From contig NZ_VKKZ01000019.1 in the NCBI RefSeq assembly GCF_008271745.1, positions 434,001 to 498,000 of the forward strand: DNA of 64,000 bases, given 5' to 3'. The stretch comes from Rufibacter glacialis (GTDB lineage: Bacteria > Bacteroidota > Bacteroidia > Cytophagales > Hymenobacteraceae). The position numbers were made by a program, and so were the translations under genes. Shown here piece by piece: positions 1 through 64,000 of this stretch; the first letter of the stretch is position 1, and each line of letters starts with the position of its first letter. Below the pieces are notes generated by a model that was not told the origin of the DNA, ran no database searches, and saw only the letters and a program-made list of their open reading frames with translations.

Positions 1-1
1 G

Positions 2-877
2 ATCTGGAACGCGTTCCGTCTCATCAACGGCTGGGAAGTAGAGGAGAACCTGGAGAACCCGAACGAGAAAGCCATCAAGTGGTTTGACTCCAAGTTCAAC
101 GAGGCGCTCAACGTGCTGGAAGACCATTTTGACAAGTTCCGGATCTCAGACGCCTTGCTCACCGTGTACAAACTGGTGTGGGATGATTTCTGCTCTAACT
201 ACCTGGAGATGATCAAACCTGCCTTCGGGTCACCCATTGACACAGATACCTGGCAGGCCACCAATGAGTTCCTGGAGAAACTGATGAAAGTGCTGCACCC
301 GTTCATGCCGTTCATCACAGAGGAAATCTGGAACTCCATGAAAGAGCGCGCGCCTAAAGATTGCCTGGTGGTAGCCGCCTGGCCAGAGAAAGGTAGAATT
401 GAGGCTGATTTGCTGAAACAGACCGAATACGTGCTCAACGTGGTAGGCCAGATCAGAAACCAACGCAACAGCAAAAATATTTCACCAGCCAAAAAGCTGG
501 CGCTGTACGTGCGGTTGGCGGAAGGTAAGAGCGCCATTGCCGGCTACGAGACCTTGGTGAGCAAACTGGCCAACCTGAGTGAGATCCAGGAGACCGAACA
601 GCCGCTGGACAATTCCCTGTCCTTTGTGGTAGAGAGCGCTGAGTTCTTTATTCCCATGGAGGGCAATATTGACGCTGCTGCTGAACGCGAGCGCATCTTG
701 AAGGAACTGGACTACACCAAAGGCTTCCTGGCCAGTGTGGCTAAAAAGCTGAGCAACGAACGCTTCGTGAGCGGTGCCCCAGAAGCCGTGATCACCGCAG
801 AGCGCAAGAAGCAATCTGACGCTGAAGCCAAAATAGCGGCCCTGGAGCAAAGCCTCTCCGCCTTGCCGGCTGAATAG
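2..877 (+). CDS. valS: Valine--tRNA ligase, C-terminal part (5' end outside window)
   Basis: Charges tRNA-Val with valine in the cytoplasm. The reading frame is open from base 2, so only the last 291 codons are present and the catalytic core lies upstream of the window. The visible part starts with an IWNAFR segment, typical of the junction between the catalytic core and the anticodon-binding domain of ValRS. An anticodon-binding region follows (HPFMPFITEEIWNSM). The tail, from about base 690, is a charged helical segment (NERFVSGAPEAVI, then ERKKQSDAEAKIAALEQ) matching the ValRS C-terminal coiled-coil arm. The gene ends in TAG and is followed 18 bases later by a strong terminator. Identification is confident; it is partial only because of the window edge. 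Confidence 0.93.
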   Translation: MWNAFRLINGWEVEENLENPNEKAIKWFDSKFNEALNVLEDHFDKFRISDALLTVYKLVWDDFCSNYLEMIKPAFGSPIDTDTWQATNEFLEKLMKVLHPFMPFITEEIWNSMKERAPKDCLVVAAWPEKGRIEADLLKQTEYVLNVVGQIRNQRNSKNISPAKKLALYVRLAEGKSAIAGYETLVSKLANLSEIQETEQPLDNSLSFVVESAEFFIPMEGNIDAAAERERILKELDYTKGFLASVAKKLSNERFVSGAPEAVITAERKKQSDAEAKIAALEQSLSALPAE

Positions 878-894
878 CCTTAACTTGAATTGAT

Positions 895-940
895 AAAAAA
901 GAAAGCGGCTGCTCCCAAAGGGGCAGCCGCTTTCTTTTTT
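895..940. terminator. Intrinsic terminator after valS
   Basis: Two 11-base arms (AAAGCGGCTGC and GCAGCCGCTTT) with a short loop, with an A-run before and a T-run after. It can stop transcription from both strands and closes valS. Confidence 0.9.
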
Positions 941-1041
941 GCAAGGTTAAGATATTAAGTTATCTGGCGCGAGCCTCCAGGCTACTCTCACTGCCTTGAG
1001 CCGCAAAACAAACAATGGGGCGGATTTACCTAGCAGATAAA

Positions 1042-1069
1042 GTAGGGACAGGTCGCGACCTGTCCTTAC
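1042..1069. repeat. Palindromic repeat, GGACAGGTCGCGACCTGTCC family, copy 1
   Basis: A perfect 20-base palindrome GGACAGGTCGCGACCTGTCC flanked by GTA on the left and a near-complementary TTAC on the right. The same palindrome recurs at 7557-7580. Confidence 0.85.
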
Positions 1070-1229
1070 GCATTCCTGGTAAACATGCATTCCTGATCAA
1101 ATAGCCTGCAGTTACAGCGGACACTTGGGACTATAGCATTCCTCTCATAACTCCCCGTGAATCGCTAGGCTCGCGTTATTCAGAGCACCAGACTGGAATC
1201 TCGCGCCAGTTGGGCCAGTTGGTTTTGTT

Positions 1230-1262
1230 AGACCTGTGAGGTTTTCGAAACCTCACAGGTCT
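1230..1262. repeat. 33-base hairpin repeat
   Basis: Two perfectly complementary 15-base arms (AGACCTGTGAGGTTT and AAACCTCACAGGTCT) around a TCG loop. There is no T-run after it, so it is not an obvious terminator. From memory, close relatives of this hairpin are dispersed in many Bacteroidota genomes. Confidence 0.8.
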
Positions 1263-1272
1263 TTCGATTAAA

Positions 1273-1300
1273 GCCTTTTTTCCAAAACCAGCCCCTAAAC
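1273..1300 (+). repeat. Dispersed CCYTAAAC hairpin motif
   Basis: A degenerate copy: GCC, T-run, TCCAAAACCAG, then CCCCTAAAC. It ends one base before the stop of the minus-strand gene at 1302. Confidence 0.55.
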
Positions 1301-1301
1301 C

Positions 1302-1844
1302 CTACATGGTGTAAGAATCTAACCTGGTCCAGGTGATGGCACCGTTATTTACTGCGTATCTTAAAAGAAGGTAACCGCCGTTGTGCCCGTCTTCAAAGTA
1401 GGCCAGGGCGTGACGGTCGTTGAGGATACGCACATCCTGGATGGCCATGGTGCCGCCCATGGTACCGGGGGTGGTCAGCAGGGTTTTCTGTTTGCGCATG
1501 AGGTCGTTCATGAGGTCGGCTTCCGGGTTCTTCAAGCCTTTGCGTTTTAACCGCTGAATGTCGCTGTCACTCAACGAGCCTACTTCTTCCTCAAAGGTGG
1601 TGGACTCTGGCAAAGGTACTTTCTCTACTGAGTCAGGGCTTTGCAGGGGAGGCTGCACCGATTGGGTGGGCCGGAGCGAATCAATGGGGGCAGGCTGGGT
1701 AAACCGGAGCACCTGTTGCTCCAGGCTGTTGATTTTCTCGTTGGCCATGACCAACTGGCTTTCGGCCTGGCTTTGTTTCCAATAGAAGAAAATAGCCAAG
1801 AACAACAAAACGGCGATCAACAGCAAAAGAAGGGCATTTTTCAT
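1302..1844 (-). CDS. Membrane-anchored hypothetical protein
   Basis: 180 residues, not recognised as a known family. Residues 4-22 form a single hydrophobic segment (LLLLLIAVLLFLAIFFYWK), probably an uncleaved membrane anchor. A short predicted coiled coil follows (about 26-48, ANEKINSLEQQVLRF), then a Pro/Ser-rich linker (about 50-80). The rest is soluble, about 100 residues, with a run of Gly, Thr and Met (TTPGTMGGTMAIQDV) and an aromatic end (YFEDGHNGGYLLLRY). The likely topology is a small inner-membrane protein with a periplasmic domain. It stands alone on the minus strand, in the same direction as the E2 gene but separated from it by a long terminator. The start is an ATG directly before the hydrophobic segment. 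Confidence 0.75.
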   Translation of the reverse strand: MKNALLLLLIAVLLFLAIFFYWKQSQAESQLVMANEKINSLEQQVLRFTQPAPIDSLRPTQSVQPPLQSPDSVEKVPLPESTTFEEEVGSLSDSDIQRLKRKGLKNPEADLMNDLMRKQKTLLTTPGTMGGTMAIQDVRILNDRHALAYFEDGHNGGYLLLRYAVNNGAITWTRLDSYTM

Positions 1845-1969
1845 AGCGTGTGTAAAGGGTCAGGAAAGAGAATGACGTGGTAAGATAAGACTTTTACTAT
1901 GTTCTACAGGTGCGGGTTGTGCCTTTCTGTTTTCTACCGGTTTTTGACAATTCATCCCAAAAACACCTT

Positions 1970-2011
1970 CCACAAGAAAGCCCTTCCGGTAAGGGAAGGG
2001 CTTTCTTGTGG
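1970..2011 (-). terminator. Long hairpin terminator after the E2 gene
   Basis: Two 18-base perfectly complementary arms (CCACAAGAAAGCCCTTCC and its complement) around a six-base loop, 43 bases beyond the E2 stop codon on the minus strand. Confidence 0.85.
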
Positions 2012-2053
2012 TTAGAGATCATTTTCAAATCTCCCTATTGTCACATCTTCCAA

Positions 2054-3433
2054 TTAGATGCTGGTGTTAGGATCAAACGCTTCCAGGTAATCCGCTACGC
2101 GGCGCACGAACATGCCTCCCAGTGAGCCGTCTACCACGCGGTGGTCATAGCTGTGCGACAGGAACATGAACTGCCGGATACCGATCAAATCACCCTCTGG
2201 GGTCTCAATCACGGCCGGCTTCTTTTTGATGGCGCCCACGGCCATGATGGCCACTTGCGGCTGCATGATGATAGGCGTGCCCATCACATTCCCGAAGGAG
2301 CCTACGTTGGAAACGGTATAAGTAGGGTCAGCTAAGTCAGCGGGGGTGAGTTTGTTGATGCGGGCGCGGTTGGCCAGATCATTCAGGCGCTTGGAGATGC
2401 CGTTCAGGTTCATCTGGTCGGCGTTGTGGATCACGGGCACAATCAGGTTCCCGCTAGGCAAGGCCACGGCTACGCCGATGTTGATGTCCCGCTTCTTGAT
2501 GATCTTGTCGCCGTCTACGCTCACGTTGATCATAGGGAAATCCTTGATGGCTTTCACAATGGCCTCAATGAAGATAGGCGTGAAGGTCAGGTTCTCACCC
2601 TCGCGTTTCTTGTAGGCGTCTTTGGTTTTGTTCCGCCAGTTCACAATGTTGGTCACATCTGCCTCCACAAAAGACGTCACGTGCGGGCTAATACGCTTGC
2701 TGTCTACCATGCGCTGCGAGATCATCTTGCGCATGCGGTCCATCTCAATGATTTCCACGTTGCCGCTGTAAGACTGGGCCGGAGCAGTAGAAACCTGCGC
2801 AGCCGGTGCCACCGGAGCAGCCTGCGGCTGAGGAGCAGGGGCCTGCTGGGCTGGACCTGGAGTGGGGGCCTGTGCAGCCGTCTCTGGCTGAGCGGCCGGA
2901 GCGCCACCTGCCTGCCGGTTGGCCACATAATCCAAGATATCCTTTTTAGACACGCGGCCTTCTTTGCCTGTACCCGGAATGTATTCCAGTTCCTGCATGG
3001 AAATGCCTTCCTCACGGGCTATGTTCATGACCAGCGGGGAGTAGAACCGGCCAGAGGCTGGCTGCTCCAAGCGTTGCGTGGTCTGCGCCGATGCCTGTGG
3101 TTCTTGAGCAGGGTGGGCAGTGGGTTGAGTTTCTGGTTGAGCGGCCGGAGCAGCTTCCTGGGCCGGGGCAGAAGAAGTGGGTTGCTCCTCGCCGCCGGTA
3201 TTGATGATGGCAATAGGGGCACCTACGGCCACTACCTGGCCTTCCTGTACCAGAATCTCTTTCAAAGTACCCCCTTGTATGGCCGGTACTTCGGTGTCTA
3301 CTTTGTCGGTGGCTACTTCCAGCACAGATTCGTCTTGCTCAATGGTGTCACCTACTTGCTTTAACCATTTAAGCACGGTGCCTTCCATGATACTTTCGCC
3401 CATTTTGGGCATCACCATTTCTACAAGAGCCAT
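2054..3433 (-). CDS. 2-oxoacid dehydrogenase complex, dihydrolipoamide acyltransferase (E2)
   Basis: The E2 core of a pyruvate, 2-oxoglutarate or branched-chain dehydrogenase complex. It transfers the acyl group from lipoate to coenzyme A. The 459 residues show the full E2 order. Residues 1-77 are a lipoyl domain with acceptor Lys44 in ATDKVD. An Ala/Pro/Gln-rich linker follows, then the peripheral-subunit-binding domain at about 130-170 (SPLVMNIAREEGI, then GRVSKKDIL). A second Ala/Pro linker leads to the catalytic domain from about 230. The active-site motif is HRVVDG, with His431 and Asp435. It is monocistronic here; no E1 or E3 gene is adjacent, so substrate class cannot be settled from context. 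The swinging-arm linkers are low-complexity, which explains the long overlapping frames. Confidence 0.93.
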   Translation of the reverse strand: MALVEMVMPKMGESIMEGTVLKWLKQVGDTIEQDESVLEVATDKVDTEVPAIQGGTLKEILVQEGQVVAVGAPIAIINTGGEEQPTSSAPAQEAAPAAQPETQPTAHPAQEPQASAQTTQRLEQPASGRFYSPLVMNIAREEGISMQELEYIPGTGKEGRVSKKDILDYVANRQAGGAPAAQPETAAQAPTPGPAQQAPAPQPQAAPVAPAAQVSTAPAQSYSGNVEIIEMDRMRKMISQRMVDSKRISPHVTSFVEADVTNIVNWRNKTKDAYKKREGENLTFTPIFIEAIVKAIKDFPMINVSVDGDKIIKKRDINIGVAVALPSGNLIVPVIHNADQMNLNGISKRLNDLANRARINKLTPADLADPTYTVSNVGSFGNVMGTPIIMQPQVAIMAVGAIKKKPAVIETPEGDLIGIRQFMFLSHSYDHRVVDGSLGGMFVRRVADYLEAFDPNTSI

Positions 3434-3597
3434 ATGTATGAGTATGTCAGTTTTAGGTTAAAACAAGGATGTGATTACCCCAGTCAGGCAGGGTACAGGT
3501 CTGTACAATGTTACAGAAAAACCGTGAATGATCACTGCTTGACTGCAACTGATTCCTGTGAACCTAACCGTTGTTAGGCAAATTTAGCTTTTTTTGC

Positions 3598-4860
3598 TTA
3601 CTCGTCAACCGGGTGTCGCAAACTTTGCCTGATCAGGTCCAGCACCTGCAGGGCAGTGTACTCTATATTGAGCTGCCGGGTTTTGTTGTAGCTGAGCTGG
3701 CGGGCTATGGTCTGGTGGGCATCTGCGTAAGCGATCCAGATGGTGCCTACGGGTTTCTCCGGGGTGCCGCCGTCTGGGCCGGCAATGCCGCTCGTGGCAA
3801 GGCCGATGTGCGTGTGGAGGCGCTGGCGCACTCCCTGGGCCATGGCCCGCACGGTCTCCTCGCTCACGGCCCCATGTTTGTCCAGGGTTTCTGCCGGCAC
3901 CCCTAACTGTGCTTTCTTCACCTCATTGCTGTAGGCCACTACGCTGCCCATGAAGTAGGCGGAGCTGCCGGGTACACTGGTCAGCTTATGGGCCACCAGG
4001 CCGCCGGTGCAGCTTTCAGCGGTGGAAATGGTGAGGTTCCGTTCTTTCAACAGCTGGCCAATGGCTTCTTCCAGGGTGACTTCGCCGTAGGCAAAGATGT
4101 TGTCTGGTAAAAGAATGCTTAGCTGGTGTACCTGTTCCTGCAATTGGGTTTCCAGGTCATGTTGGCCGTCAGAAAAGCCGGTCAGGCGCAGGCGAACCCC
4201 CGCCAGATGCGGCAAATAAGCCAATTTCAGGTTGTTCGGCAGGTTGTCTTCCCAAGCAGCGATTCTTTCCGCCAGGAACGATTCGCCCTGGCCAATGGTC
4301 TGCACTACTTTGTGGATGATCTGGGGTAATTGGAAATGCTGTTGCAGGTAGGGCAGCACGGTATCGGTCATCATGCGCTTCATCTCAAACGGCACGCCGG
4401 GCATAGACACCACCAAAGTGCCCTGTTCCTGGAACAGCATGCCGGGTGCGGTGCCCAGGATGTTCCTCACCGGGGTGCAGCACGCCGGCAAAAAGGCCTG
4501 TTGGCGGTTCACCTCCAGCATGGGGCGGTTGTACTTCCGGAAGATATTCTCCACATCCTCCAGGGAGGGCTGGTGCAGTTGTAGTTCAGATTTGAAGTAC
4601 CGGGTTAGGGTGTGTTTGGTGAGGTCGTCTTTGGTGGGGCCCAGGCCGCCGGTGACCAACACCACCTGGGCCCGCGCCATGGCCTGGGTGAGGGCCTCAC
4701 AGATAGCGTCTGGGTTGTCTGAGATGCTGGTGATCTGCTTTACCCTGATGCCTATTTTGCCTAGTTCCTGGCCCAGCCACGCGGAGTTGGTGTCAATGAC
4801 CTGCCCGTACAACAGCTCATCGCCTATGGTCATGATCTCTGCCGATATTTCCTGTTTCAT
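3598..4860 (-). CDS. cinA: CinA-family protein (NMN deamidase-type)
   Basis: 420 residues, normal length for CinA. Residues 1 to about 165 are the molybdopterin-binding-like domain (IMTIGDELLYGQVIDTNSAW; VLVTGGLGPTKDD). From about 255 to the end is the CinA C-terminal deamidase domain (TAESCTGGLVAHKL; GSVVAYSNEVK; ATSGIAGPDGG). In studied homologues the C-terminal domain recycles nicotinamide mononucleotide in the pyridine nucleotide salvage cycle. The N-terminal domain in some family members hydrolyses ADP-ribose. I place the start at the ATG at 4860, before KQEISAEIMTIGDELL; the frame stays open 19 codons further but that extension is not family-like. A TAnnTTTG box lies 44-51 bases upstream. 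It is divergent from the DUF4197 gene. Confidence 0.92.
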   Translation of the reverse strand: MKQEISAEIMTIGDELLYGQVIDTNSAWLGQELGKIGIRVKQITSISDNPDAICEALTQAMARAQVVLVTGGLGPTKDDLTKHTLTRYFKSELQLHQPSLEDVENIFRKYNRPMLEVNRQQAFLPACCTPVRNILGTAPGMLFQEQGTLVVSMPGVPFEMKRMMTDTVLPYLQQHFQLPQIIHKVVQTIGQGESFLAERIAAWEDNLPNNLKLAYLPHLAGVRLRLTGFSDGQHDLETQLQEQVHQLSILLPDNIFAYGEVTLEEAIGQLLKERNLTISTAESCTGGLVAHKLTSVPGSSAYFMGSVVAYSNEVKKAQLGVPAETLDKHGAVSEETVRAMAQGVRQRLHTHIGLATSGIAGPDGGTPEKPVGTIWIAYADAHQTIARQLSYNKTRQLNIEYTALQVLDLIRQSLRHPVDE

Positions 4861-4903
4861 TTTTGGCTTGATTTGTGCGAATGGCCTTTGGACCATCCTT
4901 GAA

Positions 4904-4911
4904 CAAAAGTA
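4904..4911 (-). promoter_or_regulatory. Candidate -7 promoter box for cinA
   Basis: Read on the minus strand this is TACTTTTG, a full match to the Bacteroidota TAnnTTTG element, 43 bases before the cinA ATG. No clear -33 TTG at ideal spacing. Confidence 0.45.
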
Positions 4912-4929
4912 ATACACATGTACGCACGT

Positions 4930-5673
4930 ATGAAGAAACTAGTCTCCCCGGCCATTGTTTTAGGCAGCTTCTTATTTGTAAGCCTCACGTCCTGCACCAC
5001 CGCTCAGATAGAACAGGCTTTGGGTACTGTGGCGCAGCAAACCGGGCAAACCGGCCAGACTGGTACCCTCACCCAAACGGAAGTTGCGGCGGGGTTGAAG
5101 CAGGCTTTGTCACAGGGGGTCACCAAAGGGGCCTCCCAGGCCTCGCAGACCGACGGGTTCTACAAGAATAGCCTCATCCGGATCCCCTTCCCGCCCGACG
5201 TGCAGCGCGTGGAGACCACGTTAAGGTCCCTGGGTCTGGGTTCTGAGGTAGACAAGTTCATTCTTACCCTCAACCGCGGGGCCGAGGATGCCGCCAAGAG
5301 TGCCGCCCCTATTTTTCTGGGCGCCATCAAGCAGCTCACCTTTAATGATGTCTGGAATATCCTGCGCGGCGAGAAAGATGCGGCCACCCAATTCCTGAAA
5401 CGGACCACCACCTCGCAACTGACGGCGGCGTTCAGCCCCATCATGAGACAGTCGCTGGACAAGGTGAACGCCACCCGGTATTATACTGAACTGGTGAACC
5501 GCTACAACAAGATTCCGTTGGTAAAGAAAGCAGACCCTAATCTGGAGTCTTACGCCACCCAGCGGGCCATTGATGGCTTGTTCACCCTGGTGGCCCAGGA
5601 AGAAGCCAACATCCGGGAAAACCCGATAGCCCGCACGACTGAGCTGCTGAAGCGCGTGTTCGGGGCCAGATAG
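4930..5673 (+). CDS. DUF4197 lipoprotein
   Basis: 247 residues. A type II signal peptide (MKKLVSPAIVLGSFLFVSLTSC) with an LTSC lipobox points to a lipid-anchored envelope protein. A Gln/Thr/Gly-rich spacer follows (TGQTGQTGTLTQTE). The rest matches the DUF4197 family pattern: GLKQALSQGVTKG, then FYKNSLIRIPFP, then FNDVWNILRGEKDAATQFL, ending in an all-helical segment. The function of the family is not established. An ATG four codons earlier (4918) is also in frame; I prefer 4930 because MKK directly precedes the hydrophobic core. It is divergent from cinA and followed by a strong terminator, so it appears monocistronic. Confidence 0.88.
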   Translation: MKKLVSPAIVLGSFLFVSLTSCTTAQIEQALGTVAQQTGQTGQTGTLTQTEVAAGLKQALSQGVTKGASQASQTDGFYKNSLIRIPFPPDVQRVETTLRSLGLGSEVDKFILTLNRGAEDAAKSAAPIFLGAIKQLTFNDVWNILRGEKDAATQFLKRTTTSQLTAAFSPIMRQSLDKVNATRYYTELVNRYNKIPLVKKADPNLESYATQRAIDGLFTLVAQEEANIRENPIARTTELLKRVFGAR

Positions 5674-5692
5674 GTTTTAGCATTATGCTCAT

Positions 5693-5730
5693 AAAAAGGG
5701 CGGCTGTACTATGTGCGGCCGCCCTTTTTT
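5693..5730. terminator. Intrinsic terminator after the DUF4197 gene
   Basis: GGGCGGC and GCCGCCC arms with a loop of about 12 bases, A-run before and T-run after, 20 bases beyond the stop codon. Confidence 0.88.
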
Positions 5731-6059
5731 ATGGTAGTTGAGTGAAAGAGCCATTCCCCAATATGGTGGCGCCTGTTCGTCTGGAGGAGAATCTGATAAG
5801 ATGCCTCAAGGGAAGGAGGAGGTGCCAATGGATGGGCTTTATGGTGAAGGTTGGACCGGGAAAGCCCTTGGTTAGGGCAGAATAATCACACTTAGAAACA
5901 GGTGGGCCAAAGGGTAAAGGCAGAATTTTGTTATTCTAAGAACCAGAAAGGGAGCCGGCGGATTATGGGCCTTTTTCTGAAAAAATAGGGCAAAAACGGG
6001 CCAACTTTTAAAAGGGAGGAAGGGTAAAAGGCAGGGAGTTCATTTTTGCCTCTTATTCC
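5731..6059. other. Gap upstream of the esterase gene
   Basis: No gene. It contains one degenerate copy of the dispersed hairpin motif (5967-6002). I could not place a convincing promoter. Confidence 0.6.
5967..6002 (+). repeat. Dispersed hairpin motif, divergent copy
   Basis: GGGCCTTTTTCTGAAAAAAT followed by AGGGCAAAAACGGGCC. It keeps the TTTTTC-GAAAAA core but has AGGGCAAAAAC in place of CCCTAAAC. Confidence 0.45.
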
Positions 6060-7340
6060 ATGACATATACAAAACTGCCGTACCACCGGCTGGAGAACAA
6101 AGCAGATTTAGACGTTCTGCTGGATGATATTGGAGATGCCCGTATTGTAATGCTGGGAGAAGCCTCCCACGGAACTTCAGAATACTATGCCTGGCGCACC
6201 GCCATTTCCAAACGCCTCATAGAGGAAAAAGGCTTCACGTTAATTGCGGTGGAAGGAGACTGGCCCGATTGCTACCAAATCAACAAGTTCATACGGGGTT
6301 ATGGCAAACCGGGCACCAAAGTGTCTGATGTACTCAAGCACTTCAACCGCTGGCCCACCTGGATGTGGGGCAACTGGGAAGTGGCAGCCTTGGTAGAATG
6401 GCTCAAGGAAAACAATGACCGGCCCAACACCAATAAAGTGGGCTTCTACGGATTGGACGTTTACAGCCTTTGGGACTCCCTGCAGCAGATCATGAAGTAC
6501 CTGGAGAAGAAGGATGGCCAAGCGGTGAAAGCCGCCAAGGAAGCCTTCAAATGCTTTGAGCCCTACAGCTCAGACCCGCAGGAATACGCCCGCGCGGTGG
6601 CCTACGTCTCTGAAGACTGTGAAAACGAGGTGATCTCTATGCTGCAGGAACTGGGCAAACGTGAACAGGGCGAACCTGCCAATCCTGAGGCCGTCTTTAA
6701 CGCGGAGCAGAATGCCTTGGTGGCGGTGAACGCGGAGCGCTATTACAAAGCCATGGTACGGGGTGGCGGCAGTTCCTGGAACGTGCGCGACGAGCACATG
6801 ATGGAAACCCTGAACCGCCTGCTGGAATTCCACGGACCAAACGCCAAAGCCATCATCTGGGAGCACAACACCCACATAGGCGATGCCCGCTTCACAGACA
6901 TGGCCCGCGCCGGCATGGTAAACATTGGCCAGCTGGCCCGCGAGCAGTATGGGCGCGAGAACGTATACCTGGCTGGTTTCGGGTCATACTCGGGCTCTGT
7001 GATTGCCGGCGACTCCTGGGGAGCGCCTATGAAGAAGATGGAAGTACCGCCCGCCCGCGAAGGCTCCTGGGAGCATTGGCTCCACAGCCTGGGTGCCACC
7101 GATAAGCTTCTCCTTTCCCGCGAACTGAGGGAAATCAATGAGGTACAGCAGCAGATTGCCCACCGGGCCATTGGCGTGGTCTATGACCCCAACCGCGAAA
7201 AGTACGGCAACTACGTGCCCACCATAATCCCAGAGCGCTATGATGCCTTCCTGTACCTGGACGAAACCGAAGCCTTGAGGCCCTTCATTGTTAAAACCAA
7301 AGAGAAAGAACCACCAGAAATGTATCCGGCCAACGAGTAA
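6060..7340 (+). CDS. Erythromycin esterase family protein
   Basis: 426 residues, close to the length of EreA/EreB macrolide esterases (about 400-420). The family motif GEASHGTSEYY (residues 24-34) carries the conserved Glu and His. EGDWPD holds a second conserved Glu, and WEHNTHIGDA the later conserved His. In EreB, equivalent residues form the esterase active site that opens the lactone ring of erythromycin. Chromosomal Bacteroidota members of this family are common and mostly uncharacterised, so macrolide resistance is not implied by sequence alone. There is no signal peptide, so it is cytoplasmic. It starts at an ATG 329 bases after the previous terminator and ends just before its own terminator, so it is a single-gene unit. 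Confidence 0.88.
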   Translation: MTYTKLPYHRLENKADLDVLLDDIGDARIVMLGEASHGTSEYYAWRTAISKRLIEEKGFTLIAVEGDWPDCYQINKFIRGYGKPGTKVSDVLKHFNRWPTWMWGNWEVAALVEWLKENNDRPNTNKVGFYGLDVYSLWDSLQQIMKYLEKKDGQAVKAAKEAFKCFEPYSSDPQEYARAVAYVSEDCENEVISMLQELGKREQGEPANPEAVFNAEQNALVAVNAERYYKAMVRGGGSSWNVRDEHMMETLNRLLEFHGPNAKAIIWEHNTHIGDARFTDMARAGMVNIGQLAREQYGRENVYLAGFGSYSGSVIAGDSWGAPMKKMEVPPAREGSWEHWLHSLGATDKLLLSRELREINEVQQQIAHRAIGVVYDPNREKYGNYVPTIIPERYDAFLYLDETEALRPFIVKTKEKEPPEMYPANE

Positions 7341-7400
7341 ACAATCCAGCTGGTTGGCTGTTCTATAGATGTATCTGCGCCATCTTACTACATATATAGG

Positions 7401-7424
7401 AAAGCCACCTTCGGGTGGCTTTTT
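7401..7424. terminator. Intrinsic terminator after the esterase gene
   Basis: AAAGCCACC TTCG GGTGGCTTTTT: a nine-pair stem with a stable UUCG loop and a T-run. Confidence 0.92.
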
Positions 7425-7428
7425 GCCT

Positions 7429-7454
7429 TTTAGAGGCTGATTTAGAGAAACCAG
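7429..7454 (-). repeat. Dispersed hairpin motif, reverse copy
   Basis: On the minus strand it reads CTGGTTTCTCTAAATCAG then CCTCTAAA. It pairs with the forward copy at 8283-8311 to form the outermost inverted repeat around the DUF559 gene. Confidence 0.55.
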
Positions 7455-7476
7455 CCGCAGAATGGCAAAGCAGGAG

Positions 7477-7512
7477 TTCCCTCTCCCCTGGGAGAGGGGT
7501 AGGGTGAGGGGG
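7477..7512 (-). repeat. CT-rich palindromic repeat A (outer left)
   Basis: CCCTCTCCCC TG GGAGAGGGG followed by TAGGGTGAGGGGG. It is the inverted partner of repeat D at 8226-8263; the two differ by one substitution and one inserted base. Confidence 0.85.
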
Positions 7513-7556
7513 CGGCGGCGCTCTAGGGGAGACGGCATCAAGGCTGGAACCGTTTC

Positions 7557-7580
7557 GGACAGGTCGCGACCTGTCCCTAC
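7557..7580. repeat. Palindromic repeat, GGACAGGTCGCGACCTGTCC family, copy 2
   Basis: The same perfect 20-base palindrome as at 1042-1069, again followed by a TAC trinucleotide. Confidence 0.85.
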
Positions 7581-7625
7581 ATTTGTTTGTTCTATAGTTA
7601 CTGCTTTTCTAACTAGAGACTTCTT

Positions 7626-7662
7626 CCCCTCATCCTAACCTTCTCCCAGAGGGAGAAGGAAC
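7626..7662 (+). repeat. CT-rich palindromic repeat B (inner left)
   Basis: CCCCTCATCCTAACC then TTCTCCCAGAGGGAGAAGGA. Its inverted partner is repeat C at 8088-8124, identical over 37 bases except one loop base. Confidence 0.87.
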
Positions 7663-7703
7663 TATTGCGTTACTATGGTAAATTACCTTACGTAATGCAA
7701 TAA

Positions 7704-8048
7704 ATGGACAAAAGGAATTTCAGGAAAGAGTTACGGAGAAACTCCACTGCGGCAGAGGTTATCTTGTGGCAAGGACTGAGAAATAGGAGCCTTGGCAACA
7801 GGAAATTCAGAAGGCAGCATTCCCTTGGCAACTTCATTGTAGATTACTTTTGTCTAGAAGAGAAATTGGTCATAGAAGTGGACGGAGGCAGTCACCATAA
7901 TACCGGTACTCAACTAGCCGATGAGGCCCGCGACCAATGGCTCAAGGAGCAAGGCTTCACCGTTCTCAGGTTTACCAATGAAGAAATTTATCAGAACGTG
8001 GAACGGGTCTTATGGGCCATTGAAGATGCTTTTGGGCAGAGAAATTAA
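7704..8048 (+). CDS. DUF559 endonuclease-like protein
   Basis: 114 residues, the usual length of stand-alone DUF559 proteins, which resemble very-short-patch-repair and type II restriction nucleases. The PD-(D/E)XK-like core is visible: Glu18 in TAAEVILW, Asp47 in NFIVDYF, then Glu58 and Asp60 in VIEVDGGSH. The N-terminal half is rich in Arg and Lys (RKELRRNS; RNRKFRRQH), fitting DNA or RNA binding. No partner methylase is present. The gene sits exactly inside two nested pairs of inverted palindromic repeats (B/C at 42 and 39 bases from its ends, A/D further out), so it may be the cargo or the agent of a small repeat-borne unit. Family assignment is firm. Nuclease activity is a family-level inference, and the role is unknown. 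Confidence 0.88.
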   Translation: MDKRNFRKELRRNSTAAEVILWQGLRNRSLGNRKFRRQHSLGNFIVDYFCLEEKLVIEVDGGSHHNTGTQLADEARDQWLKEQGFTVLRFTNEEIYQNVERVLWAIEDAFGQRN

Positions 8049-8087
8049 TTCCATTGCCATTTCCCTTAAGTAAATATTTCACGTTGT

Positions 8088-8124
8088 TCCTTCTCCCTCA
8101 GGGAGAAGGTTAGGATGAGGGGGA
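8088..8124 (-). repeat. CT-rich palindromic repeat C (inner right)
   Basis: TCCTTCTCCCTCAGGGAGAA then GGTTAGGATGAGGGG: the inverted copy of repeat B. It starts 39 bases after the DUF559 stop codon. Confidence 0.87.
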
Positions 8125-8225
8125 AAAGGTTTTCGGTATGATGGATCTTTGCTATGCAACACCAGCTAGCTGAGGGAAATGCGTCTGCCAGATAAAGAGA
8201 AGCCTTTAGCCTTGGAGCGAGGCAG

Positions 8226-8263
8226 CCCCCTCACCCTAGCCCTCTCCCAGGGGGAGAGGGAAC
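8226..8263 (+). repeat. CT-rich palindromic repeat D (outer right)
   Basis: CCCCCTCACCCTAGCC then CTCTCCCAGGGGGAGAGGGA. Inverted partner of repeat A. The similarity to the left side continues outward: AGGAGTTCC, a 28-base spacer on both sides, then TTTAGAGGCTGATTT. Confidence 0.85.
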
Positions 8264-8282
8264 TCCTTTTCTGGCAATTTCA

Positions 8283-8311
8283 GGCCTTTTTGAGAAAATC
8301 AGCCTCTAAAC
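8283..8311 (+). repeat. Dispersed CCYTAAAC hairpin motif
   Basis: GGCCTTTTTGAGAAAATCAG then CCTCTAAAC, ending 10 bases before the stop codon of the minus-strand ABC gene. Confidence 0.6.
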
Positions 8312-8321
8312 GCTGGTTTAG

Positions 8322-8963
8322 TTAATGCTTTTTCCGTTCCGGGGCTTTGTAGTGGAATTCGTTGATGGGTAGTTGCTCGTCGCAGAAGCTGTATTCATGG
8401 GGTACGTTGGAGCCGATGAGGACCAGACGGTTCTGCCGGTTGCGGTCCAGGTGCTCCAGGTACCAGGCCACGCCGGCTTGGTCCAGGTTGGTGGTGGGCT
8501 CGTCTAGCAGCAGGAGCGGGGTCTCTGAGTAAAGGGCCAGCCCCAGTTTTAGGCGCTGGCGCATGCCCGAGGAGAAATCCCGTACCAGTTTGTGCCTGGC
8601 TGCCTGTAGTTGGAGAAGGTCAGGCAGTTGGGAAGGGGAGATGCCGCGCAAGGGCTTGAAACGGGTGTGGAATTGAATCATCTCCTCCAGTGTGAATTCC
8701 TCCAGTAAATCCTGGTAAGGAGCCGCCAGCGAGAGAAAGCGGTACAACTCATCAACGGGAATCTCCTTTCCTCCTGAAGAATAGGAAACTGAGCCTTCAG
8801 AGGGTAATTGGAAACCGCTCAGGATGGAAAGCAAAGTGGATTTCCCGGATCCGTTGTGCCCCAGCACGGCGTAGGCCTTGCCAGAAACAAACTCAAAGGA
8901 CAGATTCCGGAAAATCCACTCGTAATTGAAACGCTTGCCTAAAGAGGAAAGCTTAATCTGCAT
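8322..8963 (-). CDS. ABC transporter ATP-binding protein
   Basis: 213 residues, one nucleotide-binding domain without a membrane part. Walker A is GHNGSGKST (residues 35-43), the signature SSGMRQR (131-137), and Walker B LLLLDEPT with Glu155. The ATG overlaps the end of lpxA by 11 bases, so it is translated with the lipid A genes as the last gene of that operon. No permease gene is present in the window. The placement suggests a link to envelope or lipid A export, but the sequence cannot show what it moves; it may pair with a distant permease. Assignment as an ABC ATPase is certain; substrate is unknown. Confidence 0.9.
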   Translation of the reverse strand: MQIKLSSLGKRFNYEWIFRNLSFEFVSGKAYAVLGHNGSGKSTLLSILSGFQLPSEGSVSYSSGGKEIPVDELYRFLSLAAPYQDLLEEFTLEEMIQFHTRFKPLRGISPSQLPDLLQLQAARHKLVRDFSSGMRQRLKLGLALYSETPLLLLDEPTTNLDQAGVAWYLEHLDRNRQNRLVLIGSNVPHEYSFCDEQLPINEFHYKAPERKKH

Positions 8964-9744
8964 CTCTTTGATAGCCTTTGATAATACCCCGGCCAGAGTT
9001 GCGTACGAAATTCACGATCTCGTCACGCTCTGAGCTGGGAGCCAGGTCAATCTCTATTTTCTCTACCGCCGAGGCCGTGTTCAGGCCGCTCATGAACAGG
9101 ATGCGGTAGATCTGTTGGATGTCGGTGATTTGCTCATTGGTGAACCCTCTGCGGCGCAAGCCGATGGAGTTCACGCCGGCATAGGACAAAGGCTCACGGG
9201 CGGCTTTTATGAACGGAGGCACATCTTTGCGGACCAGCGAACCGCCAGACACCATGGCATGCGCCCCGATGCTCACAAACTGGTGTACCGCTGAGGTACC
9301 GCCAATGAACACGTGGTCATGGATCACGATATGCCCGGCCAACTGCACCCCGTTGGCCAGGATTACATTGTCCCCAATGATGCAGTCGTGGGCCACGTGC
9401 ACGTAGGCCATCACCAGGCAGTTTTTGCCGATGGCGGTGGTGTTCTTATCTAAGGCCGTACCCCTGTTCAACGTCACGCATTCCCTGATGATGGTGTTGT
9501 CACCAATAGAGACGGTAGAGGGCTCGCCCTTGTACTTGAGGTCCTGCGGCGGGGCCGAGATCACGGCACCCGGGAAAATCTGGCAGTTCTTGCCAATGCG
9601 GGCGCCTTCCATGATGGTGACGTTGGGGCCAATCCAGGTACCTTCGCCAATCTCCACGTTCTTAGAGATGGTGGTGAACGGCTCTACCACCACGTTCGTG
9701 GCGATCTTGGCTTCCGGGTGGATGTAAGCTAGGGGCTGGTTCAT
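8953..9744 (-). CDS. lpxA: Acyl-ACP--UDP-N-acetylglucosamine O-acyltransferase
   Basis: First step of lipid A synthesis: moves a 3-hydroxyacyl chain from acyl carrier protein to the 3-OH of UDP-GlcNAc in the cytoplasm. The 263 residues match the family length (about 260). Hexapeptide left-handed helix repeats run from residue 10 to about 190. The catalytic His is His119 in YVHVAHDC, equivalent to His125 of the E. coli enzyme. The C-terminal helical domain contains GLRRRGFTNEQI. The ATG overlaps the lpxC/fabZ stop codon by four bases (ATGA), so the two are translationally coupled. Confidence 0.96.
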   Translation of the reverse strand: MNQPLAYIHPEAKIATNVVVEPFTTISKNVEIGEGTWIGPNVTIMEGARIGKNCQIFPGAVISAPPQDLKYKGEPSTVSIGDNTIIRECVTLNRGTALDKNTTAIGKNCLVMAYVHVAHDCIIGDNVILANGVQLAGHIVIHDHVFIGGTSAVHQFVSIGAHAMVSGGSLVRKDVPPFIKAAREPLSYAGVNSIGLRRRGFTNEQITDIQQIYRILFMSGLNTASAVEKIEIDLAPSSERDEIVNFVRNSGRGIIKGYQRDAD

Positions 9745-11135
9745 GCGTCTTTTCTTACGATACTTGCTAACATCTCGGCTTCCATCACTAATTGTCCGGC
9801 CACGTAAGCCTGACCTTGCATTCTGGCAATGCCGCGTTTAATAGGCGCCAACAGTTCGCATTTAAAAATAATAGTATCACCGGGTACCACTTTCCGGCGG
9901 AAACGGCACTTGTCTACGCCCATAAAGTAAGTCCAGTAGTTCTCAGGGTCTGGCACGGTGCTTAATACGTAGATGCCGCCAGTTTGGGCCATGGCCTCAA
10001 TCAGGATCACGCCCGGCATGACCGGGTTGCCCGGAAAATGCCCCTGGAAGAAAGACTCGTTCATGGTGACGTTCTTAACGCCCGTCACGGTGGTGGCATC
10101 CAGGTGGATGATCTTGTCAATGAGAACGAAGGGATACTGGTGCGGCAACGTCTGCATGATGCGGTTGATGTCCATGACCGGGGTCTTCTTAGGATCATAC
10201 ACCGGTACGTTCTTCACAGACGTTTCCTTGATATATTTCTTGATTTTCTTGGCAAAGGCCACGTTAGACGCATGGCCCGGACGGGCCGCCAGAATCTGGC
10301 CTTTCAACGGACGCCCCACCAAGGCCAGGTCACCAATCAGGTCCAGGAGCTTGTGCCGGGCGGGTTCGTTTTTGTAGCGCAGGTCTACATTATTCAGGAT
10401 TCCTTCCTTCTTCACGGCCACTTTGGGCTTCTTCAAAAGGTCAGAGAGATAATCCAGTTCATTGTCTTCCACCACGCGGTCTACCACTACAATGGCATTG
10501 CTCAAGTCGCCCCCTTTGATCAGGTTTTGCTTGTAGAGCATTTCAATCTCGTGCAGGAAGCAGAACGTGCGGCAAGAGGCAATTTCGTCTTTAAACTGGC
10601 TCAGGTCTGTCAGGGAGGCGTGCTGGGAACCCAATACCGGAGAGTGATAATCCACCATCACGGTCACGCGGTAGTCATCCAGGGGCAGAATCGCGATCTC
10701 GGTCTCACGGGAGCCGTCGCGGAACATGATTTCCTCTGGTACCTCAAAGAAGTTACGCAGGGCATTCTGTTCTTCCAGGCCTACCTCCAGCAGGGGTCTC
10801 ACAAACAGGATGGAAGAACCGTCCATGATAGGGGGCTCGGGTCCGTCTATCTGGATGAGCACGTTGTCAATCTCTAACCCCACCAAAGCGGCCAGTACGT
10901 GCTCCACGGTGTTTACGCGGGCGCCATTCTGCTCAATGGTAGTGCCTCGGGAAAGGTCCACCACATTGTCTACGTCGGCTTCTACTATGGGCTGCTCGGG
11001 CAGGTCAATGCGTTGGAATTTATACCCGTGGTTGATAGGAGCAGGCATGAAGGTCATATTTGACACCACCCCCGTATGCAATCCAATCCCAGAGACCGTT
11101 ACCGGTGCCTTTATGGTATGCTGTTTATCGTTCAT
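9741..11135 (-). CDS. lpxC/fabZ: Bifunctional LpxC deacetylase / FabZ dehydratase
   Basis: A fusion typical of Bacteroidota. Residues 1 to about 305 are LpxC, the zinc-dependent UDP-3-O-acyl-GlcNAc deacetylase that commits precursor to lipid A; visible are His79 in [10 protein letters not shown] and the later zinc motif [12 protein letters not shown]. From about 315 to 464 is FabZ, the 3-hydroxyacyl-ACP dehydratase of fatty acid synthesis; visible are [12 protein letters not shown] and [11 protein letters not shown] with catalytic His366, then the conserved Glu in [10 protein letters not shown]. Joining the two balances fatty acid elongation against lipid A, which share a 3-hydroxyacyl-ACP pool. 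It lies 31 bases after lpxD and overlaps lpxA by four. Confidence 0.96.
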
Positions 11136-11166
11136 GAAGCACTAAATAGGTAAAGAGGGGCTAAAG

Positions 11167-12189
11167 TTAAAGCTTTTCTCTGAGTTCGTCTACCTGTTTC
11201 TGTAACTCGGGTAGTTTCCGGAAGACCGCCATGGCCCTCAGGTTTTGTTTATAGTCAAAAGCGGGGGCGCCCTGTACAAAGGTGCCTTCTTCTTTGATGT
11301 TCTTGGAAATGCCTGATTTAGCGCCTACAATGGTTCTGTCTGCAATGCTCACGTGGCCCACCACCCCTACCTGACCGGCAATGGTGCAGTAGTTGCCTAC
11401 CTTGGAGGAACCTGCAAAAGCAGTTTGGGCAGCTACAACCGTATGTTTGCCAATTTCCACATTATGGGCTACCTGCACCAGGTTGTCTATCTTGGTGCCG
11501 GTTCCAATAAGGGTAGAACCCATGGTGGCGCAGTCTACAGTGGTGTTGGCGCCAATGCGCACATGGTCTCCCAGTACCACATTGCCCGTCTGCGGAATAG
11601 CTTTGTAGGTGCCGTCTTTCTGCGGCGCAAACCCGAACCCGTCACTCCCGATCACGCAACCGGCATTTAGGGTACAGTGGCTGCCAATCACGGTATCAGG
11701 GTAGATTTTCACGCCTGCGTAAATCACGGTGTTATCGCCTATGGTCACGTTGTCACCAATGTAGGCATTGGGGTAAATATGTACGCCCTGGCCAATCTTG
11801 CAGTTTTTACCGATATAGGAGAAAGCACCGCGGTAATGCCGCTCCCCAATGGTGGAATTCTCGCCTAAAAAGCAGGGCTCTTCTACGCCTTGGCGGGCGG
11901 CGGCCACCGCCTGTTGGTAGACTTCTAACAAGGTGGAGAAAGCCGAATAGGGGTCTTCTACCAGAATCAGGCTGGCGGCCACCGGTGCTTTGAGTTGCAA
12001 GGTCTTGGAGACGATCACGGCCGTGGCGCCGGTGGTATAGAGGAAAGGCTCGTATTTCGCGTTAGACAGAAAGGAAAGAGCGCCCGGGGTGCCTTCTTCA
12101 ATTTTCGCCAATTGGTTGACCGTGGCGTTACCGTCTCCCTGCACCTGGCCCTGGAGTAAATCAGCAATCTGTTGTACCGTGAATTCCAT
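11167..12189 (-). CDS. lpxD: UDP-3-O-(3-hydroxyacyl)glucosamine N-acyltransferase
   Basis: Third step of lipid A synthesis: N-acylates the glucosamine after LpxC. 340 residues, standard length. An N-terminal uridine-binding domain (1 to about 100) is followed by hexapeptide repeats (about 105-300). Catalytic His242 lies in VQVAHNVEIG. The C-terminal helix is FRKLPELQKQVDELREKL. It is first in the operon lpxD, lpxC/fabZ, lpxA, ABC ATPase. A sequence reading TAACTTTG on the minus strand ends only four bases before the ATG. If it is a real -7 box, the message would be nearly leaderless. Confidence 0.95.
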   Translation of the reverse strand: MEFTVQQIADLLQGQVQGDGNATVNQLAKIEEGTPGALSFLSNAKYEPFLYTTGATAVIVSKTLQLKAPVAASLILVEDPYSAFSTLLEVYQQAVAAARQGVEEPCFLGENSTIGERHYRGAFSYIGKNCKIGQGVHIYPNAYIGDNVTIGDNTVIYAGVKIYPDTVIGSHCTLNAGCVIGSDGFGFAPQKDGTYKAIPQTGNVVLGDHVRIGANTTVDCATMGSTLIGTGTKIDNLVQVAHNVEIGKHTVVAAQTAFAGSSKVGNYCTIAGQVGVVGHVSIADRTIVGAKSGISKNIKEEGTFVQGAPAFDYKQNLRAMAVFRKLPELQKQVDELREKL

Positions 12190-12307
12190 AAGGCAAAGTT
12201 AAGGAAACAATTTTTAACGGAGGCATGCCGCCCAGACTCAATCTGCCAGACGAGCCTAGGCTGGGACTGGGGCTCGCTGCCTGGTACGGGGAGGGGTTCG
12301 TTTCGAC

Positions 12308-12340
12308 GTTGTTTCCTGAAAAGAACGGTAAAACAGAGGC
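12308..12340 (+). repeat. Dispersed hairpin motif, divergent copy
   Basis: GTTGTTTCCTGAAAAGAACG then GTAAAACAGAGGC; core preserved, flank diverged. Confidence 0.45.
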
Positions 12341-12602
12341 TTCATTGCTAGCAGTTCTTCTCAGCAATAGGGGCTTTGTGTAATGTCTCTACCAAGGCTT
12401 TTCCTGCCTCTCTCCACCAAAAGTCAGAAGCAACGTGCGGTGTCAACTAGTAGAAAAAGCGGTGACAAACTGGCCTGCTGTGTTTGGGGCTACTCTTTGG
12501 TTTTTTGCCTTTTTTATAAAATGAGAGTGGTATTCTTGAAGCTGGTTAAGGTTTTTGGAGACACGGCAGGATTATTTTGCGAAATAGGCTACCTTGCGTA
12601 GA

Positions 12603-12634
12603 GATTTTTCAAAACTGCTCCTTAAACGCTACAG
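12603..12634 (+). repeat. Dispersed CCYTAAAC hairpin motif
   Basis: GATTTTTCAAAACTGCT then CCTTAAACGCTACAG, 119 bases before the sensor start codon. Confidence 0.5.
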
Positions 12635-12753
12635 AGTAGGGTGAGCCCAGAAGGCCGGTGCCGGTACGCAAGGAAAGGCAGCCCGTAAAAGCAGGCGCCA
12701 GGCCACTAAATCAAACGGCGAAGGTATTTCCACAGGTGATTTCAACGTATGTC

Positions 12754-15700
12754 ATGCGCTTTCTTTTAACTATTGCCCTTGCCCTAATCTTGGGAATGAA
12801 CCAGGAGCAAGCGTTTGCCAATTTGCCAGACCAGCGCCGTTTTCTGCACCTAGATGTAAATAACGGCCTCTCCCATAACCAGGCCAATTGCTTCATGAAA
12901 GATCGGCAGGGGTATATCTGGGTAGGTACCTCCTATGGCCTCAACCGGTTTGATGGCTACGGCCTGAAAGTCTATCGGCACAATTCCCGTTCCAAGGCCT
13001 CCCTGCGGGACAACAATATCTCCAGGCTTTTTGAAGACCCGGAGGGCAATATCTGGATTGTCTCCCAGAAAGGAATCACAGTCTATTATCCGGGACAAGA
13101 CCGGTTTAACCGGGAGTATGCCTCCCTTTTGAAGAAGTATTCCCTTCCTCAGGCGCCCGTAGAGAATATTGTGCAGGACAAAACCGGGAACTACTGGTTT
13201 TTGCAGACGGGGCAGGGACTTTCAAGATACACCCCTAAAACAAAAACCTCTACCCAGGTGAAAGCTGCTTCGCCTGAGGCTGGCCAGATAAATTCTATTG
13301 CCTTTAGCAGGAAGGGTGACCTTTGGGTGCTGTTTGCCTCTGGATTGCTGGAAAAACTAAACCCGCAGACGTTGCAGGTGGAAGCCCGGGAAACCGGCTT
13401 ACAAAAGAAGTTCAAAGGACGGGCCATGGGGTATGCCTTCACCATTGACCGCGATGATGAGCTTTGGCTTTATTCCCTTTATGAGAGCATTGGCGCTTTC
13501 CTTTATTCTCCGGCCTTGAAAACGTTCAGGCAGTTTCATGAGAATTCGGCGCAGGCCCGGCTCAATTCTAATTTGGTGCGTGGGATAGTGGAAAACGAAG
13601 ACGGAACCCTATGGTTGGCCACTGACCACGGGGGCATCAACATTGTGAGTAAAAAGGACTTTTCGGTGCAGTACGTCCTGAACTACCCTGAAGTGAAGAA
13701 CAGCCTCTCGCACAACAGCCTTATCTCTATCTACAAAGACCGCGAAGGCATCATCTGGCTGGGTACCTATAAAAAAGGCGTCAATTACTACCACAAGAAC
13801 CTGCTCCGTTTCCAGCACCACCAGAACCAGTTGCTGGTGAAGGGAAGCCTGCCCTATGATGACATTAACCGCTTTGTGGAAGACCGCCAGGGAAATCTAT
13901 GGATGGGCACCAACGGGGGTGGCCTGCTGTACTGGAACCGCGCCACCGGTCAATATACCCGGTACCAGCATAACCCCCAAGACCCGGCCAGTCTCAGCAG
14001 CAACGTGATTGTCAGCCTGCTCCTGGACAAAGAACAGAACCTGTGGATTGGCACGTACCTGGGTGGGCTGAACAAATTTGATGGCAAACGCTTCACCCGC
14101 TTCGGCCGGCAGACGCAGAACGGGGTGGTTTTAGGCGATGACAATATCTGGGAGCTGTTCCAGGACCACCAGGGCCGGTTATGGGTGGGCACCATGCGGG
14201 AAGGCTTACAGCAATTCAATCCTGCCTCGGGGGCGTTTCAGTCTTTCCGCCGCACGGCTACCAGGCCCGGAACCACCACCGCGTATGTGGCGGCCATTGC
14301 CCAAGACCAGCAAGGCAACCTGTGGATAGGCGGAGACTTAGGCGTAGAGGTACTGCATGTGGCGTCTAATAAGGTGGTGCATTTTCAAAATGACCCGGAA
14401 AACCCTGAAAGCCTGAGCAGCAACGGCATCATCAGTATCTTCAGAGACAGCCGGCAGAACATGTGGGTAGGCACCACCGAAGGCCTGAACCTCTATGATC
14501 TTAAGAGCAACTCGTTCAGGTTATTCACCAAAGAAAACGGGCTGGCAGACAACATCATCCTGAACATTCTGGAAGACCGGCACCATGACCTGTGGGTGAG
14601 TACCCCCAGCGGCATCTCAAAGCTGGAGATCAGCGGCCGGTCGGCCCGCGAAATCTCCTTTGTCACCCGCACCTATGATGAGTTTGATGGGTTGCAGGGC
14701 AAGGCCTTCAATGAAAACGCCGCCTATCTGACCAGAAAAGGGGAGCTGGTGTTTGGCGGTCCCAACGGGTTCAATCTTTTTCAGCCTGATAACTTATCCA
14801 CCAACCAGGAAGTGCCCTCCATTGTGTTTACTGACTTTCAGCTGTTCAGTAAAAGCCTGAAGGTGGGCGAGAAGGTAGATGGCCGGGTAATCCTTGATCA
14901 GGCGCTGTCCAATACCCGGCAGATCACGCTCCAGCATGACCAGAACATGTTCACCGTTGAGTTTGCCGCCCTTAACTTCTTCCATTCAGAGAAAAACCGG
15001 TACCAGTACAAGCTGGAAGGCTTTGATAAGGAGTGGCATACAACTGACGCGAATAACCGCCGCATTACCTACACTAACTTAGACCCTGGCCGTTACCAGC
15101 TCCAGGTAAGGGCCGCCAACAATGACGGCGTCTGGAACAAGAAGGGCATCAGCCTGGCGATTGAAGTGGAGGTGCCTTTCTGGCGCACTGATGGGGCTTA
15201 TGTGGCCTACGTGCTGTTGGCCTTCCTGCTGCTGCTGCTGGTGCGCCAGGTAGAGCAACAGAAAGCCAAGGCCAGATTTGAGCTGGAGCGGGAGCGCCAC
15301 CAGGTAAAGCACGTGAGGGAGCTGCACCTCATGAAAATAAAGTTCTTTACCAACATCAGCCATGAGTTCAGGACACCGCTTACCTTGATTCTGGCGCCCC
15401 TGGAGCGTCTGCTGGCGACTACCCAGGAGCCAGAGCAGCAAAAGCAATTCCAGATGATCAACCGCAACGCCAAACGCCTGCTGCACCTGGTCAATCAACT
15501 GCTGGATTTCAGAAAGCTGGAGGTGGAAGAAGTGGCTTTCACGCCCTCCCATGGCAACATCATCAAATTCATCAAAGAAGCGGTGTATTCTTTCTCAGAC
15601 CTCTCTGAGAAAAACAACGTCCGGCTCTCCTTTGAATCCGGCACCCAGGAACTGCACACGGTCTTTGACATGGACAAATTGGGCAAGATCCTGTTCAACC

Positions 15701-16896
15701 TGCTTTCCAACGCCTTCAAATTCACGCCGGAGGACGGTACCATCAAAGTAGAGGTGAACTGCCAGGCGAATGACTCAGCCGCCCCCAAACTACATTTGCT
15801 GGAGATCAAGGTTTCTGACACAGGCATAGGCATTTCCCCGGAAAACCAGGAGAAGATCTTTGACCGGTTCTTCCGCGAAGACGTGCCCAATAACCTGGTG
15901 AACCAAGGCAGTGGCATTGGCTTATGCCTTACTAAGGAGTTCGTCAAGATCCACGGCGGGCTTATTGGGGTGCAGAGCGAGCCAGGAAAAGGCAGTTGTT
16001 TCACGGTGACCTTGCCTGTCCAGGTAACCGGGGCGGTGGTGGAGACCACAGAAGGGGAAGAGGCTATCTTGGTGGCCCAAGAGACAGAAGTGGTAAAACG
16101 TGCCCCCGTAGAAGCCCAGGAACACCCGCTGGTAGTGTTGCTGGTGGAAGACAGCGAAGATTTCAGGGCCTACCTCAAAGACAACCTGAGCACGCATTTT
16201 CAGGTGCTGGAAGGCAAAAACGGGAAAGAAGGCTGGCAGAAGGCCCTTTCCTGCAGGCCAGACCTGATTGTGAGTGACCTTATGATGCCAGAGCTGAACG
16301 GCATAGATTTCTGCAAGAAGATCAAGGCTGATGCCCGCACCTCGCACATCCCGTTTATCTTGCTCACGGCCCAAACCTCTGAGGAGCAGAAATTAAAAGG
16401 CCTGGGTATTGGGGCGAATGATTACATCACCAAGCCGTTCAACTTTGAGTTGCTGCTCTCGCGCATGTCTAACCTTATCACGCAATGCCAGCTGCTGCAG
16501 AAAACCTATGAACGGAAAATAAGTGTCCAGACCAGTGCCATAGATATTGTCTCCTTAGATGATAAGCTTATCCAGCGGGCCATTGCGCTGGTAGAACGAA
16601 ACATAGACAGTACAGAGTTCTCCGTGGAGCTAATGAGCAAAGAGCTGGGCATGAGCCGCGTGTACCTCTACAAAAAGATTGTCGCCCTCACGGGCCAGTC
16701 ACCCGTGGAGTTCATCCGGAAAATCAGATTAGAGCGGGCCACGCAGCTCCTGGAGAAAAGCCAGTTGACAGTAGCGGAGGTGGCCTACGCTGTTGGCTTC
16801 AACAACCCCCGTTACTTCTCTAAATACTTCAAAGAGCAGTATGGCATGTTGCCCTCGGTCTATGCAGAGAGCCGGCAGTCAATACCTATAACCTAG
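12754..16896 (+). CDS. Hybrid two-component system sensor/regulator of the PUL
   Basis: A one-protein sensor and transcription factor of the kind that controls glycan loci in Bacteroidota. From the ATG at 12754 it has 1380 residues. A signal peptide (MRFLLTIALALILG) precedes a periplasmic region of at least twelve two-component propeller repeats (such as GYIWVGTSYGLNRFDG and GNLWIGGDLGV), enough for two seven-bladed propellers, and a Y_Y_Y domain. A membrane segment lies near 812-832. The histidine kinase has His870 in ISHEFRTPL and an ATPase domain (DTGIGISPENQ). The receiver domain has Asp1175 in VSDLMMPE, followed by an AraC-type DNA-binding domain at the C-terminus. The frame is open from a GTG at 12658, but the signal peptide fixes the ATG. 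It lies upstream of and co-oriented with GH31, so it probably senses xyloglucan oligosaccharides. Confidence 0.95.
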   Translation: MRFLLTIALALILGMNQEQAFANLPDQRRFLHLDVNNGLSHNQANCFMKDRQGYIWVGTSYGLNRFDGYGLKVYRHNSRSKASLRDNNISRLFEDPEGNIWIVSQKGITVYYPGQDRFNREYASLLKKYSLPQAPVENIVQDKTGNYWFLQTGQGLSRYTPKTKTSTQVKAASPEAGQINSIAFSRKGDLWVLFASGLLEKLNPQTLQVEARETGLQKKFKGRAMGYAFTIDRDDELWLYSLYESIGAFLYSPALKTFRQFHENSAQARLNSNLVRGIVENEDGTLWLATDHGGINIVSKKDFSVQYVLNYPEVKNSLSHNSLISIYKDREGIIWLGTYKKGVNYYHKNLLRFQHHQNQLLVKGSLPYDDINRFVEDRQGNLWMGTNGGGLLYWNRATGQYTRYQHNPQDPASLSSNVIVSLLLDKEQNLWIGTYLGGLNKFDGKRFTRFGRQTQNGVVLGDDNIWELFQDHQGRLWVGTMREGLQQFNPASGAFQSFRRTATRPGTTTAYVAAIAQDQQGNLWIGGDLGVEVLHVASNKVVHFQNDPENPESLSSNGIISIFRDSRQNMWVGTTEGLNLYDLKSNSFRLFTKENGLADNIILNILEDRHHDLWVSTPSGISKLEISGRSAREISFVTRTYDEFDGLQGKAFNENAAYLTRKGELVFGGPNGFNLFQPDNLSTNQEVPSIVFTDFQLFSKSLKVGEKVDGRVILDQALSNTRQITLQHDQNMFTVEFAALNFFHSEKNRYQYKLEGFDKEWHTTDANNRRITYTNLDPGRYQLQVRAANNDGVWNKKGISLAIEVEVPFWRTDGAYVAYVLLAFLLLLLVRQVEQQKAKARFELERERHQVKHVRELHLMKIKFFTNISHEFRTPLTLILAPLERLLATTQEPEQQKQFQMINRNAKRLLHLVNQLLDFRKLEVEEVAFTPSHGNIIKFIKEAVYSFSDLSEKNNVRLSFESGTQELHTVFDMDKLGKILFNLLSNAFKFTPEDGTIKVEVNCQANDSAAPKLHLLEIKVSDTGIGISPENQEKIFDRFFREDVPNNLVNQGSGIGLCLTKEFVKIHGGLIGVQSEPGKGSCFTVTLPVQVTGAVVETTEGEEAILVAQETEVVKRAPVEAQEHPLVVLLVEDSEDFRAYLKDNLSTHFQVLEGKNGKEGWQKALSCRPDLIVSDLMMPELNGIDFCKKIKADARTSHIPFILLTAQTSEEQKLKGLGIGANDYITKPFNFELLLSRMSNLITQCQLLQKTYERKISVQTSAIDIVSLDDKLIQRAIALVERNIDSTEFSVELMSKELGMSRVYLYKKIVALTGQSPVEFIRKIRLERATQLLEKSQLTVAEVAYAVGFNNPRYFSKYFKEQYGMLPSVYAESRQSIPIT

Positions 16897-16910
16897 AAGT
16901 TGCTTCCTGG

Positions 16911-16970
16911 AGCCCGCCTGGTTTTAGCCTCGTTTTCTATAAATGAGGCTAAAACCAGGCGGGCTTTTTT
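16911..16970. terminator. Long terminator after the hybrid sensor
   Basis: Two perfectly complementary 21-base arms (16911-16931 and 16945-16965) starting AGCCCGCCTGG, followed by a T-run. It begins 15 bases after the stop codon. Confidence 0.92.
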
Positions 16971-17668
16971 CCCTCCTGTTAAAAAGGACATCAGCCCTCT
17001 CTTGAAAAGCTCTTGGTTGATGCTCCAACCTGTTCTGGCATTTGTGCCAAACCCACGCGTCCTGCGTCACCGGGTGAACCCAGTCACCTTAACTTACTTA
17101 TTCTTCTGCCTTCTTTTTCAAGGGAGCGAACGGCGCTCAAAATGGAGCTGCCGTGCCGCTGCCCTTTTGGGATTTGCCCGCACTGGCCAAAAGGTATAGG
17201 GCGGTTGCCCCTCAAAACCTCTCTGCTTTTGCGGTTCCCCTAAGAAACAAGGCCAAAAATCCAAGCTGAAACCAACAGCCAGGCACCACTGCCTCTGGAA
17301 GGCCGCCAGGGTTCACAATCTGGCAAAAGGCAGGGTGAGTCGCCTTGGTTTCTTGTATTTGCCGCTCAAGCAAGAGTCTGCGTTGTGGCCGCCCTCCGTT
17401 TCAAGGCTGTTTCCAAGAAAATAGCCCTGAAACGGAGGACAGTCTTAGTCTTGTTAACATTTTGTAAAAATAAACCGGTCAATTTGGGTAAAAAATGCGG
17501 TTTTTTCATTTGTTAACGGATCCATCATACTTAGGAAACATTTGATACACATGCCCTCCTGAGGCTCTCCTTACCTTCAACCTGTCAATTTCTGGGCCTC
17601 GGCGACGCTTGTAACCAAGCCAGGGCCTCTACCAGAAAGCACCCAAACCACCCTTACGTTACTGTCTA
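16971..17668. other. Long gap before the xyloglucan operon
   Basis: No credible gene; short frames here lack family resemblance. It holds one dispersed hairpin copy (17405-17438). The AT-rich stretch from 17450 to 17560 is the likeliest place for the operon promoter and the regulator binding site, but no motif is clear enough to mark. Confidence 0.55.
17405..17438 (+). repeat. Dispersed hairpin motif
   Basis: GGCTGTTTCCAAGAAAATAG then CCCTGAAACGGAGG. Confidence 0.55.
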
Positions 17669-20524
17669 ATGAAGATTAGAAACACCCTTTGTTTGGCCCT
17701 TGTCGCCACGCTTTTTTCCTTCCAGCAACCGGGAGGGAAAAAGTACCAGAAGCTGAAAGACGGGGTTCTTGTGAAACTGGAGAAGCCAGCCAGCGGAGAC
17801 CCGCAGTATGTGAAGTTGCGCGTAGTGACTGATAACATCATCCAGGTATCGGCTACCCCGGTAGAGAAATTCTCCCCTGAGCCCAGTTTGATGGTACTGG
17901 AAAATCAGAGAGGCAAAACCGACTGGAAGTTCCAGGAGAAAGGGGAGACGCTGGTGTTGAATACCAAAGACCTGCGGGTAGAAGTAGGTGCCGCTACCGG
18001 CGCTGTTTCCTTCTTTGACAAGAACGGTAAGTTGCTGTTGCAGGAGAGTAACCAGGGCCGCCAAGCCTTTACACCGGTCACCTTGGGCCAAGAACAAAGC
18101 TACCGGCTGCAGAAGGCGTTCGCGGTAGACAAAGACGAAGCGTTTTACGGCTTAGGCCAGCACCAGACCGGACTCATGAACTACCGTGGCTGGCAGATTG
18201 ACCTTACCCAATATAACTCGGTGGCAGTGGTGCCGTTTCTGGTGTCCAGCAAAAACTACGGCATTCTCTGGGACAACAACTCCATTACCAAGTTCGGTGA
18301 TGTGCGGCCGTACCAGCCCCTTTCCAAGCTGAGACTGTACGGCAAAGACCAGAAGCCCGGCGGCCTTACCGCTACCTATGCTTTTGATAAAAAGACCGGG
18401 AAAACGCCCATTACCCGACAGGAATCTGAGATCAGCTATGAGTTTCTGCAAGACCAGAAGCGTTTCCCTGCCGGTTATGCGTTAGAGGGCGGCCTCATGA
18501 CTTGGGAAGGTTTCCTGGAGTCAGACGCCACCGGCGAACACCGTTTTGAGATGCCCTCCAGTGGGTACGTAAAAGTCTGGATAGACAACAAACTGCTCCT
18601 GGACCGCTGGCGCGAAGCCTGGAACCCGGGCCTGTCGGTGTTCAAGGCACCTTTGCAGAAAGGCAAGAAGCACACCTTCAAGATGGAATGGAACCCAGAC
18701 GGCGGGGTGTCTTACCTGGCCCTGCGGTATTTGTCGCCTATTCCGGCCCAGGACCAAAACAAGATCGCGTTCGCTTCTGAGGCCGGGGATAAAATGGATT
18801 ACTACTTTGTGTACGGCCAGAACCTGGACGGCGTGGTGGGCGGCTACCGCCACTTGACCGGTGCGGCGCAGGTGATGCCCAAATGGGCCATGGGCTTCTG
18901 GCAGAGCCGCGAGCGCTACAAAACCCAGGAGGAACTGCTGGGGGTGGTGAGGGAATTCAGGAAGCGCCAGATTCCCCTGGACAACATTGTGCAGGACTGG
19001 TCTTACTGGAAAGAAGACCAGTGGGGAAGCCAGGAATTTGATGAAACCCGTTTCCCAGACCCCCAAGGCATGGTCAAAGAGGTGCACGCCCACAATGCCA
19101 AGATCATGATTTCCACCTGGCCCAAGTTCTATGAAGGAATTGACGCCTACAAACAGTTTGACCAGAAAGGCCTGCTCTACAAAACCAGCATCAACGAACA
19201 GATCAGAGACTGGATTGGCAAAGGGTACGTGTCTACCTTCTATGACGCCTTTCACCCCGAAGGCCGCAATATGTTCTGGGACCTTATCAACCAGAAGCTC
19301 TATAAGATGGGCATTGACGCCTGGTGGCAAGATGCCTCTGAACCAGACATCCTATCCAACTCCTCTATTGCGCACCGCAAGGCGCTCATGAACCCCACGT
19401 ACCTCGGCTCCGCCGAAAAATACTTCAATGCCTATGTACTGCAACACAACAAAGGCATTTATGAAGGCCAGCGGGGCACCAACCCCAATGACCGCGTGTT
19501 CATTTTAACCCGATCCGCCTTTGGAGGGTTGCAGCGCTACGGAGCCGCCACCTGGAGCGGTGACATTGCCTCTACTTTTGAGGAGATGGGCCGCCAGATT
19601 CCCGCCGGGTTAAACTTTTCCTTGTCTGGCTTGCCGTACTGGACCACTGATATTGGCGGCTTCTTCGTGGAGAACAAATATGACCGGGGCCCCATGACCC
19701 CGGAGGCTCAGGAAGAGTGGCGTGAATTGAACACCCGCTGGTACCAGTACGGCACGTTTACGCCCCTGTACCGCGCGCACGGGCAATACCCGTTCCGGGA
19801 AGTCTACAACATCGCCCCTGAAAACCACAAGGCGTACCAGTCCATTGTGTACTACAACAAGCTGCGCTACCGCCTCATGCCATACATCTATTCTTTAACC
19901 GGGCAGGTGTACCACCAGAACGCCACCATCATGCGCCCCTTGGTCATGGACTTTGGGACAGATAAAAACGTGCTCAACATAGGAGACCAGTTCATGTTTG
20001 GGCCAAGCTTGCTGGTAAACCCGGTTTACGCCAAAAACGCCACCAAGCGCCGCCTTTACCTGCCCGCCAATACAGGGTGGTACAACCTCTATGACGGTAC
20101 TTACCAGCAAGGTGGTCGGCAGATTGAGGCAGATGCCCCGTATGAGCGCATGCCCCTGTTCGTGAAAGAAGGCTCTATTCTGCCGTTTGGCCCAGAACTG
20201 CAATACACCACTGAGAAGCCGGCTGAGACCATCACCTTGTATGTCTATGGCGGCAAAGACGCTTCTTTTGAGCTGTATGAAGACGAGAACACGAACTATA
20301 ACTACGAGAAAGGCAAGTTCGCCACCATTCCCATCACCTACAATGAGGCCAAGAAAACGGTAACGATAGGCAAGCGCCAGGGCGAATTTGACGGCATGCT
20401 GAGGAACCGAACCTTCCAGGTGGTGTACGTGCAGCCAACCAAGGCAAAACCCCTGCAATATGATGCCAAACCAGACGCTACTATTGCTTACTCAGGGAGT
20501 GAGAAAAGCCTGAAACTCAATTAA
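17669..20524 (+). CDS. GH31 alpha-xylosidase with PA14 insert
   Basis: Predicted to release terminal alpha-1,6-xylose from xyloglucan oligosaccharides. 951 residues with an N-terminal signal (LCLALVATLFSF) and no clear lipobox, so probably periplasmic. An N-terminal beta-sandwich with galactose-mutarotase-like fold is followed by a PA14 insert (about 265-355: ALEGGLMTWEGFLESD, then SGYVKVWIDNKLLLDRW). The GH31 barrel has nucleophile Asp555 in WWQDASEPD and acid/base Asp632 in WSGDIAST. A C-terminal beta domain resembles DUF5110. The PA14 insert and the WWQDASEPD motif match GH31 alpha-xylosidases of known xyloglucan loci (for example BoGH31 of Bacteroides ovatus). It is first in the operon, with SusC 57 bases downstream. 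An alpha-glucosidase is the alternative, less likely in this setting. Confidence 0.92.
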   Translation: MKIRNTLCLALVATLFSFQQPGGKKYQKLKDGVLVKLEKPASGDPQYVKLRVVTDNIIQVSATPVEKFSPEPSLMVLENQRGKTDWKFQEKGETLVLNTKDLRVEVGAATGAVSFFDKNGKLLLQESNQGRQAFTPVTLGQEQSYRLQKAFAVDKDEAFYGLGQHQTGLMNYRGWQIDLTQYNSVAVVPFLVSSKNYGILWDNNSITKFGDVRPYQPLSKLRLYGKDQKPGGLTATYAFDKKTGKTPITRQESEISYEFLQDQKRFPAGYALEGGLMTWEGFLESDATGEHRFEMPSSGYVKVWIDNKLLLDRWREAWNPGLSVFKAPLQKGKKHTFKMEWNPDGGVSYLALRYLSPIPAQDQNKIAFASEAGDKMDYYFVYGQNLDGVVGGYRHLTGAAQVMPKWAMGFWQSRERYKTQEELLGVVREFRKRQIPLDNIVQDWSYWKEDQWGSQEFDETRFPDPQGMVKEVHAHNAKIMISTWPKFYEGIDAYKQFDQKGLLYKTSINEQIRDWIGKGYVSTFYDAFHPEGRNMFWDLINQKLYKMGIDAWWQDASEPDILSNSSIAHRKALMNPTYLGSAEKYFNAYVLQHNKGIYEGQRGTNPNDRVFILTRSAFGGLQRYGAATWSGDIASTFEEMGRQIPAGLNFSLSGLPYWTTDIGGFFVENKYDRGPMTPEAQEEWRELNTRWYQYGTFTPLYRAHGQYPFREVYNIAPENHKAYQSIVYYNKLRYRLMPYIYSLTGQVYHQNATIMRPLVMDFGTDKNVLNIGDQFMFGPSLLVNPVYAKNATKRRLYLPANTGWYNLYDGTYQQGGRQIEADAPYERMPLFVKEGSILPFGPELQYTTEKPAETITLYVYGGKDASFELYEDENTNYNYEKGKFATIPITYNEAKKTVTIGKRQGEFDGMLRNRTFQVVYVQPTKAKPLQYDAKPDATIAYSGSEKSLKLN

Positions 20525-20581
20525 CCGTGATCCCTTCCTATTTACGGGCTCTTTTTGTGTAAAGCACTTTAAACCATATCT

Positions 20582-23500
20582 ATGAGAAAATACCTACTGC
20601 TTATCTGGCTGCTCTGTTTCTGCGGAATAGCTTTCGCCCAGCAGACCGTCAAGGGTCGGATCACGGCTCAGGAAGACGGCTCCGCCATCATTGGGGCTAC
20701 CGTTAGTGTGAAAGGCAACGCTACCCTGGCCACCGGCACAGACGCCAACGGGAATTACCAGTTGAACCTCCCTACCGGCCAGGAAACCCTGGTGGTTACC
20801 TACATTGGTTACGTAACCCAGGAAGTAGCTGTCAACGGCCGGTCGCAGGTAGACCTCGTCTTGCGTACCGATGCCAAAGCCCTGGAAGAAGTAGTGGTGG
20901 TAGGGTACGGCGTGCAGCAGAAAAAGCTGGTGACCGGTGCCACCGTGCAGGTGAAAGGGGAAGACCTGCAGAAACAGAGCACGACAGATCCGTTGCAGGC
21001 TTTGCAGGGGCAGGCTCCTGGCGTGCAGATCACCTCCACCTCCGGGCAACCGGGCGAAGGCATGCGGGTGGTGATCAGGGGACTGGGTACCGTAGGCAAC
21101 GCCGGGCCGCTTTATGTGGTGGATGGCGTTTTAACGGGAGATATCTCTTACCTGAACCCCGCTGACATCCAATCCATTGACGTGCTGAAAGATGCGGCCT
21201 CTGCCGCCATTTACGGGTCACAGGCCGCCAATGGGGTGGTCTTGGTGACCACGCGGCAAGGCAAATCCGGGCAGCCGGCCCAGATTACCTTTGACACGTA
21301 TTTCGGGGTGCAGAACGTGGGCAGAAAAGTAGACCTGCTCAACGCCCGGGAATACGCCATCCTCAGAAACGAGGCCTTGGTGAATTCAGGAGAAACGCTC
21401 CGGTTCACGAATGAAGAAGTGGCGGCCTTGGGTGAGGGAACTGACTGGTTAGACCGGTTGCTGGTGAAAGATGCCCTTACGCAAAACTATTCTTTGGGCG
21501 CGCAGGGCGGGTCAGAAACCTCCACTTTCTCCACGGCTTTGTCCTACACCAACCAGGAAGGAATTGTGGGGGGAAAGGATTTCTCCAATTATGAACGCTA
21601 CAATTTCAGAATCAACACAGAGCACAGTTTCTACCAAAACAAGGTGAAACTGGGCCAGCACCTCACTTTTGCCTACACCAACAACCAGGGCATCAGGGTA
21701 GGGAACCAATATGACAATACCCTCCGGAACGCGTTCAACACCAGCCCTCTGCTGGGGGTAGAGGTAATAGACAACAGCGCCTCTACCTGGTATAACGGCG
21801 AAGCCAACCCGTATTACCAAATGGTGTTCAACAACCAGAACAAAAGAAACCACCAACGGTTGCTGGGCGATGTCTACCTGCAGGTAGAGCCCATAAAGAA
21901 CTTGAAGGTCAGGACTAGCCTAGGAATGGATTATTACGCGAATGAAAGCCGCGGCTACACCCCCTTGTACACCCTTTCCATCTATTCCTTCAATGACTCG
22001 GTTACCTACGTGAACCAGTCCATGGGCAAAGGCAGATCCCTTATCTGGGACAACCTGGTTACGTATAATTTCAAGGCGGCAGAAGACCATAACGTGGAAG
22101 TGATGGTGGGTTCTTCAGCATTCCAGCGAGATGGCTCTTCTTTCTATGGCAGTAACGCCAACCTAGTGATAGGGGACCTGGAGCACGCCTGGTTGGCGAA
22201 TGCCACCAATAAAACCGGGGCTCCTTACATGTCGGTGACTGGTGAGCCTTCTCCGGCCGACCGGAGAATGTCTTACTTCGGCCGTTTTAACTATAACTTC
22301 AAGGAAACCTACCTGTTAAACGCCACTTTCAGGGCAGATGGCTCTTCCCGTTTCTTTGAGAGTAACCGTTGGGGGTATTTCCCTTCTGTCTCAGTGGGTT
22401 GGGTAGTCAGCAATGAAAGCTTCATGGAAAACACCCTTCCCTGGATGGATTACTTTAAGCTGCGCGCCAGCTGGGGGCAGGTGGGGAACCAGAACATAAA
22501 CTTCTTTCAGTACCTGGCTCCGGTCACGTTTGAAAACACCAACTACATTTTTGGCCCGGAAGAAGGCGGGAAAGCATTGGTGTCTGGGGCGTATCCAAGC
22601 CGATTGGGCAATCCAGACCTGATCTGGGAAACCTCTGAGCAAACCAACCTGGGCTTTGATGCCAACCTGATGAACGGGAAAATGGCCGTTACCTTTGACT
22701 GGTACAAGAAAACCACCAAAGACTGGCTTCTTGAGGCACCCATCCTGGCTACGGCAGGGGCCAGGCCTCCTTTCATCAACGGCGGAAACGTGAAAAACTC
22801 CGGCGTGGAACTGGGAATCACCTTTAATGATAACATTGGTGCGTTCAACTACTCTGTTGGGGTGAACGGTGCCTACAATAAAAACAGAGTAGGGAAGATC
22901 CCAACCGCAGACGGTATCATCCACGGCGACAAAAACGTGTTGTTTGATAACTCGCTGGAGTTCTACAGAGCCCAGAACGGCTACCCGATCGGATACTTCT
23001 GGGGATTGAAGACCAATGGCATCTTCCAGACGGAAGCAGAGGTAGCCGCGTACCGGAACGCCCAGGAAAAAGTTATTCAGCCCAACGCCCAGCCCGGTGA
23101 CGTGCGCTATGTGGATGTGAACGGAGACGGCACCATTGATAACTTAGACAGGGCCAATATAGGGAATCCTAACCCAGATGTGACGTTTGGGGTAACGCTG
23201 TCTGCCAACTACAAAGGGTTTGATTTCTCCATGCTAGCATCGGGCGTAGCCGGAAACCAGATTGTGCAGTCTTACCGCAACCAGGCCAACCAGTACGCCA
23301 ACTATACCAGCGCCATGTTGGACCGCTGGCACGGGCCGGGGTCTTCCACCACCATGCCCCGGGTCACCACAGACAACCGGAACTGGACCAACTTCTCTGA
23401 TCTGTATTTGCATGACGGTGATTTCCTGAGGATCAGCAATGTCACCCTTGGCTATGACCTGGGGCGCCTGGTGCCAAAGAGCTTCATAAACCAGGTGAGA

Positions 23501-23653
23501 ATATATGCCTCTGTGCAGAACCTGTACACCTTCACTACCTATGAAGGCATGGACCCCGAGATAGGGTATAGCAATGGGTTCGCCTCTGGGATTGATCTTG
23601 GGTATTACCCGCGGCCCAGAACCATGTTAGTAGGAGCCAATATCAAATTCTAA
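20582..23653 (+). CDS. SusC-type TonB-dependent transporter (PUL 1)
   Basis: Outer-membrane importer of oligosaccharides. 1023 residues. A signal peptide (about 1-19, ending IAFA) precedes a carboxypeptidase-D-regulatory-like domain (QQTVKGRITAQEDGSAIIGATVSVKG). A TonB-box-like stretch follows (EEVVVVGYGVQQKKLVTGA), then the plug (PLYVVDGVLTG; IDVLKDAASAAIYGSQAANGV) and a 22-strand barrel ending in a terminal aromatic strand (LVGANIKF). The last residue is Phe, as usual for outer-membrane barrels. It is paired with SusD 20 bases downstream. By position its substrate should be xyloglucan oligosaccharides; sequence alone does not give the sugar. Confidence 0.95.
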   Translation: MRKYLLLIWLLCFCGIAFAQQTVKGRITAQEDGSAIIGATVSVKGNATLATGTDANGNYQLNLPTGQETLVVTYIGYVTQEVAVNGRSQVDLVLRTDAKALEEVVVVGYGVQQKKLVTGATVQVKGEDLQKQSTTDPLQALQGQAPGVQITSTSGQPGEGMRVVIRGLGTVGNAGPLYVVDGVLTGDISYLNPADIQSIDVLKDAASAAIYGSQAANGVVLVTTRQGKSGQPAQITFDTYFGVQNVGRKVDLLNAREYAILRNEALVNSGETLRFTNEEVAALGEGTDWLDRLLVKDALTQNYSLGAQGGSETSTFSTALSYTNQEGIVGGKDFSNYERYNFRINTEHSFYQNKVKLGQHLTFAYTNNQGIRVGNQYDNTLRNAFNTSPLLGVEVIDNSASTWYNGEANPYYQMVFNNQNKRNHQRLLGDVYLQVEPIKNLKVRTSLGMDYYANESRGYTPLYTLSIYSFNDSVTYVNQSMGKGRSLIWDNLVTYNFKAAEDHNVEVMVGSSAFQRDGSSFYGSNANLVIGDLEHAWLANATNKTGAPYMSVTGEPSPADRRMSYFGRFNYNFKETYLLNATFRADGSSRFFESNRWGYFPSVSVGWVVSNESFMENTLPWMDYFKLRASWGQVGNQNINFFQYLAPVTFENTNYIFGPEEGGKALVSGAYPSRLGNPDLIWETSEQTNLGFDANLMNGKMAVTFDWYKKTTKDWLLEAPILATAGARPPFINGGNVKNSGVELGITFNDNIGAFNYSVGVNGAYNKNRVGKIPTADGIIHGDKNVLFDNSLEFYRAQNGYPIGYFWGLKTNGIFQTEAEVAAYRNAQEKVIQPNAQPGDVRYVDVNGDGTIDNLDRANIGNPNPDVTFGVTLSANYKGFDFSMLASGVAGNQIVQSYRNQANQYANYTSAMLDRWHGPGSSTTMPRVTTDNRNWTNFSDLYLHDGDFLRISNVTLGYDLGRLVPKSFINQVRIYASVQNLYTFTTYEGMDPEIGYSNGFASGIDLGYYPRPRTMLVGANIKF

Positions 23654-23673
23654 CCTTTCTTGAAGCTTTTCAC

Positions 23674-25269
23674 ATGAGAAATATACATAAGATCATTCTG
23701 GCCTTTAGCGTGTCATCCCTTACTTTGGGTGCCTGTACAGACAGTTTTCTGGATACGGAGCCCATCACGGATTTAACCGAGAGCAATTTCTACAGGACTC
23801 CTGATGATGCCTACAAAGCCTTGGTTGGGTGTTATGACGGTCTGCAGATCATCTGGGCAGACGGGGTAAGCTTTCCTGTTGCCTCAGAAATACTGTCAGA
23901 CAATGCCTTTGGCGGTACCGGAGCCTCAGACGGCTTTGGCTACCAGATGCTAGATGAGTTTGACAAAAACCGTTCCCCAGCCGACCAGGATCTTTTTGGC
24001 GCCAACTGGGACGCGTATTACCGGGCCGTGTACCGGTGCAATGTGCTGATTGGCAAAATAGACCAGATCAACTGGACCGGCAATGAAGCGCTAAGGAAAA
24101 CCTATGAGGCAGAGGCCCGCTACCTCCGCGCTTTCCTGTACTTTGACATGGTGAGGCTATGGGGTAATATTCCGTTGCTCACAGAGCCTTCCTCTGGGAA
24201 CGTGCCCCAGGCCAGTCCAGAAGAAGTGTACAAAGTGATTGCCCAAGACCTGAAATTTGCCGCTGATAACCTGCCGGCTACTTCTTATGCCGCTCAACAG
24301 GCCAACACCCGGGGCAGGGTAACCAAATGGGCCGCCCAGGCACTGATTGGTCGGGTGTATTTGTATTACACCGGGTATTATGGCAAACCTGACCTGGCCG
24401 GCGTAGTGACCCAGGCCCAAGCCCTGGCTTACCTGGAAGACGTAGTCTCAAAAAGCGGCCATGGCCTGGTAGAGGACTTCGCTTCTTTATGGCCGGCTTC
24501 CCTGGCCAAGTATGCCGGCGAAGATAACAAGGAGACCGTTTTTGCCATCAAATACACCTACACCAGTGATTACAACGGCAATACCGACGGAAACCACTGG
24601 TTGGTGATGCTGGGCATGCGGGAACAGTACAGCTTCCCGTATGGCAACGGCTGGGGTGGGGCTACTGTGAACCCAGAGCTTTGGCAAGCCTATTCCGCCA
24701 ATGATACCCGCAGAGGAGCTTCCATCATTTCTATTGCAGAGGAGAAAATCAAGTTTGTGAACCAAAGCAAACAACGCGAATACACCGGCTATTACAACAA
24801 GAAATACACTCCGCTGGTAGATGAAACCGGTAAAAGCATTGCCGTGAGCTTTGGGGCCACCAACTTCATGATTGGGCAGTTCCAGGATTACACGGCCATC
24901 CGGTACGCTGATGTCCTGCTGATGGCGGCCGAACTGGGAAGCCCGAATGCCCAGGCTTACTTTGACCAAGTGAGGAGGCGCGCCTATAAAGATAAATTCA
25001 CTTCCCTGGCCGTGTCTAAGAGCAGCCTCTTACAGGAACGCTACCTGGAATTCGCCTATGAGGGCATCCGGTACTGGGATCTGCTCCGGCAAGGAGTGGA
25101 GGTTGCCGCCAGCGCCATCGCAGAGACCACCACTGTGTTGAACGGCGGGGCAACGGCCACCAAAACCATCTCAGCAGCAAAAATCACCCAGACCCGGGGC
25201 CTCCAGCAAATTCCTTACACCCAGATTACCCTGTCTAACGGGGTGCTGAAGCAAAATGCAGGTTGGTAA
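23674..25269 (+). CDS. SusD/RagB-type glycan-binding lipoprotein (PUL 1)
   Basis: The lid of the SusC transporter, which captures glycan at the cell surface. 531 residues with a lipobox (LTLGAC). SusD hallmarks are the DSFLDTEPITDLTESNFYRT start, TPR-like helices (YEAEARYLRAFLYFDMVRLWG), and a C-terminal part with FDQVRRRAY and YLEFAYEGIRYWDLLRQG. It lies 20 bases after SusC and is certainly co-transcribed. Surface exposure after the lipobox is expected for the family. The glycan specificity is inferred from neighbouring enzymes. Confidence 0.95.
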   Translation: MRNIHKIILAFSVSSLTLGACTDSFLDTEPITDLTESNFYRTPDDAYKALVGCYDGLQIIWADGVSFPVASEILSDNAFGGTGASDGFGYQMLDEFDKNRSPADQDLFGANWDAYYRAVYRCNVLIGKIDQINWTGNEALRKTYEAEARYLRAFLYFDMVRLWGNIPLLTEPSSGNVPQASPEEVYKVIAQDLKFAADNLPATSYAAQQANTRGRVTKWAAQALIGRVYLYYTGYYGKPDLAGVVTQAQALAYLEDVVSKSGHGLVEDFASLWPASLAKYAGEDNKETVFAIKYTYTSDYNGNTDGNHWLVMLGMREQYSFPYGNGWGGATVNPELWQAYSANDTRRGASIISIAEEKIKFVNQSKQREYTGYYNKKYTPLVDETGKSIAVSFGATNFMIGQFQDYTAIRYADVLLMAAELGSPNAQAYFDQVRRRAYKDKFTSLAVSKSSLLQERYLEFAYEGIRYWDLLRQGVEVAASAIAETTTVLNGGATATKTISAAKITQTRGLQQIPYTQITLSNGVLKQNAGW

Positions 25270-25370
25270 TAATGGCCAAACATTCCTTGAGAAGTAAACT
25301 GACGTTTCCAGGCCTCCGGTAGAGCACCAAAGGCCGCGGAAGCTTCCTCTGACCAATAACCTTATATGAA

Positions 25371-26750
25371 ATGAAAAAAATACTAACCTTCTTTACCCTC
25401 CTCTTCCTCCCGATGCTTTTCCTGGCATCTTGCCAGGACGATGACCATGAGCTGGGAGCCCTGCTCAACAAGTCTGATGTGAAGTTCAGGGTGATGCAAG
25501 ACCGGTCTGCAGACGCCGGCGGAAACACCGTGGTCCTGATCAATGAAACGCCGGGCACCATCTCTATGTGGGATTTTGAGACCGGTACCTCTACCCGCAT
25601 GGTAGACACGGTGCGCTACGCCTTCAAAGGGCAATACACCATCCAACTCTCGGTGTTGACCGCGGGCGGAAAAGTAGACTTGGACCCGGTGACCATACAG
25701 GTAACCGAAGATAACCTGAACTACGTGAATGACCCGCTCTGGACGTTCCTGACCGGAGGCGTGGGCAAAGAGAAAACCTGGATCCTGGATTATGGCAAGC
25801 ACGGTGTGTTTGATGGGCCTTTGTATTTCTATGAGCCCCTTACCACCTGGCAAAACATGCAGGACGGCACCGCCAAGTTAGGCTGGGCCCCGGCGTACGC
25901 AGACAATAGCTGGATTATTCCGGCTGCAGACATGGCCAGCACCATGACCTTCAGCTTGAAAGGCGGTCCCTTCTTCAGAACGCATAAGGTTTCAGAGGCG
26001 AAGGATGAAACCGGTACCTATTCCTTCAATGCCAAAGAACATACCATCAGTACCTCTGGGGGTACTATTCTGAGGTCTCCCGGCTTTATAGCCAACGCCT
26101 CTAACTGGACCAGCAACCTGGTGGTGTTATCACTGACCGAAAAATCACTGCAGATTGGGGTAAGAAGAACCAACAATGAAGGCGACTACCTCTACGTCTG
26201 GAACTACATCTCCAAAGAATACGCCGATAATTACGTACCCGTAGATGCGGGTCCAAGGCCGAAAGATGAAGGGTTTGACCCCACGTTCAAGCCAGGCGAG
26301 TTGCTGAACATGCTGACCGGTGGTCCTTCTTCCGGCCGGGTATGGAGGCTGGATGCCACCGGTAACCCGATTGACTGGATTGGCAAAGGGAATGGCTGGA
26401 CCACCGGACATGCTTCTTCCCGCGACTGGGGTTGGAATAACTCTTGGGATGCCGCCGCCACGAACTCCTGGATCCGTTTCGACCGCTTTGGCGGCCAGAA
26501 CTACACCCGTTCCCAAAACGGCGTGCAAACCACCGGTACCTTCACCATAGACGAGGCCACGAATGAAATTACGTTAGTAGGCAATACCCTGATCCAAAAC
26601 CCAGGTTCCTGGATGAACCCTGCCGGGAACAAACTCAAAGTGGTGAAAGCATTCCCTTCGGATTTCCAATCAAAAGGAATCTGGTTTGGCACCAGCTATG
26701 ATGCCGCCAAAGATGAGTGGTTCGCGTTCCACTATGTGCTAGGAAACTAA
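25371..26750 (+). CDS. Surface lipoprotein, probable glycan-binding protein (PUL 1)
   Basis: 459 residues, lipobox LASC. An N-terminal PKD-like beta domain (about 40-120: GGNTVVLINETPGTISMWDF, then YTIQLSVLTAGGKVDL) is followed by two related modules. One begins near WTFLTGGVGKEKTWILDYG (about residue 125) and one near LLNMLTGGPSSGRVWRLDATG (about residue 308). The shared LTGG, Trp and Leu-Asp pattern suggests an internal duplication. Its place directly after SusD is where surface glycan-binding proteins occur, so binding of xyloglucan chains is the likely role. It is not a recognised enzyme. A terminator follows its stop, separating this block from the hydrolase genes. Confidence 0.8.
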   Translation: MKKILTFFTLLFLPMLFLASCQDDDHELGALLNKSDVKFRVMQDRSADAGGNTVVLINETPGTISMWDFETGTSTRMVDTVRYAFKGQYTIQLSVLTAGGKVDLDPVTIQVTEDNLNYVNDPLWTFLTGGVGKEKTWILDYGKHGVFDGPLYFYEPLTTWQNMQDGTAKLGWAPAYADNSWIIPAADMASTMTFSLKGGPFFRTHKVSEAKDETGTYSFNAKEHTISTSGGTILRSPGFIANASNWTSNLVVLSLTEKSLQIGVRRTNNEGDYLYVWNYISKEYADNYVPVDAGPRPKDEGFDPTFKPGELLNMLTGGPSSGRVWRLDATGNPIDWIGKGNGWTTGHASSRDWGWNNSWDAAATNSWIRFDRFGGQNYTRSQNGVQTTGTFTIDEATNEITLVGNTLIQNPGSWMNPAGNKLKVVKAFPSDFQSKGIWFGTSYDAAKDEWFAFHYVLGN

Positions 26751-26756
26751 TTTGCT

Positions 26757-26801
26757 AAAAACCGGTAGCCGCAGCTGATGTCTGGGGCTACCGGTTTTTA
26801 T
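26757..26801. terminator. Terminator inside PUL 1, after the SusCD block
   Basis: AAAAACCGGTAGCC and GGCTACCGGTTTTT arms, 14 pairs with a loop of about 15 bases. It may allow different levels for the import genes and the downstream hydrolases. Confidence 0.9.
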
Positions 26802-27053
26802 AGGCAGAAAGTCGGCTTGCAACCCTTTCCTACTCCATTTAGGTCTGATACTCCTGTACCTGACTTGACAGGAAGGAATGGCTTGTTTTGAATTTCTTTT
26901 TAGAAAATCGCACGGAAATATCAGGTCTTGTCTGCACACATATTCCCGGAGCCGGGGACAATTTGCCTGTGGCCTGGTCAAGTGTAGCGCACGCTTCACC
27001 TCCACTTCCAGCACCTCAACCAAGGTCTGTTTTTAATGCCTTTTTAGGAAAAC

Positions 27054-29516
27054 ATGCAAAAAACTACTACTCCTTTTCTCCCCATTGGCTTTTCATGGGC
27101 CTTTGCTTTCCTTTTGCTTTTAAGTGCTTCTTCCTGTAAAACCACGGAAAAATCAGCCGTGCGGGAACGTACCGATTTCACCAAGAACTGGTCCTTCGCC
27201 CTGGGCGAAAATGCCGGAGCCAAAGTTGCCAATTTCAATGACACGCAATGGCGCAAACTAAACCTGCCGCATGACTGGAGCATTGAAGGGAAGTTTGATG
27301 AGAAACACCCGGCCAGCTATAACGGAGGCGCTTTGCCCGGCGGCACCGGTTGGTACCGCAAAGCCTTCACGTTAGATGCGAAAGACAAAGACAAGCTCTT
27401 CTACATTGACTTTGACGGCGTGTACACCAACTCTGAAGTCTGGGTGAATGGCCAATACCTAGGAAAAAGACCAAACGGCTATATCTCCTTCCGGTATGAT
27501 CTGACTCCTTACCTCAAATTTGGGCCGGAGCAGAACGTAGTAGCCGTAAAAGTAGATAACTCCCAACAACCCAATTCCCGCTGGTATTCCGGCTCTGGCA
27601 TTTACCGCAATGTGTGGCTGGTGAAAACCAGTCCGGTGCATGTTGACCAGTGGGGCACGTTTGTGACCACCCCGCAGGTGTCAGAGCAATCCGCCTCGGT
27701 AGCCATTACTACCCAGGTCAGAAATGCCCGGCAGCAGGCCGGTAACATCACTCTGCGTACGCTGGTGTATGATGCCCAGGGCAGAGAAGTGGCCAAAGCT
27801 TCTTCTGAAAAGGTAGCCTTGAAAACCGGCCAAGCCAATGCGCTCACCGAGGTAAAGCAGAATCTAACTGTCAGCAACCCCACGTTGTGGTCAGTGGAGC
27901 AGCCGTACCTGTACCGGGTGGTCACCCTGGTGGAGCAAAACGGAAAAGTGGTAGACAACTATGAGACGCCGCTGGGTATCAGAACTTTCAACTTTGATGC
28001 GCAGAAAGGATTCACCCTGAACGGGAAATCCATGAAGATCAATGGGGTGTGCAACCACCATGACCTGGGGGCGCTGGGGGCAGCCGTGAATGTGCGGGCG
28101 CTGGAACGCCAACTGGAAATCATGAAGAACATGGGTGTCAACGGAATCCGGACCTCGCACAACCCACCTACGCCTGAGTTGCTGGACCTGTGTGACAAAA
28201 TGGGTTTCATTGTCATGGACGAATCCTTTGACATGTGGAAGAAAGAGAAAACCAAGTTTGACTACAGCCATGCCTGGGACGAGTGGCACAAACGCGATCT
28301 GGAGGATTTTATCAAACGAGACCGCAACCACCCCAGCGTCTTTATCTGGAGTATCGGCAATGAGATACCGGAGCAGTGGGCCCCGGAAGGAACCACCATT
28401 GCGAAGGAACTGGTCAACATTGTGAAGAGCCTGGATACCACCCGCCCCGTTACCGTGGGCATCAATGAGCCAACCCCTAACAACACCATCTATAAATCAG
28501 GCGCCTTGGATCTGTTTGGCTTCAACTACCACCACCAGGACTTTGAGAAGTTTCCGAAGACCTTTCCGGGGCAGAAATTCATCGCCACGGAGACCGTCTC
28601 CGCGTTGATGACGCGGGGGCACTATGACATGCCGGCAGACAGCATTCGCCGGTGGCCCAAGCGCTGGGACATTCCTTTCCACGACGGGAACAAAGATCTT
28701 ACCGTCTCAGCGTATGATAATGTGAGCACCCCCTGGGGATCTACCCATGAGGAAACCTGGAAACTAATAAAAAAGCATGCTTACTTATCCGGGCAGTACA
28801 TCTGGACGGGCTTTGACTACCTGGGGGAGCCCACGCCCTATGTATGGCCGGCCCGCAGCTCCTACTTCGGGATTGTAGATTTAGCCGGTTTCCCCAAGGA
28901 TGTCTATTATATGTACCAAAGCGAGTGGACAAACAAACCCGTATTGCATGTTTTCCCGCACTGGAATTGGCAAGCTGGCCAAACCGTAGACGTGAAGGCG
29001 TACTACAACAACGCAGAGGAGGTAGAGTTGTTCCTGAACGGAAAATCACAGGGCGTACGCAAAAAGCAGGGTGATGACTTGCACGTGATGTGGCGGTTGC
29101 CTTTCCAGCCGGGTACCCTTAAAGCCGTTTCCCGCGCCAACGGCAAAGAAGTACTCACCAAGGAAATCAAGACCGCCGGCGGCGCCGCCAGAATAGTGCT
29201 GGAAGCAGACCGTACCCAGATTGTGGCCAATGGCAAAGACCTTTCCTTCGTGACCGTGAAAATACTGGACAAAGACGGCAACCTGGTACCGCGGGCCGAT
29301 AACCTGGTGCATTTCAGGATTGACGGGAAAGCGGTTCTGGCCGGGGTGGACAATGGGTTGCAAACCAGCTTGGAGTCGTTTAAGGCGAACCACCGCAAAG
29401 CGTTCAACGGCCTCTGCCTGGCCATCTTGCAAGCCCAGGAAGAAGCCGGCACCGTGAAACTGACCGCTACCTCTGAAGGCCTGGAACCCGCCACCATCAT
29501 CCTTCACCTAAAGTAA
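27054..29516 (+). CDS. GH2 glycosidase, probable beta-galactosidase
   Basis: 820 residues with a lipobox (SASSC), so lipid-anchored. Domain order follows GH2: sugar-binding jelly roll (about 40-190: LPHDWSIEGKFDEKHP, then GTGWYRKAF), immunoglobulin-like domain, and a barrel with acid/base Glu437 in WSIGNEIPEQW and nucleophile Glu513 in FIATETVSAL. RTSHNPPTPELLDLCDKMGF is the usual barrel signature. C-terminal Ig-like domains follow. In a xyloglucan locus its expected job is removal of beta-1,2-galactose from xylose side chains after the fucosidase has acted. Sequence alone would also allow beta-glucuronidase or other GH2 activities. It is the first gene of the hydrolase block GH2, GH95, GH74, GH3. 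Confidence 0.88.
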   Translation: MQKTTTPFLPIGFSWAFAFLLLLSASSCKTTEKSAVRERTDFTKNWSFALGENAGAKVANFNDTQWRKLNLPHDWSIEGKFDEKHPASYNGGALPGGTGWYRKAFTLDAKDKDKLFYIDFDGVYTNSEVWVNGQYLGKRPNGYISFRYDLTPYLKFGPEQNVVAVKVDNSQQPNSRWYSGSGIYRNVWLVKTSPVHVDQWGTFVTTPQVSEQSASVAITTQVRNARQQAGNITLRTLVYDAQGREVAKASSEKVALKTGQANALTEVKQNLTVSNPTLWSVEQPYLYRVVTLVEQNGKVVDNYETPLGIRTFNFDAQKGFTLNGKSMKINGVCNHHDLGALGAAVNVRALERQLEIMKNMGVNGIRTSHNPPTPELLDLCDKMGFIVMDESFDMWKKEKTKFDYSHAWDEWHKRDLEDFIKRDRNHPSVFIWSIGNEIPEQWAPEGTTIAKELVNIVKSLDTTRPVTVGINEPTPNNTIYKSGALDLFGFNYHHQDFEKFPKTFPGQKFIATETVSALMTRGHYDMPADSIRRWPKRWDIPFHDGNKDLTVSAYDNVSTPWGSTHEETWKLIKKHAYLSGQYIWTGFDYLGEPTPYVWPARSSYFGIVDLAGFPKDVYYMYQSEWTNKPVLHVFPHWNWQAGQTVDVKAYYNNAEEVELFLNGKSQGVRKKQGDDLHVMWRLPFQPGTLKAVSRANGKEVLTKEIKTAGGAARIVLEADRTQIVANGKDLSFVTVKILDKDGNLVPRADNLVHFRIDGKAVLAGVDNGLQTSLESFKANHRKAFNGLCLAILQAQEEAGTVKLTATSEGLEPATIILHLK

Positions 29517-29536
29517 AAGACCCTTCCTAGGTTTTC

Positions 29537-29567
29537 GGGCTGTTTTACCAGAAACGGCCAGAAACCC
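29537..29567 (+). repeat. Dispersed hairpin motif
   Basis: GGGCTGTTTTACCAGAAACG then GCCAGAAACCC, 20 bases after the GH2 stop. Confidence 0.5.
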
Positions 29568-29716
29568 AAGAAACCGTCTGCCTCCCGCAAGCTGCCTGGC
29601 AACCGCCCCAGCGAACCCAGGTTGCAGTCCCCCGGATTAAGCGCCTACTTAAAGACAAGGAGGTGGGGCTTTATCCCTCACTGTTTAAAAACCCGCCCGC
29701 AACTAGCACTTGATTA

Positions 29717-29751
29717 GAGCCTGATTTCCAGAAAACGGGCCTTAAACAGCA
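29717..29751 (+). repeat. Dispersed CCYTAAAC hairpin motif, strong copy
   Basis: GAGCCTGATTTCCAGAAAAC then GGGCCTTAAACAGCA, ending 23 bases before the GH95 start codon. Confidence 0.65.
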
Positions 29752-29774
29752 CCTGGCACCACACATTACGCCTA

Positions 29775-32195
29775 ATGCACCAAAAACCAGTTTTACTCTT
29801 CTTTCTTCTGCTGTTTCTGGGTTCTAAGCCACCTGCCTTTGCCCAGGAAGATCCTTATAAAGCCCCTAAGAAAGGCTTTGCCAGTTGGTTGCCGGCGCCT
29901 TCTTGGGAGCACGCGCTCTTGAGTGGCAACGGCGCCATGGGGGCCATGGTCATAGGCAACCCGCATGATGAGACCATTATCCTGAACCAGGCTCAACTGT
30001 ATCTTCCCGCCACTGAGCCCAAACCACCCATTGACCAGGCCAGCCGACTAGACGAAATCCGTTCCTTGATCCTGCAGGGGAAAGGTGAGGAGGCTGCCAA
30101 AATCCCGGTGGAGCAGAGCCTGAAGGAAGGCTACGGTGGGCACCTATGGTCTAACCCGTACGTACCCGCGTTTGACGTGCGGCTGCAGCTAGAGCCCAGT
30201 AACGTGCAGAAATACGTACGCACCGTGAACTTTGAAACCGGCGAGGCCAAGGTCACCTGGACTGATCAGAATGGCACGTTCCAGCGCAGCGTGTTCGTGT
30301 CACGGCCCGACAGTGCGGTGGTGATCTCTTTGAAAGGCAGCGGCAAGATCAACGGCCAGCTTTCCTTCGCCCGCCGCCCGGTGGAGTGGCAGCAGTGGGA
30401 GCAGATGAATAAGACCGTGGAAAGCGTGCACATTGCCGCCCAAGGCAATTGGCTCACCTACCGAAGCGCCTACAAGAAACGCTGGCCGGGCAGCCTGCAG
30501 GGCTACGAAGGCATGGGCCGGGTAGAGGTGAAAGGCGGCAGCTCGCGCACGGAGGGCGGTGAATTCCTCGTCCAGAACGCTGACGAGGTGCTGATCTTCA
30601 TTAAAATCAACGCCAGCTATGACTACGCCACTTCTCAGGTAGAACAGATCAAGCAGCATTTATCGGGCTTGCCCGCTGACTACCAGACCTTGGTAAACCG
30701 CCACCAGAAAGTACACGGTGACCTGTTCAACCGCGTGCAACTTGATTTAGGCGGCGGGGCCGAGGCAAATCTGTACACCGAGGCCCTGAACCTCAAAACC
30801 AAGAGCGGCCACGTGGCGCCCGCCATTATTGAAAAGCAGTTTGACGCTGCGCGCTACAACATCATCTCCGCCACGGGTATTCACCCGCCCAACCTGCAAG
30901 GCATCTGGGGAGGCAGCTGGACACCCCCGTGGTCGTCAGATTACACCCATGACGGAAACGTGGAAGTCGCTATCTCAGCATTGCTCACCAGCCGGGTGCC
31001 GGAACTGATGCTCGCCTACTTTGACTACCATGACAAGCGCCTGCCGTTTTATAGGGATAACGCCAAGAAGATGTTCGGGACACGCGGTATTCATGTGCCC
31101 TCGCATACCAGCAGCCATGGCTGGGACAACCATTTTGACCCTATCTGGTGCCTCAGCCTCTGGACTGGTGGGGCCGGCTGGACTTCCAGTTTCTATCACG
31201 ACTACTGGCTGCACACCGGTGATAAGAAATTCCTGAAGGAACGCGCGTATCCCTTCATGAAAGAAGCAGCGCGGTTTTATGAGGATTTCCTGAAAGAAGG
31301 CAAAGACGGGAAATACGTGTTCAATCCGTCGTACTCGCCTGAGAACAACCCGGCCAACTTCAAATCACAGGCCAGCATCAACGCCACCATGGATGTCATG
31401 ATTGCCAAGCAGCTTCTGAGAAACTGCATCGCCGCGGCGCAGGAACTGAAAACAGATAAAAGCCAGGTGAAGGTCTGGCAGCAGATGCTCACCAAAATGC
31501 CCGCTTATGAACTGGATGAAGCCGGCGCGCTGAAGGAATGGCTCTGGCCTGGCCTGCAGAACAACCACCAGCACCGGCACCTCTCGCACCTCTATAGCCT
31601 TTATGACCAGGTTGATCCTGATTTCAAAAACAACCCGCAACTGCTGGCGGGCGCCCGTAAGGTGATAGAGGAGAAAATGAAGTTCCGCTACAAAGAAAAC
31701 GGAGGCGAAATGGTGTTCGGGCTGGCGCAGATGGCCTTTGTGACCGCCAACCTGGAAGACGCCTCTACCACCGCCCAGCTCATTGACTGGCTGGCGCGCT
31801 ACTACTGGACCAACGGCCTGGGCACTTACCACAACCCCGGCTCTCTGTTCAACATGGATTTAAGCGGTGGCTACCCCTCTGTGATCATGCGTGCCCTGGT
31901 GTACTCAGAACCCGGCCTGGTGAAACTGTTGCCCGCGTTGCCGGAAGCCTGGGCAACCGGAAGCATCACAGGGCTGCTGTTGCGGGGTGGGGTGGAAGTG
32001 CAAAAACTCACCTGGGGCAGGCAGGAAGTCTCTGTTGTGCTAAAGGCGCCCAGGAAACAGGAAATCACCCTACAAGCCCCCCGCCACATGCACCTGGTCT
32101 CCGGCGGGAAATCATCTGGGACCCCCGCTGCCAGAACCACGCAGGTGAGTCTGCCAGCGGGGAAGGAAGTGCGGCTGGTTTTCAGGGCAGATTAA
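29775..32195 (+). CDS. GH95 alpha-L-fucosidase
   Basis: Predicted to remove alpha-1,2-fucose from the galactose of fucosylated xyloglucan side chains. 806 residues, normal for GH95. A signal peptide (about 1-23, ending PPAFA) suggests a periplasmic enzyme. Family segments visible are LLSGNGAMGAMVIGNPHDET near the N-terminus, an (alpha/alpha)6 barrel with TGIHPPNLQGIWGGSWTPPW, the active-site region YSPENNPANF followed by TMDVMIAKQLL, and HQHRHLSHLYSLYD. A C-terminal beta domain follows (RGGVEVQKLTWG). GH95 also includes alpha-L-galactosidases, so fucose is the likely but not proven sugar. Together with the GH2 gene it implies that the natural substrate is fucogalactoxyloglucan of dicot cell walls. 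Confidence 0.92.
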   Translation: MHQKPVLLFFLLLFLGSKPPAFAQEDPYKAPKKGFASWLPAPSWEHALLSGNGAMGAMVIGNPHDETIILNQAQLYLPATEPKPPIDQASRLDEIRSLILQGKGEEAAKIPVEQSLKEGYGGHLWSNPYVPAFDVRLQLEPSNVQKYVRTVNFETGEAKVTWTDQNGTFQRSVFVSRPDSAVVISLKGSGKINGQLSFARRPVEWQQWEQMNKTVESVHIAAQGNWLTYRSAYKKRWPGSLQGYEGMGRVEVKGGSSRTEGGEFLVQNADEVLIFIKINASYDYATSQVEQIKQHLSGLPADYQTLVNRHQKVHGDLFNRVQLDLGGGAEANLYTEALNLKTKSGHVAPAIIEKQFDAARYNIISATGIHPPNLQGIWGGSWTPPWSSDYTHDGNVEVAISALLTSRVPELMLAYFDYHDKRLPFYRDNAKKMFGTRGIHVPSHTSSHGWDNHFDPIWCLSLWTGGAGWTSSFYHDYWLHTGDKKFLKERAYPFMKEAARFYEDFLKEGKDGKYVFNPSYSPENNPANFKSQASINATMDVMIAKQLLRNCIAAAQELKTDKSQVKVWQQMLTKMPAYELDEAGALKEWLWPGLQNNHQHRHLSHLYSLYDQVDPDFKNNPQLLAGARKVIEEKMKFRYKENGGEMVFGLAQMAFVTANLEDASTTAQLIDWLARYYWTNGLGTYHNPGSLFNMDLSGGYPSVIMRALVYSEPGLVKLLPALPEAWATGSITGLLLRGGVEVQKLTWGRQEVSVVLKAPRKQEITLQAPRHMHLVSGGKSSGTPAARTTQVSLPAGKEVRLVFRAD

Positions 32196-32482
32196 GAAAG
32201 GAGGCTTGAAAAGGGAAATGGCTTCGGCTGCCCTCTGGAGATTTTGTCTGCGATTAACATTTTGATCGGTGATCAGATACAATTGGTGCATTCCTGTCAA
32301 CTGGCAGGCATCTACCTTTACCACAGCAAAGTGCCTTGGTTTATAGCCTATTCCCAGAAAACAGGCCCTAAACCAAGGAGGCCAACTGAATCAGGTTCCT
32401 GGTGAAACTTTCTTTATCCTTTCTAAAGCGCATGGTACAACGTGACACAACGTGGATTCCCTCCAAGGTTTTAAAGAAGACG
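32196..32482. other. Gap between GH95 and GH74
   Basis: No gene. It carries one strong dispersed hairpin copy (32345-32378); no terminator is seen, so GH74 may be read through from GH95. Confidence 0.55.
32345..32378 (+). repeat. Dispersed CCYTAAAC hairpin motif, strong copy
   Basis: AGCCTATTCCCAGAAAACAG then GCCCTAAACCAAGG. Confidence 0.65.
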
Positions 32483-34899
32483 ATGGCCTTGCACAGAAAG
32501 GTGAGGAGAGGGGTGCTTTTGATTTTCTTAGGGATGGCCCAGGTGTCTTTACAGGCCCAGACCTCAGAACCGTACACCTGGAAAAGCGTGCAGATCCACG
32601 GGGCGGGTTTGTGACGGGCTTGGTGTACCACCCCACAGAAAGAAACCTGCTGTACGCCCGTACCGATGTGGGCGGGGCTTTCCGGTGGGATGCTTCCAAT
32701 AAAGCCTGGGTTCCGTTGACCGACCACCTCACCCGCCTGGATGAGAACCAGATGGGGGTTTTGAGCTTGGCGGTAGATCCGTCCAATGCCAACAAGGTGT
32801 ACCTGGCTACCGGTTTGTACTCGCAGTCTTGGGCGGGAACGGGTGCGGTGTTGGCTTCGTCAGATAGAGGTGTTACCTGGAGCCGAACCAATTTAACCAT
32901 CAAACTAGGCGGGAATGAAGAAGGCCGGTCAACGGGCGAACGCTTGCAGGTAGACCCTAACCTGGGGAGTACCCTGTACCTGGGAACCAGCACCGACGGG
33001 CTTTGGCGCAGCACCAACTCCGCCGGGACCTGGAGCAAAGTGAGAAGTTTCCCAGTTGCCAGTTCGCCCGCCGGAAGCGGCGGTATTGGGTTGGTGTTGT
33101 TTGACAAGCGCAGCGGGACCACGGGTTCAGCTACCCCTACTATCTATGTGGGAGTTCTTCGGTCTGGCAGCACCAACCTTTACCGAAGCACCGATGCCGG
33201 CATTTCCTGGCAGGCAGTCCCCAACCAGAACACCACGTACATGCCGCACCATGCAGAGATGGCCGCAGACGGAACCATTTACGTGACCTACTCCAACAGT
33301 CCCGGGCCCAATGGGGCATCCGCAGGAGCCGTCCGGAAATTCAACCCCGTTACCGGAACCTGGACGGATCTGACCTTGCCCACCGGCCAGGGAGGGTTTG
33401 CCGGCCTCAGTTTAGATGCCCAAAGCCCCAACACCTTGCTCGTGTCTACCCTTGACCGCTGGTGGCCTAATGATGAGATCTACCGCAGCACAGATGGTGG
33501 TACATCCTGGAAGGCCGTGCTGGGAACCGGTACCCGCGACCATTCCTCGGCCCCGTATGCGGCAGCCTCCAACCCCCACTGGATAGGCGATATTGAAATT
33601 GATCCTTTTGACTCCAACACCGCCTGGTTTATCACCGGCTACGGGGTTTTTCAGACCACTAACCTGCAGGAAGCTACCCAAAATCGGCCCGTGGCCTGGG
33701 TTTTCCAGAATAAAGGATTGGAGGAAACCGTGCCTCTGAAGCTAATCAGTCCGCCCACCGGGGCTCCTTTGTTAAGCGCCATCGGCGACATTGATGGGTT
33801 CCGGCATGATGACCTGGACGCCTCGCCCCCGGCCGGAAGACTCAACCCCCGGTACGGAACTAACACCTATATAGACTACGCCGCTAACCAATCCTCTTTC
33901 ATGGTGCGGGTCTTCAACAACCCAGAGGGGAAGTTCGGTGCCTTCTCCACCAATGGCGGTACTACCTGGAGTCCCTTCCCCTCGGCCCCGGCTGGGGCAA
34001 GCGGAGGCGGAACCATTGCCGCCTCGGCAGACGGGACTACGTTGGTGTGGGCTCCCGCGGGCACAACCTCGGTGTATTCCTCCACCAATCTGGGAGCCAG
34101 TTGGAGCGCGGCAACGGGTGTCTCCAAGCCTGGGTTGAAACCTATGGCCGACCGGGTGAACGGGCGTAAATTCTACGTGTATGATGCTGAAGCGGGCGTG
34201 GTATTGGTGAGTACGAACGGTGGAGCTTCCTTTGTCTCGGCGGCTGCCAATTTACCCGTGGTGGCCAACTGGCAGTTGTGGGCTTCCAATATCTACCCCA
34301 CCTACAGCGTGGGGGGTGATGTATGGCTTACAAACCAGAACGGAGGGTTGTACCATTCTACTAACTCGGCGGGCTCGTTCACCAAACTCCCCAACGTGCA
34401 GGAGGCCACTAAAGTAGGTTTTGGGAAGGCGAAGGAGGGCAATTCCTACCCAGCCGTGTTTCTGGTAGGGAAAGTGAACAACCAGGTGGGTTTTATCCGG
34501 TCAGATGACGCCGGAGGCACTTGGGTCAGAATCAACGATGACCAGCATCAGTTTGGCGGGGTGAACGACCTCACCGGTGACCCCAGGGTATATGGGCGGG
34601 TGTATGTTGCCACTGCTGGCCGGGGCATCATCTACGGCAATGCGGCGGGGGTAATCGGCGGGGTGACTCCTTTGCCGGCCCTTGCCCTGACCTGCGGACC
34701 AAGCCCATTTTCTCAGGACCTGCGCCTACAGGCTCCGCACGCTTTCACTTATGACATCACCACCATGACCGGGGTAGTGGTGGAGGCGGGGAAAAGCCGG
34801 GGAGACACGTCAGTGGGCGAGCGCCTGCCCCCGGGAGGGTATGTGCTGAAGGCCACCTACCAGGACCGGGTCAGGATCATCAGAATCGTGAAAAGATAA
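32483..34899 (+). pseudogene. GH74 endo-xyloglucanase with an apparent 1-base frameshift and a T9SS sorting domain
   Basis: Predicted to cut the xyloglucan backbone outside the cell. The signal peptide (MALHRKVRRGVLLIFLGMAQ) and the first mature residues (TSEPYTWKSVQIHG) are read from the ATG at 32483, but that frame stops at 32612. The rest (FVTGLVYHPTERNLLYARTD and onward) is one base out of register. The break lies in CACGGGGCGGG at 32597-32607: one more G, or a -1 slip on the four Gs, gives IHGGGFVTG, the family consensus. Catalytic Asp residues are visible in YARTDVGGA and IDPFDSNTAW. The product is about 805 residues with BNR-type propeller repeats. The last 75 residues (from about 34676; LPPGGYVLKATY, IIRIVKR) form a T9SS type A sorting domain. 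It may be a real pseudogene, a phase-variable gene, a recoded gene or a homopolymer reading error. Confidence 0.85.
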
Positions 34900-34970
34900 A
34901 CCTCTCCCATAACGTGTTTCCTTGGTCATCTTCCAGGGCCCTCTTCTGTTTTACCACCAATTCTTATAAA

Positions 34971-37184
34971 ATGACGTACAAACTTCCCCACTTGAAACGC
35001 TATGGCTGTCTGGTTTTAGTGGCTCTTGTTACCGCCTGCTCCACCTCAGAGAAAACACCGCAACAGGCTGCCGCTCTGGAAGCAAATGGGATCAACATGA
35101 CCCATGAAGCCCAGATAAATGAGTTGATCAGCAAAATGACCCTGGAAGAGAAAGTGAACATGATTCACGGGGTCTCTTCCTTTACCTCGGGCGGAGTGGC
35201 ACGGCTGGGTATCCCGGAACTGACCATGTCTGACGGGCCGCACGGGGTACGGCCCGAGCACGGGCGTGATTGGTCCATGGACAACGCCGGCAACGATTCA
35301 GCCACCTACCTGCCTACCGGGGTGGCTCTGGCAGCCACCTGGAACCCGGAGTTGGGGTATGCCTTTGGCGAGGTGTTAGGCCGTGAGTCCAAGGCGCGGG
35401 GCAAGGACGTGATTCTGGGCCCGGGCGTGAACATCATGCGGACGCCTTTGAACGGCCGTAACTTTGAGTATTTGAGCGAAGATCCGTACCTGGCCGCCCG
35501 AATGGCCGTGGGCTATATCAAAGGCGTGCAGGACCAGGGGGTGGCGGCCTCGGTGAAACACTACGCCGCCAATAACCAGGAAATCAAACGGGCCAAAGTC
35601 AACGTGGAAATGAGTGAGCGGGCGTTGAGGGAAATCTATTTGCCCGCTTTCAAAGCCTCCATCATAGAAGGTGGTGCCTTAACCATCATGGGGGCCTACA
35701 ACAAGTTCAGGGGCCAGTACAGCACACACAACGCCTACCTCATCAATGACATCCTGAAAGGGGAGTGGGGTTTCAAAGGCTTGGTGGTGAGTGACTGGGG
35801 AGCCGTCTTGAACACCATGGAAGCCCTGCACCACGGGACTGATATTGAGATGGGCACAGATTTGCTACAGATGCCCAACATCAACTACAACAAGTTCCTG
35901 CTGGGTGATACCGTGATTACCCTGGTGAAAAGCGGCCAAGTGAAGGAATCCCTGGTTGATGAGAAAGTACGACGCATTCTGCGGGTGATGTACCACACCA
36001 ACATGATGGGCGCCCAACGCACCCCAGGAGCCTTAAGCACCAGCGCCCACCAGCAGACGGCCCAAAAAGTAGCCGAAGAAGCCATCGTGCTTTTGAAGAA
36101 CGAAGGGAATCTGCTGCCTTTGTCAAAAACAGGCGTTAAATCCATCGCGGTGATAGGGGCCAACGCTACCCGCCGGCAGGCCATGGGGGGCGGTTCGTCA
36201 CAGGTTCGCCCACCCTATGAGGTAACGCCTTTGCAGGGCATCCAGAAAATGGTGGCGCCCGGGGTGAAAGTAACCTATGCCCCGGGTTTTGAAGTCACCA
36301 GAGAAGAAAAAGCCAACCAAAAGCTGATTGACGAGGCCGTGCAGGCCGCCAAAAGCGCCGACCGCGTGGTCTTTGTAGGCGGCTGGACCCACGGCTACAC
36401 CGATGACTGGAACGGGGGTGGCTATGATGCCGAAGGCGCCGATAAGCCCAGCCTGACCATGCCCTTCGCGCAGGACCAATTGCTGGCGGCCGTGCTGAAG
36501 GCAAACCCTAACACCGTCGTTGTGCTCATAGGCGGTGGACCCATTGACATGAGCCGTTGGGTAAACCAAACCAGATCCATTTTGCAGGCCTGGTACCCGG
36601 GCATGGAAGGCGGCACCGCCCTGGCCAAAGTCCTCTTCGGGGAAACCAACCCATCTGGCAAATTACCGGTCACCTTCCCTAAAAGGCTGCAGGATTCCCC
36701 GGCCCACGCCCTGGGCCAATACCCCGGCGATAAAGATACCCTGAACCTGGAATACCGGGAGGATATCTTTGTCGGCTACCGCTACTTTGACACCTATAAA
36801 GTAGAACCGCTGTTCAGTTTCGGGCATGGCCTGTCTTACACCAGTTTTGGGTACACCGGCCTGACTATAAGCCGCCAGGGAGAGGCCGTGCAGGTGCGCC
36901 TGCAAGTGAAGAACACAGGCCTGGTACCTGGTGCCGAGGTGGTGCAACTGTACGTGAAAGACGAGCAGGCTTCTGTGAAGCGCCCAGAGAAGGAACTGAA
37001 GGCGTTCCAGAAAGTATTCCTGAGTCCGGGCGAAAGCAAGACCGTAACGCTCACGTTGCAGAAAGACGCCTTCCAGTTCTATGATGCAGGCAAGAAACAA
37101 TGGGTGCTAGAGCCCGGCAAGTTTCAGATAGTGATGGGTAGCTCTTCCCGAGACATCCGGTTAACCGGAGACATCACCCTGTAG
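34971..37184 (+). CDS. GH3 beta-glucosidase
   Basis: Last enzyme of the xyloglucan route: hydrolyses the unbranched cello-oligosaccharides left after side chains are removed. 737 residues from the ATG at 34971, chosen because it directly precedes the lipoprotein signal (LVLVALVTACS). An in-frame ATG at 34914 would add 19 unlikely residues. The GH3 barrel contains MSDGPHGVRPE and the nucleophile Asp275 in GLVVSDWGAV. The second sandwich domain includes VVLIGGGPIDMS and YPGMEGGTALAKVLFG. The C-terminal fibronectin-III-like domain includes LQVKNTGLVPGAEVVQLYV. It starts 71 bases after GH74 and is followed by a terminator that ends PUL 1. Confidence 0.93.
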   Translation: MTYKLPHLKRYGCLVLVALVTACSTSEKTPQQAAALEANGINMTHEAQINELISKMTLEEKVNMIHGVSSFTSGGVARLGIPELTMSDGPHGVRPEHGRDWSMDNAGNDSATYLPTGVALAATWNPELGYAFGEVLGRESKARGKDVILGPGVNIMRTPLNGRNFEYLSEDPYLAARMAVGYIKGVQDQGVAASVKHYAANNQEIKRAKVNVEMSERALREIYLPAFKASIIEGGALTIMGAYNKFRGQYSTHNAYLINDILKGEWGFKGLVVSDWGAVLNTMEALHHGTDIEMGTDLLQMPNINYNKFLLGDTVITLVKSGQVKESLVDEKVRRILRVMYHTNMMGAQRTPGALSTSAHQQTAQKVAEEAIVLLKNEGNLLPLSKTGVKSIAVIGANATRRQAMGGGSSQVRPPYEVTPLQGIQKMVAPGVKVTYAPGFEVTREEKANQKLIDEAVQAAKSADRVVFVGGWTHGYTDDWNGGGYDAEGADKPSLTMPFAQDQLLAAVLKANPNTVVVLIGGGPIDMSRWVNQTRSILQAWYPGMEGGTALAKVLFGETNPSGKLPVTFPKRLQDSPAHALGQYPGDKDTLNLEYREDIFVGYRYFDTYKVEPLFSFGHGLSYTSFGYTGLTISRQGEAVQVRLQVKNTGLVPGAEVVQLYVKDEQASVKRPEKELKAFQKVFLSPGESKTVTLTLQKDAFQFYDAGKKQWVLEPGKFQIVMGSSSRDIRLTGDITL

Positions 37185-37196
37185 AATTCCATAAGG

Positions 37197-37246
37197 TAAA
37201 AACAGAAGGGCCGTTGTCACAAAGTGACAGCGGCCCTTCTGTTTTT
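37197..37246. terminator. Terminator closing PUL 1
   Basis: AAAAACAGAAGGGCCG and its complement with an inner GTCAC/GTGAC stem and AAA loop, about 23 pairs with one bulge, flanked by A- and T-runs. The stem starts 12 bases after the GH3 stop. Confidence 0.92.
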
Positions 37247-37247
37247 A

Positions 37248-37284
37248 GGCTGTTTCCTGAAAAAACGCGGGAAAACAGGGGCGG
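37248..37284 (+). repeat. Dispersed hairpin motif, divergent copy
   Basis: GGCTGTTTCCTGAAAAAACG then CGGGAAAACAGGGGC. Confidence 0.45.
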
Positions 37285-37417
37285 TTACCGTCAGTGTTGG
37301 ATGGGGCTCATTGTTAAGGCTGTTGAAGTAGGGCGTTGAGTTTTAATCGCCCCACTTACTTTTACCTGGTCTGAGAAATGCCAGGGGGGTGAGTTACTCA
37401 TAAGCCGGCCTTTTATG

Positions 37418-37452
37418 GTTGTTTTCCTGAAAAGAAGTCCTAAAAAGACCTG
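37418..37452 (+). repeat. Dispersed hairpin motif
   Basis: GGTTGTTTTCCTGAAAAGAA then GTCCTAAAAAGACC. Confidence 0.5.
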
Positions 37453-38661
37453 CTGCCACTCAACAGCGTAAGCATGGCCTTGTTATGCCTTGAAAGGCTC
37501 TCTCTTTGATCCACGCACCCCAGAAGGGGCTGTTTTGGCCGAGGTGCTTGCTAATTTCTTTCTGCCTTTAACATTTGATGCCTATCCCTGAAACAAAAGG
37601 GGGCGCCTTCTTACTATAAAACTGAATAATTTTACCAAATACCAGAAAGCCTAATTAGAGGGGTAAGCTTTGATAAGCTAAGCTTGGTTAAATTAAGGAC
37701 AACCTGATTAGGCATTTTAAAGTATTGGTCTGGATAAGTTGAGACAAGGGGATAGGCAGGTAGTAGATTAGTTGACTCCTGGTCCCAAAACAGAATTTCC
37801 CAAAATACCCGTGGTGTCATTGGGCTTGTTTCCCCTGGCAGGGCTATGCGATAGATAGAGCTAAGTTGAGCTGAACGACTTTTTATTATTGTTTTTATTT
37901 TTCCCACTCATAACTCCCCCATGAGTGCCATTGTACCTTGGAAATGTTAGGCCTTAGGTCCTGGCTATCAAAGTAGGTTATTTTATAATACAAAAAGTGC
38001 CCTTTTGCCTCATTGGGTGGCCGAAAATTACCTTTTTCAAGGAAGCTTAAAATAGAGTAGAGTAGAAGGAATTTAATCGAAAAAACAGGTGTTAGGCTAA
38101 AATAAGATTACTAATTTTCCTTGGTATCTGCCTATTTTTATTAAAAAAAAGGGCAGATTGACAAACAAATGACTAAATCGCGAAAAAAATAAATTCGATT
38201 TGTAGGTCAAACTCTTTTTTGCATATTGCCTAAAAAGTAAAATAGCGGAAACTTTTTAAAAATTCTTCAAAATACTACCTGGATTATTCGGTTGTTGTTT
38301 TGATTTTTGAAATAGAGAAGGGGTTTTGATTTATGCCAACGATGGCTTAAATAGCGTAGCAGAATAGCTTCTTTCAATCAAACAATTGATAAAATAGTAT
38401 TATATGGCTGCTTATGATCTTTCTAGTTTTGTAAAGCTGCAAAAAGACGCTTTCTAACCTAAAGGAAAAATAGAGGAAGTACTAAGTTAAATACCCTTTT
38501 TAAGCTTACTAAAACTGAAGAAAGGCCTTTGAGGCTCTTGAAGATCTTTCTGATTCAGGCTTTTTATTTTTTCCCGCCTCAGATCCCATGGTTTGGTTTT
38601 GGGTATTGGCTTTTGAGTGACCTTATTTGTTAAAAATCTACTACTTAATCCTAATTACTTT

Positions 38662-41600
38662 ATGAATAGAAACTTTTACTCAGACACAGATTACCCAAAA
38701 AGTAATTATGTCTTAAGGTCTAAAACGGTATGGGTGGCGGTAGCGATCCTGTTTGCCGTTTTTACCCAGGCGTTAGATGGTATGGCGCAGACTGCCAAAA
38801 GAACGATTACGGGTAAAGTGACCTCGGCTGCTGATAATACCGGTATGCCAGGCGTGAGTGTGGTGGTAAAGGGCACTACCAACGGGGCTTCTACAGATGC
38901 AAACGGGAACTTCACCCTAGAGGCAGGAAATACAGATGTTCTGGTAGTGACCTTCATTGGGTATGTGTCACAGGAAGTGCCTGTAGGAAACAATACCACC
39001 GTGAATGTAACCCTGAAGGAGGATGCCCAAAAATTGAACGAGGTAGTAGTAACCGGTTATGGTGAGCTAAGAGCCAGTGATGTGCCTTCTGCTCAGACTA
39101 CTATCAGTTCTAAAGCCATAGAAAGAACGGTGAATACCACTATAGAGCAAGCTATTCAGGGACGCGCACCAGGGGTTTATGTGACTCAGAATACAGGCGC
39201 ACCAGGTGGTGGTATTTCTGTTAACATCAGAGGGATCAACTCTATCAACGGCTCCAATGAGCCCTTGTATGTGATTGATGGTGTGCAGGTTCAGGGTTCT
39301 ACTTCCACTTCAGGGGTAAACCCGTTAGCTTCCTTGAACCCATCTGATATTGAGAGTATGGAGATTTTGCAAGGTCCTTCTGCTACTGCCATCTACGGAT
39401 CGCGGGGTACCAATGGGGTGGTTTTGATCACGACAAAAAGAGGTAAAGCGGGTGATGTACGGGTAAACTATACTTACCTGAACAGTATACAAACTCCGCC
39501 AGAACTCTTGGAGGTAATGAATCTGAGGGAATATGCCCAAATGGATAATGAATACAAAGCTCTTGCCGGTGGGGCTGTACGCGAGGACTTCCTGGATCCT
39601 TCTATTTTAGGAGAAGGAACCAATTGGCAACGTGAACTATTCAATAATGCCCCTATGAACAAACACCAGGTAAGCCTGAGTGGAGGTAGTGAGAATAACC
39701 GGTTTTACTTATCAGGTGAGTACCTGGATCAGCAGGGGGTGGCCATAGGTTCTGGGTTTGATCGTGCCTCAATAAGGTTGAACCTGGATAGTAAAGCCCG
39801 CAAGTGGCTTACTTTAGGTGCCAACTTTAACTTTGCCCAAACCAACGAACAAATTTCTACCACCCAGTTTGATATAATCAATAACGCCATTCAGTTGTCT
39901 CCTGCCATTCCGGTAAGAAACCTAGATGGAACCTATGGCGGTGGTGAGCCCAGGCTTAACCCAGATGGGAGTGTTTCTGAAGCTGAACGTTTTACACCGG
40001 CCAACCCCATCGGTTTAGCTAATATCATCACCAATGATATGGTGAGACGGCGGATTTTAGGAGGCTTGAACGCAACTGTTAATTTGGCTGAAGGATTAGA
40101 ATTCCGTACTTCTTTCAACGCTGATTATGGAACCGGGGCTGGAACCAACTTTCAACCCACCTACACCTTCGGGTACCAGCGGAATACGATTGCCCGTTTG
40201 GATATCAGAAATGAGACAAACACCTATTGGAACTGGAACCAATTATTGCAGTATGCCAGACAGTTTGGTAAGCATAGCCTAACTTTGATGGCCTCACATG
40301 AATCCCAGGAGTCTAAATGGCAAAATACTACCCTTGGCAGAAGAGGATTCGAAACTAACGAAATAATAGATATTAACGCGGGTAATCAAAGCCCGGCGAA
40401 TGGGGTTACCGGTGGTGGACAAGGCGATTGGGCCATGGAGTCTTACTTAGGTAGAATAAACTATAATTTTGGAGACCGTTACATTATCCAAGGGGCATTC
40501 CGGGCAGATGGTTCAGCAAATTTTGGACCTGAAAACAGATGGGGGTATTTTCCTTCTGTATCGGCTGCTTGGCGCATTTCTGAAGAACCATTTTTTGCTG
40601 TTCCGTTAATTAGTGATCTACGGTTTCGTTTTGAAACTGGTTTAACCGGGAACCAAGGTGCTGGTGGTAATATTTATGCAAGACTTCAGCAATATCCAAC
40701 AGAGTGGGGATCAGGTTTCTTGGCGGCCAATTATCCAAACCCAAATTTTAAGTGGGAAGAGACCTTAACTAATAACTTTGGTATCAACCTTGGTTTATTT
40801 GAAAACCGGGTTCAGATAGAAGCTGACTATTATATTAAAAAGACAGATAATGTAATTGTTAGAAGTTCCCTGCCCTGGTATATGGGATCTGCTCCAGATA
40901 CTCCTGGTTCTATTACGGCTCCTCTTGTGAACTTTGGTGCTCTGCAAAATAAAGGTTGGAGCGCCTCCCTTAACACCATCAACATGGATAAGGGTGATTT
41001 TAAATGGGAATCAAATCTGAATATTTCCCACTTTGAAGCAGAGGTTACTAAACTTTATACAGAAACGAGTATAGTTACCCGCAATGCCCCTGATTGGTAC
41101 ATCCAACCACTTTGGTCACAAAGAACGGTGGTAGGTGAATCTCCCTGGTTTTTCTATGGATACATTGAAGAAGGTATTTTCCAAACAGTAGAAGAGGTTC
41201 GGGCAAGTGCTCGTCCAGCCGATGCTCAAGGTAAACCTTTCCCAGTGGCACAAAACAGTGTTTGGGTAGGAGATGTGAAGTTTCGTGACTTGAATAGTGA
41301 TGGGGTCATCAACGAGCAGGATATGACTAAGATTGGTAGCCCATGGCCTAAGTACTTTGGCGGTTTCACCAATGACTTTTCTTATAAAGGTTTCAACCTG
41401 AGTATCCTGGTGACAGGCACATTCGGCAATGATGTGTACAATTACGTTCGCTTCCGTAATTCAAACCCTAACAATATTAACGTTGGGCAAAACATGTTAA
41501 GAGAAGCCAGGGATTATGCCAGGGTTAATGCTGAAGGAGTGTTAGAAAACCCTGGAACAATTGTTCCCCGCCTATCAGGTGGTGATGTAAACAAGAATTT

Positions 41601-41895
41601 CGCCCGCCACACTAGTAAATATGTAGAAGATGGGTCTTTTGTTAGAATCAAGAATATCTCTTTGAACTATAGTTTACCTAATGCCCTAATTGCCAGGCAA
41701 AAATTTGTGAAGGCAGTTAGAGTAGGCGTTAGTGCCCAAAACTTATACACTTTCACTAAATACACCGGATACGACCCTGAAGTAGGTTCTTATGTTGGTC
41801 CAAATGTTGGGAATGATAATGCGCCAATTGGGGTTGATACCGGCCGCTATCCGATAACTCCTATCTATTCTTTCAACTTCGGGATTGATTTCTAA
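38662..41895 (+). CDS. SusC-type TonB-dependent transporter (PUL 2)
   Basis: Outer-membrane glycan importer, 1077 residues. The start is the ATG at 38662; a GTG 15 codons earlier is also in frame. An unusual charged and polar N-terminal leader of about 28 residues (MNRNFYSDTDYPKSN) precedes the signal segment (VWVAVAILFAVFTQALDGMAQ). Then come a carboxypeptidase-regulatory-like domain (RTITGKVTSAADNTGMPGV), a TonB-box-like stretch (LNEVVVTGYGELRASDVP), the plug (NEPLYVIDGVQVQG; MEILQGPSATAIYGSRGTNG) and the barrel, ending in the aromatic strand YSFNFGIDF. Codon use is more AT-rich than in PUL 1. The substrate is unknown because no enzyme gene is linked. Confidence 0.94.
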   Translation: MNRNFYSDTDYPKSNYVLRSKTVWVAVAILFAVFTQALDGMAQTAKRTITGKVTSAADNTGMPGVSVVVKGTTNGASTDANGNFTLEAGNTDVLVVTFIGYVSQEVPVGNNTTVNVTLKEDAQKLNEVVVTGYGELRASDVPSAQTTISSKAIERTVNTTIEQAIQGRAPGVYVTQNTGAPGGGISVNIRGINSINGSNEPLYVIDGVQVQGSTSTSGVNPLASLNPSDIESMEILQGPSATAIYGSRGTNGVVLITTKRGKAGDVRVNYTYLNSIQTPPELLEVMNLREYAQMDNEYKALAGGAVREDFLDPSILGEGTNWQRELFNNAPMNKHQVSLSGGSENNRFYLSGEYLDQQGVAIGSGFDRASIRLNLDSKARKWLTLGANFNFAQTNEQISTTQFDIINNAIQLSPAIPVRNLDGTYGGGEPRLNPDGSVSEAERFTPANPIGLANIITNDMVRRRILGGLNATVNLAEGLEFRTSFNADYGTGAGTNFQPTYTFGYQRNTIARLDIRNETNTYWNWNQLLQYARQFGKHSLTLMASHESQESKWQNTTLGRRGFETNEIIDINAGNQSPANGVTGGGQGDWAMESYLGRINYNFGDRYIIQGAFRADGSANFGPENRWGYFPSVSAAWRISEEPFFAVPLISDLRFRFETGLTGNQGAGGNIYARLQQYPTEWGSGFLAANYPNPNFKWEETLTNNFGINLGLFENRVQIEADYYIKKTDNVIVRSSLPWYMGSAPDTPGSITAPLVNFGALQNKGWSASLNTINMDKGDFKWESNLNISHFEAEVTKLYTETSIVTRNAPDWYIQPLWSQRTVVGESPWFFYGYIEEGIFQTVEEVRASARPADAQGKPFPVAQNSVWVGDVKFRDLNSDGVINEQDMTKIGSPWPKYFGGFTNDFSYKGFNLSILVTGTFGNDVYNYVRFRNSNPNNINVGQNMLREARDYARVNAEGVLENPGTIVPRLSGGDVNKNFARHTSKYVEDGSFVRIKNISLNYSLPNALIARQKFVKAVRVGVSAQNLYTFTKYTGYDPEVGSYVGPNVGNDNAPIGVDTGRYPITPIYSFNFGIDF

Positions 41896-41916
41896 TTTTT
41901 AACTGGAATAAATACT

Positions 41917-43659
41917 ATGATCAATAGATATATTTTAGCAGGGGCGCTTGCCGCCCTGGCTATTTTCTCTGGCTGTAAAGATGAGTTTTTAGAGAGGCCG
42001 CCACTAGATACGTTAACTGACGGTGCTTTCTTTAGAACAGATGCCCAGGTTTTAGCTGCGACTGCCCCGCTTTATAATGTGGCTTGGAAAAATTATCATG
42101 ACCAAGCATCCTATTTTATTGGTGACATCCGCGGGGGCACTTTGTTTTATCCCTGGGAGGGCCCGGCCGAGCGAAGGGATAATGTGTTCTTCAGGGCTAC
42201 CGGTGTTTCAAAATCTACCTTGTGGGCTTACCAAGCTTGTTATAATGTTATTGGGCAGTCAAATATGGCTATCTATAACATTAATAAGCTAGCTGGGCCA
42301 GATGTAACCGCTGCAACTAAAAACCAAGCCATTGGGGAGGCTCGTTTTATGCGGGCAACTGCCTACAGTATTTTGGTTACTACTTTTGGTGAAATTCCTA
42401 TCATAACTGACAACGTAGCGGATTTAAATAGCCCAGGTAAAATAAAGAATACCGTACCAAGTATATGGGAGTTTATTACCCGTGATTATCTGTTTGCAGC
42501 AGATAATTTACCTGTTACCGCTTCACAACCCGGAAGAGTAACCAAATGGTCGGCTGAAGGTATGTTAGCCCGTACGTATCTTACCCGTGCGGGTGTTGGT
42601 TCAGGTACAGGTGGGCAACGTAATCAGGAATTCTTAAATAAGGCGAAAGAATATGCCCAGCGGGTAATTACCCAGAGTGGGAAAGCGTTGGTGAGACCTT
42701 ATGAAAATTTATTTAAATATCCTTACGACAACAACGCTGAGTCTTTATTTGAGAATCAATGGGTCTTTGGGGCTTATGCAACAGCTAATACCATGGCATC
42801 CCAGATTTACCCAATGGGTGAAATAGCAGTGAATAACGATGGCTGGGGTGGTAATTATAGCGCTACCTGGTGGATGATGAGCTTGTATGATGGTTTGATC
42901 ACAAATCAGGAAGATGGTAACCCCGCTAATGATGGACAAACCAAAGGCTTCACAATGGACCAACGGTTAAAGGCCACCTTTATGCTGCCTGGTTTCCATT
43001 ACCCGGAAATCACAGTGAAAGATGCTAAAGGCCAAGCTAAGGAGAAATTGACTTGGGCTGCGCCTGGTGCTACGGCAGACAATAACTTTGCTGTAATCAA
43101 AAAGTATGTAGTTGGTAATGAACTGGATTTAGCAGGACAAGCTGGTCAGCAAAATTATCCGCACAATACTTATATGATGCGGTTGGCAGAAATGTACCTG
43201 ACGTATGTTGATGCTGCCATTGGGAATGCTGAATCCACCTCTGATCCGATTGCGCTTCAATATTTTAATGAGATTCGTACCCGGGCGGGCCTACCATCTG
43301 TTGCCGGACCAATCCAGATGAGCCGTAACTATCCTTTATCTGGAGATGACCAGGTGTTTGAAGAATGGGTGAAGGAATTTGCCATGGAAAATCTAACCTG
43401 GTATGAATTAGTTAGAATCCATTACTATAATCCCCAGAAGGCATATAATATCATTAACAACCAAGACCGGGCCTTGTTCTTAGCTAAGCCTGATCGTTTC
43501 CCTAACCCTACGGGCTGGACATTCACTAAAACTTCTTGGATGACGGAGCGGAATCCTAACGTTGGCCCTGGTAATTTCTTCATGCCGTTACCAGCTGTTG
43601 AGCTTAGCCAGTCGCCAAGCTTAAACCAGCCAGCCGTTGATTATAAGTTTGAGAATTAA
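41917..43659 (+). CDS. SusD/RagB-type lipoprotein (PUL 2)
   Basis: Partner of the upstream SusC, 580 residues with lipobox IFSGC. The SusD pattern is clear: DEFLERPPLDTLTDGAFFRT at the start, helical repeats with IGEARFMRATAYSILVTTFG, and a C-terminal segment with YFNEIRTRAGLP and EFAMENLTWYELVRIHYY. It begins 21 bases after SusC and is followed 29 bases later by a surface glycan-binding protein. Surface-exposed and lipid-anchored by family precedent. It shares only family-level resemblance with the PUL 1 SusD, so the two loci are not a recent duplication. Confidence 0.94.
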   Translation: MINRYILAGALAALAIFSGCKDEFLERPPLDTLTDGAFFRTDAQVLAATAPLYNVAWKNYHDQASYFIGDIRGGTLFYPWEGPAERRDNVFFRATGVSKSTLWAYQACYNVIGQSNMAIYNINKLAGPDVTAATKNQAIGEARFMRATAYSILVTTFGEIPIITDNVADLNSPGKIKNTVPSIWEFITRDYLFAADNLPVTASQPGRVTKWSAEGMLARTYLTRAGVGSGTGGQRNQEFLNKAKEYAQRVITQSGKALVRPYENLFKYPYDNNAESLFENQWVFGAYATANTMASQIYPMGEIAVNNDGWGGNYSATWWMMSLYDGLITNQEDGNPANDGQTKGFTMDQRLKATFMLPGFHYPEITVKDAKGQAKEKLTWAAPGATADNNFAVIKKYVVGNELDLAGQAGQQNYPHNTYMMRLAEMYLTYVDAAIGNAESTSDPIALQYFNEIRTRAGLPSVAGPIQMSRNYPLSGDDQVFEEWVKEFAMENLTWYELVRIHYYNPQKAYNIINNQDRALFLAKPDRFPNPTGWTFTKTSWMTERNPNVGPGNFFMPLPAVELSQSPSLNQPAVDYKFEN

Positions 43660-43688
43660 GGGGTCAGATTTAGAAAAGAAAAAACTGT

Positions 43689-44861
43689 ATGAAAAGTCAG
43701 ATAAAATACTTCTTGTTCCTTTTTGTTGCTTTGGTGACGACAGGGACTTTTACCAGCTGTTCAGAAGATGATGATCTTCCGAACGGTGGTAAACCTATGA
43801 TTAGCTATGTTCGGGTTACCCGTCCGGAAGCCTCTGATTCTCTTATTGTGAAGGCTGGTCAGGGCCAGATGATCGCCATTATAGGTGAAAACCTAGGGAA
43901 TGCCCGTGAATTATGGATAAACGACAGGCAGGCTGCGCTTCAGTCTACCTTTGTCACCAGCACTTCTATTATTACACGCGTGCCTTCAGACATTCCTACT
44001 AAGATCACAAACAAAATGCGGATTGTGTTCTCTAACGGCGAAGAGTTAGTGCATGACTTTACGGTAGATATCAGTGAGCCGGTGCCTACTTATATGGAGA
44101 GCGAGTACGTGAATGCCGGTGATATTGCCACCATTAGAGGTAACTTTTTCTATGACCCGGTAAAGGTGTTTTTCACGGGTGCCAATGGTGCCAAAGTGGA
44201 AGGGGAAATAGTAGATAGTAAGCCAACTGTGCTTCAAGTAAGAGTGCCTGCTGCAGCGCAACCTGGGCCTATTACTATCAGAACCAGTTTTGGTGAAACA
44301 GAATCAAGCTTCTGGTTTCGTGATAACCGCAATATCATTGCTGATTATGATGATACTGATTTTGCTGGTTGGTGGCATGGGCCGGCCTTCATTATGGCAA
44401 GTGATGCTAATATTCAGCCTATTAGTGGCAAATTCCTGCGCATTGATAAAGAAAATACCGGTGGCTGGTTTGAAGCATGGGTAGGTGAAGGGACAATAAA
44501 ATCAAAAACAAGGAACATTCCACAAGCGGCCTTTGCTAATCCTGGAAACTATGTCCTGAAGTTTGAAATTAATACCGTTTCAGCCCTAAGCTATAACGGA
44601 ATCCGGATTCACTTCGGAACTGGTGATCCTTCAGGCAGAGAAAAAGCAACTTATTCCTGGTCGCCTAATATTGATACCAAGAATAAATGGCAAACAGTCA
44701 CTATACCTTTCAAGGATATATATGAAGCCAATAACAAGAATGGTAACGTGTTTACCTATAATCCAAATGGCTATGCTGTTTCCTTCCATTTTGTAGGATC
44801 AGGTACAAAGGCTCAGTTTGCCATGGATAATTTACGGGTGGTTCCTAACGCCGCCAATTAA
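43689..44861 (+). CDS. Surface glycan-binding protein, IPT domains plus C-terminal binding sandwich
   Basis: 390 residues, lipobox FTSC. Residues about 35-215 form two IPT/TIG-like immunoglobulin folds (IAIIGENLGNARELWINDRQ; YVNAGDIATIRGNFF). The C-terminal half (DYDDTDFAGWWHGPAFI, LRIDKENTGGWFEAWVG, ISFHFVG-type strands and AMDNLRVVPN) resembles the glycan-binding domain of SGBP-B type proteins. Those proteins hold polysaccharide at the surface next to SusC/SusD. The assignment rests on fold pattern and gene order. Abundant exposed Trp (WW, GWFEAW) fits carbohydrate stacking. The ligand is not determined. Confidence 0.83.
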   Translation: MKSQIKYFLFLFVALVTTGTFTSCSEDDDLPNGGKPMISYVRVTRPEASDSLIVKAGQGQMIAIIGENLGNARELWINDRQAALQSTFVTSTSIITRVPSDIPTKITNKMRIVFSNGEELVHDFTVDISEPVPTYMESEYVNAGDIATIRGNFFYDPVKVFFTGANGAKVEGEIVDSKPTVLQVRVPAAAQPGPITIRTSFGETESSFWFRDNRNIIADYDDTDFAGWWHGPAFIMASDANIQPISGKFLRIDKENTGGWFEAWVGEGTIKSKTRNIPQAAFANPGNYVLKFEINTVSALSYNGIRIHFGTGDPSGREKATYSWSPNIDTKNKWQTVTIPFKDIYEANNKNGNVFTYNPNGYAVSFHFVGSGTKAQFAMDNLRVVPNAAN

Positions 44862-44886
44862 CTGATTTAATTATAAAGCTCTATAT

Positions 44887-46935
44887 ATGAAAAATCTTTA
44901 TAAGATAAAGTTACTACTCCTTGCCTTTTTGGTGGTCTCCACGGGATTCTTTGCTTCCTGTGGAGACGATGATGAGAATACACCCAATAGTGGGCAGGTT
45001 CAGTTGTTGAGCTTTGGGCCCACCGGGGCCAAGCACGGGGAGGAGATACGGTTCATTGGTCACAATCTGAACCTGGTAGAGGCCATTGAGTTGCCTGGGG
45101 TAACGGTTCCTAAAGCCAAGTTTGTGGAGCACACCTCTGAATTGATCAGGTTGGTGGTGCCGCAGGAGGCCATGGAAGGAAAGATTACCCTTAAGGTGAC
45201 CGGAGGGGCAGACGTGGTTTCTAAAACCATGCTCAGCTTTGAAGTGCCTATTACAGTTGCTTCCGTTACGGCTGAAGCAAGACCGGGAGGCACCATCACA
45301 ATCACCGGAACTAAGCTAACCTGGGTGGATAGTGTAGGATTTGATAACCTGATCGTAAAGCAATTTATCAGCAAAACGGAAACCCAAATTCAGGTTCAGG
45401 TACCGGAAAATGCGAAAACAGGTAAATTAACCATCTATGGCGGCGGTGAGAACCCTACTTTTCTGGAAACGGAGAAGGAAGTAATCATCACTTTGCCTAC
45501 GGTAACCAGTTTATCACCCGCCAGTATCAGGCATGATGAAGTCTTAACTATCAATGGGGCCAACCTTGATTTGGTGGGACAGGTGAAATTCCCGGGCGGA
45601 GGAAATGTTAGTACTTTCATAAGCCAATCTGCCACGGCCATCACCCTCAAAGTGCCAGTTACCGCTACCAATGGAGCTCTTACGCTGGTTGCTAAAGGTT
45701 CTTTGGTAGAAGTGAAGCCAACTCAGACCATTTCTATTATCCTTCCGGTGATCACCGCTATTTCAACCGTAAGGCATAATCAAAATACGACCATTACCGG
45801 TACAGATCTGGATAGGATAAAGGAAATCACTTTCCCGGGTAATATTACGGTAGCCAGAGCAAATTTTGTTAGCCAAACCGCCACTCAGATTGTGGTGGCA
45901 GTGCCAGCAATGGCTGCTCCAGGTACCCTGAGATATAAAACCATGAATGATTTTGCTGTCACGTCTGCTGTCAACTTCAATGTACTGTTACCAACGGTAA
46001 GCTCTTACGCTCCGGCAGTTGTGGCACCCAATGGAACCTTAACCATCAATGGTACCAACCTGGATCTGATTCAGGACATTACGTTCGGGGGCATGACTAC
46101 CAAGGTATCTACCTTTTTAAATCAAAGTGCCACTAGAATACAGGTCACAGTTCCTACGGCGGCAAAAACCGGGGTGCCTAAATTCACGCTGACCTCTGGG
46201 TATGTGATAGAAGGTCCTGAGTTAACGATTGTGATGCCAACGGTTTCCAGCATCACTCCGGCCCCTGTGGCACCCGGTTCTTATCTAACGATCAATGGCT
46301 CTAACCTGACGTTAGTGAGAATGGTTAAATTCACCGGTGGGGCCGAGGTAAGCACTTTCTTAACGCAGACGGAGAATCAAATCATCTTGATGGTTCCAGC
46401 CACTGCCAGAACAGGTAAGTTAACCTTGGTAACGAACACCAATACTGAGGTGGAGACAACCCAGGAGGCAACCGTTGGGGCCGCCGCTCCCACCATCAGA
46501 TCCTTTATCTATGATGACGCGTTAGCCAGTGGTTGGGCGCAATGGGGTGGTTACAATGGAGTGGATGTGCAGGATTTAAACAACACCACTAACGTAAAAA
46601 GAGGTGCTAAGTCTTTAAAAGTTACTTATTCAGGAGCTTCCGCCACCATCCAGTTGAAGCCTGGTGATGCCAACTTCGCCAATGGGTATACGCACCTGGT
46701 GCTTTATGTGAAAGGTGGCGGAACTGCTAATAATAAGGCAGCTATTCAGTTTAAGCTAGTTGGCGGGGCTTTTACCGGTGAGCAAGAATTTGATATAGTA
46801 GCCGGTGAATATACGGTCGTGCAAATCCCGCTAAGTAGTTTCGGGAACATCTCAGCCGGAGTTGATGAGTTCCTGATCAAGAACAAAGGAGCTGTCCCGA
46901 ACACCTTCTATATTGATGATTTAGGGTTACGTTAA
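44887..46935 (+). CDS. Surface glycan-binding protein with six IPT/TIG repeats
   Basis: 682 residues, lipobox FASC. Six consecutive IPT/TIG-like units of about 80 residues fill residues 35-530. Each opens with a pattern like TVSSITPAPVAPGSYLTING, followed by S/T-NL-hydrophobic and an FPG or FGG step. The third to sixth units are the most alike (VTSLSPASIRHDEVLTING; VSSYAPAVVAPNGTLTING). The last 150 residues form a different beta-sandwich with a bound-ligand look (YDDALASGWAQWGGYNG, then FYIDDLGLR), probably the carbohydrate-binding module. The IPT string would act as a long spacer holding that module away from the membrane. It is the last gene of the locus, 26 bases after its neighbour, and a terminator follows. 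Confidence 0.85.
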   Translation: MKNLYKIKLLLLAFLVVSTGFFASCGDDDENTPNSGQVQLLSFGPTGAKHGEEIRFIGHNLNLVEAIELPGVTVPKAKFVEHTSELIRLVVPQEAMEGKITLKVTGGADVVSKTMLSFEVPITVASVTAEARPGGTITITGTKLTWVDSVGFDNLIVKQFISKTETQIQVQVPENAKTGKLTIYGGGENPTFLETEKEVIITLPTVTSLSPASIRHDEVLTINGANLDLVGQVKFPGGGNVSTFISQSATAITLKVPVTATNGALTLVAKGSLVEVKPTQTISIILPVITAISTVRHNQNTTITGTDLDRIKEITFPGNITVARANFVSQTATQIVVAVPAMAAPGTLRYKTMNDFAVTSAVNFNVLLPTVSSYAPAVVAPNGTLTINGTNLDLIQDITFGGMTTKVSTFLNQSATRIQVTVPTAAKTGVPKFTLTSGYVIEGPELTIVMPTVSSITPAPVAPGSYLTINGSNLTLVRMVKFTGGAEVSTFLTQTENQIILMVPATARTGKLTLVTNTNTEVETTQEATVGAAAPTIRSFIYDDALASGWAQWGGYNGVDVQDLNNTTNVKRGAKSLKVTYSGASATIQLKPGDANFANGYTHLVLYVKGGGTANNKAAIQFKLVGGAFTGEQEFDIVAGEYTVVQIPLSSFGNISAGVDEFLIKNKGAVPNTFYIDDLGLR

Positions 46936-46957
46936 GCATCAACGGGCGCAAGAATAG

Positions 46958-46992
46958 AAAAGGGAAGAGCAGGTTGCTCTTCCCTTTTTTTC
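46958..46992. terminator. Terminator closing PUL 2
   Basis: AAAAGGGAAGAGC and GCTCTTCCCTTTT arms with a five-base loop and a run of seven Ts. Confidence 0.93.
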
Positions 46993-47160
46993 ATGTATAG
47001 CTTTTTCAGAATAGGCATTGCCGCTTTCTCGTATCAGGAACACTTGTTACAGAACGGGTAACCGATTCTATAATTAACTTCTTGTTTGCTTTTGAGGAAG
47101 GACCAGAAATTTATGAAGCTCAGAAGGCAGCCTGCTGTTTTTTTAAGATTTTTCTATCCC

Positions 47161-47275
47161 GGTTTAGCGTATAAAAGCAGCAAGCATTTAAGATCCGTTT
47201 TTATAGAAATGGCCCCTAAGCGCTTACTGCTTTTTTACGCTAAACCAAAGGCTTGGCAGGAGTAAGCGCTTTAGG
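47161..47275. repeat. Two interlocked inverted repeats at the end of the STAS-like gene
   Basis: 47161-47180 and 47227-47246 are complementary at 19 of 20 positions (GGTTTAGCGTATAAAAGCAG and partner). 47215-47228 and 47261-47275 are also complementary (CCTAAGCGCTTACT and partner, one bulge); the second pair includes the stop codon of the minus-strand gene. The middle segment takes part in both stems with a two-base overlap. No T-run follows, so it is not a standard terminator. Confidence 0.7.
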
Positions 47276-47684
47276 CTTCTTCCGCCACTTTTCCCTTAAG
47301 CCAGGAAATGGCTTCCTTTTTTTCAGTGAAGGTGCGCAAGGAAATGGTGAAATGGACGTCTTGCTGGGCCTCTGTTACCTTGTTTTCCCGCATGGCGTTA
47401 GGTGTGGAGATGCGCGCCAACTTTTCTAGCCGGGTATTCATTAAGTTTTTTCCAAACTCCATCAAAACCTCTTTATACTCGTCACCAGGTATTTCCAGTG
47501 AGGCTCTGCTGGAATCTATCAGCAGTTTCTTGATGTCATAGCTTTTGATATGGTCTACCAGAATACTCAGAGCCTGCCTGATCTCAAGTACCAGAAAGTC
47601 CTGCACATCGGGCCATTCAATGTAGAGAATATCAGTGGCGGGGTCATAATCCAAGGTGATAAGCCCACTTTGGTAAATAATCAT
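47271..47684 (-). CDS. STAS/SEC14-like hypothetical protein
   Basis: 137 residues from the ATG at 47684. A TTG at 47732 would add 16 residues rich in Pro and Ala and is less likely. The pattern is that of small SpoIIAA/STAS-like proteins common in Cytophagales: a strand (GLITLDYDPATDILYIEWP), a helix (LEIRQALSILVDHI), a strand with a central Asp (IKKLLIDSSRASLEI), then helix and strand, ending FTEKKEAISWLKGKV. It shares this layout with the protein at 62330-62740, so the two appear to be distant paralogues. No catalytic motif is visible. Its role is unknown; STAS-like domains often bind partner proteins or small ligands. Confidence 0.72.
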   Translation of the reverse strand: MIIYQSGLITLDYDPATDILYIEWPDVQDFLVLEIRQALSILVDHIKSYDIKKLLIDSSRASLEIPGDEYKEVLMEFGKNLMNTRLEKLARISTPNAMRENKVTEAQQDVHFTISLRTFTEKKEAISWLKGKVAEEA

Positions 47685-47752
47685 GGGTGGTTGGGTTAGA
47701 ACTGCTTCAGGTGCGGGTGGTGTGGTCAACAACGACGCAGAAGGTTGTTTGA

Positions 47753-47787
47753 CGCCTGTTTTTAAGGAAACAGCCTTAAAACAGACG
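47753..47787 (+). repeat. Dispersed hairpin motif, strong copy
   Basis: CGCCTGTTTTTAAGGAAACA then GCCTTAAAACAGACG, ending five bases before the stop of the HD-domain gene. Confidence 0.65.
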
Positions 47788-47792
47788 ATGCT

Positions 47793-49031
47793 TTATAAAC
47801 TCATGCGCGTGATCTCTTTGGGGTAGCACACGTAGTATTTTTCTACCTTTTTGCTCAATGCTTGAATGTTGGGCAAATCAGAGGCCTTGGCCACATCTAC
47901 CACCAGGCTTTGCTTGGTGAGCACGTTGATGTTCTCGCCCCCAGATTCATAGGCGTTGTTACTGATCTTGCCTTCCACCACCAGGTAATGCGCCTCATCT
48001 GGCGAGATATGGAAATGCTCCTGCGCCAGTTCCCGCACACCCATCAGGAAGTCCAGCTCAAACGGGGTGGGGGAGAGCAGTATCTTGAAGAGTTTCCGCT
48101 CCAGCATGCACGTAGAAAGGTAGCTCAGGATCTTGTCTGGGTGCTCAGCCCAGGCTTTGATACCGCTCCAGATGTCATAGTCGTCCAGGGCTATAAACCG
48201 TTTCATGATGCTGGGGTCGCGCTCAAAATCCAGGATGGACAGGCTCTCGCGCAGGAAAAACTGCAGGTTGGTGCTGGCGGGCACGTCTTCGCCGCGTTGG
48301 GTGAGTTCGCGGGCGCGCTGCATGATCTTCATGACCATCTGCTCGGCGCTGGTCACGGTCTTGTGCATGTACACCTGCCAGTACATCAGGCGGCGGCTCA
48401 CCAGGAAACTCTCAATGGAATAGATGCCCTTTTCCTCCACCACCAGCTGGTCATCGGCTACGTTCAGCATCTTGAGCAGGCGGTCGGCGCCGATCTTGCC
48501 TTCAGAGACGCCGGTGTAGAAGCTGTCACGGTTCAGGTAGTCCAGACGGTCCACGTCCAGCTGGCTGGAAACCAGTTGGTGGAAGAAGTGGCGGTGGTAA
48601 TTATCGGTGAAGATATCCATGGCCAGTTGCAGGCGACCGCCAAATTCCTGGTTCAGCAATTCCATGATGTGGAGCGAGATCTGCTCATGGGGCACCTGGT
48701 CGAAGATGGCCGTTTCCAGCGCGTGCGAGAAGGGGCCGTGCCCTACGTCATGGAGCAGAATGGCGGCCATGGAGGCCTCACACTCTTTGTCGGTAATGAT
48801 GTTATCTTTGCCGCTCAGGCTCTGCAGCGCAATGTTCATGAGGTGCATGGCGCCCAGCGCGTGGTGGAAACGGGTATGCAGCGCCCCGGGGTACACGAAC
48901 TCCGTGAGGCCCAGTTGCTTTATCCGCCGCAGGCGCTGGAAGTACGGGTGCTGGATAATATCAAACAGCAGGTCAGACGGAACCGTGATGAAGCCGTAAA
49001 CCGGGTCGTTGAAGATTTTTTTCTTATTCAA
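47793..49031 (-). CDS. HD-domain phosphohydrolase (SAMHD1/YwfO-like)
   Basis: 412 residues. The HD metal-binding motif is present: HTRFHHALGAMHL supplies the first His and LLHDVGHGPFSHALE the His-Asp pair, with a later Asp in DVDRLDYLNRDS. This arrangement is that of HD proteins related to dNTP triphosphohydrolases, so a nucleotide substrate is likely, though unproven. The family start MNKKKIFNDPVYGF is encoded with TTG as first codon. An in-frame stop lies six codons upstream with no ATG between, so a TTG start is needed. It is divergent from porX. In other Bacteroidota I recall this gene directly upstream of lpxD; here about 35 kb of PUL genes separate them. Confidence 0.88.
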   Translation of the reverse strand: MNKKKIFNDPVYGFITVPSDLLFDIIQHPYFQRLRRIKQLGLTEFVYPGALHTRFHHALGAMHLMNIALQSLSGKDNIITDKECEASMAAILLHDVGHGPFSHALETAIFDQVPHEQISLHIMELLNQEFGGRLQLAMDIFTDNYHRHFFHQLVSSQLDVDRLDYLNRDSFYTGVSEGKIGADRLLKMLNVADDQLVVEEKGIYSIESFLVSRRLMYWQVYMHKTVTSAEQMVMKIMQRARELTQRGEDVPASTNLQFFLRESLSILDFERDPSIMKRFIALDDYDIWSGIKAWAEHPDKILSYLSTCMLERKLFKILLSPTPFELDFLMGVRELAQEHFHISPDEAHYLVVEGKISNNAYESGGENINVLTKQSLVVDVAKASDLPNIQALSKKVEKYYVCYPKEITRMSL

Positions 49032-49179
49032 GATAACTAAGTTCTTCTAGTGTCCGTTGTCGGTAGTAGTTAAAGAATGCGTATATGTACGAAGAGCACC
49101 TTTAGAAAGAAGGGTCTGTTTAGAAAAGAACGCAGAAAGCGCCAGCCATTATACACGCTATGAAAATCAAAAATTGACC

Positions 49180-50742
49180 ATGCAAAGATATACTATTTTG
49201 TGGGCGGACGACGAGATTGACCTGCTCAAGCCGCATATTCTCTTCTTAACCGATAGGGGCTATGACATTACTCCCGTGAACAGCGGGGCCGATGCCGTGG
49301 AGAAGGTGCAGGAGCAAACCTTTGACCTCGTGTTCCTTGATGAGAACATGCCTGGCCTGAGCGGTCTGGAGGCCCTGAGTGAGATCAAAGCCGCCCGGCC
49401 TTCGTTGCCCGTGGTCATGATCACCAAAAGCGAGGAAGAGCACATCATGGAAGAGGCCATCGGGTCTAAAATAGCCGATTACCTCATCAAGCCTATCAAC
49501 CCCAACCAGATCCTGCTGTCCATCAAGAAGATACTGGACAACCGCCGCCTGGTAGAGGAAAGAACCAACAGCTCGTACCAACGCGATTTCAGAACCTTGG
49601 GCATGGCCTTCGGCGAGCGCCTGAGTTACCAGGAATGGGCCGATGTGTACAAGAAACTGGTGTTCTGGGAACTGGAGATTGCAGACACTGAGGGCAAGAG
49701 CATGGCTGAGGTGATCAACATGCAGAAAGACGAAGCCAACACCAACTTCGCCAAGTTCATCATGGACAACTACGAGGAATGGGTGAACGATGAGACCGAC
49801 GAGATTCCGTTGATGTCGCATAAGCTGTTCAAAGACCGCGTGTTCCCCCTGATGAAGGAAAGCGACGCGCCGGTGTACTTTGTCTTGATTGACAACCTGC
49901 GCTATGACCAGTGGAAGGTGCTGGAGCCTATCATCACCGATTACTTCAACGTGGACAACGAGGAGATGTACTATTCCATCCTGCCTACCACCACCGCCTA
50001 CGCCCGTAACGCCATTTTCTCTGGCATGCTGCCCGCCGACATCGCCAAGCGCTACCCCAACCTGTGGGTTTCTGACGACGAGGAGGAAGGCAAGAACCTG
50101 CACGAAGAGGATTTTCTGGAAATCCAGCTGCAGCAGAACAACATCAAGGACAAGTTCAGCTACCACAAGATCACCAACAACAACGCCGGCAAAGAGCTCC
50201 TGGCCAAATTCAACAACCTGGAGAACAACAAGCTCAACGTGATCGTCTACAACTTCGTGGACATGCTCTCGCACGCGCGCACAGACATGCAGATGATCAG
50301 GGAACTGGCCGCCGATGAGGCTGCTTACCGTTCTCTGACCCGCTCCTGGTTTATGCATTCGCCCCTGTTTGACACCCTCAAAGCCATTGCTGACCGCAAA
50401 GGCCGCCTCATCATCACCACCGACCACGGTACCGTGCGGGTGAAAAAGCCGTTCAAGATTGTGGGCGACCGCAACACCAACACCAACCTGCGCTACAAGC
50501 ACGGCAAAAACCTGGGCTTCACTGAGAAAGATGTGCTGGTGTGCCGTAAGCCGGAGCGTTTTCACCTGCCCAAGAGCAACGTGTCTACGGCCTACGTCTT
50601 CGCCATGAACGACGATTTCTTCGCCTATCCCAACAATTACAACTATTACGTGAACCACTACAAAGACACGTTCCAGCACGGCGGCGTATCTTTGGAGGAG
50701 TGTATCATTCCATTTATCACACTTTCCACTAAAAATGCCTGA
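49180..50742 (+). CDS. porX: PorX, response regulator of type IX secretion
   Basis: Regulates the T9SS and gliding apparatus in Bacteroidota. 520 residues, nearly the length of Porphyromonas gingivalis PorX (518). Residues 1-125 are a receiver domain with acidic pair Asp10/Asp11, phospho-acceptor Asp54 in VFLDENMPG and Lys in DYLIKP. A helical linker follows, then an alkaline-phosphatase-superfamily (PglZ) domain: FVLIDNLRYDQWKVLEP, LPTTTAYARNAIFSG, and the metal-ligand motif ITTDHGTVRVKKP. The start is the ATG at 49180; the frame is open upstream from 49057 but that part is not family-like. It overlaps tsaE by eight bases. Its presence agrees with the T9SS sorting domain on GH74. Confidence 0.95.
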   Translation: MQRYTILWADDEIDLLKPHILFLTDRGYDITPVNSGADAVEKVQEQTFDLVFLDENMPGLSGLEALSEIKAARPSLPVVMITKSEEEHIMEEAIGSKIADYLIKPINPNQILLSIKKILDNRRLVEERTNSSYQRDFRTLGMAFGERLSYQEWADVYKKLVFWELEIADTEGKSMAEVINMQKDEANTNFAKFIMDNYEEWVNDETDEIPLMSHKLFKDRVFPLMKESDAPVYFVLIDNLRYDQWKVLEPIITDYFNVDNEEMYYSILPTTTAYARNAIFSGMLPADIAKRYPNLWVSDDEEEGKNLHEEDFLEIQLQQNNIKDKFSYHKITNNNAGKELLAKFNNLENNKLNVIVYNFVDMLSHARTDMQMIRELAADEAAYRSLTRSWFMHSPLFDTLKAIADRKGRLIITTDHGTVRVKKPFKIVGDRNTNTNLRYKHGKNLGFTEKDVLVCRKPERFHLPKSNVSTAYVFAMNDDFFAYPNNYNYYVNHYKDTFQHGGVSLEECIIPFITLSTKNA

Positions 50743-51214
50743 TCCGGGACTGCGCCAGCATAATCTCCATATCTTTACAAAAGCCGATTTACCCCAGGCC
50801 GCCGCTGATTTTTTGTCATTTATCGGGCAAAAAAAGATAATTTTGTTTGAGGGTGAGATGGCGGCCGGTAAAACCACCTTTATCAAGGCGATATGCGCCC
50901 AGAAGGGGGTGCGGGAACCGGTGAGCAGCCCCTCTTTCTCGCTCGTGAACGAGTACGAAACCGCCAATGGGGAACTCATTTACCATTTTGATTTTTATAG
51001 GATCAATGAGGAGGCCGAGGCTCTGGACATGGGAGCGCTGGAGTATTTCAGTTCCGGCAACCTGTGTCTCATTGAATGGCCTTCTAAGGTGGTAAACCTG
51101 TTGCCAGACGAAGGGGTGGAGGTACGGATAGAAACCGGTGACACCGAAGAAGCGCGTATCATTAGTATGAGAGTATATGATGGAGGAAATGACGGAGAAG
51201 AACAGCGGGTTTGA
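50735..51214 (+). CDS. tsaE: tRNA threonylcarbamoyladenosine biosynthesis ATPase
   Basis: Part of the TsaBDE complex that makes the t6A base at position 37 of ANN-decoding tRNAs. 159 residues, slightly long for the family (about 140-155). The P-loop is GEMAAGKTTFIKAI (residues 35-48; the more usual form is GELGAGKTT). Then come the conserved SPSFSLVNEYE and the FDFYRINEEAEALDMG segment, and a Walker-B-like LCLIEWPSKV. It starts inside the porX end (eight-base overlap) and its own end overlaps the ald start by 38 bases, so porX, tsaE and ald form a tight, translationally linked operon. Confidence 0.94.
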   Translation: MPDPGLRQHNLHIFTKADLPQAAADFLSFIGQKKIILFEGEMAAGKTTFIKAICAQKGVREPVSSPSFSLVNEYETANGELIYHFDFYRINEEAEALDMGALEYFSSGNLCLIEWPSKVVNLLPDEGVEVRIETGDTEEARIISMRVYDGGNDGEEQRV

Positions 51215-52418
51215 GGCCCTGACCAAGGCCACGGCCCGCAGTCTGATGCCCAAAGAGTCAATGTTGGCGGTGGAGACGCGCAAGCGCAACCTGTTTATCG
51301 GTCTGCCCAAAGAGTCGTCTTTACAGGAAAATCGCATTGGCCTCACCCCTGAAGCCGTGAAACAACTCACCGACCACGGCCACGAAGTCTGGATAGAATC
51401 CGGGGCCGGGGCACCCTCTAAATACTCAGACCACGAATACTCAGAGGCGGGTGGCGTGATCGTCTATTCCACCAAAGAGGTCTATGAGGCGGATATCCTG
51501 CTCAAGATTGCCCCGCCTACCTATGATGAACTGGAGTTTTTCAAGCCTGGCCAAACCCTTATCTCAGCATTGCAGATAGGCTCCCTTACCTCAGAGTACA
51601 TCACGGCCCTCTGCCGGAAGAAAATAAGCGCGATCTCTTTTGAACTGCTGAAAGACAAATCAGACACCAAGCCGGTAGTGCGGGCCATGAGTGAGATTGC
51701 CGGCAGCACTGTCATGTTGATTGCCGCCGAGTACCTGAGCAGCAGCAATGAAGGCAAAGGCGTGATCCTGGGCGGTATTACCGGGGTTCCTCCCTCCAAA
51801 GTTGTCATTATTGGCGCAGGCACCGTGGCCGAATACGCCACCCGGGCCGCCCTGGGGCTAGGGGCCGAGGTAAAGGTCTTTGACGACCACCTCTACAAGC
51901 TGCGCCGCCTCAAACAGAACGTGGGTACCCAACTTTTCACCTCTACGTTAGACCACACCATCCTGCACAAAGAGATTCAGGATGCCGACGTGGTCATTGG
52001 CGCCATCACCGCCGAGGACGGGCAGGTGCCCTGCATGATTGCGGAAGAAGTGGTTTCCAAGATGAACCCCGGCTCCGTGATCATTGATGTGAGCATTGAC
52101 GAAGGCGGCTGTTTTGAGACCTCAGAGATGACCACCCACAAACGGCCCATTTACCGCAAGTATGACGTGATCCATTACTGCGTACCCAATATCCCTTCCC
52201 GGGTGCCCCGCACCGCCACCAAAGCCCTGAGCAACATCTTTACACCCATGTTCCTGGAGATCTCCAAGTACGGCGGCGTGAACGAGGCGCTCTTCACCCA
52301 TGAGCATTACCGCAGCGGTGTTTACATCTACAAAGGCAGCCTCACCAACGCCTCTATCGCCAAGAAATTCAACATGCGCTACAAGGAGCTGAGCCTCATG
52401 ATTGCCGTGCGGAATTAA
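51177..52418 (+). CDS. ald: Alanine dehydrogenase
   Basis: Catalyses NAD-dependent interconversion of alanine and pyruvate plus ammonia in the cytoplasm. 413 residues. The N-terminal substrate domain contains GLPKESSLQENRIGLTPEAV and DILLKIAPPTYDE with a conserved Lys. The Rossmann fold follows at VVIIGAGTVAEYATRAALGLG with Asp in KVFDD closing the nucleotide site. DVSIDEGGCFETSEMTTH is a family signature. The predicted N-terminus is about 30 residues longer than typical enzymes and overlaps tsaE by 38 bases. A start at one of the later Met codons (for example residue 24 or 29) would remove most or all of the overlap. A long terminator follows. Confidence 0.92.
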   Translation: MMEEMTEKNSGFEALTKATARSLMPKESMLAVETRKRNLFIGLPKESSLQENRIGLTPEAVKQLTDHGHEVWIESGAGAPSKYSDHEYSEAGGVIVYSTKEVYEADILLKIAPPTYDELEFFKPGQTLISALQIGSLTSEYITALCRKKISAISFELLKDKSDTKPVVRAMSEIAGSTVMLIAAEYLSSSNEGKGVILGGITGVPPSKVVIIGAGTVAEYATRAALGLGAEVKVFDDHLYKLRRLKQNVGTQLFTSTLDHTILHKEIQDADVVIGAITAEDGQVPCMIAEEVVSKMNPGSVIIDVSIDEGGCFETSEMTTHKRPIYRKYDVIHYCVPNIPSRVPRTATKALSNIFTPMFLEISKYGGVNEALFTHEHYRSGVYIYKGSLTNASIAKKFNMRYKELSLMIAVRN

Positions 52419-52436
52419 GTAGTCAGGTAGAAGATA

Positions 52437-52500
52437 TAACACAGATCCCGTTTGGGAGCTTCTTTTATGAAAGAAGCCCCCAAACGGGATCTGTGTTATT
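52437..52500. terminator. Long terminator after ald
   Basis: Arms of about 27 bases (ACAGATCCCGTTTGGG-GCTTC and complement, one mismatch) with a TATG loop and TTATT at the end. Confidence 0.88.
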
Positions 52501-52513
52501 GGTTTTATGGAGT

Positions 52514-52586
52514 GTAGGGGCGATCCCTTGTGGTTGCCCTTGTTCGTTCATAAACGTGAAGGGCAACCACCAAGGATTGCCCCTAC
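52514..52586. repeat. Imperfect inverted repeat with 28-base arms
   Basis: Left arm 52514-52541 starts GTAGGGGCGATCC. Right arm 52559-52586 is its complement with few mismatches. A 17-base spacer lies between. No T-run follows. I recall similar GTAGGGGCGA palindromes as dispersed repeats in several phyla. Confidence 0.75.
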
Positions 52587-52594
52587 CTGATTTA

Positions 52595-52626
52595 ACCCTG
52601 TTTTCCGGAAAACAACCCTAAAGTGG
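52595..52626 (+). repeat. Dispersed CCYTAAAC hairpin motif, strong copy
   Basis: ACCCTGTTTTCCGGAAAACA then ACCCTAAAGTGG; the core GTTTTCCGGAAAAC is a perfect palindrome. Confidence 0.65.
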
Positions 52627-52637
52627 CCATCGGGATC

Positions 52638-52668
52638 CAGCCTGTTTTTCCTAGAACAGGCCAGAACC
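52638..52668 (+). repeat. Dispersed hairpin motif
   Basis: CAGCCTGTTTTTCCTAGAAC then AGGCCAGAACC. Confidence 0.55.
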
Positions 52669-52680
52669 GGCTAAGCGGAA

Positions 52681-52716
52681 TTCCTTCTCCCTCAGGGAGA
52701 AGGGTAGGATGAGGGA
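52681..52716 (-). repeat. CT-rich palindromic repeat, isolated copy
   Basis: TTCCTTCTCCCTCAGGGAGA then AGGGTAGGATGAGGG: the same family as repeats A-D around the DUF559 gene, here without a gene. Confidence 0.8.
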
Positions 52717-52851
52717 GATGCCGGCCATGCCGTAATGGCAAAAAAGGCACAGAAGGAACTTCCGCGCCATAGAAAATTCACCATAGGTGGAAGGCGATAG
52801 TTGGTGACAAACATCTTGTATTCTAGACCACTACCTTATTCTCCTGTTTTA

Positions 52852-52883
52852 AACCTGTTTTTCAAAAAAAAGGCCCTAAACAA
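52852..52883 (+). repeat. Dispersed CCYTAAAC hairpin motif, strong copy
   Basis: AACCTGTTTTTCAAAAAAAA then GGCCCTAAACAA, ending one base before the flavin reductase stop codon. Confidence 0.65.
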
Positions 52884-52884
52884 C

Positions 52885-53796
52885 TTAACCTTTTTTAGGC
52901 AAAGTAAGGGTCAACAACGCTTTCCAAGCCTCAAGGGTGCGGCCTTCCTCCAGCAGCTTCTTGGCTAACAGGTGAACCTGCCGTTCCGCTTCTTTGGGGT
53001 TGTGCTGGTGCGTTTGGAGCAGGTACCGGTACATGGGCTCATTCGCGAATTCCTGGACCTCAGCTGGGGTGGGCAGGGTAGTGGTGTTGCCCAAACGGGC
53101 CAGGTTGTTGCCCGTGAGCACGGCGCTGTTGCGGATGTGGGCCGGAAGCTGGTCTACCCCAATCCCTTGGTTCTGGAGCGGTTTGGGTAGTTCAAACATG
53201 CAGTCTCCCTGAGCCCGCAGGTACCAATCGCCGCCCAGGCGGGCCACGGCGTCAAGTTTAGCCGGGTCAATGGTTTTGCCATCGGTGCCGAAAACCTCTT
53301 CTTTCACGTGCAGCAGCACCGCCTCGCAAATGACCAGGTTGGCCGCGCCGCCTTGCTCGCCCATGGGTTTCACCTCCAGTACCTTGCACTCAAAGGCAGC
53401 CGGGGCCTCGGCTACGCGGGGCGGTTTCACCAGCGTTGAAGCCACGGGGGTAAGTCCCGCCTTCACAAATTCATTTACCCCTTTGTCATACTCGGTGCTG
53501 GCCAAAGACATCTGCTCCACCATGGCGTAGTTGCCTATGTTGATGACCACCTCGCCGGTTTCCAGCACGTTTTCCAGGGTGTGTTTGCCGGTATTGTCGC
53601 GCACGCGGCGGGCGGGGGAGAAGATGAGGATGGGCGGGTTGGAGCCGAAGCAGTTGAAGAAGCTGAAAGGGCTCAGGTTCACATTCCCTTCCTTGTCCAC
53701 CGTACTGGCAAACGCAATGGGCCGGGGCGCAATGGTCCCCAACATGAGGCTATGGAACGCACCGGTGGTACTATCTTTAGGGTTGAAGGTTCTCAC
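52885..53796 (-). CDS. Flavin reductase family protein
   Basis: Flavin-binding protein of the DIM6/NTAB split-barrel family, which reduces or binds FMN; substrate unknown. The body begins at RTFNPKDSTTGAFHSLMLG and includes APRPIAFASTVDKEGNVNLSPFSFFNCF and PPILIFSPARR, the FMN-binding core. The C-terminal third is helical (EVQEFANEPMYRYLL). I place the start at the GTG at 53796, giving 303 residues. The frame stays open to 53931, but the extra 45 residues are translated repeat DNA (ISSSSHLQILHIS) and not part of the protein. The upstream gene fahA runs the same way, about 190 repeat-filled bases away. Confidence 0.88.
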   Translation of the reverse strand: MRTFNPKDSTTGAFHSLMLGTIAPRPIAFASTVDKEGNVNLSPFSFFNCFGSNPPILIFSPARRVRDNTGKHTLENVLETGEVVINIGNYAMVEQMSLASTEYDKGVNEFVKAGLTPVASTLVKPPRVAEAPAAFECKVLEVKPMGEQGGAANLVICEAVLLHVKEEVFGTDGKTIDPAKLDAVARLGGDWYLRAQGDCMFELPKPLQNQGIGVDQLPAHIRNSAVLTGNNLARLGNTTTLPTPAEVQEFANEPMYRYLLQTHQHNPKEAERQVHLLAKKLLEEGRTLEAWKALLTLTLPKKG

Positions 53797-53802
53797 ATGA
53801 TT

Positions 53803-53990
53803 CAAATTTGGAGATGAGGAGATTTGAAGATGGGGAGATGTGTAAAATTTGGAGATGTGTAAAATTTGGAGATGTGAAGATGAGGAGATTTGGAAATGTG
53901 ATAAATGATGAATGAATTCGGGCAAGACCAATAATACCTTACTCTAATTCATTAATCTTCACATCTCCAAATTTCCACATCTTCAAATCT
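53803..53990. repeat. Tandem and inverted AT-rich repeat block
   Basis: A 17-base unit, GGAGATGTGTAAAATTT, occurs twice in tandem (53834-53850, 53851-53867), with degenerate GGAGATTTGAAGATG units on both sides. The sequence 53958-53988 (CATCTCCAAATTTCCACATC region) is the inverted complement of these units, so the block can fold back. The right end overlaps the last codon of fahA. Confidence 0.8.
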
Positions 53991-55263
53991 AGATAGCTGG
54001 CAGAATCTCCGTGCGTACTTCGCCGAAGCCTACGCGTACGCCGTTTCTTTCTGCGTAGCCGCGCATGGTGATGATGTCGCCGTCATGGAGGAACTTGCGC
54101 TCCGTGCCGTTGGGCAATTGCAGGGGATTGGTGCCGCGCCAGGTGAGTTCCAGCATAGAGCCATAAGAATCTGGCGTGGGGCCGCTGATGGTGCCGGAGG
54201 CGTACACGTCGCCTACTTCCAGGTTGCAGCCGTTCACGGTGTGGTGGGCAAGCTGCTGGTTCATGTTCCAGTATAGGTGCTTGTAATTTGACTGGCAGAT
54301 AACGGCTTCCTCAGTGTCTGGGGCTTGTAGGGTGACTTGCAAGTTGATGTCCAGGTTCTTGTTGCCGCTGTACTCCAGGTAGGGTAATACTTTGGGGTCT
54401 TGTACCGGCCCGGGTACCCTGAATGGTTCCAGGGCATCCAGCGTCACCACCCACGGCGACATAGAAGACCCGAAGTTCTTGGCCAGGAACGGCCCCAGCG
54501 GCACGTATTCCCAGGCCTGGATGTCTCGGGCGGACCAGTCATTGAATAAGACCATCCCGAAGATGTATTCCTCGGCCTCCTCAGGGGTAAGGGAGCTGCC
54601 CAATTGGGTCGGCTGCCCGGTGATAAAAGCCATCTCCAGCTCAAAATCAAGCTGCTGCGTAGGCCCGAAGATGGGTAACTCAGCATTGGCGGGTTTAGTC
54701 TGGCCTTTGGGTCTTCTGATGGGCACCCCAGACGGCACAATAGAAGAGGCCCGGCCGTGGTACCCCACCGGCAGGTGCTTCCAGTTGGGCAACAGCGCGT
54801 TGGCAGGGTCCCGGAACATGGAGCCTACGTTGGTGGCGTGTTCAATGCTGGAGTAAAAGTCGGTGTAATTGGGGATCTGCACCGGCAACAGCATTTCCAC
54901 GTCTTTCTGTTTCAGCAGGCACTCGGCCATGAGTTCGCGGTTGTCTCTGATCTCTGGGTTGTCGTTGCGCAGAAGCTCAGAAATCCGGCCGCGCACCTGG
55001 CGCCAGATAGGCCTCCCCAAGGCCATGAAGTCATTGAGGGAAGGGCGGTGGAACACCGTGGGGTCTTCCACGTCCAGCATGTCAAAGAGCCGGTGTTGGG
55101 TCAGCACGTACACATCCAATACATAGTCGCCAATGGCCACCCCCACCCGCGGGTCCCGGTCTGGGGCCTGGAAAATCCCAAAGGGCAGGTTCTGGATCTG
55201 GAAATCACTGGTGGGGGCAATCTGAATCCAGGAATGGAGCGAGGGGTCGTTGGCGCTAAGCAT
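53989..55263 (-). CDS. fahA: Fumarylacetoacetase
   Basis: Last step of tyrosine and homogentisate breakdown: splits fumarylacetoacetate into fumarate and acetoacetate. 424 residues from the ATG at 55263 (MLSANDPSLHSWIQI), normal for the two-domain enzyme. The frame is open for 61 more codons but that part is not family-like, and a TAnnTTTG box lies only 26 bases before 55263. Visible are the N-terminal SH3-like domain (PFGIFQAPDRDPRVGVAIGD) and the catalytic domain with HATNVGSMFRD, LPVGYHGRASSIV, DFELEMAFITG and FNDWSARDIQAWEYVPLGPF, which carry the metal and substrate ligands. No other tyrosine-pathway gene is nearby. Confidence 0.95.
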   Translation of the reverse strand: MLSANDPSLHSWIQIAPTSDFQIQNLPFGIFQAPDRDPRVGVAIGDYVLDVYVLTQHRLFDMLDVEDPTVFHRPSLNDFMALGRPIWRQVRGRISELLRNDNPEIRDNRELMAECLLKQKDVEMLLPVQIPNYTDFYSSIEHATNVGSMFRDPANALLPNWKHLPVGYHGRASSIVPSGVPIRRPKGQTKPANAELPIFGPTQQLDFELEMAFITGQPTQLGSSLTPEEAEEYIFGMVLFNDWSARDIQAWEYVPLGPFLAKNFGSSMSPWVVTLDALEPFRVPGPVQDPKVLPYLEYSGNKNLDINLQVTLQAPDTEEAVICQSNYKHLYWNMNQQLAHHTVNGCNLEVGDVYASGTISGPTPDSYGSMLELTWRGTNPLQLPNGTERKFLHDGDIITMRGYAERNGVRVGFGEVRTEILPAI

Positions 55264-55289
55264 AAGGACAAAAGGGAACGGTGGAGTAA

Positions 55290-55297
55290 CAAAGATA
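55290..55297 (-). promoter_or_regulatory. -7 promoter box for fahA
   Basis: Reads TATCTTTG on the minus strand, a full TAnnTTTG match, 26 bases before the ATG. It supports the short fahA start. Confidence 0.6.
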
Positions 55298-55467
55298 GAA
55301 AGGTCTGCGAGAAAAGGGAATGGCATTTGAGGTCGGAAGTCTCCTTTCAGATAGGAATTGGAAGGAAGTCCTCCGTTGCAGATTCTGCTTATGTGTCTAC
55401 CTTTTGCTAGCGTCCACAAAGGGCTTTTACTCCTGGAATATGACACCTGCGCATTGCCGGCTTATAG

Positions 55468-55495
55468 CTGGCGCGAGTCTCCAGACTCGTGCCAG
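55468..55495. repeat. GAGTCT/AGACTC palindrome
   Basis: CTGGCGCGAGTCT CC AGACTCGTGCCAG: 13-base arms with one mismatch around a two-base centre. Confidence 0.85.
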
Positions 55496-55782
55496 TAGGA
55501 GATGGGGAGTCTTCAGACTACCCTCGCTGCCTCAGCAGCGAAACCTCGTCTTGCCTACTCCCTGAACCGCTTTTTACCAATCTTCCCCTGGGACTCCTCC
55601 ATCATGAAGTAGGGGGAGTTTTTGCTTGCCATAGCAATCCCGCTGGCTCAAAAGACCTCGTAGTGTCCGAAGGTCCTACGAGTGTCCGTGCCATGGCCTT
55701 TCCCGCCAATCAGCAAATGCAGCGTTCTTTGATTTGTGGGCGATTACCAGAACACAGCACCCAACAATAACTATCTCGGTCC

Positions 55783-55804
55783 CGGCGAGTCTGGAGACTC
55801 GCAC
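55783..55804. repeat. GAGTCT/AGACTC palindrome
   Basis: GGCGAGTCT GG AGACTCGCACC, the same family with an inverted central dinucleotide. Confidence 0.8.
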
Positions 55805-55812
55805 CATCCTTA

Positions 55813-55836
55813 GGCACGAGACTTTAGTCTCGCGCC
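55813..55836. repeat. GAGTCT/AGACTC palindrome
   Basis: GGCACGAGACT TT AGTCTCGCGCC, eight bases after the previous unit. Confidence 0.8.
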
Positions 55837-55960
55837 AGTTTTAGTCTATAGGGCAGGGCATTTTCGTTGCGATTTTTGAAAAAGCTGGAAGTTTCCTTCC
55901 GCCTGCGTCATGAGACACCGGAAACCCGCGTTAGTTTCAAGTTCAGGATTTTTCGTTTTT

Positions 55961-55996
55961 AACCTGTTTTTCAGAGAAAAGCCCAAAAACAGAGGC
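55961..55996 (+). repeat. Dispersed hairpin motif
   Basis: AACCTGTTTTTCAGAGAAAA then GCCCAAAAACAGAGGC. Its right end overlaps the terminator at 55990. Confidence 0.6.
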
Positions 55997-56040
55997 CCGT
56001 CGGCTTTGAAAGGAAAACTTTCAAAGCCGACGGGCCTCTG
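55990..56040 (-). terminator. Terminator after the mrp/nifU-like operon
   Basis: Two complementary arms of 23 bases (CAGAGGCCCGTCGGC and so on) with a GAAAA loop. On the minus strand the stem is followed by TTTTTGGGC. Confidence 0.88.
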
Positions 56041-56068
56041 CCTAAACGCTAAAAAAATCTGCGTCCCC

Positions 56069-56338
56069 TTAAACGTCCATAGGGGTAAGGTTCACCGCTT
56101 GAATGCCTTTTATTTCAGGCACGGCGCGCATGATGGCCTGCTCAATGCCGCCTTTGAAGGTCATGGCAGACATAGGGCAAGAGCCGCAGGCCCCCATCAG
56201 TTCCAGCAGCACCACCTTGTCTTCTGTGATTTCCAGCACCTTCACGTCACCCCCGTCGGTTTTTAGGTAGGGGCGTATGGAGTCTAGGGCTTGCTCTACT
56301 CGCTGGATCAAAATATCGTTTAGTGCGTTCTCTGCCAT
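56069..56338 (-). CDS. NifU C-terminal-domain iron-sulfur protein
   Basis: 89 residues, a stand-alone NifU C-terminal domain that holds or passes on an iron-sulfur cluster. The cluster ligands are Cys51 and Cys54 in GACGSCPMS. The preceding helix-strand pattern (IRPYLKTDGGDVKVLEI) is typical. It lies four bases after the Mrp gene, which fits a joint role in iron-sulfur cluster delivery. The start is an ATG immediately after the Mrp stop. Small but complete. Confidence 0.93.
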   Translation of the reverse strand: MAENALNDILIQRVEQALDSIRPYLKTDGGDVKVLEITEDKVVLLELMGACGSCPMSAMTFKGGIEQAIMRAVPEIKGIQAVNLTPMDV

Positions 56339-56342
56339 TTTC

Positions 56343-57446
56343 TTACGCTTTAATTTCTACTACTTTGGTTTTGCCCAGGCTCGCGTTCCTGACAGAAACC
56401 TGCCGGGCCACTTCCTGGGCTACTTTCTCAAATGCCAGGGAGGCGGCGGTGCCTTCCTGCAGAATCTGCGGGGCTCCCTGGTCGCCGCTCTCGCGGATGC
56501 TCTGTACCAAGGGTACCTCGCCAATGAACGGAACGCCGTAGCGCTCTGCCAGGTCGCGGCCCCCGCCTTGCCCAAAGATATAGTATTTATTCTCAGGTAA
56601 TTCAGCCGGGGTGAAGTAGGCCATGTTTTCCACCAATCCTAAGATAGGCACGTTGATCTGTGGCTGCCGGAACATCTGCAAACCTTTCACCGCATCGGCC
56701 ACGGCCACTTTCTGCGGGGTGGTCAAAATGATGGCACCCGTAACCGGTACTGTCTGTACCAACGTCAGGTGGATGTCACTGGTTCCCGGCGGCAGGTCAA
56801 TGAGCAAATAATCCAGTTCGCCCCAGTCTACCTCGGTGATAAACTGCTTTAAGGCGGAGCTGGCCATGGGACCGCGCCACACCACCGCACTCTCGGCCGG
56901 GGCCAGAAATCCGATGGACATGAGCTTGATGCCATACTTCTCAATGGGTTCAATCAGGTTGCGGCCGTCTGGCATGCGGTACACAGCAGGGCGGGCGTCT
57001 TCCACGCCAAACATGGTAGGCACAGACGGGCCAGAGATGTCAGCATCTACCAACCCTACTTTGGCACCGGATTGGGCCAAGGCCACGGCCAGGTTAGCGG
57101 TAAGGGTAGACTTGCCCACGCCGCCTTTGCCTGAGGCTACGGCAATGATGTTCTTCACGCCTTTGAGCAGGGTGAGGTTGTCCTGGCGGGCCGAGGTCAC
57201 GCGGGAGGTCATGTGCACCGTCACGTTCGCGTCCTTGTCTACCATGGTATGGATGGCCCGGATGCACGCGTTGCGGATAAGGTCTTTGAGCGGACAAGCC
57301 GGAGTGGTCAGGATTACCGTGAAAGCCACGTCCTGCCCATTTATTTGCACGTCCTCAATCATGTTCAGGGTCACCAGGTCTTTGCCTAAATCTGGCTCCT
57401 CTACATAGCTGAGAGCTTTTAATACATCTTCTTGGGTAATTGCCAT
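56343..57446 (-). CDS. Mrp/NBP35-type iron-sulfur carrier ATPase
   Basis: Carries and delivers iron-sulfur clusters using ATP. 367 residues from the ATG at 57446; the frame is open 14 codons further but a TAnnTTTG box overlaps that stretch. Residues 1 to about 85 are a MIP18/DUF59 domain (VLKALSYVEEPDLGKDLVTL; TTPACPLKD). The deviant Walker A is GKGGVGKST (106-113 region). Then come VDADISGPSVPTMFG, LIDLPPGTSDIHLTL and VENMAYF. The usual C-terminal CXXC pair of the family is not visible (the FTPAELPENKYYIFGQGG region lacks it), as in some Mrp proteins. It forms an operon with the NifU-domain gene. Confidence 0.92.
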   Translation of the reverse strand: MAITQEDVLKALSYVEEPDLGKDLVTLNMIEDVQINGQDVAFTVILTTPACPLKDLIRNACIRAIHTMVDKDANVTVHMTSRVTSARQDNLTLLKGVKNIIAVASGKGGVGKSTLTANLAVALAQSGAKVGLVDADISGPSVPTMFGVEDARPAVYRMPDGRNLIEPIEKYGIKLMSIGFLAPAESAVVWRGPMASSALKQFITEVDWGELDYLLIDLPPGTSDIHLTLVQTVPVTGAIILTTPQKVAVADAVKGLQMFRQPQINVPILGLVENMAYFTPAELPENKYYIFGQGGGRDLAERYGVPFIGEVPLVQSIRESGDQGAPQILQEGTAASLAFEKVAQEVARQVSVRNASLGKTKVVEIKA

Positions 57447-57475
57447 ACGTTGTTCAGCGCTAAAATCCGCTACTA

Positions 57476-57483
57476 CAAAGATA
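57476..57483 (-). promoter_or_regulatory. -7 promoter box for mrp
   Basis: TATCTTTG on the minus strand, 29 bases before the ATG, with a TTG 16 bases further upstream (close to the -33 position). Confidence 0.6.
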
Positions 57484-57522
57484 CACACTATCTGCGTAAC
57501 AAGCTACCAGTAGCTGTTTTAA

Positions 57523-57556
57523 GGGCGGTTTCCAAAAAGTAAGGGGAAAACAGACG
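57523..57556 (+). repeat. Dispersed hairpin motif, divergent copy
   Basis: GGGCGGTTTCCAAAAAGTAA then GGGGAAAACAGACG. Confidence 0.4.
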
Positions 57557-57976
57557 TTTCTAAAAAGGAGGTGCAACCATAGGGTTGAGAAGAGGTAATT
57601 GCATACTGGAAGCAACAGATATTTTTATGTAGGTTTCTGCTGTTCTTTTTTCAGGCAGTCATTGTAATTACCCACAGAAAACTCTTTCATGTTTATGAGG
57701 CATTCCTGATTCTCTGATTTAACTCTCCGCCTTATAAGGATATTTATTATCCTGTTTTATGCCAAAATACCCGGTTTGTTTTTGGTATTTGTATTCTTTA
57801 GATTTAGACTCTTTAAATCCATTATCTTTTGCATTAAAAATTCTAATAGAGTGTGAGGCCAAATCCAGATCAAAAAATTACATATAGACTTGTATTTACT
57901 CATTAATTTTGAATATGCGTTCAGGTGATTTTTATAAAAGGTGTTCTATTCAGTTTAATTAAATCAAATATTATTT

Positions 57977-58897
57977 ATGAAAAACTATCAACTATCCTTT
58001 CTCTACTTTCTGGTTTCTCTTCTGTTCGTTTCGTGCGCAGAGGAAGACCCCGCCCCTGAAAACCCACTTGATGCTAATAAGAAGGTGGAGGTATGGAAAT
58101 CTGACAAAGCGGCGTCTATTTCATTATTACATGGGGCTGCCGGGGCCTCAGATTCATTAAAAGTGATTGGCTTTAAGCAGAATGGTAGGATAGAGCTGAA
58201 AGTGAAATTCAATGGAGTAGGTACCTATACTTTAGCGCAATCTGGAGTTGTTAGTTTTTATGAACTAGTTGATGGAAAAGAAACAGCAAGCACTTATTCC
58301 CTTGATGCAAATGATAAAACTTCAGAGCTGATTATTACCAAGTGGAATCCTGCCACTAAGGAATTGGAGGCTACGTTTCAGGTGACCCTGAAGAAAGCTG
58401 CCTCCGGGGGAGCCTCGGTGGGGCCAGAGTCACTTCGCTTCACGGGTGGAGAAGTGAAGGGTACTGCTACCATGGCTAGAAAAGGCGTGGTCTGGAAGGC
58501 AGGAAATGTGAAGTCTATTGTACTGAAAAAAGGGCTACAAGGCGCAGACTCGCTGGTGATTGAAGATGAAAACGCCGCCGGGAAAATCTGGATACACCTC
58601 CGGTTTTCTGGCGTGCGTAAATACGGAATCCCTCAGGTGGTCATGGTCTCCTATACAGAATTGGATGCCCAGGGGGCTCGTAAAGGCTCTTATTACTTAA
58701 ATCACCTAGACCCTGCCAAAAGTGAGGCTGAAGTGACTATCACTGAATGGAACCCAGACACCAAAGCCATGAAAGGTACCTTCCGCTTTAACTTGAAGAA
58801 GGATTATTGGGGGACAACTCCACCACAGGAGCCGGTGGTGGAGGAGTACCTGGAGTTCTCAGGCGGGGAGTTCAAGGGGGTAGTGACCGTTTTGTAA
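57977..58897 (+). CDS. Two-module lipoprotein (DUF6252-like)
   Basis: 306 residues, lipobox LFVSC, so envelope-anchored. Two related modules follow: one at about 40-140 (VEVWKSDKAASISLLHGAAG, ending LIITKWNPATKELEATFQVTL) and one at about 150-275 (GVVWKAGNVKSIVLKKGLQG, ending VTITEWNPDTKAMKGTFRFNL). Both contain a strand, a DSL-V/I step, a TY or YG aromatic pair and the closing I-T-x-W-N-P-x-T-K pattern. The tail, EYLEFSGGEFKGVVTVL, repeats the GGE-hydrophobic end of module 1. This resembles DUF6252-type lipoproteins of Bacteroidota; no function is known. The two WNP closings strongly suggest an internal duplication. Confidence 0.75.
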   Translation: MKNYQLSFLYFLVSLLFVSCAEEDPAPENPLDANKKVEVWKSDKAASISLLHGAAGASDSLKVIGFKQNGRIELKVKFNGVGTYTLAQSGVVSFYELVDGKETASTYSLDANDKTSELIITKWNPATKELEATFQVTLKKAASGGASVGPESLRFTGGEVKGTATMARKGVVWKAGNVKSIVLKKGLQGADSLVIEDENAAGKIWIHLRFSGVRKYGIPQVVMVSYTELDAQGARKGSYYLNHLDPAKSEAEVTITEWNPDTKAMKGTFRFNLKKDYWGTTPPQEPVVEEYLEFSGGEFKGVVTVL

Positions 58898-58939
58898 TCC
58901 AAATCCGTGTTTTAAGAGTGGTGAACCTGACCCGTTCCC

Positions 58940-58965
58940 AAGCCAGCCCCAAAGGCTGGCTTTTT
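58940..58965. terminator. Terminator after the two-module lipoprotein
   Basis: AAGCCAGCC and GGCTGGCTT arms, five-base loop, T-run. Confidence 0.9.
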
Positions 58966-59038
58966 AATGCCCCCCCTTCGCCTAAATTTCCCTGCCATTC
59001 TATAACTGGTTCAGTCACCAACTAATCTCCATTCCGGC

Positions 59039-59046
59039 TATCTTTG
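59039..59046 (+). promoter_or_regulatory. -7 promoter box for dnaG
   Basis: TATCTTTG, a full TAnnTTTG match, 27 bases before the ATG at 59074. No ideal -33 TTG. Confidence 0.6.
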
Positions 59047-59073
59047 TCTACCGCCCTATTTTCCTGCGTACCC

Positions 59074-61068
59074 ATGGCCCTGATAAAGAAAGAAGTTGTT
59101 GACCAGATCATCCTGCAAGCCGACATTGTGGAGGTAGTGGGTGATTTTGTGAGTTTGAAGAAGAAGGGCCAGAACATGTGGGCGTGCTGCCCGTTCCACC
59201 ATGAGAAGTCGCCCTCGTTCAGCGTGGCACCCAACAAAGGCATTTACAAATGCTTCGGGTGCGGCAAGGCGGGCAACTCTGTGCAGTTCATCATGGACGT
59301 GGAAGGCACCAGCTACGTGGAGGCACTCAAGTACCTGGCCAAGAAGTACAGCATTGACATTGAGGAAGACCAGAGCCCGGCGGCGGTGCAGGCCCAGAAC
59401 GAGCGTGACAGCCTTTACATCCTCTCCGATTTCGCCAAAAAGTACTATGTAAACGCCCTCCATAAAAACGACGAAGGCCAGAGCATAGGCGCGCCGTATT
59501 TCAAGCAGCGCGGGCTCTCGGCGGCCACCATCCAGAAGTTTGAGCTGGGCTACAGCCTTGACTCCTGGGATGATTTCACCAAGGCGGCGCTGGAAAAAGG
59601 CTTCCTTTTGAAATACCTGGAGGAAACCGGCCTCACCATTGTCAAGCAGGAAGAAGGCAAGCAGTATGACCGGTTCCGGGGACGGGTCATGTTCCCCATC
59701 CAGAACGTCTCAGGCCGTACCATCGGGTTTGGCGCGCGTACCCTTAAAACCAACGACAAGAAATCCCCAAAGTACGTCAACTCGCCGGAGTCGCCCATCT
59801 ACCACAAGTCTGATGTGCTGTACGGCATGTACCAGGCCAAGCAATCCATCCGGCAGGAAGACAACTGCTACCTGGTGGAAGGCTACCTGGATGTGCTTTC
59901 CCTGCACCAGGGCAGCATTGAGAACGTGGTGGCCTCGTCGGGTACGTCGCTCACCGAGAACCAGATCAAACTCATTGGCCGCTACACCAAGAACATCACG
60001 GTGTTGTATGATGGTGACCCCGCCGGGATTAAGGCCTCTTTACGCGGAATTGACCTGATTCTGGAAGGCGGCCTGAACGTGAACGTAGTCCTGTTCCCCG
60101 ATGGCGATGACCCGGACTCCTACATCCGGAAAGTGGGTGACACCGCTTTTAAAGACTATCTGGAGAAAAACAGCCGGGACTTCATTTCCTTTAAGGCAGA
60201 GCTCTTCGCGCAGGAGGCCAAAGACAACCCGGTGAAGAAAGCCGAGGCGATCCGGGAAATGGTGGTCTCTATTGCCAAGATCCCCGATGCCATCAAGCGG
60301 TCCGTGTTCCTGCAGCAGTGTAGCCTGCAGTTCGGGATAGACGAGCAGGTGCTGATCTCTGAGTACAACAAAATTCACCTCACGGAGCAGAAAAACTCCC
60401 GGTCCCAACCTTCTCAGGGTTCATCTTACGGGAATTCCCCGGCTTCTTACGCTCCCGGCTCTTTTGAGGAAATGGCCGCTGAAGCCGAGGCCGCCGCTGC
60501 TGCCGAGGCCGCCATGTACGAAGACGAGGGCGCGCCGGAGGCCGACCAAAGCAACGTGCTCCGGGTGCGGGAGCGGGAGGTGATCCGGTTTATCCTGAAC
60601 TACGCCGACAAAGAGGTGGAAGAAGGCCTCACCGCCAGCCAGTTCATGCTGGGCGAGCTGGAAGACATTGAGTTTAAGACCCCTATTTACAAAAAGCTGT
60701 TCGATCTGTGCCGCCTCAAACTAGAGCAGGGGTTTATGCCCACCGCCTCTGAGTTCATGCAGCACGAGGAAAAGGAAATCCGCACGGAAGTGGTGGATTT
60801 GCTGAGCGAGAAATACGAGTTGAGCAAAGGCTGGGCCACCCATGAGATCATCGTACCCCACGAAAGTGATCTGGTTTCTTACGGTTCTGAACGGGAGGTG
60901 CTGCGGCTGAAGTGGCGCAACGTGCAGCTTATGATCAAAGAACAGATGGATACCCTTCCCCGCCTCAAGGAGGCGCAGGAATTAGACAAGACCCTCCGCA
61001 CCATCAAGGCGCTCAAAGAATTTGAAAAACAGATAGCTGATCTACTGGGTATAGTGGTGAGCAGATGA
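59074..61068 (+). CDS. dnaG: DNA primase
   Basis: Makes RNA primers for chromosome replication. 664 residues from the ATG at 59074; an earlier in-frame start at 59044 overlaps the promoter box. The N-terminal CHC2 zinc finger has Cys39, His42, Cys60 and Cys63 (CPFH and KCFGCG). The catalytic core has RFRGRVMFPIQN and GRTIGFGARTL. The TOPRIM motifs are EGYLDVLSLHQ and YDGDPAGIKAS, followed by FPDGDDPDSYI. A Ser/Ala/Glu-rich linker near 450-490 (AAEAEAAAAAEAAMYEDEG) leads to the C-terminal helicase-binding domain. The stop overlaps the next start by four bases (ATGA). Confidence 0.96.
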   Translation: MALIKKEVVDQIILQADIVEVVGDFVSLKKKGQNMWACCPFHHEKSPSFSVAPNKGIYKCFGCGKAGNSVQFIMDVEGTSYVEALKYLAKKYSIDIEEDQSPAAVQAQNERDSLYILSDFAKKYYVNALHKNDEGQSIGAPYFKQRGLSAATIQKFELGYSLDSWDDFTKAALEKGFLLKYLEETGLTIVKQEEGKQYDRFRGRVMFPIQNVSGRTIGFGARTLKTNDKKSPKYVNSPESPIYHKSDVLYGMYQAKQSIRQEDNCYLVEGYLDVLSLHQGSIENVVASSGTSLTENQIKLIGRYTKNITVLYDGDPAGIKASLRGIDLILEGGLNVNVVLFPDGDDPDSYIRKVGDTAFKDYLEKNSRDFISFKAELFAQEAKDNPVKKAEAIREMVVSIAKIPDAIKRSVFLQQCSLQFGIDEQVLISEYNKIHLTEQKNSRSQPSQGSSYGNSPASYAPGSFEEMAAEAEAAAAAEAAMYEDEGAPEADQSNVLRVREREVIRFILNYADKEVEEGLTASQFMLGELEDIEFKTPIYKKLFDLCRLKLEQGFMPTASEFMQHEEKEIRTEVVDLLSEKYELSKGWATHEIIVPHESDLVSYGSEREVLRLKWRNVQLMIKEQMDTLPRLKEAQELDKTLRTIKALKEFEKQIADLLGIVVSR

Positions 61069-62090
61069 ACTGGCGCCGGCTGAAACTGTACCGGTTCATG
61101 TGGGCCTTCTGGCTCATCATTGCCAGTCTGGTCACCGGTATGTACGGGTATCATACGCTGGAGGGCTACACTTGGTCAGAAGCCTTCTATATGACGGTGA
61201 TCACTATTTCCACCACCGGGTTTCAGGAAGTGCACCCGCTCTCCTCCACCGGCCAGATTTTCACCTCTATCTATATTCTGGTCAATTTGGGCATCATCAC
61301 CTACACCGTATCAGTGGTGACTACGTATCTTTTTGAGGGGGAATTAAGGGCCCTTTGGAAGAACTATATGAACGAACGGGAGATCAAGCGCTTCACTGAC
61401 CACGTGATTGTATGCGGCTACGGCCGAAACGGCTCCAAAGCCACCCGCGACCTGCTGGCCTGCGGCGAACGGATTGTGGTGATTGAGAAAAACCAAGCCC
61501 TGCTGGCGGGCAAATCAAATGGCCAGGATAAATTGAGTTTTCTGTCTGGTGACGCCACCGAAGACGAACTGCTCATCAAGGCGGGGGTGCAGCAAGCCAA
61601 ATCCTTGATCTCCACGCTGCCCAAAGACTCAGACAACGTTTTTGTGACCCTTACCGCCCGGGGCTTGAACCCAAAACTGCAGATCATCTCCCGGGCCTCA
61701 GAAAAGACCACGGAGCAGAAATTGAAAAGGGCGGGGGCCAATTACGTGGTCATGCCTGATGAGATTGGCGGCAGCCACATGGCCAGCCTGATCACACAGC
61801 CCGAGGTCATCCATTTCCTGGAGTTGCTCAACGGCACCGGCCCCAACAAACTGCACCTGGAAGAAGTACACCTTGACCGCCTGCACCAGGATCTGCGTGG
61901 TCTATCCATCAAGGAACTGGACCTCAGGAACCTGACCGGCGCCACCCTCATTGGCCTCAACCGCAACGGCAAGGAGTTCCTGATCAGTCCGGAAGTCGAG
62001 ATCCGCCTTCAGGCCGGCGACATCCTTATCCTGCTGGGTTCTCGCGCCCAGATGAAGCGTTTCGCGCAGCTATTCTACACTGAAGAGTAA
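61065..62090 (+). CDS. Potassium channel with RCK (TrkA) domains
   Basis: 341 residues. Two transmembrane helices (about 11-30 and 66-92) flank a pore helix and filter TISTTGFQE (48-54), where most potassium channels have TVGYGD. The change to TTGFQE is seen in some bacterial channels but could change selectivity. From about 112 a Rossmann RCK domain begins at VIVCGYGRNGSKATRDLL, with Glu in VVIEKN. A TrkA-C-like domain follows from about 265 (LRNLTGATLIGLNRNG; LQAGDILILLGS). It would be a ligand-gated inner-membrane channel. It overlaps dnaG by four bases, so the two are co-translated although functionally unrelated. Confidence 0.9.
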   Translation: MNWRRLKLYRFMWAFWLIIASLVTGMYGYHTLEGYTWSEAFYMTVITISTTGFQEVHPLSSTGQIFTSIYILVNLGIITYTVSVVTTYLFEGELRALWKNYMNEREIKRFTDHVIVCGYGRNGSKATRDLLACGERIVVIEKNQALLAGKSNGQDKLSFLSGDATEDELLIKAGVQQAKSLISTLPKDSDNVFVTLTARGLNPKLQIISRASEKTTEQKLKRAGANYVVMPDEIGGSHMASLITQPEVIHFLELLNGTGPNKLHLEEVHLDRLHQDLRGLSIKELDLRNLTGATLIGLNRNGKEFLISPEVEIRLQAGDILILLGSRAQMKRFAQLFYTEE

Positions 62091-62144
62091 AAGAGGGGAT
62101 AGGAGAAGGGGCTTCGGCTTGTAGAAGGAGCGCTTTGTCACCCG

Positions 62145-62181
62145 TTCCTGTTTAGGGGAGCTTTTCAGCAAAGCAGCAGAA
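62145..62181 (-). repeat. Dispersed hairpin motif, reverse copy
   Basis: On the minus strand: CTGCTTTGCTGAAAAGCTCC then CCTAAACAGGAAC, 54 bases after the channel stop codon. Confidence 0.5.
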
Positions 62182-62329
62182 AAACAGGAGCTGGTTTGAG
62201 TTACTTTCGTGAAAACAACGCTGGAAAAGCTGGTGCCCAGGAGCAGAACCCTGCCAAACGACCCGAGCAAAAGATGCCAGAAAGAACAGGGACCGTTTAC
62301 GGGCTGCTTTCTGGGTAGTAAGGGGCAAA

Positions 62330-62740
62330 TTATGCGCTTTTACGGTTTAACCACTCCAAGGCATCCATGTGGTGCGTGAAATACCCCACCTCTGGGTACC
62401 CGTGTTTGGCTGGAATCACGCCCGGAACTTCCGCGTTCGGGTTCAGAACGTGGGCAATGCGGGCTACTCCTAAATCTGCTACTTTAAAATTCCAATCTGC
62501 TTCTGTTAATTCGAACAAGATAGCAGAAGGGCCATGGAAGAGTTTTTGGGTGTCATCTAAAATAGCGGTACACGGATAGCTTCGCAGCAATTGCAAGACC
62601 CCTTCCCGTACCTCCTTAATGCTTTCTTCTGAGGCGGTACCCTGCCAGATGAGGTTAAGCAATTGATTTGACTTAATATACCGGACCACGCAGTACCTGC
62701 GCCCCAGGCTATTGGTAAAGTGTAGATAGGTAGGGTCCAT
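62330..62740 (-). CDS. STAS/SEC14-like hypothetical protein, second paralogue
   Basis: 136 residues from the ATG at 62740 (MDPTYLHFTNSLGRRYCVV). ATGs at 62770 and 62812 are in frame and would lengthen it. The layout matches the protein at 47271-47684: strand (LLNLIWQGTASEE), helix (IKEVREGVLQLLRS), a strand with Asp pair (CTAILDDTQKLF), a Trp-containing strand-helix (LTEADWNFKVADLGVARIA) and the ending FTHHMDALEWLNRKSA, compare FTEKKEAISWLKG. No catalytic motif is visible. It is a stand-alone gene between the potassium channel and ribBA. Its function is unknown; a protein-binding or stress-linked role is only a guess from STAS-like folds. Confidence 0.68.
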   Translation of the reverse strand: MDPTYLHFTNSLGRRYCVVRYIKSNQLLNLIWQGTASEESIKEVREGVLQLLRSYPCTAILDDTQKLFHGPSAILFELTEADWNFKVADLGVARIAHVLNPNAEVPGVIPAKHGYPEVGYFTHHMDALEWLNRKSA

Positions 62741-63060
62741 GTGCTTCTTGTTGCGCTCCTGTAAGGGCATATAAAAGACTTGAGCGCATTGAACGCAAAA
62801 ATCTTGCCGCAAAGGTAATGAATATATCTAAGCGTGGTTGTTTGGCAGGCCCAAAAGAGCGGTTGGCGCCTTCGCCTGGCAAGGCAGCGAATTTGCAGGG
62901 GCAGCGGCGTTCAGAACCAGTGGGCAAGAGGTAAACGAGCGGGAGCGGCAGACAGCGCAGAATCCTTTAGAAATCCGCTATCTTTGTGTTTTCAAAGGCA
63001 GAAGAGTCCCTTTACGGGGAATAAGGCATTTGGCTGGTCTGCCTGCATTAGATACATACC
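62741..63060. other. Divergent gap before ribBA
   Basis: No gene. It holds the ribBA promoter box (62979-62986) and a 5' leader of about 70 bases. I looked for an FMN riboswitch and did not recognise one. Confidence 0.6.
62979..62986 (+). promoter_or_regulatory. -7 promoter box for ribBA
   Basis: TATCTTTG, identical to the boxes before dnaG, fahA and mrp; 74 bases before the ribBA ATG. Confidence 0.6.
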
Positions 63061-64000
63061 ATGTTAGATAGAATAGAAGACGCAATAGAAGATATAAGAG
63101 CCGGTAAAGTAGTGATTGTGGTAGACGATGATGACCGCGAGAACGAAGGCGACTTTATCTGCGCCGCGGAGAAAATAACTCCCGAGATTGTCAATTTCAT
63201 GGCTACCCACGGCCGGGGCCTTATCTGCGCCCCGTTGACCGAGGAGCGCTGCGATGAACTGGGGCTGGAACTGATGGTAGGCCGCAACACCGCCCTCCAC
63301 GCCACACCGTTCACCGTGTCCGTTGATTTACTGGGCCACGGCTGTACCACGGGTATTTCGGCCTCTGACCGGGCCAAGACCATCCTGGCTTTGGCAGACC
63401 CCAAGACCGACCCCGCTTCTCTGGGCAAACCCGGCCATATTTTCCCGTTGCGCGCCCGCAAGGAAGGCGTGATCAGGAGAGCCGGCCATACCGAGGCAGC
63501 CGTAGACCTGGCCCAACTGGCCGGATTAGCTCCTGCCGGGGTGCTGGTAGAGATCATGAACGAAGACGGTACCATGGCCCGCATGCCGGACTTGGAGAAA
63601 GTGGCAGAACGCTTCGGCCTCAAGCTTATTTCTATCAAAGACCTGATCACCTACCGCCTGCAGAAGGAAAGCCTCATTGACCGTGAAATTGCCGTAGAGC
63701 TGCCCACCGACTGGGGTAACTTTGACCTGTACGCCTACACCCAGCGCAGCAACAACGCCAAGCACCTGGCCCTGGTAAAAGGCACCTGGGAAGAAGGCGA
63801 GCCTGTGCTGGTGCGCGTGCACTCTTCTTGTGTCACCGGAGACATCTTCGGCTCTTGCCGCTGTGACTGCGGCCCGCAACTGCACAAGGCCATGGAAATG
63901 ATTGAGAAAGCCGGCAAGGGCGTGATCGTGTACATGAACCAGGAGGGCAGAGGCATTGGCCTTCTGAATAAACTCAAAGCCTACAAACTGCAGGAACAAG
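63061..64000 (+). CDS. ribBA: Bifunctional DHBP synthase / GTP cyclohydrolase II (3' end outside window)
   Basis: Two entry steps of riboflavin synthesis in one protein. From the ATG at 63061 the frame is open to the window end (313 codons). Residues 1 to about 200 are the RibB part, which makes 3,4-dihydroxy-2-butanone 4-phosphate from ribulose 5-phosphate: [18 protein letters not shown] binds metal and phosphate, then [21 protein letters not shown] and [10 protein letters not shown]. From about 208 begins the RibA part, which opens the GTP ring: [15 protein letters not shown], then CRCDCG with the zinc cysteines, and [10 protein letters not shown]. About 90 residues should lie beyond the window. 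Confidence 0.95.

What the first reader, a model, noticed from the sequence alone, without database searches (positions are those of the whole stretch)
1273..62181. About 19 copies of an intergenic hairpin motif with a conserved CCYTAAAC flank
I see a recurring element of about 28-36 bases. Its core is CCTGTTTTYCNRGAAAACAG, often able to fold, followed on one side by GCCYTAAAC. Copies start at 1273, 5967, 7429 (reverse), 8283, 12308, 12603, 17405, 29537, 29717, 32345, 37248, 37418, 47753, 52595, 52638, 52852, 55961, 57523 and 62145 (reverse). All are outside genes. In roughly half, the CCYTAAAC end lies within about 120 bases of the gene edge it faces, and several end 1-10 bases from a stop codon. 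17 of 19 share one orientation. I read the plus strand first, so reverse copies may be under-counted. It is not a classic terminator (no T-run) and has no coding capacity. It could be an RNA-processing or transcription-end signal, a protein-binding site, or a miniature repeat moved by a distant enzyme. I know of no named family that matches.
Basis: seen in the sequence. Interest (0 to 1): 0.82.

Follow-up and report, generated by a model that had tools for sequence, protein, structure and literature searches.

The report
Rufibacter-wide mirrored repeat at gene ends
Bacteria of the genus Rufibacter carry roughly a hundred to well over a thousand copies of a short mirror-image DNA element, mostly just after gene ends, often at places shared between species but spelled in each species' own dialect, which points to an unknown factor that reads it.

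Summary
The window holds 19 copies at <=9 of 34 mismatches, reversed pattern 0. All 16 genomes of the genus carry 95-1695; of 82 other genomes 79 carry none, three carry one.

Copies avoid genes and peak 20-40 nt after stop codons. In one syntenic region of eight species, offsets from orthologous stop codons agree within 3 nt in 39% (shuffled 10%), yet in the three most uniform genomes copies resemble each other more than their orthologs (few sites per pair).

6-23% of copies have paired outer arms; one such site is a covarying hairpin in 15 genomes. In the remainder the arms pair little or no better than shuffled.

RAYT-driven mobility, uptake sequences and target-site duplication found no support. 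I read it as the site of an unidentified dyad-binding factor at transcript ends, partly co-opted as terminators; the factor is inferred. It resembles untagged REPs; nine literature searches found no description.

The parts
1266..1300 (.). dyad copy; starts one base after the stop codon of gene 1302-1844 (-); site at the same offset (+19) in 6 of 6 species
   Evidence: 5 mismatches of 34; orthologs
5961..5997 (.). dyad copy between genes ending 5673 (+) and starting 6060 (+)
   Evidence: 8 mismatches
7428..7463 (.). dyad copy after gene 6060-7340 (+)
   Evidence: 9 mismatches
8277..8311 (.). dyad copy at the 3' end of gene 8322-8963 (-)
   Evidence: 8 mismatches
12300..12334 (.). dyad copy between divergent genes
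   Evidence: 9 mismatches
   Evidence: 9 mismatches
17398..17433 (.). dyad copy with paired outer arms, between tandem genes
   Evidence: 5 mismatches; R1 53 bits
27031..27064 (.). weak dyad-like match overlapping the start of gene 27054-29516; may be chance
   Evidence: 9 mismatches
29531..29565 (.). dyad copy after gene 27054-29516 (+)
   Evidence: 9 mismatches
29712..29747 (.). dyad copy before gene 29775 (+)
   Evidence: 3 mismatches
32339..32373 (.). dyad copy between tandem genes
   Evidence: 5 mismatches
37410..37445 (.). dyad copy after gene 34971-37184 (+)
   Evidence: 7 mismatches
   Evidence: 8 mismatches
47747..47782 (.). dyad copy at the 3' end of gene 47793-49031 (-)
   Evidence: 6 mismatches
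   Evidence: 8 mismatches
52589..52624 (.). dyad copy between convergent genes
   Evidence: 8 mismatches
52846..52881 (.). dyad copy at the 3' end of gene 52885-53796 (-)
   Evidence: 6 mismatches; site near this gene end in 8 of 8 species
55955..55990 (.). dyad copy in an intergenic region
   Evidence: 9 mismatches
62150..62185 (.). dyad copy between convergent genes ending 62090 (+) and 62330 (-)
   Evidence: 8 mismatches

Best explanation
The element is a genus-wide (Rufibacter) dyad placed mainly at the 3' ends of transcription units. Most copies are kept because a symmetric, sequence-reading factor, most likely an as yet unidentified dimeric DNA-binding protein, recognises each half (GTTTnnGGSCYnnTTT) in double-stranded DNA and marks or blocks the boundary between neighbouring transcripts. 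Since both halves are read alike, it works in either direction. A change in the factor's preference would pull the sites of a genome to a new dialect in place. A minority of copies also sit inside a longer paired stem, some followed by a T-run, and serve as the stem of an intrinsic terminator. Shown: dyad anatomy, genus restriction, 3'-end placement, positional conservation in one region, dialects, constraint on the skeleton, a covarying hairpin at one site. Inferred: the protein, the boundary role, how dialects change.
For: Half-sites come in pairs at fixed spacing: at <=2 mismatches 217 of 234 (G005), 88 of 89 (G013), 103 of 104 (G014), partner arm allowed up to 7 mismatches. Over all copies, mean core mismatches between arms equal the shuffled value in G005, G011, G013, G014 and within noise G015. 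Skeleton positions are kept between G004 and G015 (82-83% identical, gaps 0.3-0.7%) better than 25-nt flanks (68%, 1.8-2.3%) and other intergenic DNA (65%, 11.5-13.5%), while free positions are not (67-69%). Peak 8.2 per kb at 20-40 nt after stops; 34 of 40 convergent regions occupied in G005. No arm preference with transcription, 226 to 225. Offsets conserved between species, 39% against 10% shuffled. Genus-restricted. Covarying hairpin at one gene end.
Against: No binding protein was identified or searched for systematically. Core pairing is above shuffled in G000, G004 and G006 (z -4.9, -4.5, -2.8 in mismatches), and nearly perfect cores (<=1 mismatch) are in excess in every genome (z 1.4 to 13.4), which favours hairpins for part. 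Arm haplotypes, identical-arm excess and repeated identical 36-mers (8 in G005, 7 in G013) look like copying. About 50 bits per site in G005 (inflated by selection on the pattern) far exceed the roughly 12 bits that 1359 sites in 4.8 Mb would need. 17 of 45 divergent regions of G005 also hold an element. The own genome is a degenerate case, so function there may be fading.
Confidence: 0.4

Rival explanations
1. A REP-like non-autonomous mobile repeat (untagged REP or fused-end MITE) that spread early in the genus, is copied now and then from a master sequence of each species (hence dialects), and survives where it does no harm, after gene ends.
For: High copy, palindromic, extragenic. Arms carry haplotypes; identical arms occur together more than expected (AGGGGCTG with itself 12, expected 3.7, in G005; TGGGGCTC 6, expected 1.3, in G013); 154 distinct of 168 and 59 of 69 36-mers; identity of identical cores falls to background a few bases outside. 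The centre is asymmetric in G005. Elements also lie in divergent regions.
Against: Positions are conserved between species while the dialect differs. No target duplications. No clean empty site in the 12 of 43 alignments read. RAYT number does not follow copy number: G007 has 897 copies and no RAYT, G013 1689 and 6, G005 1359 and 1. RAYT flanks are not enriched: 12 single-arm hits in 32 loci of about 3.2 kb, against 71 in 800 kb of the own genome; that pattern misses other dialects. One RAYT locus (L051) does have an element about 200 bases away. No autonomous copy with half-site ends was seen among single half-sites of G005. G014 has 68 distinct of 68.
Confidence: 0.3
2. It is simply this genus's intrinsic terminator: an RNA hairpin whose stem sequence is constrained for reasons of folding or RNA polymerase preference.
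For: Location after stop codons. Covarying 24-pair stem at one gene end, 17 pairs changed on both sides, score 0.556 against 0.171 shuffled; 12 of its 15 sequences show four or more T at the stem foot (read by eye). 6-23% of copies have paired outer arms, expected 1-3% (10% in G013). T-tailed hairpins found only at the element in 58 of 261 convergent ends with an element (pooled).
Against: In the remaining copies the core arms are as mismatched as, or more than, shuffled arms. G005 consensus flanks are CGCAAA, not T-rich, on the 3' side. Separate terminators coexist with the element in 74 of 261 convergent ends, against 64 of 157 without. The site one base after a stop codon in 6 species has poor pairing (mean 10.8 of 16). 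Sister genera use ordinary terminators.
Confidence: 0.2
3. It is a DNA uptake sequence, spread by biased transformation and drafted into terminators.
For: Species dialects, inverted pairs at gene ends and terminator co-option are known for uptake sequences (PMC1852404, passages; PMC3630211, listing). It would explain homogenisation in place.
Against: Single half-sites are almost absent: at <=2 mismatches 17 of 234 (G005), 1 of 89 (G013), 1 of 104 (G014); in coding DNA 3, 2 and 0. The unit is a 36-nt dyad at fixed spacing, not a 9-12 nt word.
Confidence: 0.05

Closest known systems
REP / BIME repetitive extragenic palindromes (GTAG- and CGTC-tagged families; PMC3733652, passages)
   Same: Short, palindromic, extragenic, high copy, some transcribed as hairpins.
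   Different: No GTAG/CGTC tag, symmetric dyad, no RAYT link, each half conserved for its sequence, positions kept while the dialect changes. That paper itself notes REP-like families without terminal motifs and says many more likely occur.
DNA uptake signal sequences forming terminators in Neisseria and Pasteurellaceae (PMC1852404, passages)
   Same: Genus- or species-specific abundant word, inverted pairs after genes, part of them acting as terminators, dialects.
   Different: Half-sites do not occur singly or in genes; the unit is a fixed-spacing 36-nt dyad.
Intrinsic (Rho-independent) terminators
   Same: Place after stop codons; a minority have an extended stem, some with a T-run, and one site covaries across the genus.
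   Different: Most copies lack pairing beyond chance and many lack a T-run; the sequence itself is constrained.
REPIN sequence populations (PMC8049555, listing and start of abstract)
   Same: Populations of palindromic sequences that persist in genomes for long times.
   Different: No RAYT link here, and dialect replacement at orthologous positions.

Membership tests
REP (RAYT-associated) | short extragenic palindrome in high copy | tested here: met
   95-1695 copies per genome; 2 of 176 in genes in G005
REP (RAYT-associated) | GTAG or CGTC tag at one end | tested here: not met
   consensus ends GTTT/AAAC on both sides in 8 species; definition from PMC3733652 passages
REP (RAYT-associated) | linked to a Y1 (TnpA-REP) transposase gene | tested here: not met
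   flanks of 32 loci not enriched, 12 single-arm hits in 8 loci, pattern blind to some dialects; G007 has 897 copies and no Y1 match
DNA uptake sequence | single copies throughout, genes included | tested here: not met
   half-sites nearly always paired and outside genes in three species
DNA uptake sequence | promotes DNA uptake | not testable with these tools
   needs a transformation assay
Intrinsic terminator | GC-rich hairpin kept by covariation | tested here: inconclusive
   met at one site in 15 genomes, not met for most copies
Intrinsic terminator | T-run after the stem | tested here: inconclusive
   T-tailed hairpin only at the element in 58 of 261 convergent and 39 of 313 tandem ends with an element (pooled)
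MITE / insertion-sequence remnant | target-site duplications | tested here: not met
   no offset or length with a consistent excess in four genomes; isolated z values of 3-6 rest on one to five copies
MITE / insertion-sequence remnant | autonomous relative with the same ends | tested here: inconclusive
   none among single half-sites in 480 kb of G005; rest of the genomes not examined
Any Rfam 15 family | match at gathering score | tested here: not met
   0 in the window and in 80 kb of three relatives
Dyad site of a dimeric DNA-binding protein | two alike half-sites, each conserved without pairing | tested here: met
   for the majority of copies; core pairing above shuffled in G000, G004, G006
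Dyad site of a dimeric DNA-binding protein | a protein that binds it | not tested
   no candidate identified

The most novel reading that the evidence does not exclude
A genus-specific boundary system: one fast-changing dimeric protein recognises hundreds to well over a thousand dyads at the 3' ends of transcription units, and the sites of a genome follow its changing specificity in place, giving species dialects at shared positions; in the clade of this window (G000 and its sister G009, the two genomes with the fewest copies) the system is fading.
Probability: 0.22. Interest if true: 0.85.

Novelty: new variant of a known kind. Interest (0 to 1): 0.62.

Why it matters
How hundreds to thousands of dispersed short sites change their consensus together while staying at the same places is an open problem, known from uptake sequences and REPs but tied there to known machinery. 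Here 16 genomes with distinct dialects, a simple skeleton, graded copy numbers (95-1695) and matched gene ends give a natural series for finding the factor and for testing in-place drive against selection. If the dyads set transcript boundaries, Rufibacter would have a way of ending or insulating transcripts that nearby genera lack.

Tried and rejected
Replichore polarity: the listing showed G004:C1 hits almost all on the + strand. Sampled stretches gave 28 +, 18 -, 3 equal, and reverse hits at 161068, 364699, 995128 and 1005447 exist that the listing left out, so it was an artefact of a partial listing.

Absence in G013, G014 and G007: suggested by the single-arm pattern (0, 3 and 8 hits), wrong. 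They carry 1689, 1103 and 897 copies of the skeleton, G013 and G014 in other dialects.

RAYT mobility: not supported by flanks and counts. Uptake sequence: rejected on half-sites. Target duplications: none consistent. An insertion sequence with half-site ends: the single half-sites of G005 turned out to be elements with a decayed or asymmetric second arm.

Pure hairpin: rejected for most copies, kept for a minority. My first reading of complete independence of the arms had to be softened after the haplotype tables and whole-arm shuffles.

Gene calls come from a simple hexamer caller written here, not a standard program: start codons are approximate, and some 'in gene' and 'divergent' calls may be wrong. 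The terminator detector is also mine and simple (shuffled sequence gave 4 of 418 convergent ends).

Literature: searches found no paper on this repeat; 'Rufibacter' with 'repeat' and 'intergenic' gave 0 papers, 'Rufibacter' with 'palindrom' gave 2 unrelated ones. I saw passages of PMC3733652 and PMC1852404, the abstract, outline and passages of PMC12306157, and only search listings for the rest.
Full report
WHAT IS THERE. The window is G000:C10:434001-498000 of a 5.3-Mb genome. With a two-arm pattern (34 positions, some degenerate) the window has 19 copies at <=9 mismatches, the reversed pattern 0. The own-genome sample (864 kb, window included) has 233 against 3, G005 (400 kb) 176 against 0, G004 (400 kb) 127 against 1. 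That is 270, 440 and 318 per Mb; extrapolated, about 1,400 in the own genome.

WHO HAS IT. The skeleton at <=2 mismatches and a fixed centre gives 95-1695 copies in each of 16 genomes of the genus. Among 82 others (44 of the same family, 38 of the same order) 79 have none and 3 have one. The reversed control is 0 in all but one genome, which has 1. A capped scan of named genomes (80 of 118 stretches listed) gave Rufibacter records and one named Sabulibacter ruber. Samples of five sister genera (120 kb) hold no dyad and show ordinary terminator-like palindromes. One viral contig has an exact match. Rfam has none.

WHERE IT SITS. In called genes lie 23 of 233, 2 of 176 and 9 of 127 (G000, G005, G004). 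In G005 it occupies 34 of 40 convergent, 76 of 127 tandem and 17 of 45 divergent intergenic regions of 50 nt or more; in G004 25 of 39, 51 of 126, 14 of 39; in G000 47 of 91, 104 of 270, 22 of 92. Pooled over 8 species, density is 8.2 per kb at 20-40 nt after stop codons, 0.8-2.6 per kb from 120 to 400 nt, and 0.24 per kb within 20 nt of starts. Neither arm is favoured with respect to transcription (226 to 225 of 484). At one orthologous gene end the element begins one base after the stop codon in 6 of 6 species.

DIALECTS AT SHARED POSITIONS. Half-site consensus differs by species: roughly GCGTTTAGGGGCTSTTTTT in G005, CGTTTTTGGCCTGTTTTC in G014, CCGTTTTSGGGCTCATTTC in G013, looser forms in G000, G004, G011, G015. 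In one syntenic region (20-80 kb per species, 8 species), 255 comparisons of orthologous gene ends with a site in both gave offsets within 3 nt in 39%, against 10% (maximum 16%) with shuffled partners. Of the halves at conserved positions, 64-100% per species pair fit their own species' profile better than the partner's. Within-genome identity is 0.77, 0.90 and 0.77 in G005, G013 and G014 (32, 6 and 9 elements), above every orthologous comparison of those three (0.57-0.78; only 1-5 elements per pair). In degenerate genomes (G000, G004, G015) within-genome identity is 0.58, and orthologs of the close pair G004/G015 are more alike (0.78, n=10), as expected where homogenisation has stopped. On a tree of a 4.6-kb region (no support values examined, midpoint root) G000 and G009, with the fewest copies, are sisters; G007 and G014, alike at the site compared, are sisters; a GTTTAGGG form at that site occurs in G005 and G008, which are not.

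CONSTRAINT IN PLACE. Between G004 and G015 (19-20 sites) the fixed positions are 82-83% identical, the free positions 67-69%, 25-nt flanks 68%, other intergenic DNA 65%; gap rates are 0.3-0.7% at fixed positions, 1.8-2.3% in flanks and 11.5-13.5% elsewhere between genes. Of 43 presence/absence cases the 12 best-aligned were printed and read: mostly threshold effects in aligned DNA, no clean insertion.

HAIRPIN OR PROTEIN SITE. Within the core most variable positions pair about as often as expected from column composition, a clear exception being position 12 in G000 and G004. Whole arms against shuffled arms: mean core mismatches equal the shuffled value in G005, G011, G013, G014 and, within noise, G015, and are lower in G000, G004 and G006 (z -4.9, -4.5, -2.8); nearly perfect cores are in excess to some degree in all eight (z 1.4-13.4). 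Copies with outer arms paired (<=2 of 8 mismatches) make up 6-23% per genome (expected 1-3%, 10% in G013) and have better paired cores (1.0-3.1 mismatches against 2.9-5.7). Arms carry haplotypes, and identical arms go together more than expected in G005 and G013. So there appear to be two populations: a minority of true hairpins and a majority in which each half is kept for its sequence. Half-sites are seldom found alone.

A HAIRPIN SHOWN BY COVARIATION. After the alanine-dehydrogenase/PNT-like gene (window 51177-52418; Pfam) all 16 genomes have a site centred 49-81 nt after the stop. G001's locus ends inside it, so 15 were compared. A 24-pair stem has 96.4% of cells paired, 17 pairs with changes on both sides and a covariation score of 0.556 against 0.171 shuffled (0 of 500); slid controls reach at most 0.138. 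By eye, 12 of the 15 have four or more T at the stem foot; G000 (the window), G007 and G014 do not. I chose this site after seeing it; it is the best paired of 20 orthologous sites, not a typical one. Over five genomes my simple detector finds a T-tailed hairpin only at the element in 58 of 261 convergent ends with an element, and a separate one in 74 of 261, against 64 of 157 ends without an element and 9 of 24 in sister genera; in tandem ends 39 and 45 of 313, against 65 of 360 and 9 of 39 (pooled by me).

INTERPRETATION. Genus restriction, abundance and palindromic form make it REP-like. But it lacks the REP tag, shows no Y1 transposase link and no target duplications, and has stayed in place while its sequence changed with the species. 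It is not an uptake sequence by the half-site test. The reading that fits most is a dyad read by a sequence-specific factor at 3' ends, with part of the copies drafted as terminators. What argues for a copying process instead (haplotypes, repeated identical 36-mers, excess information, asymmetric centre in G005) is set out above.

Noticed in passing
window 52513-52586, 52640-52715, 53806-53900: Other dispersed repeats beside the dyads: short extra matches to these stretches appear many times; those to 52513-52586, mostly on both strands, in at least 10 of 16 genomes of a capped listing.
   Followed up: partly
window 7476-7513, 8087-8124, 52681-52718: Three copies of a TTCTCCCTCAGGGAGAAGG-type palindromic repeat.
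   Followed up: no
L051, L115, L119, L121 (Y1 transposase loci): These RAYT-like genes seem to carry their own, different palindromes on their flanks (for example AAGTTACCGCTTCGCTCAAACTTG, GGATTTGCAATCC), read by eye.
   Followed up: partly
G005 stretches L093, L095, L097, L101, L105, L106, L108: An asymmetric variant: one good arm (GTTTAGSGGCTCTTTTTCC) facing a different, recurring second arm (about GAATTAGCCTAAAACCAG).
   Followed up: partly
window 49180-50742 (+): Response-regulator receiver domain fused to a PglZ domain.
   Followed up: no
window 53797-53906: Short tandem-like GAGATTTGAAGATG repeat between genes.
   Followed up: no
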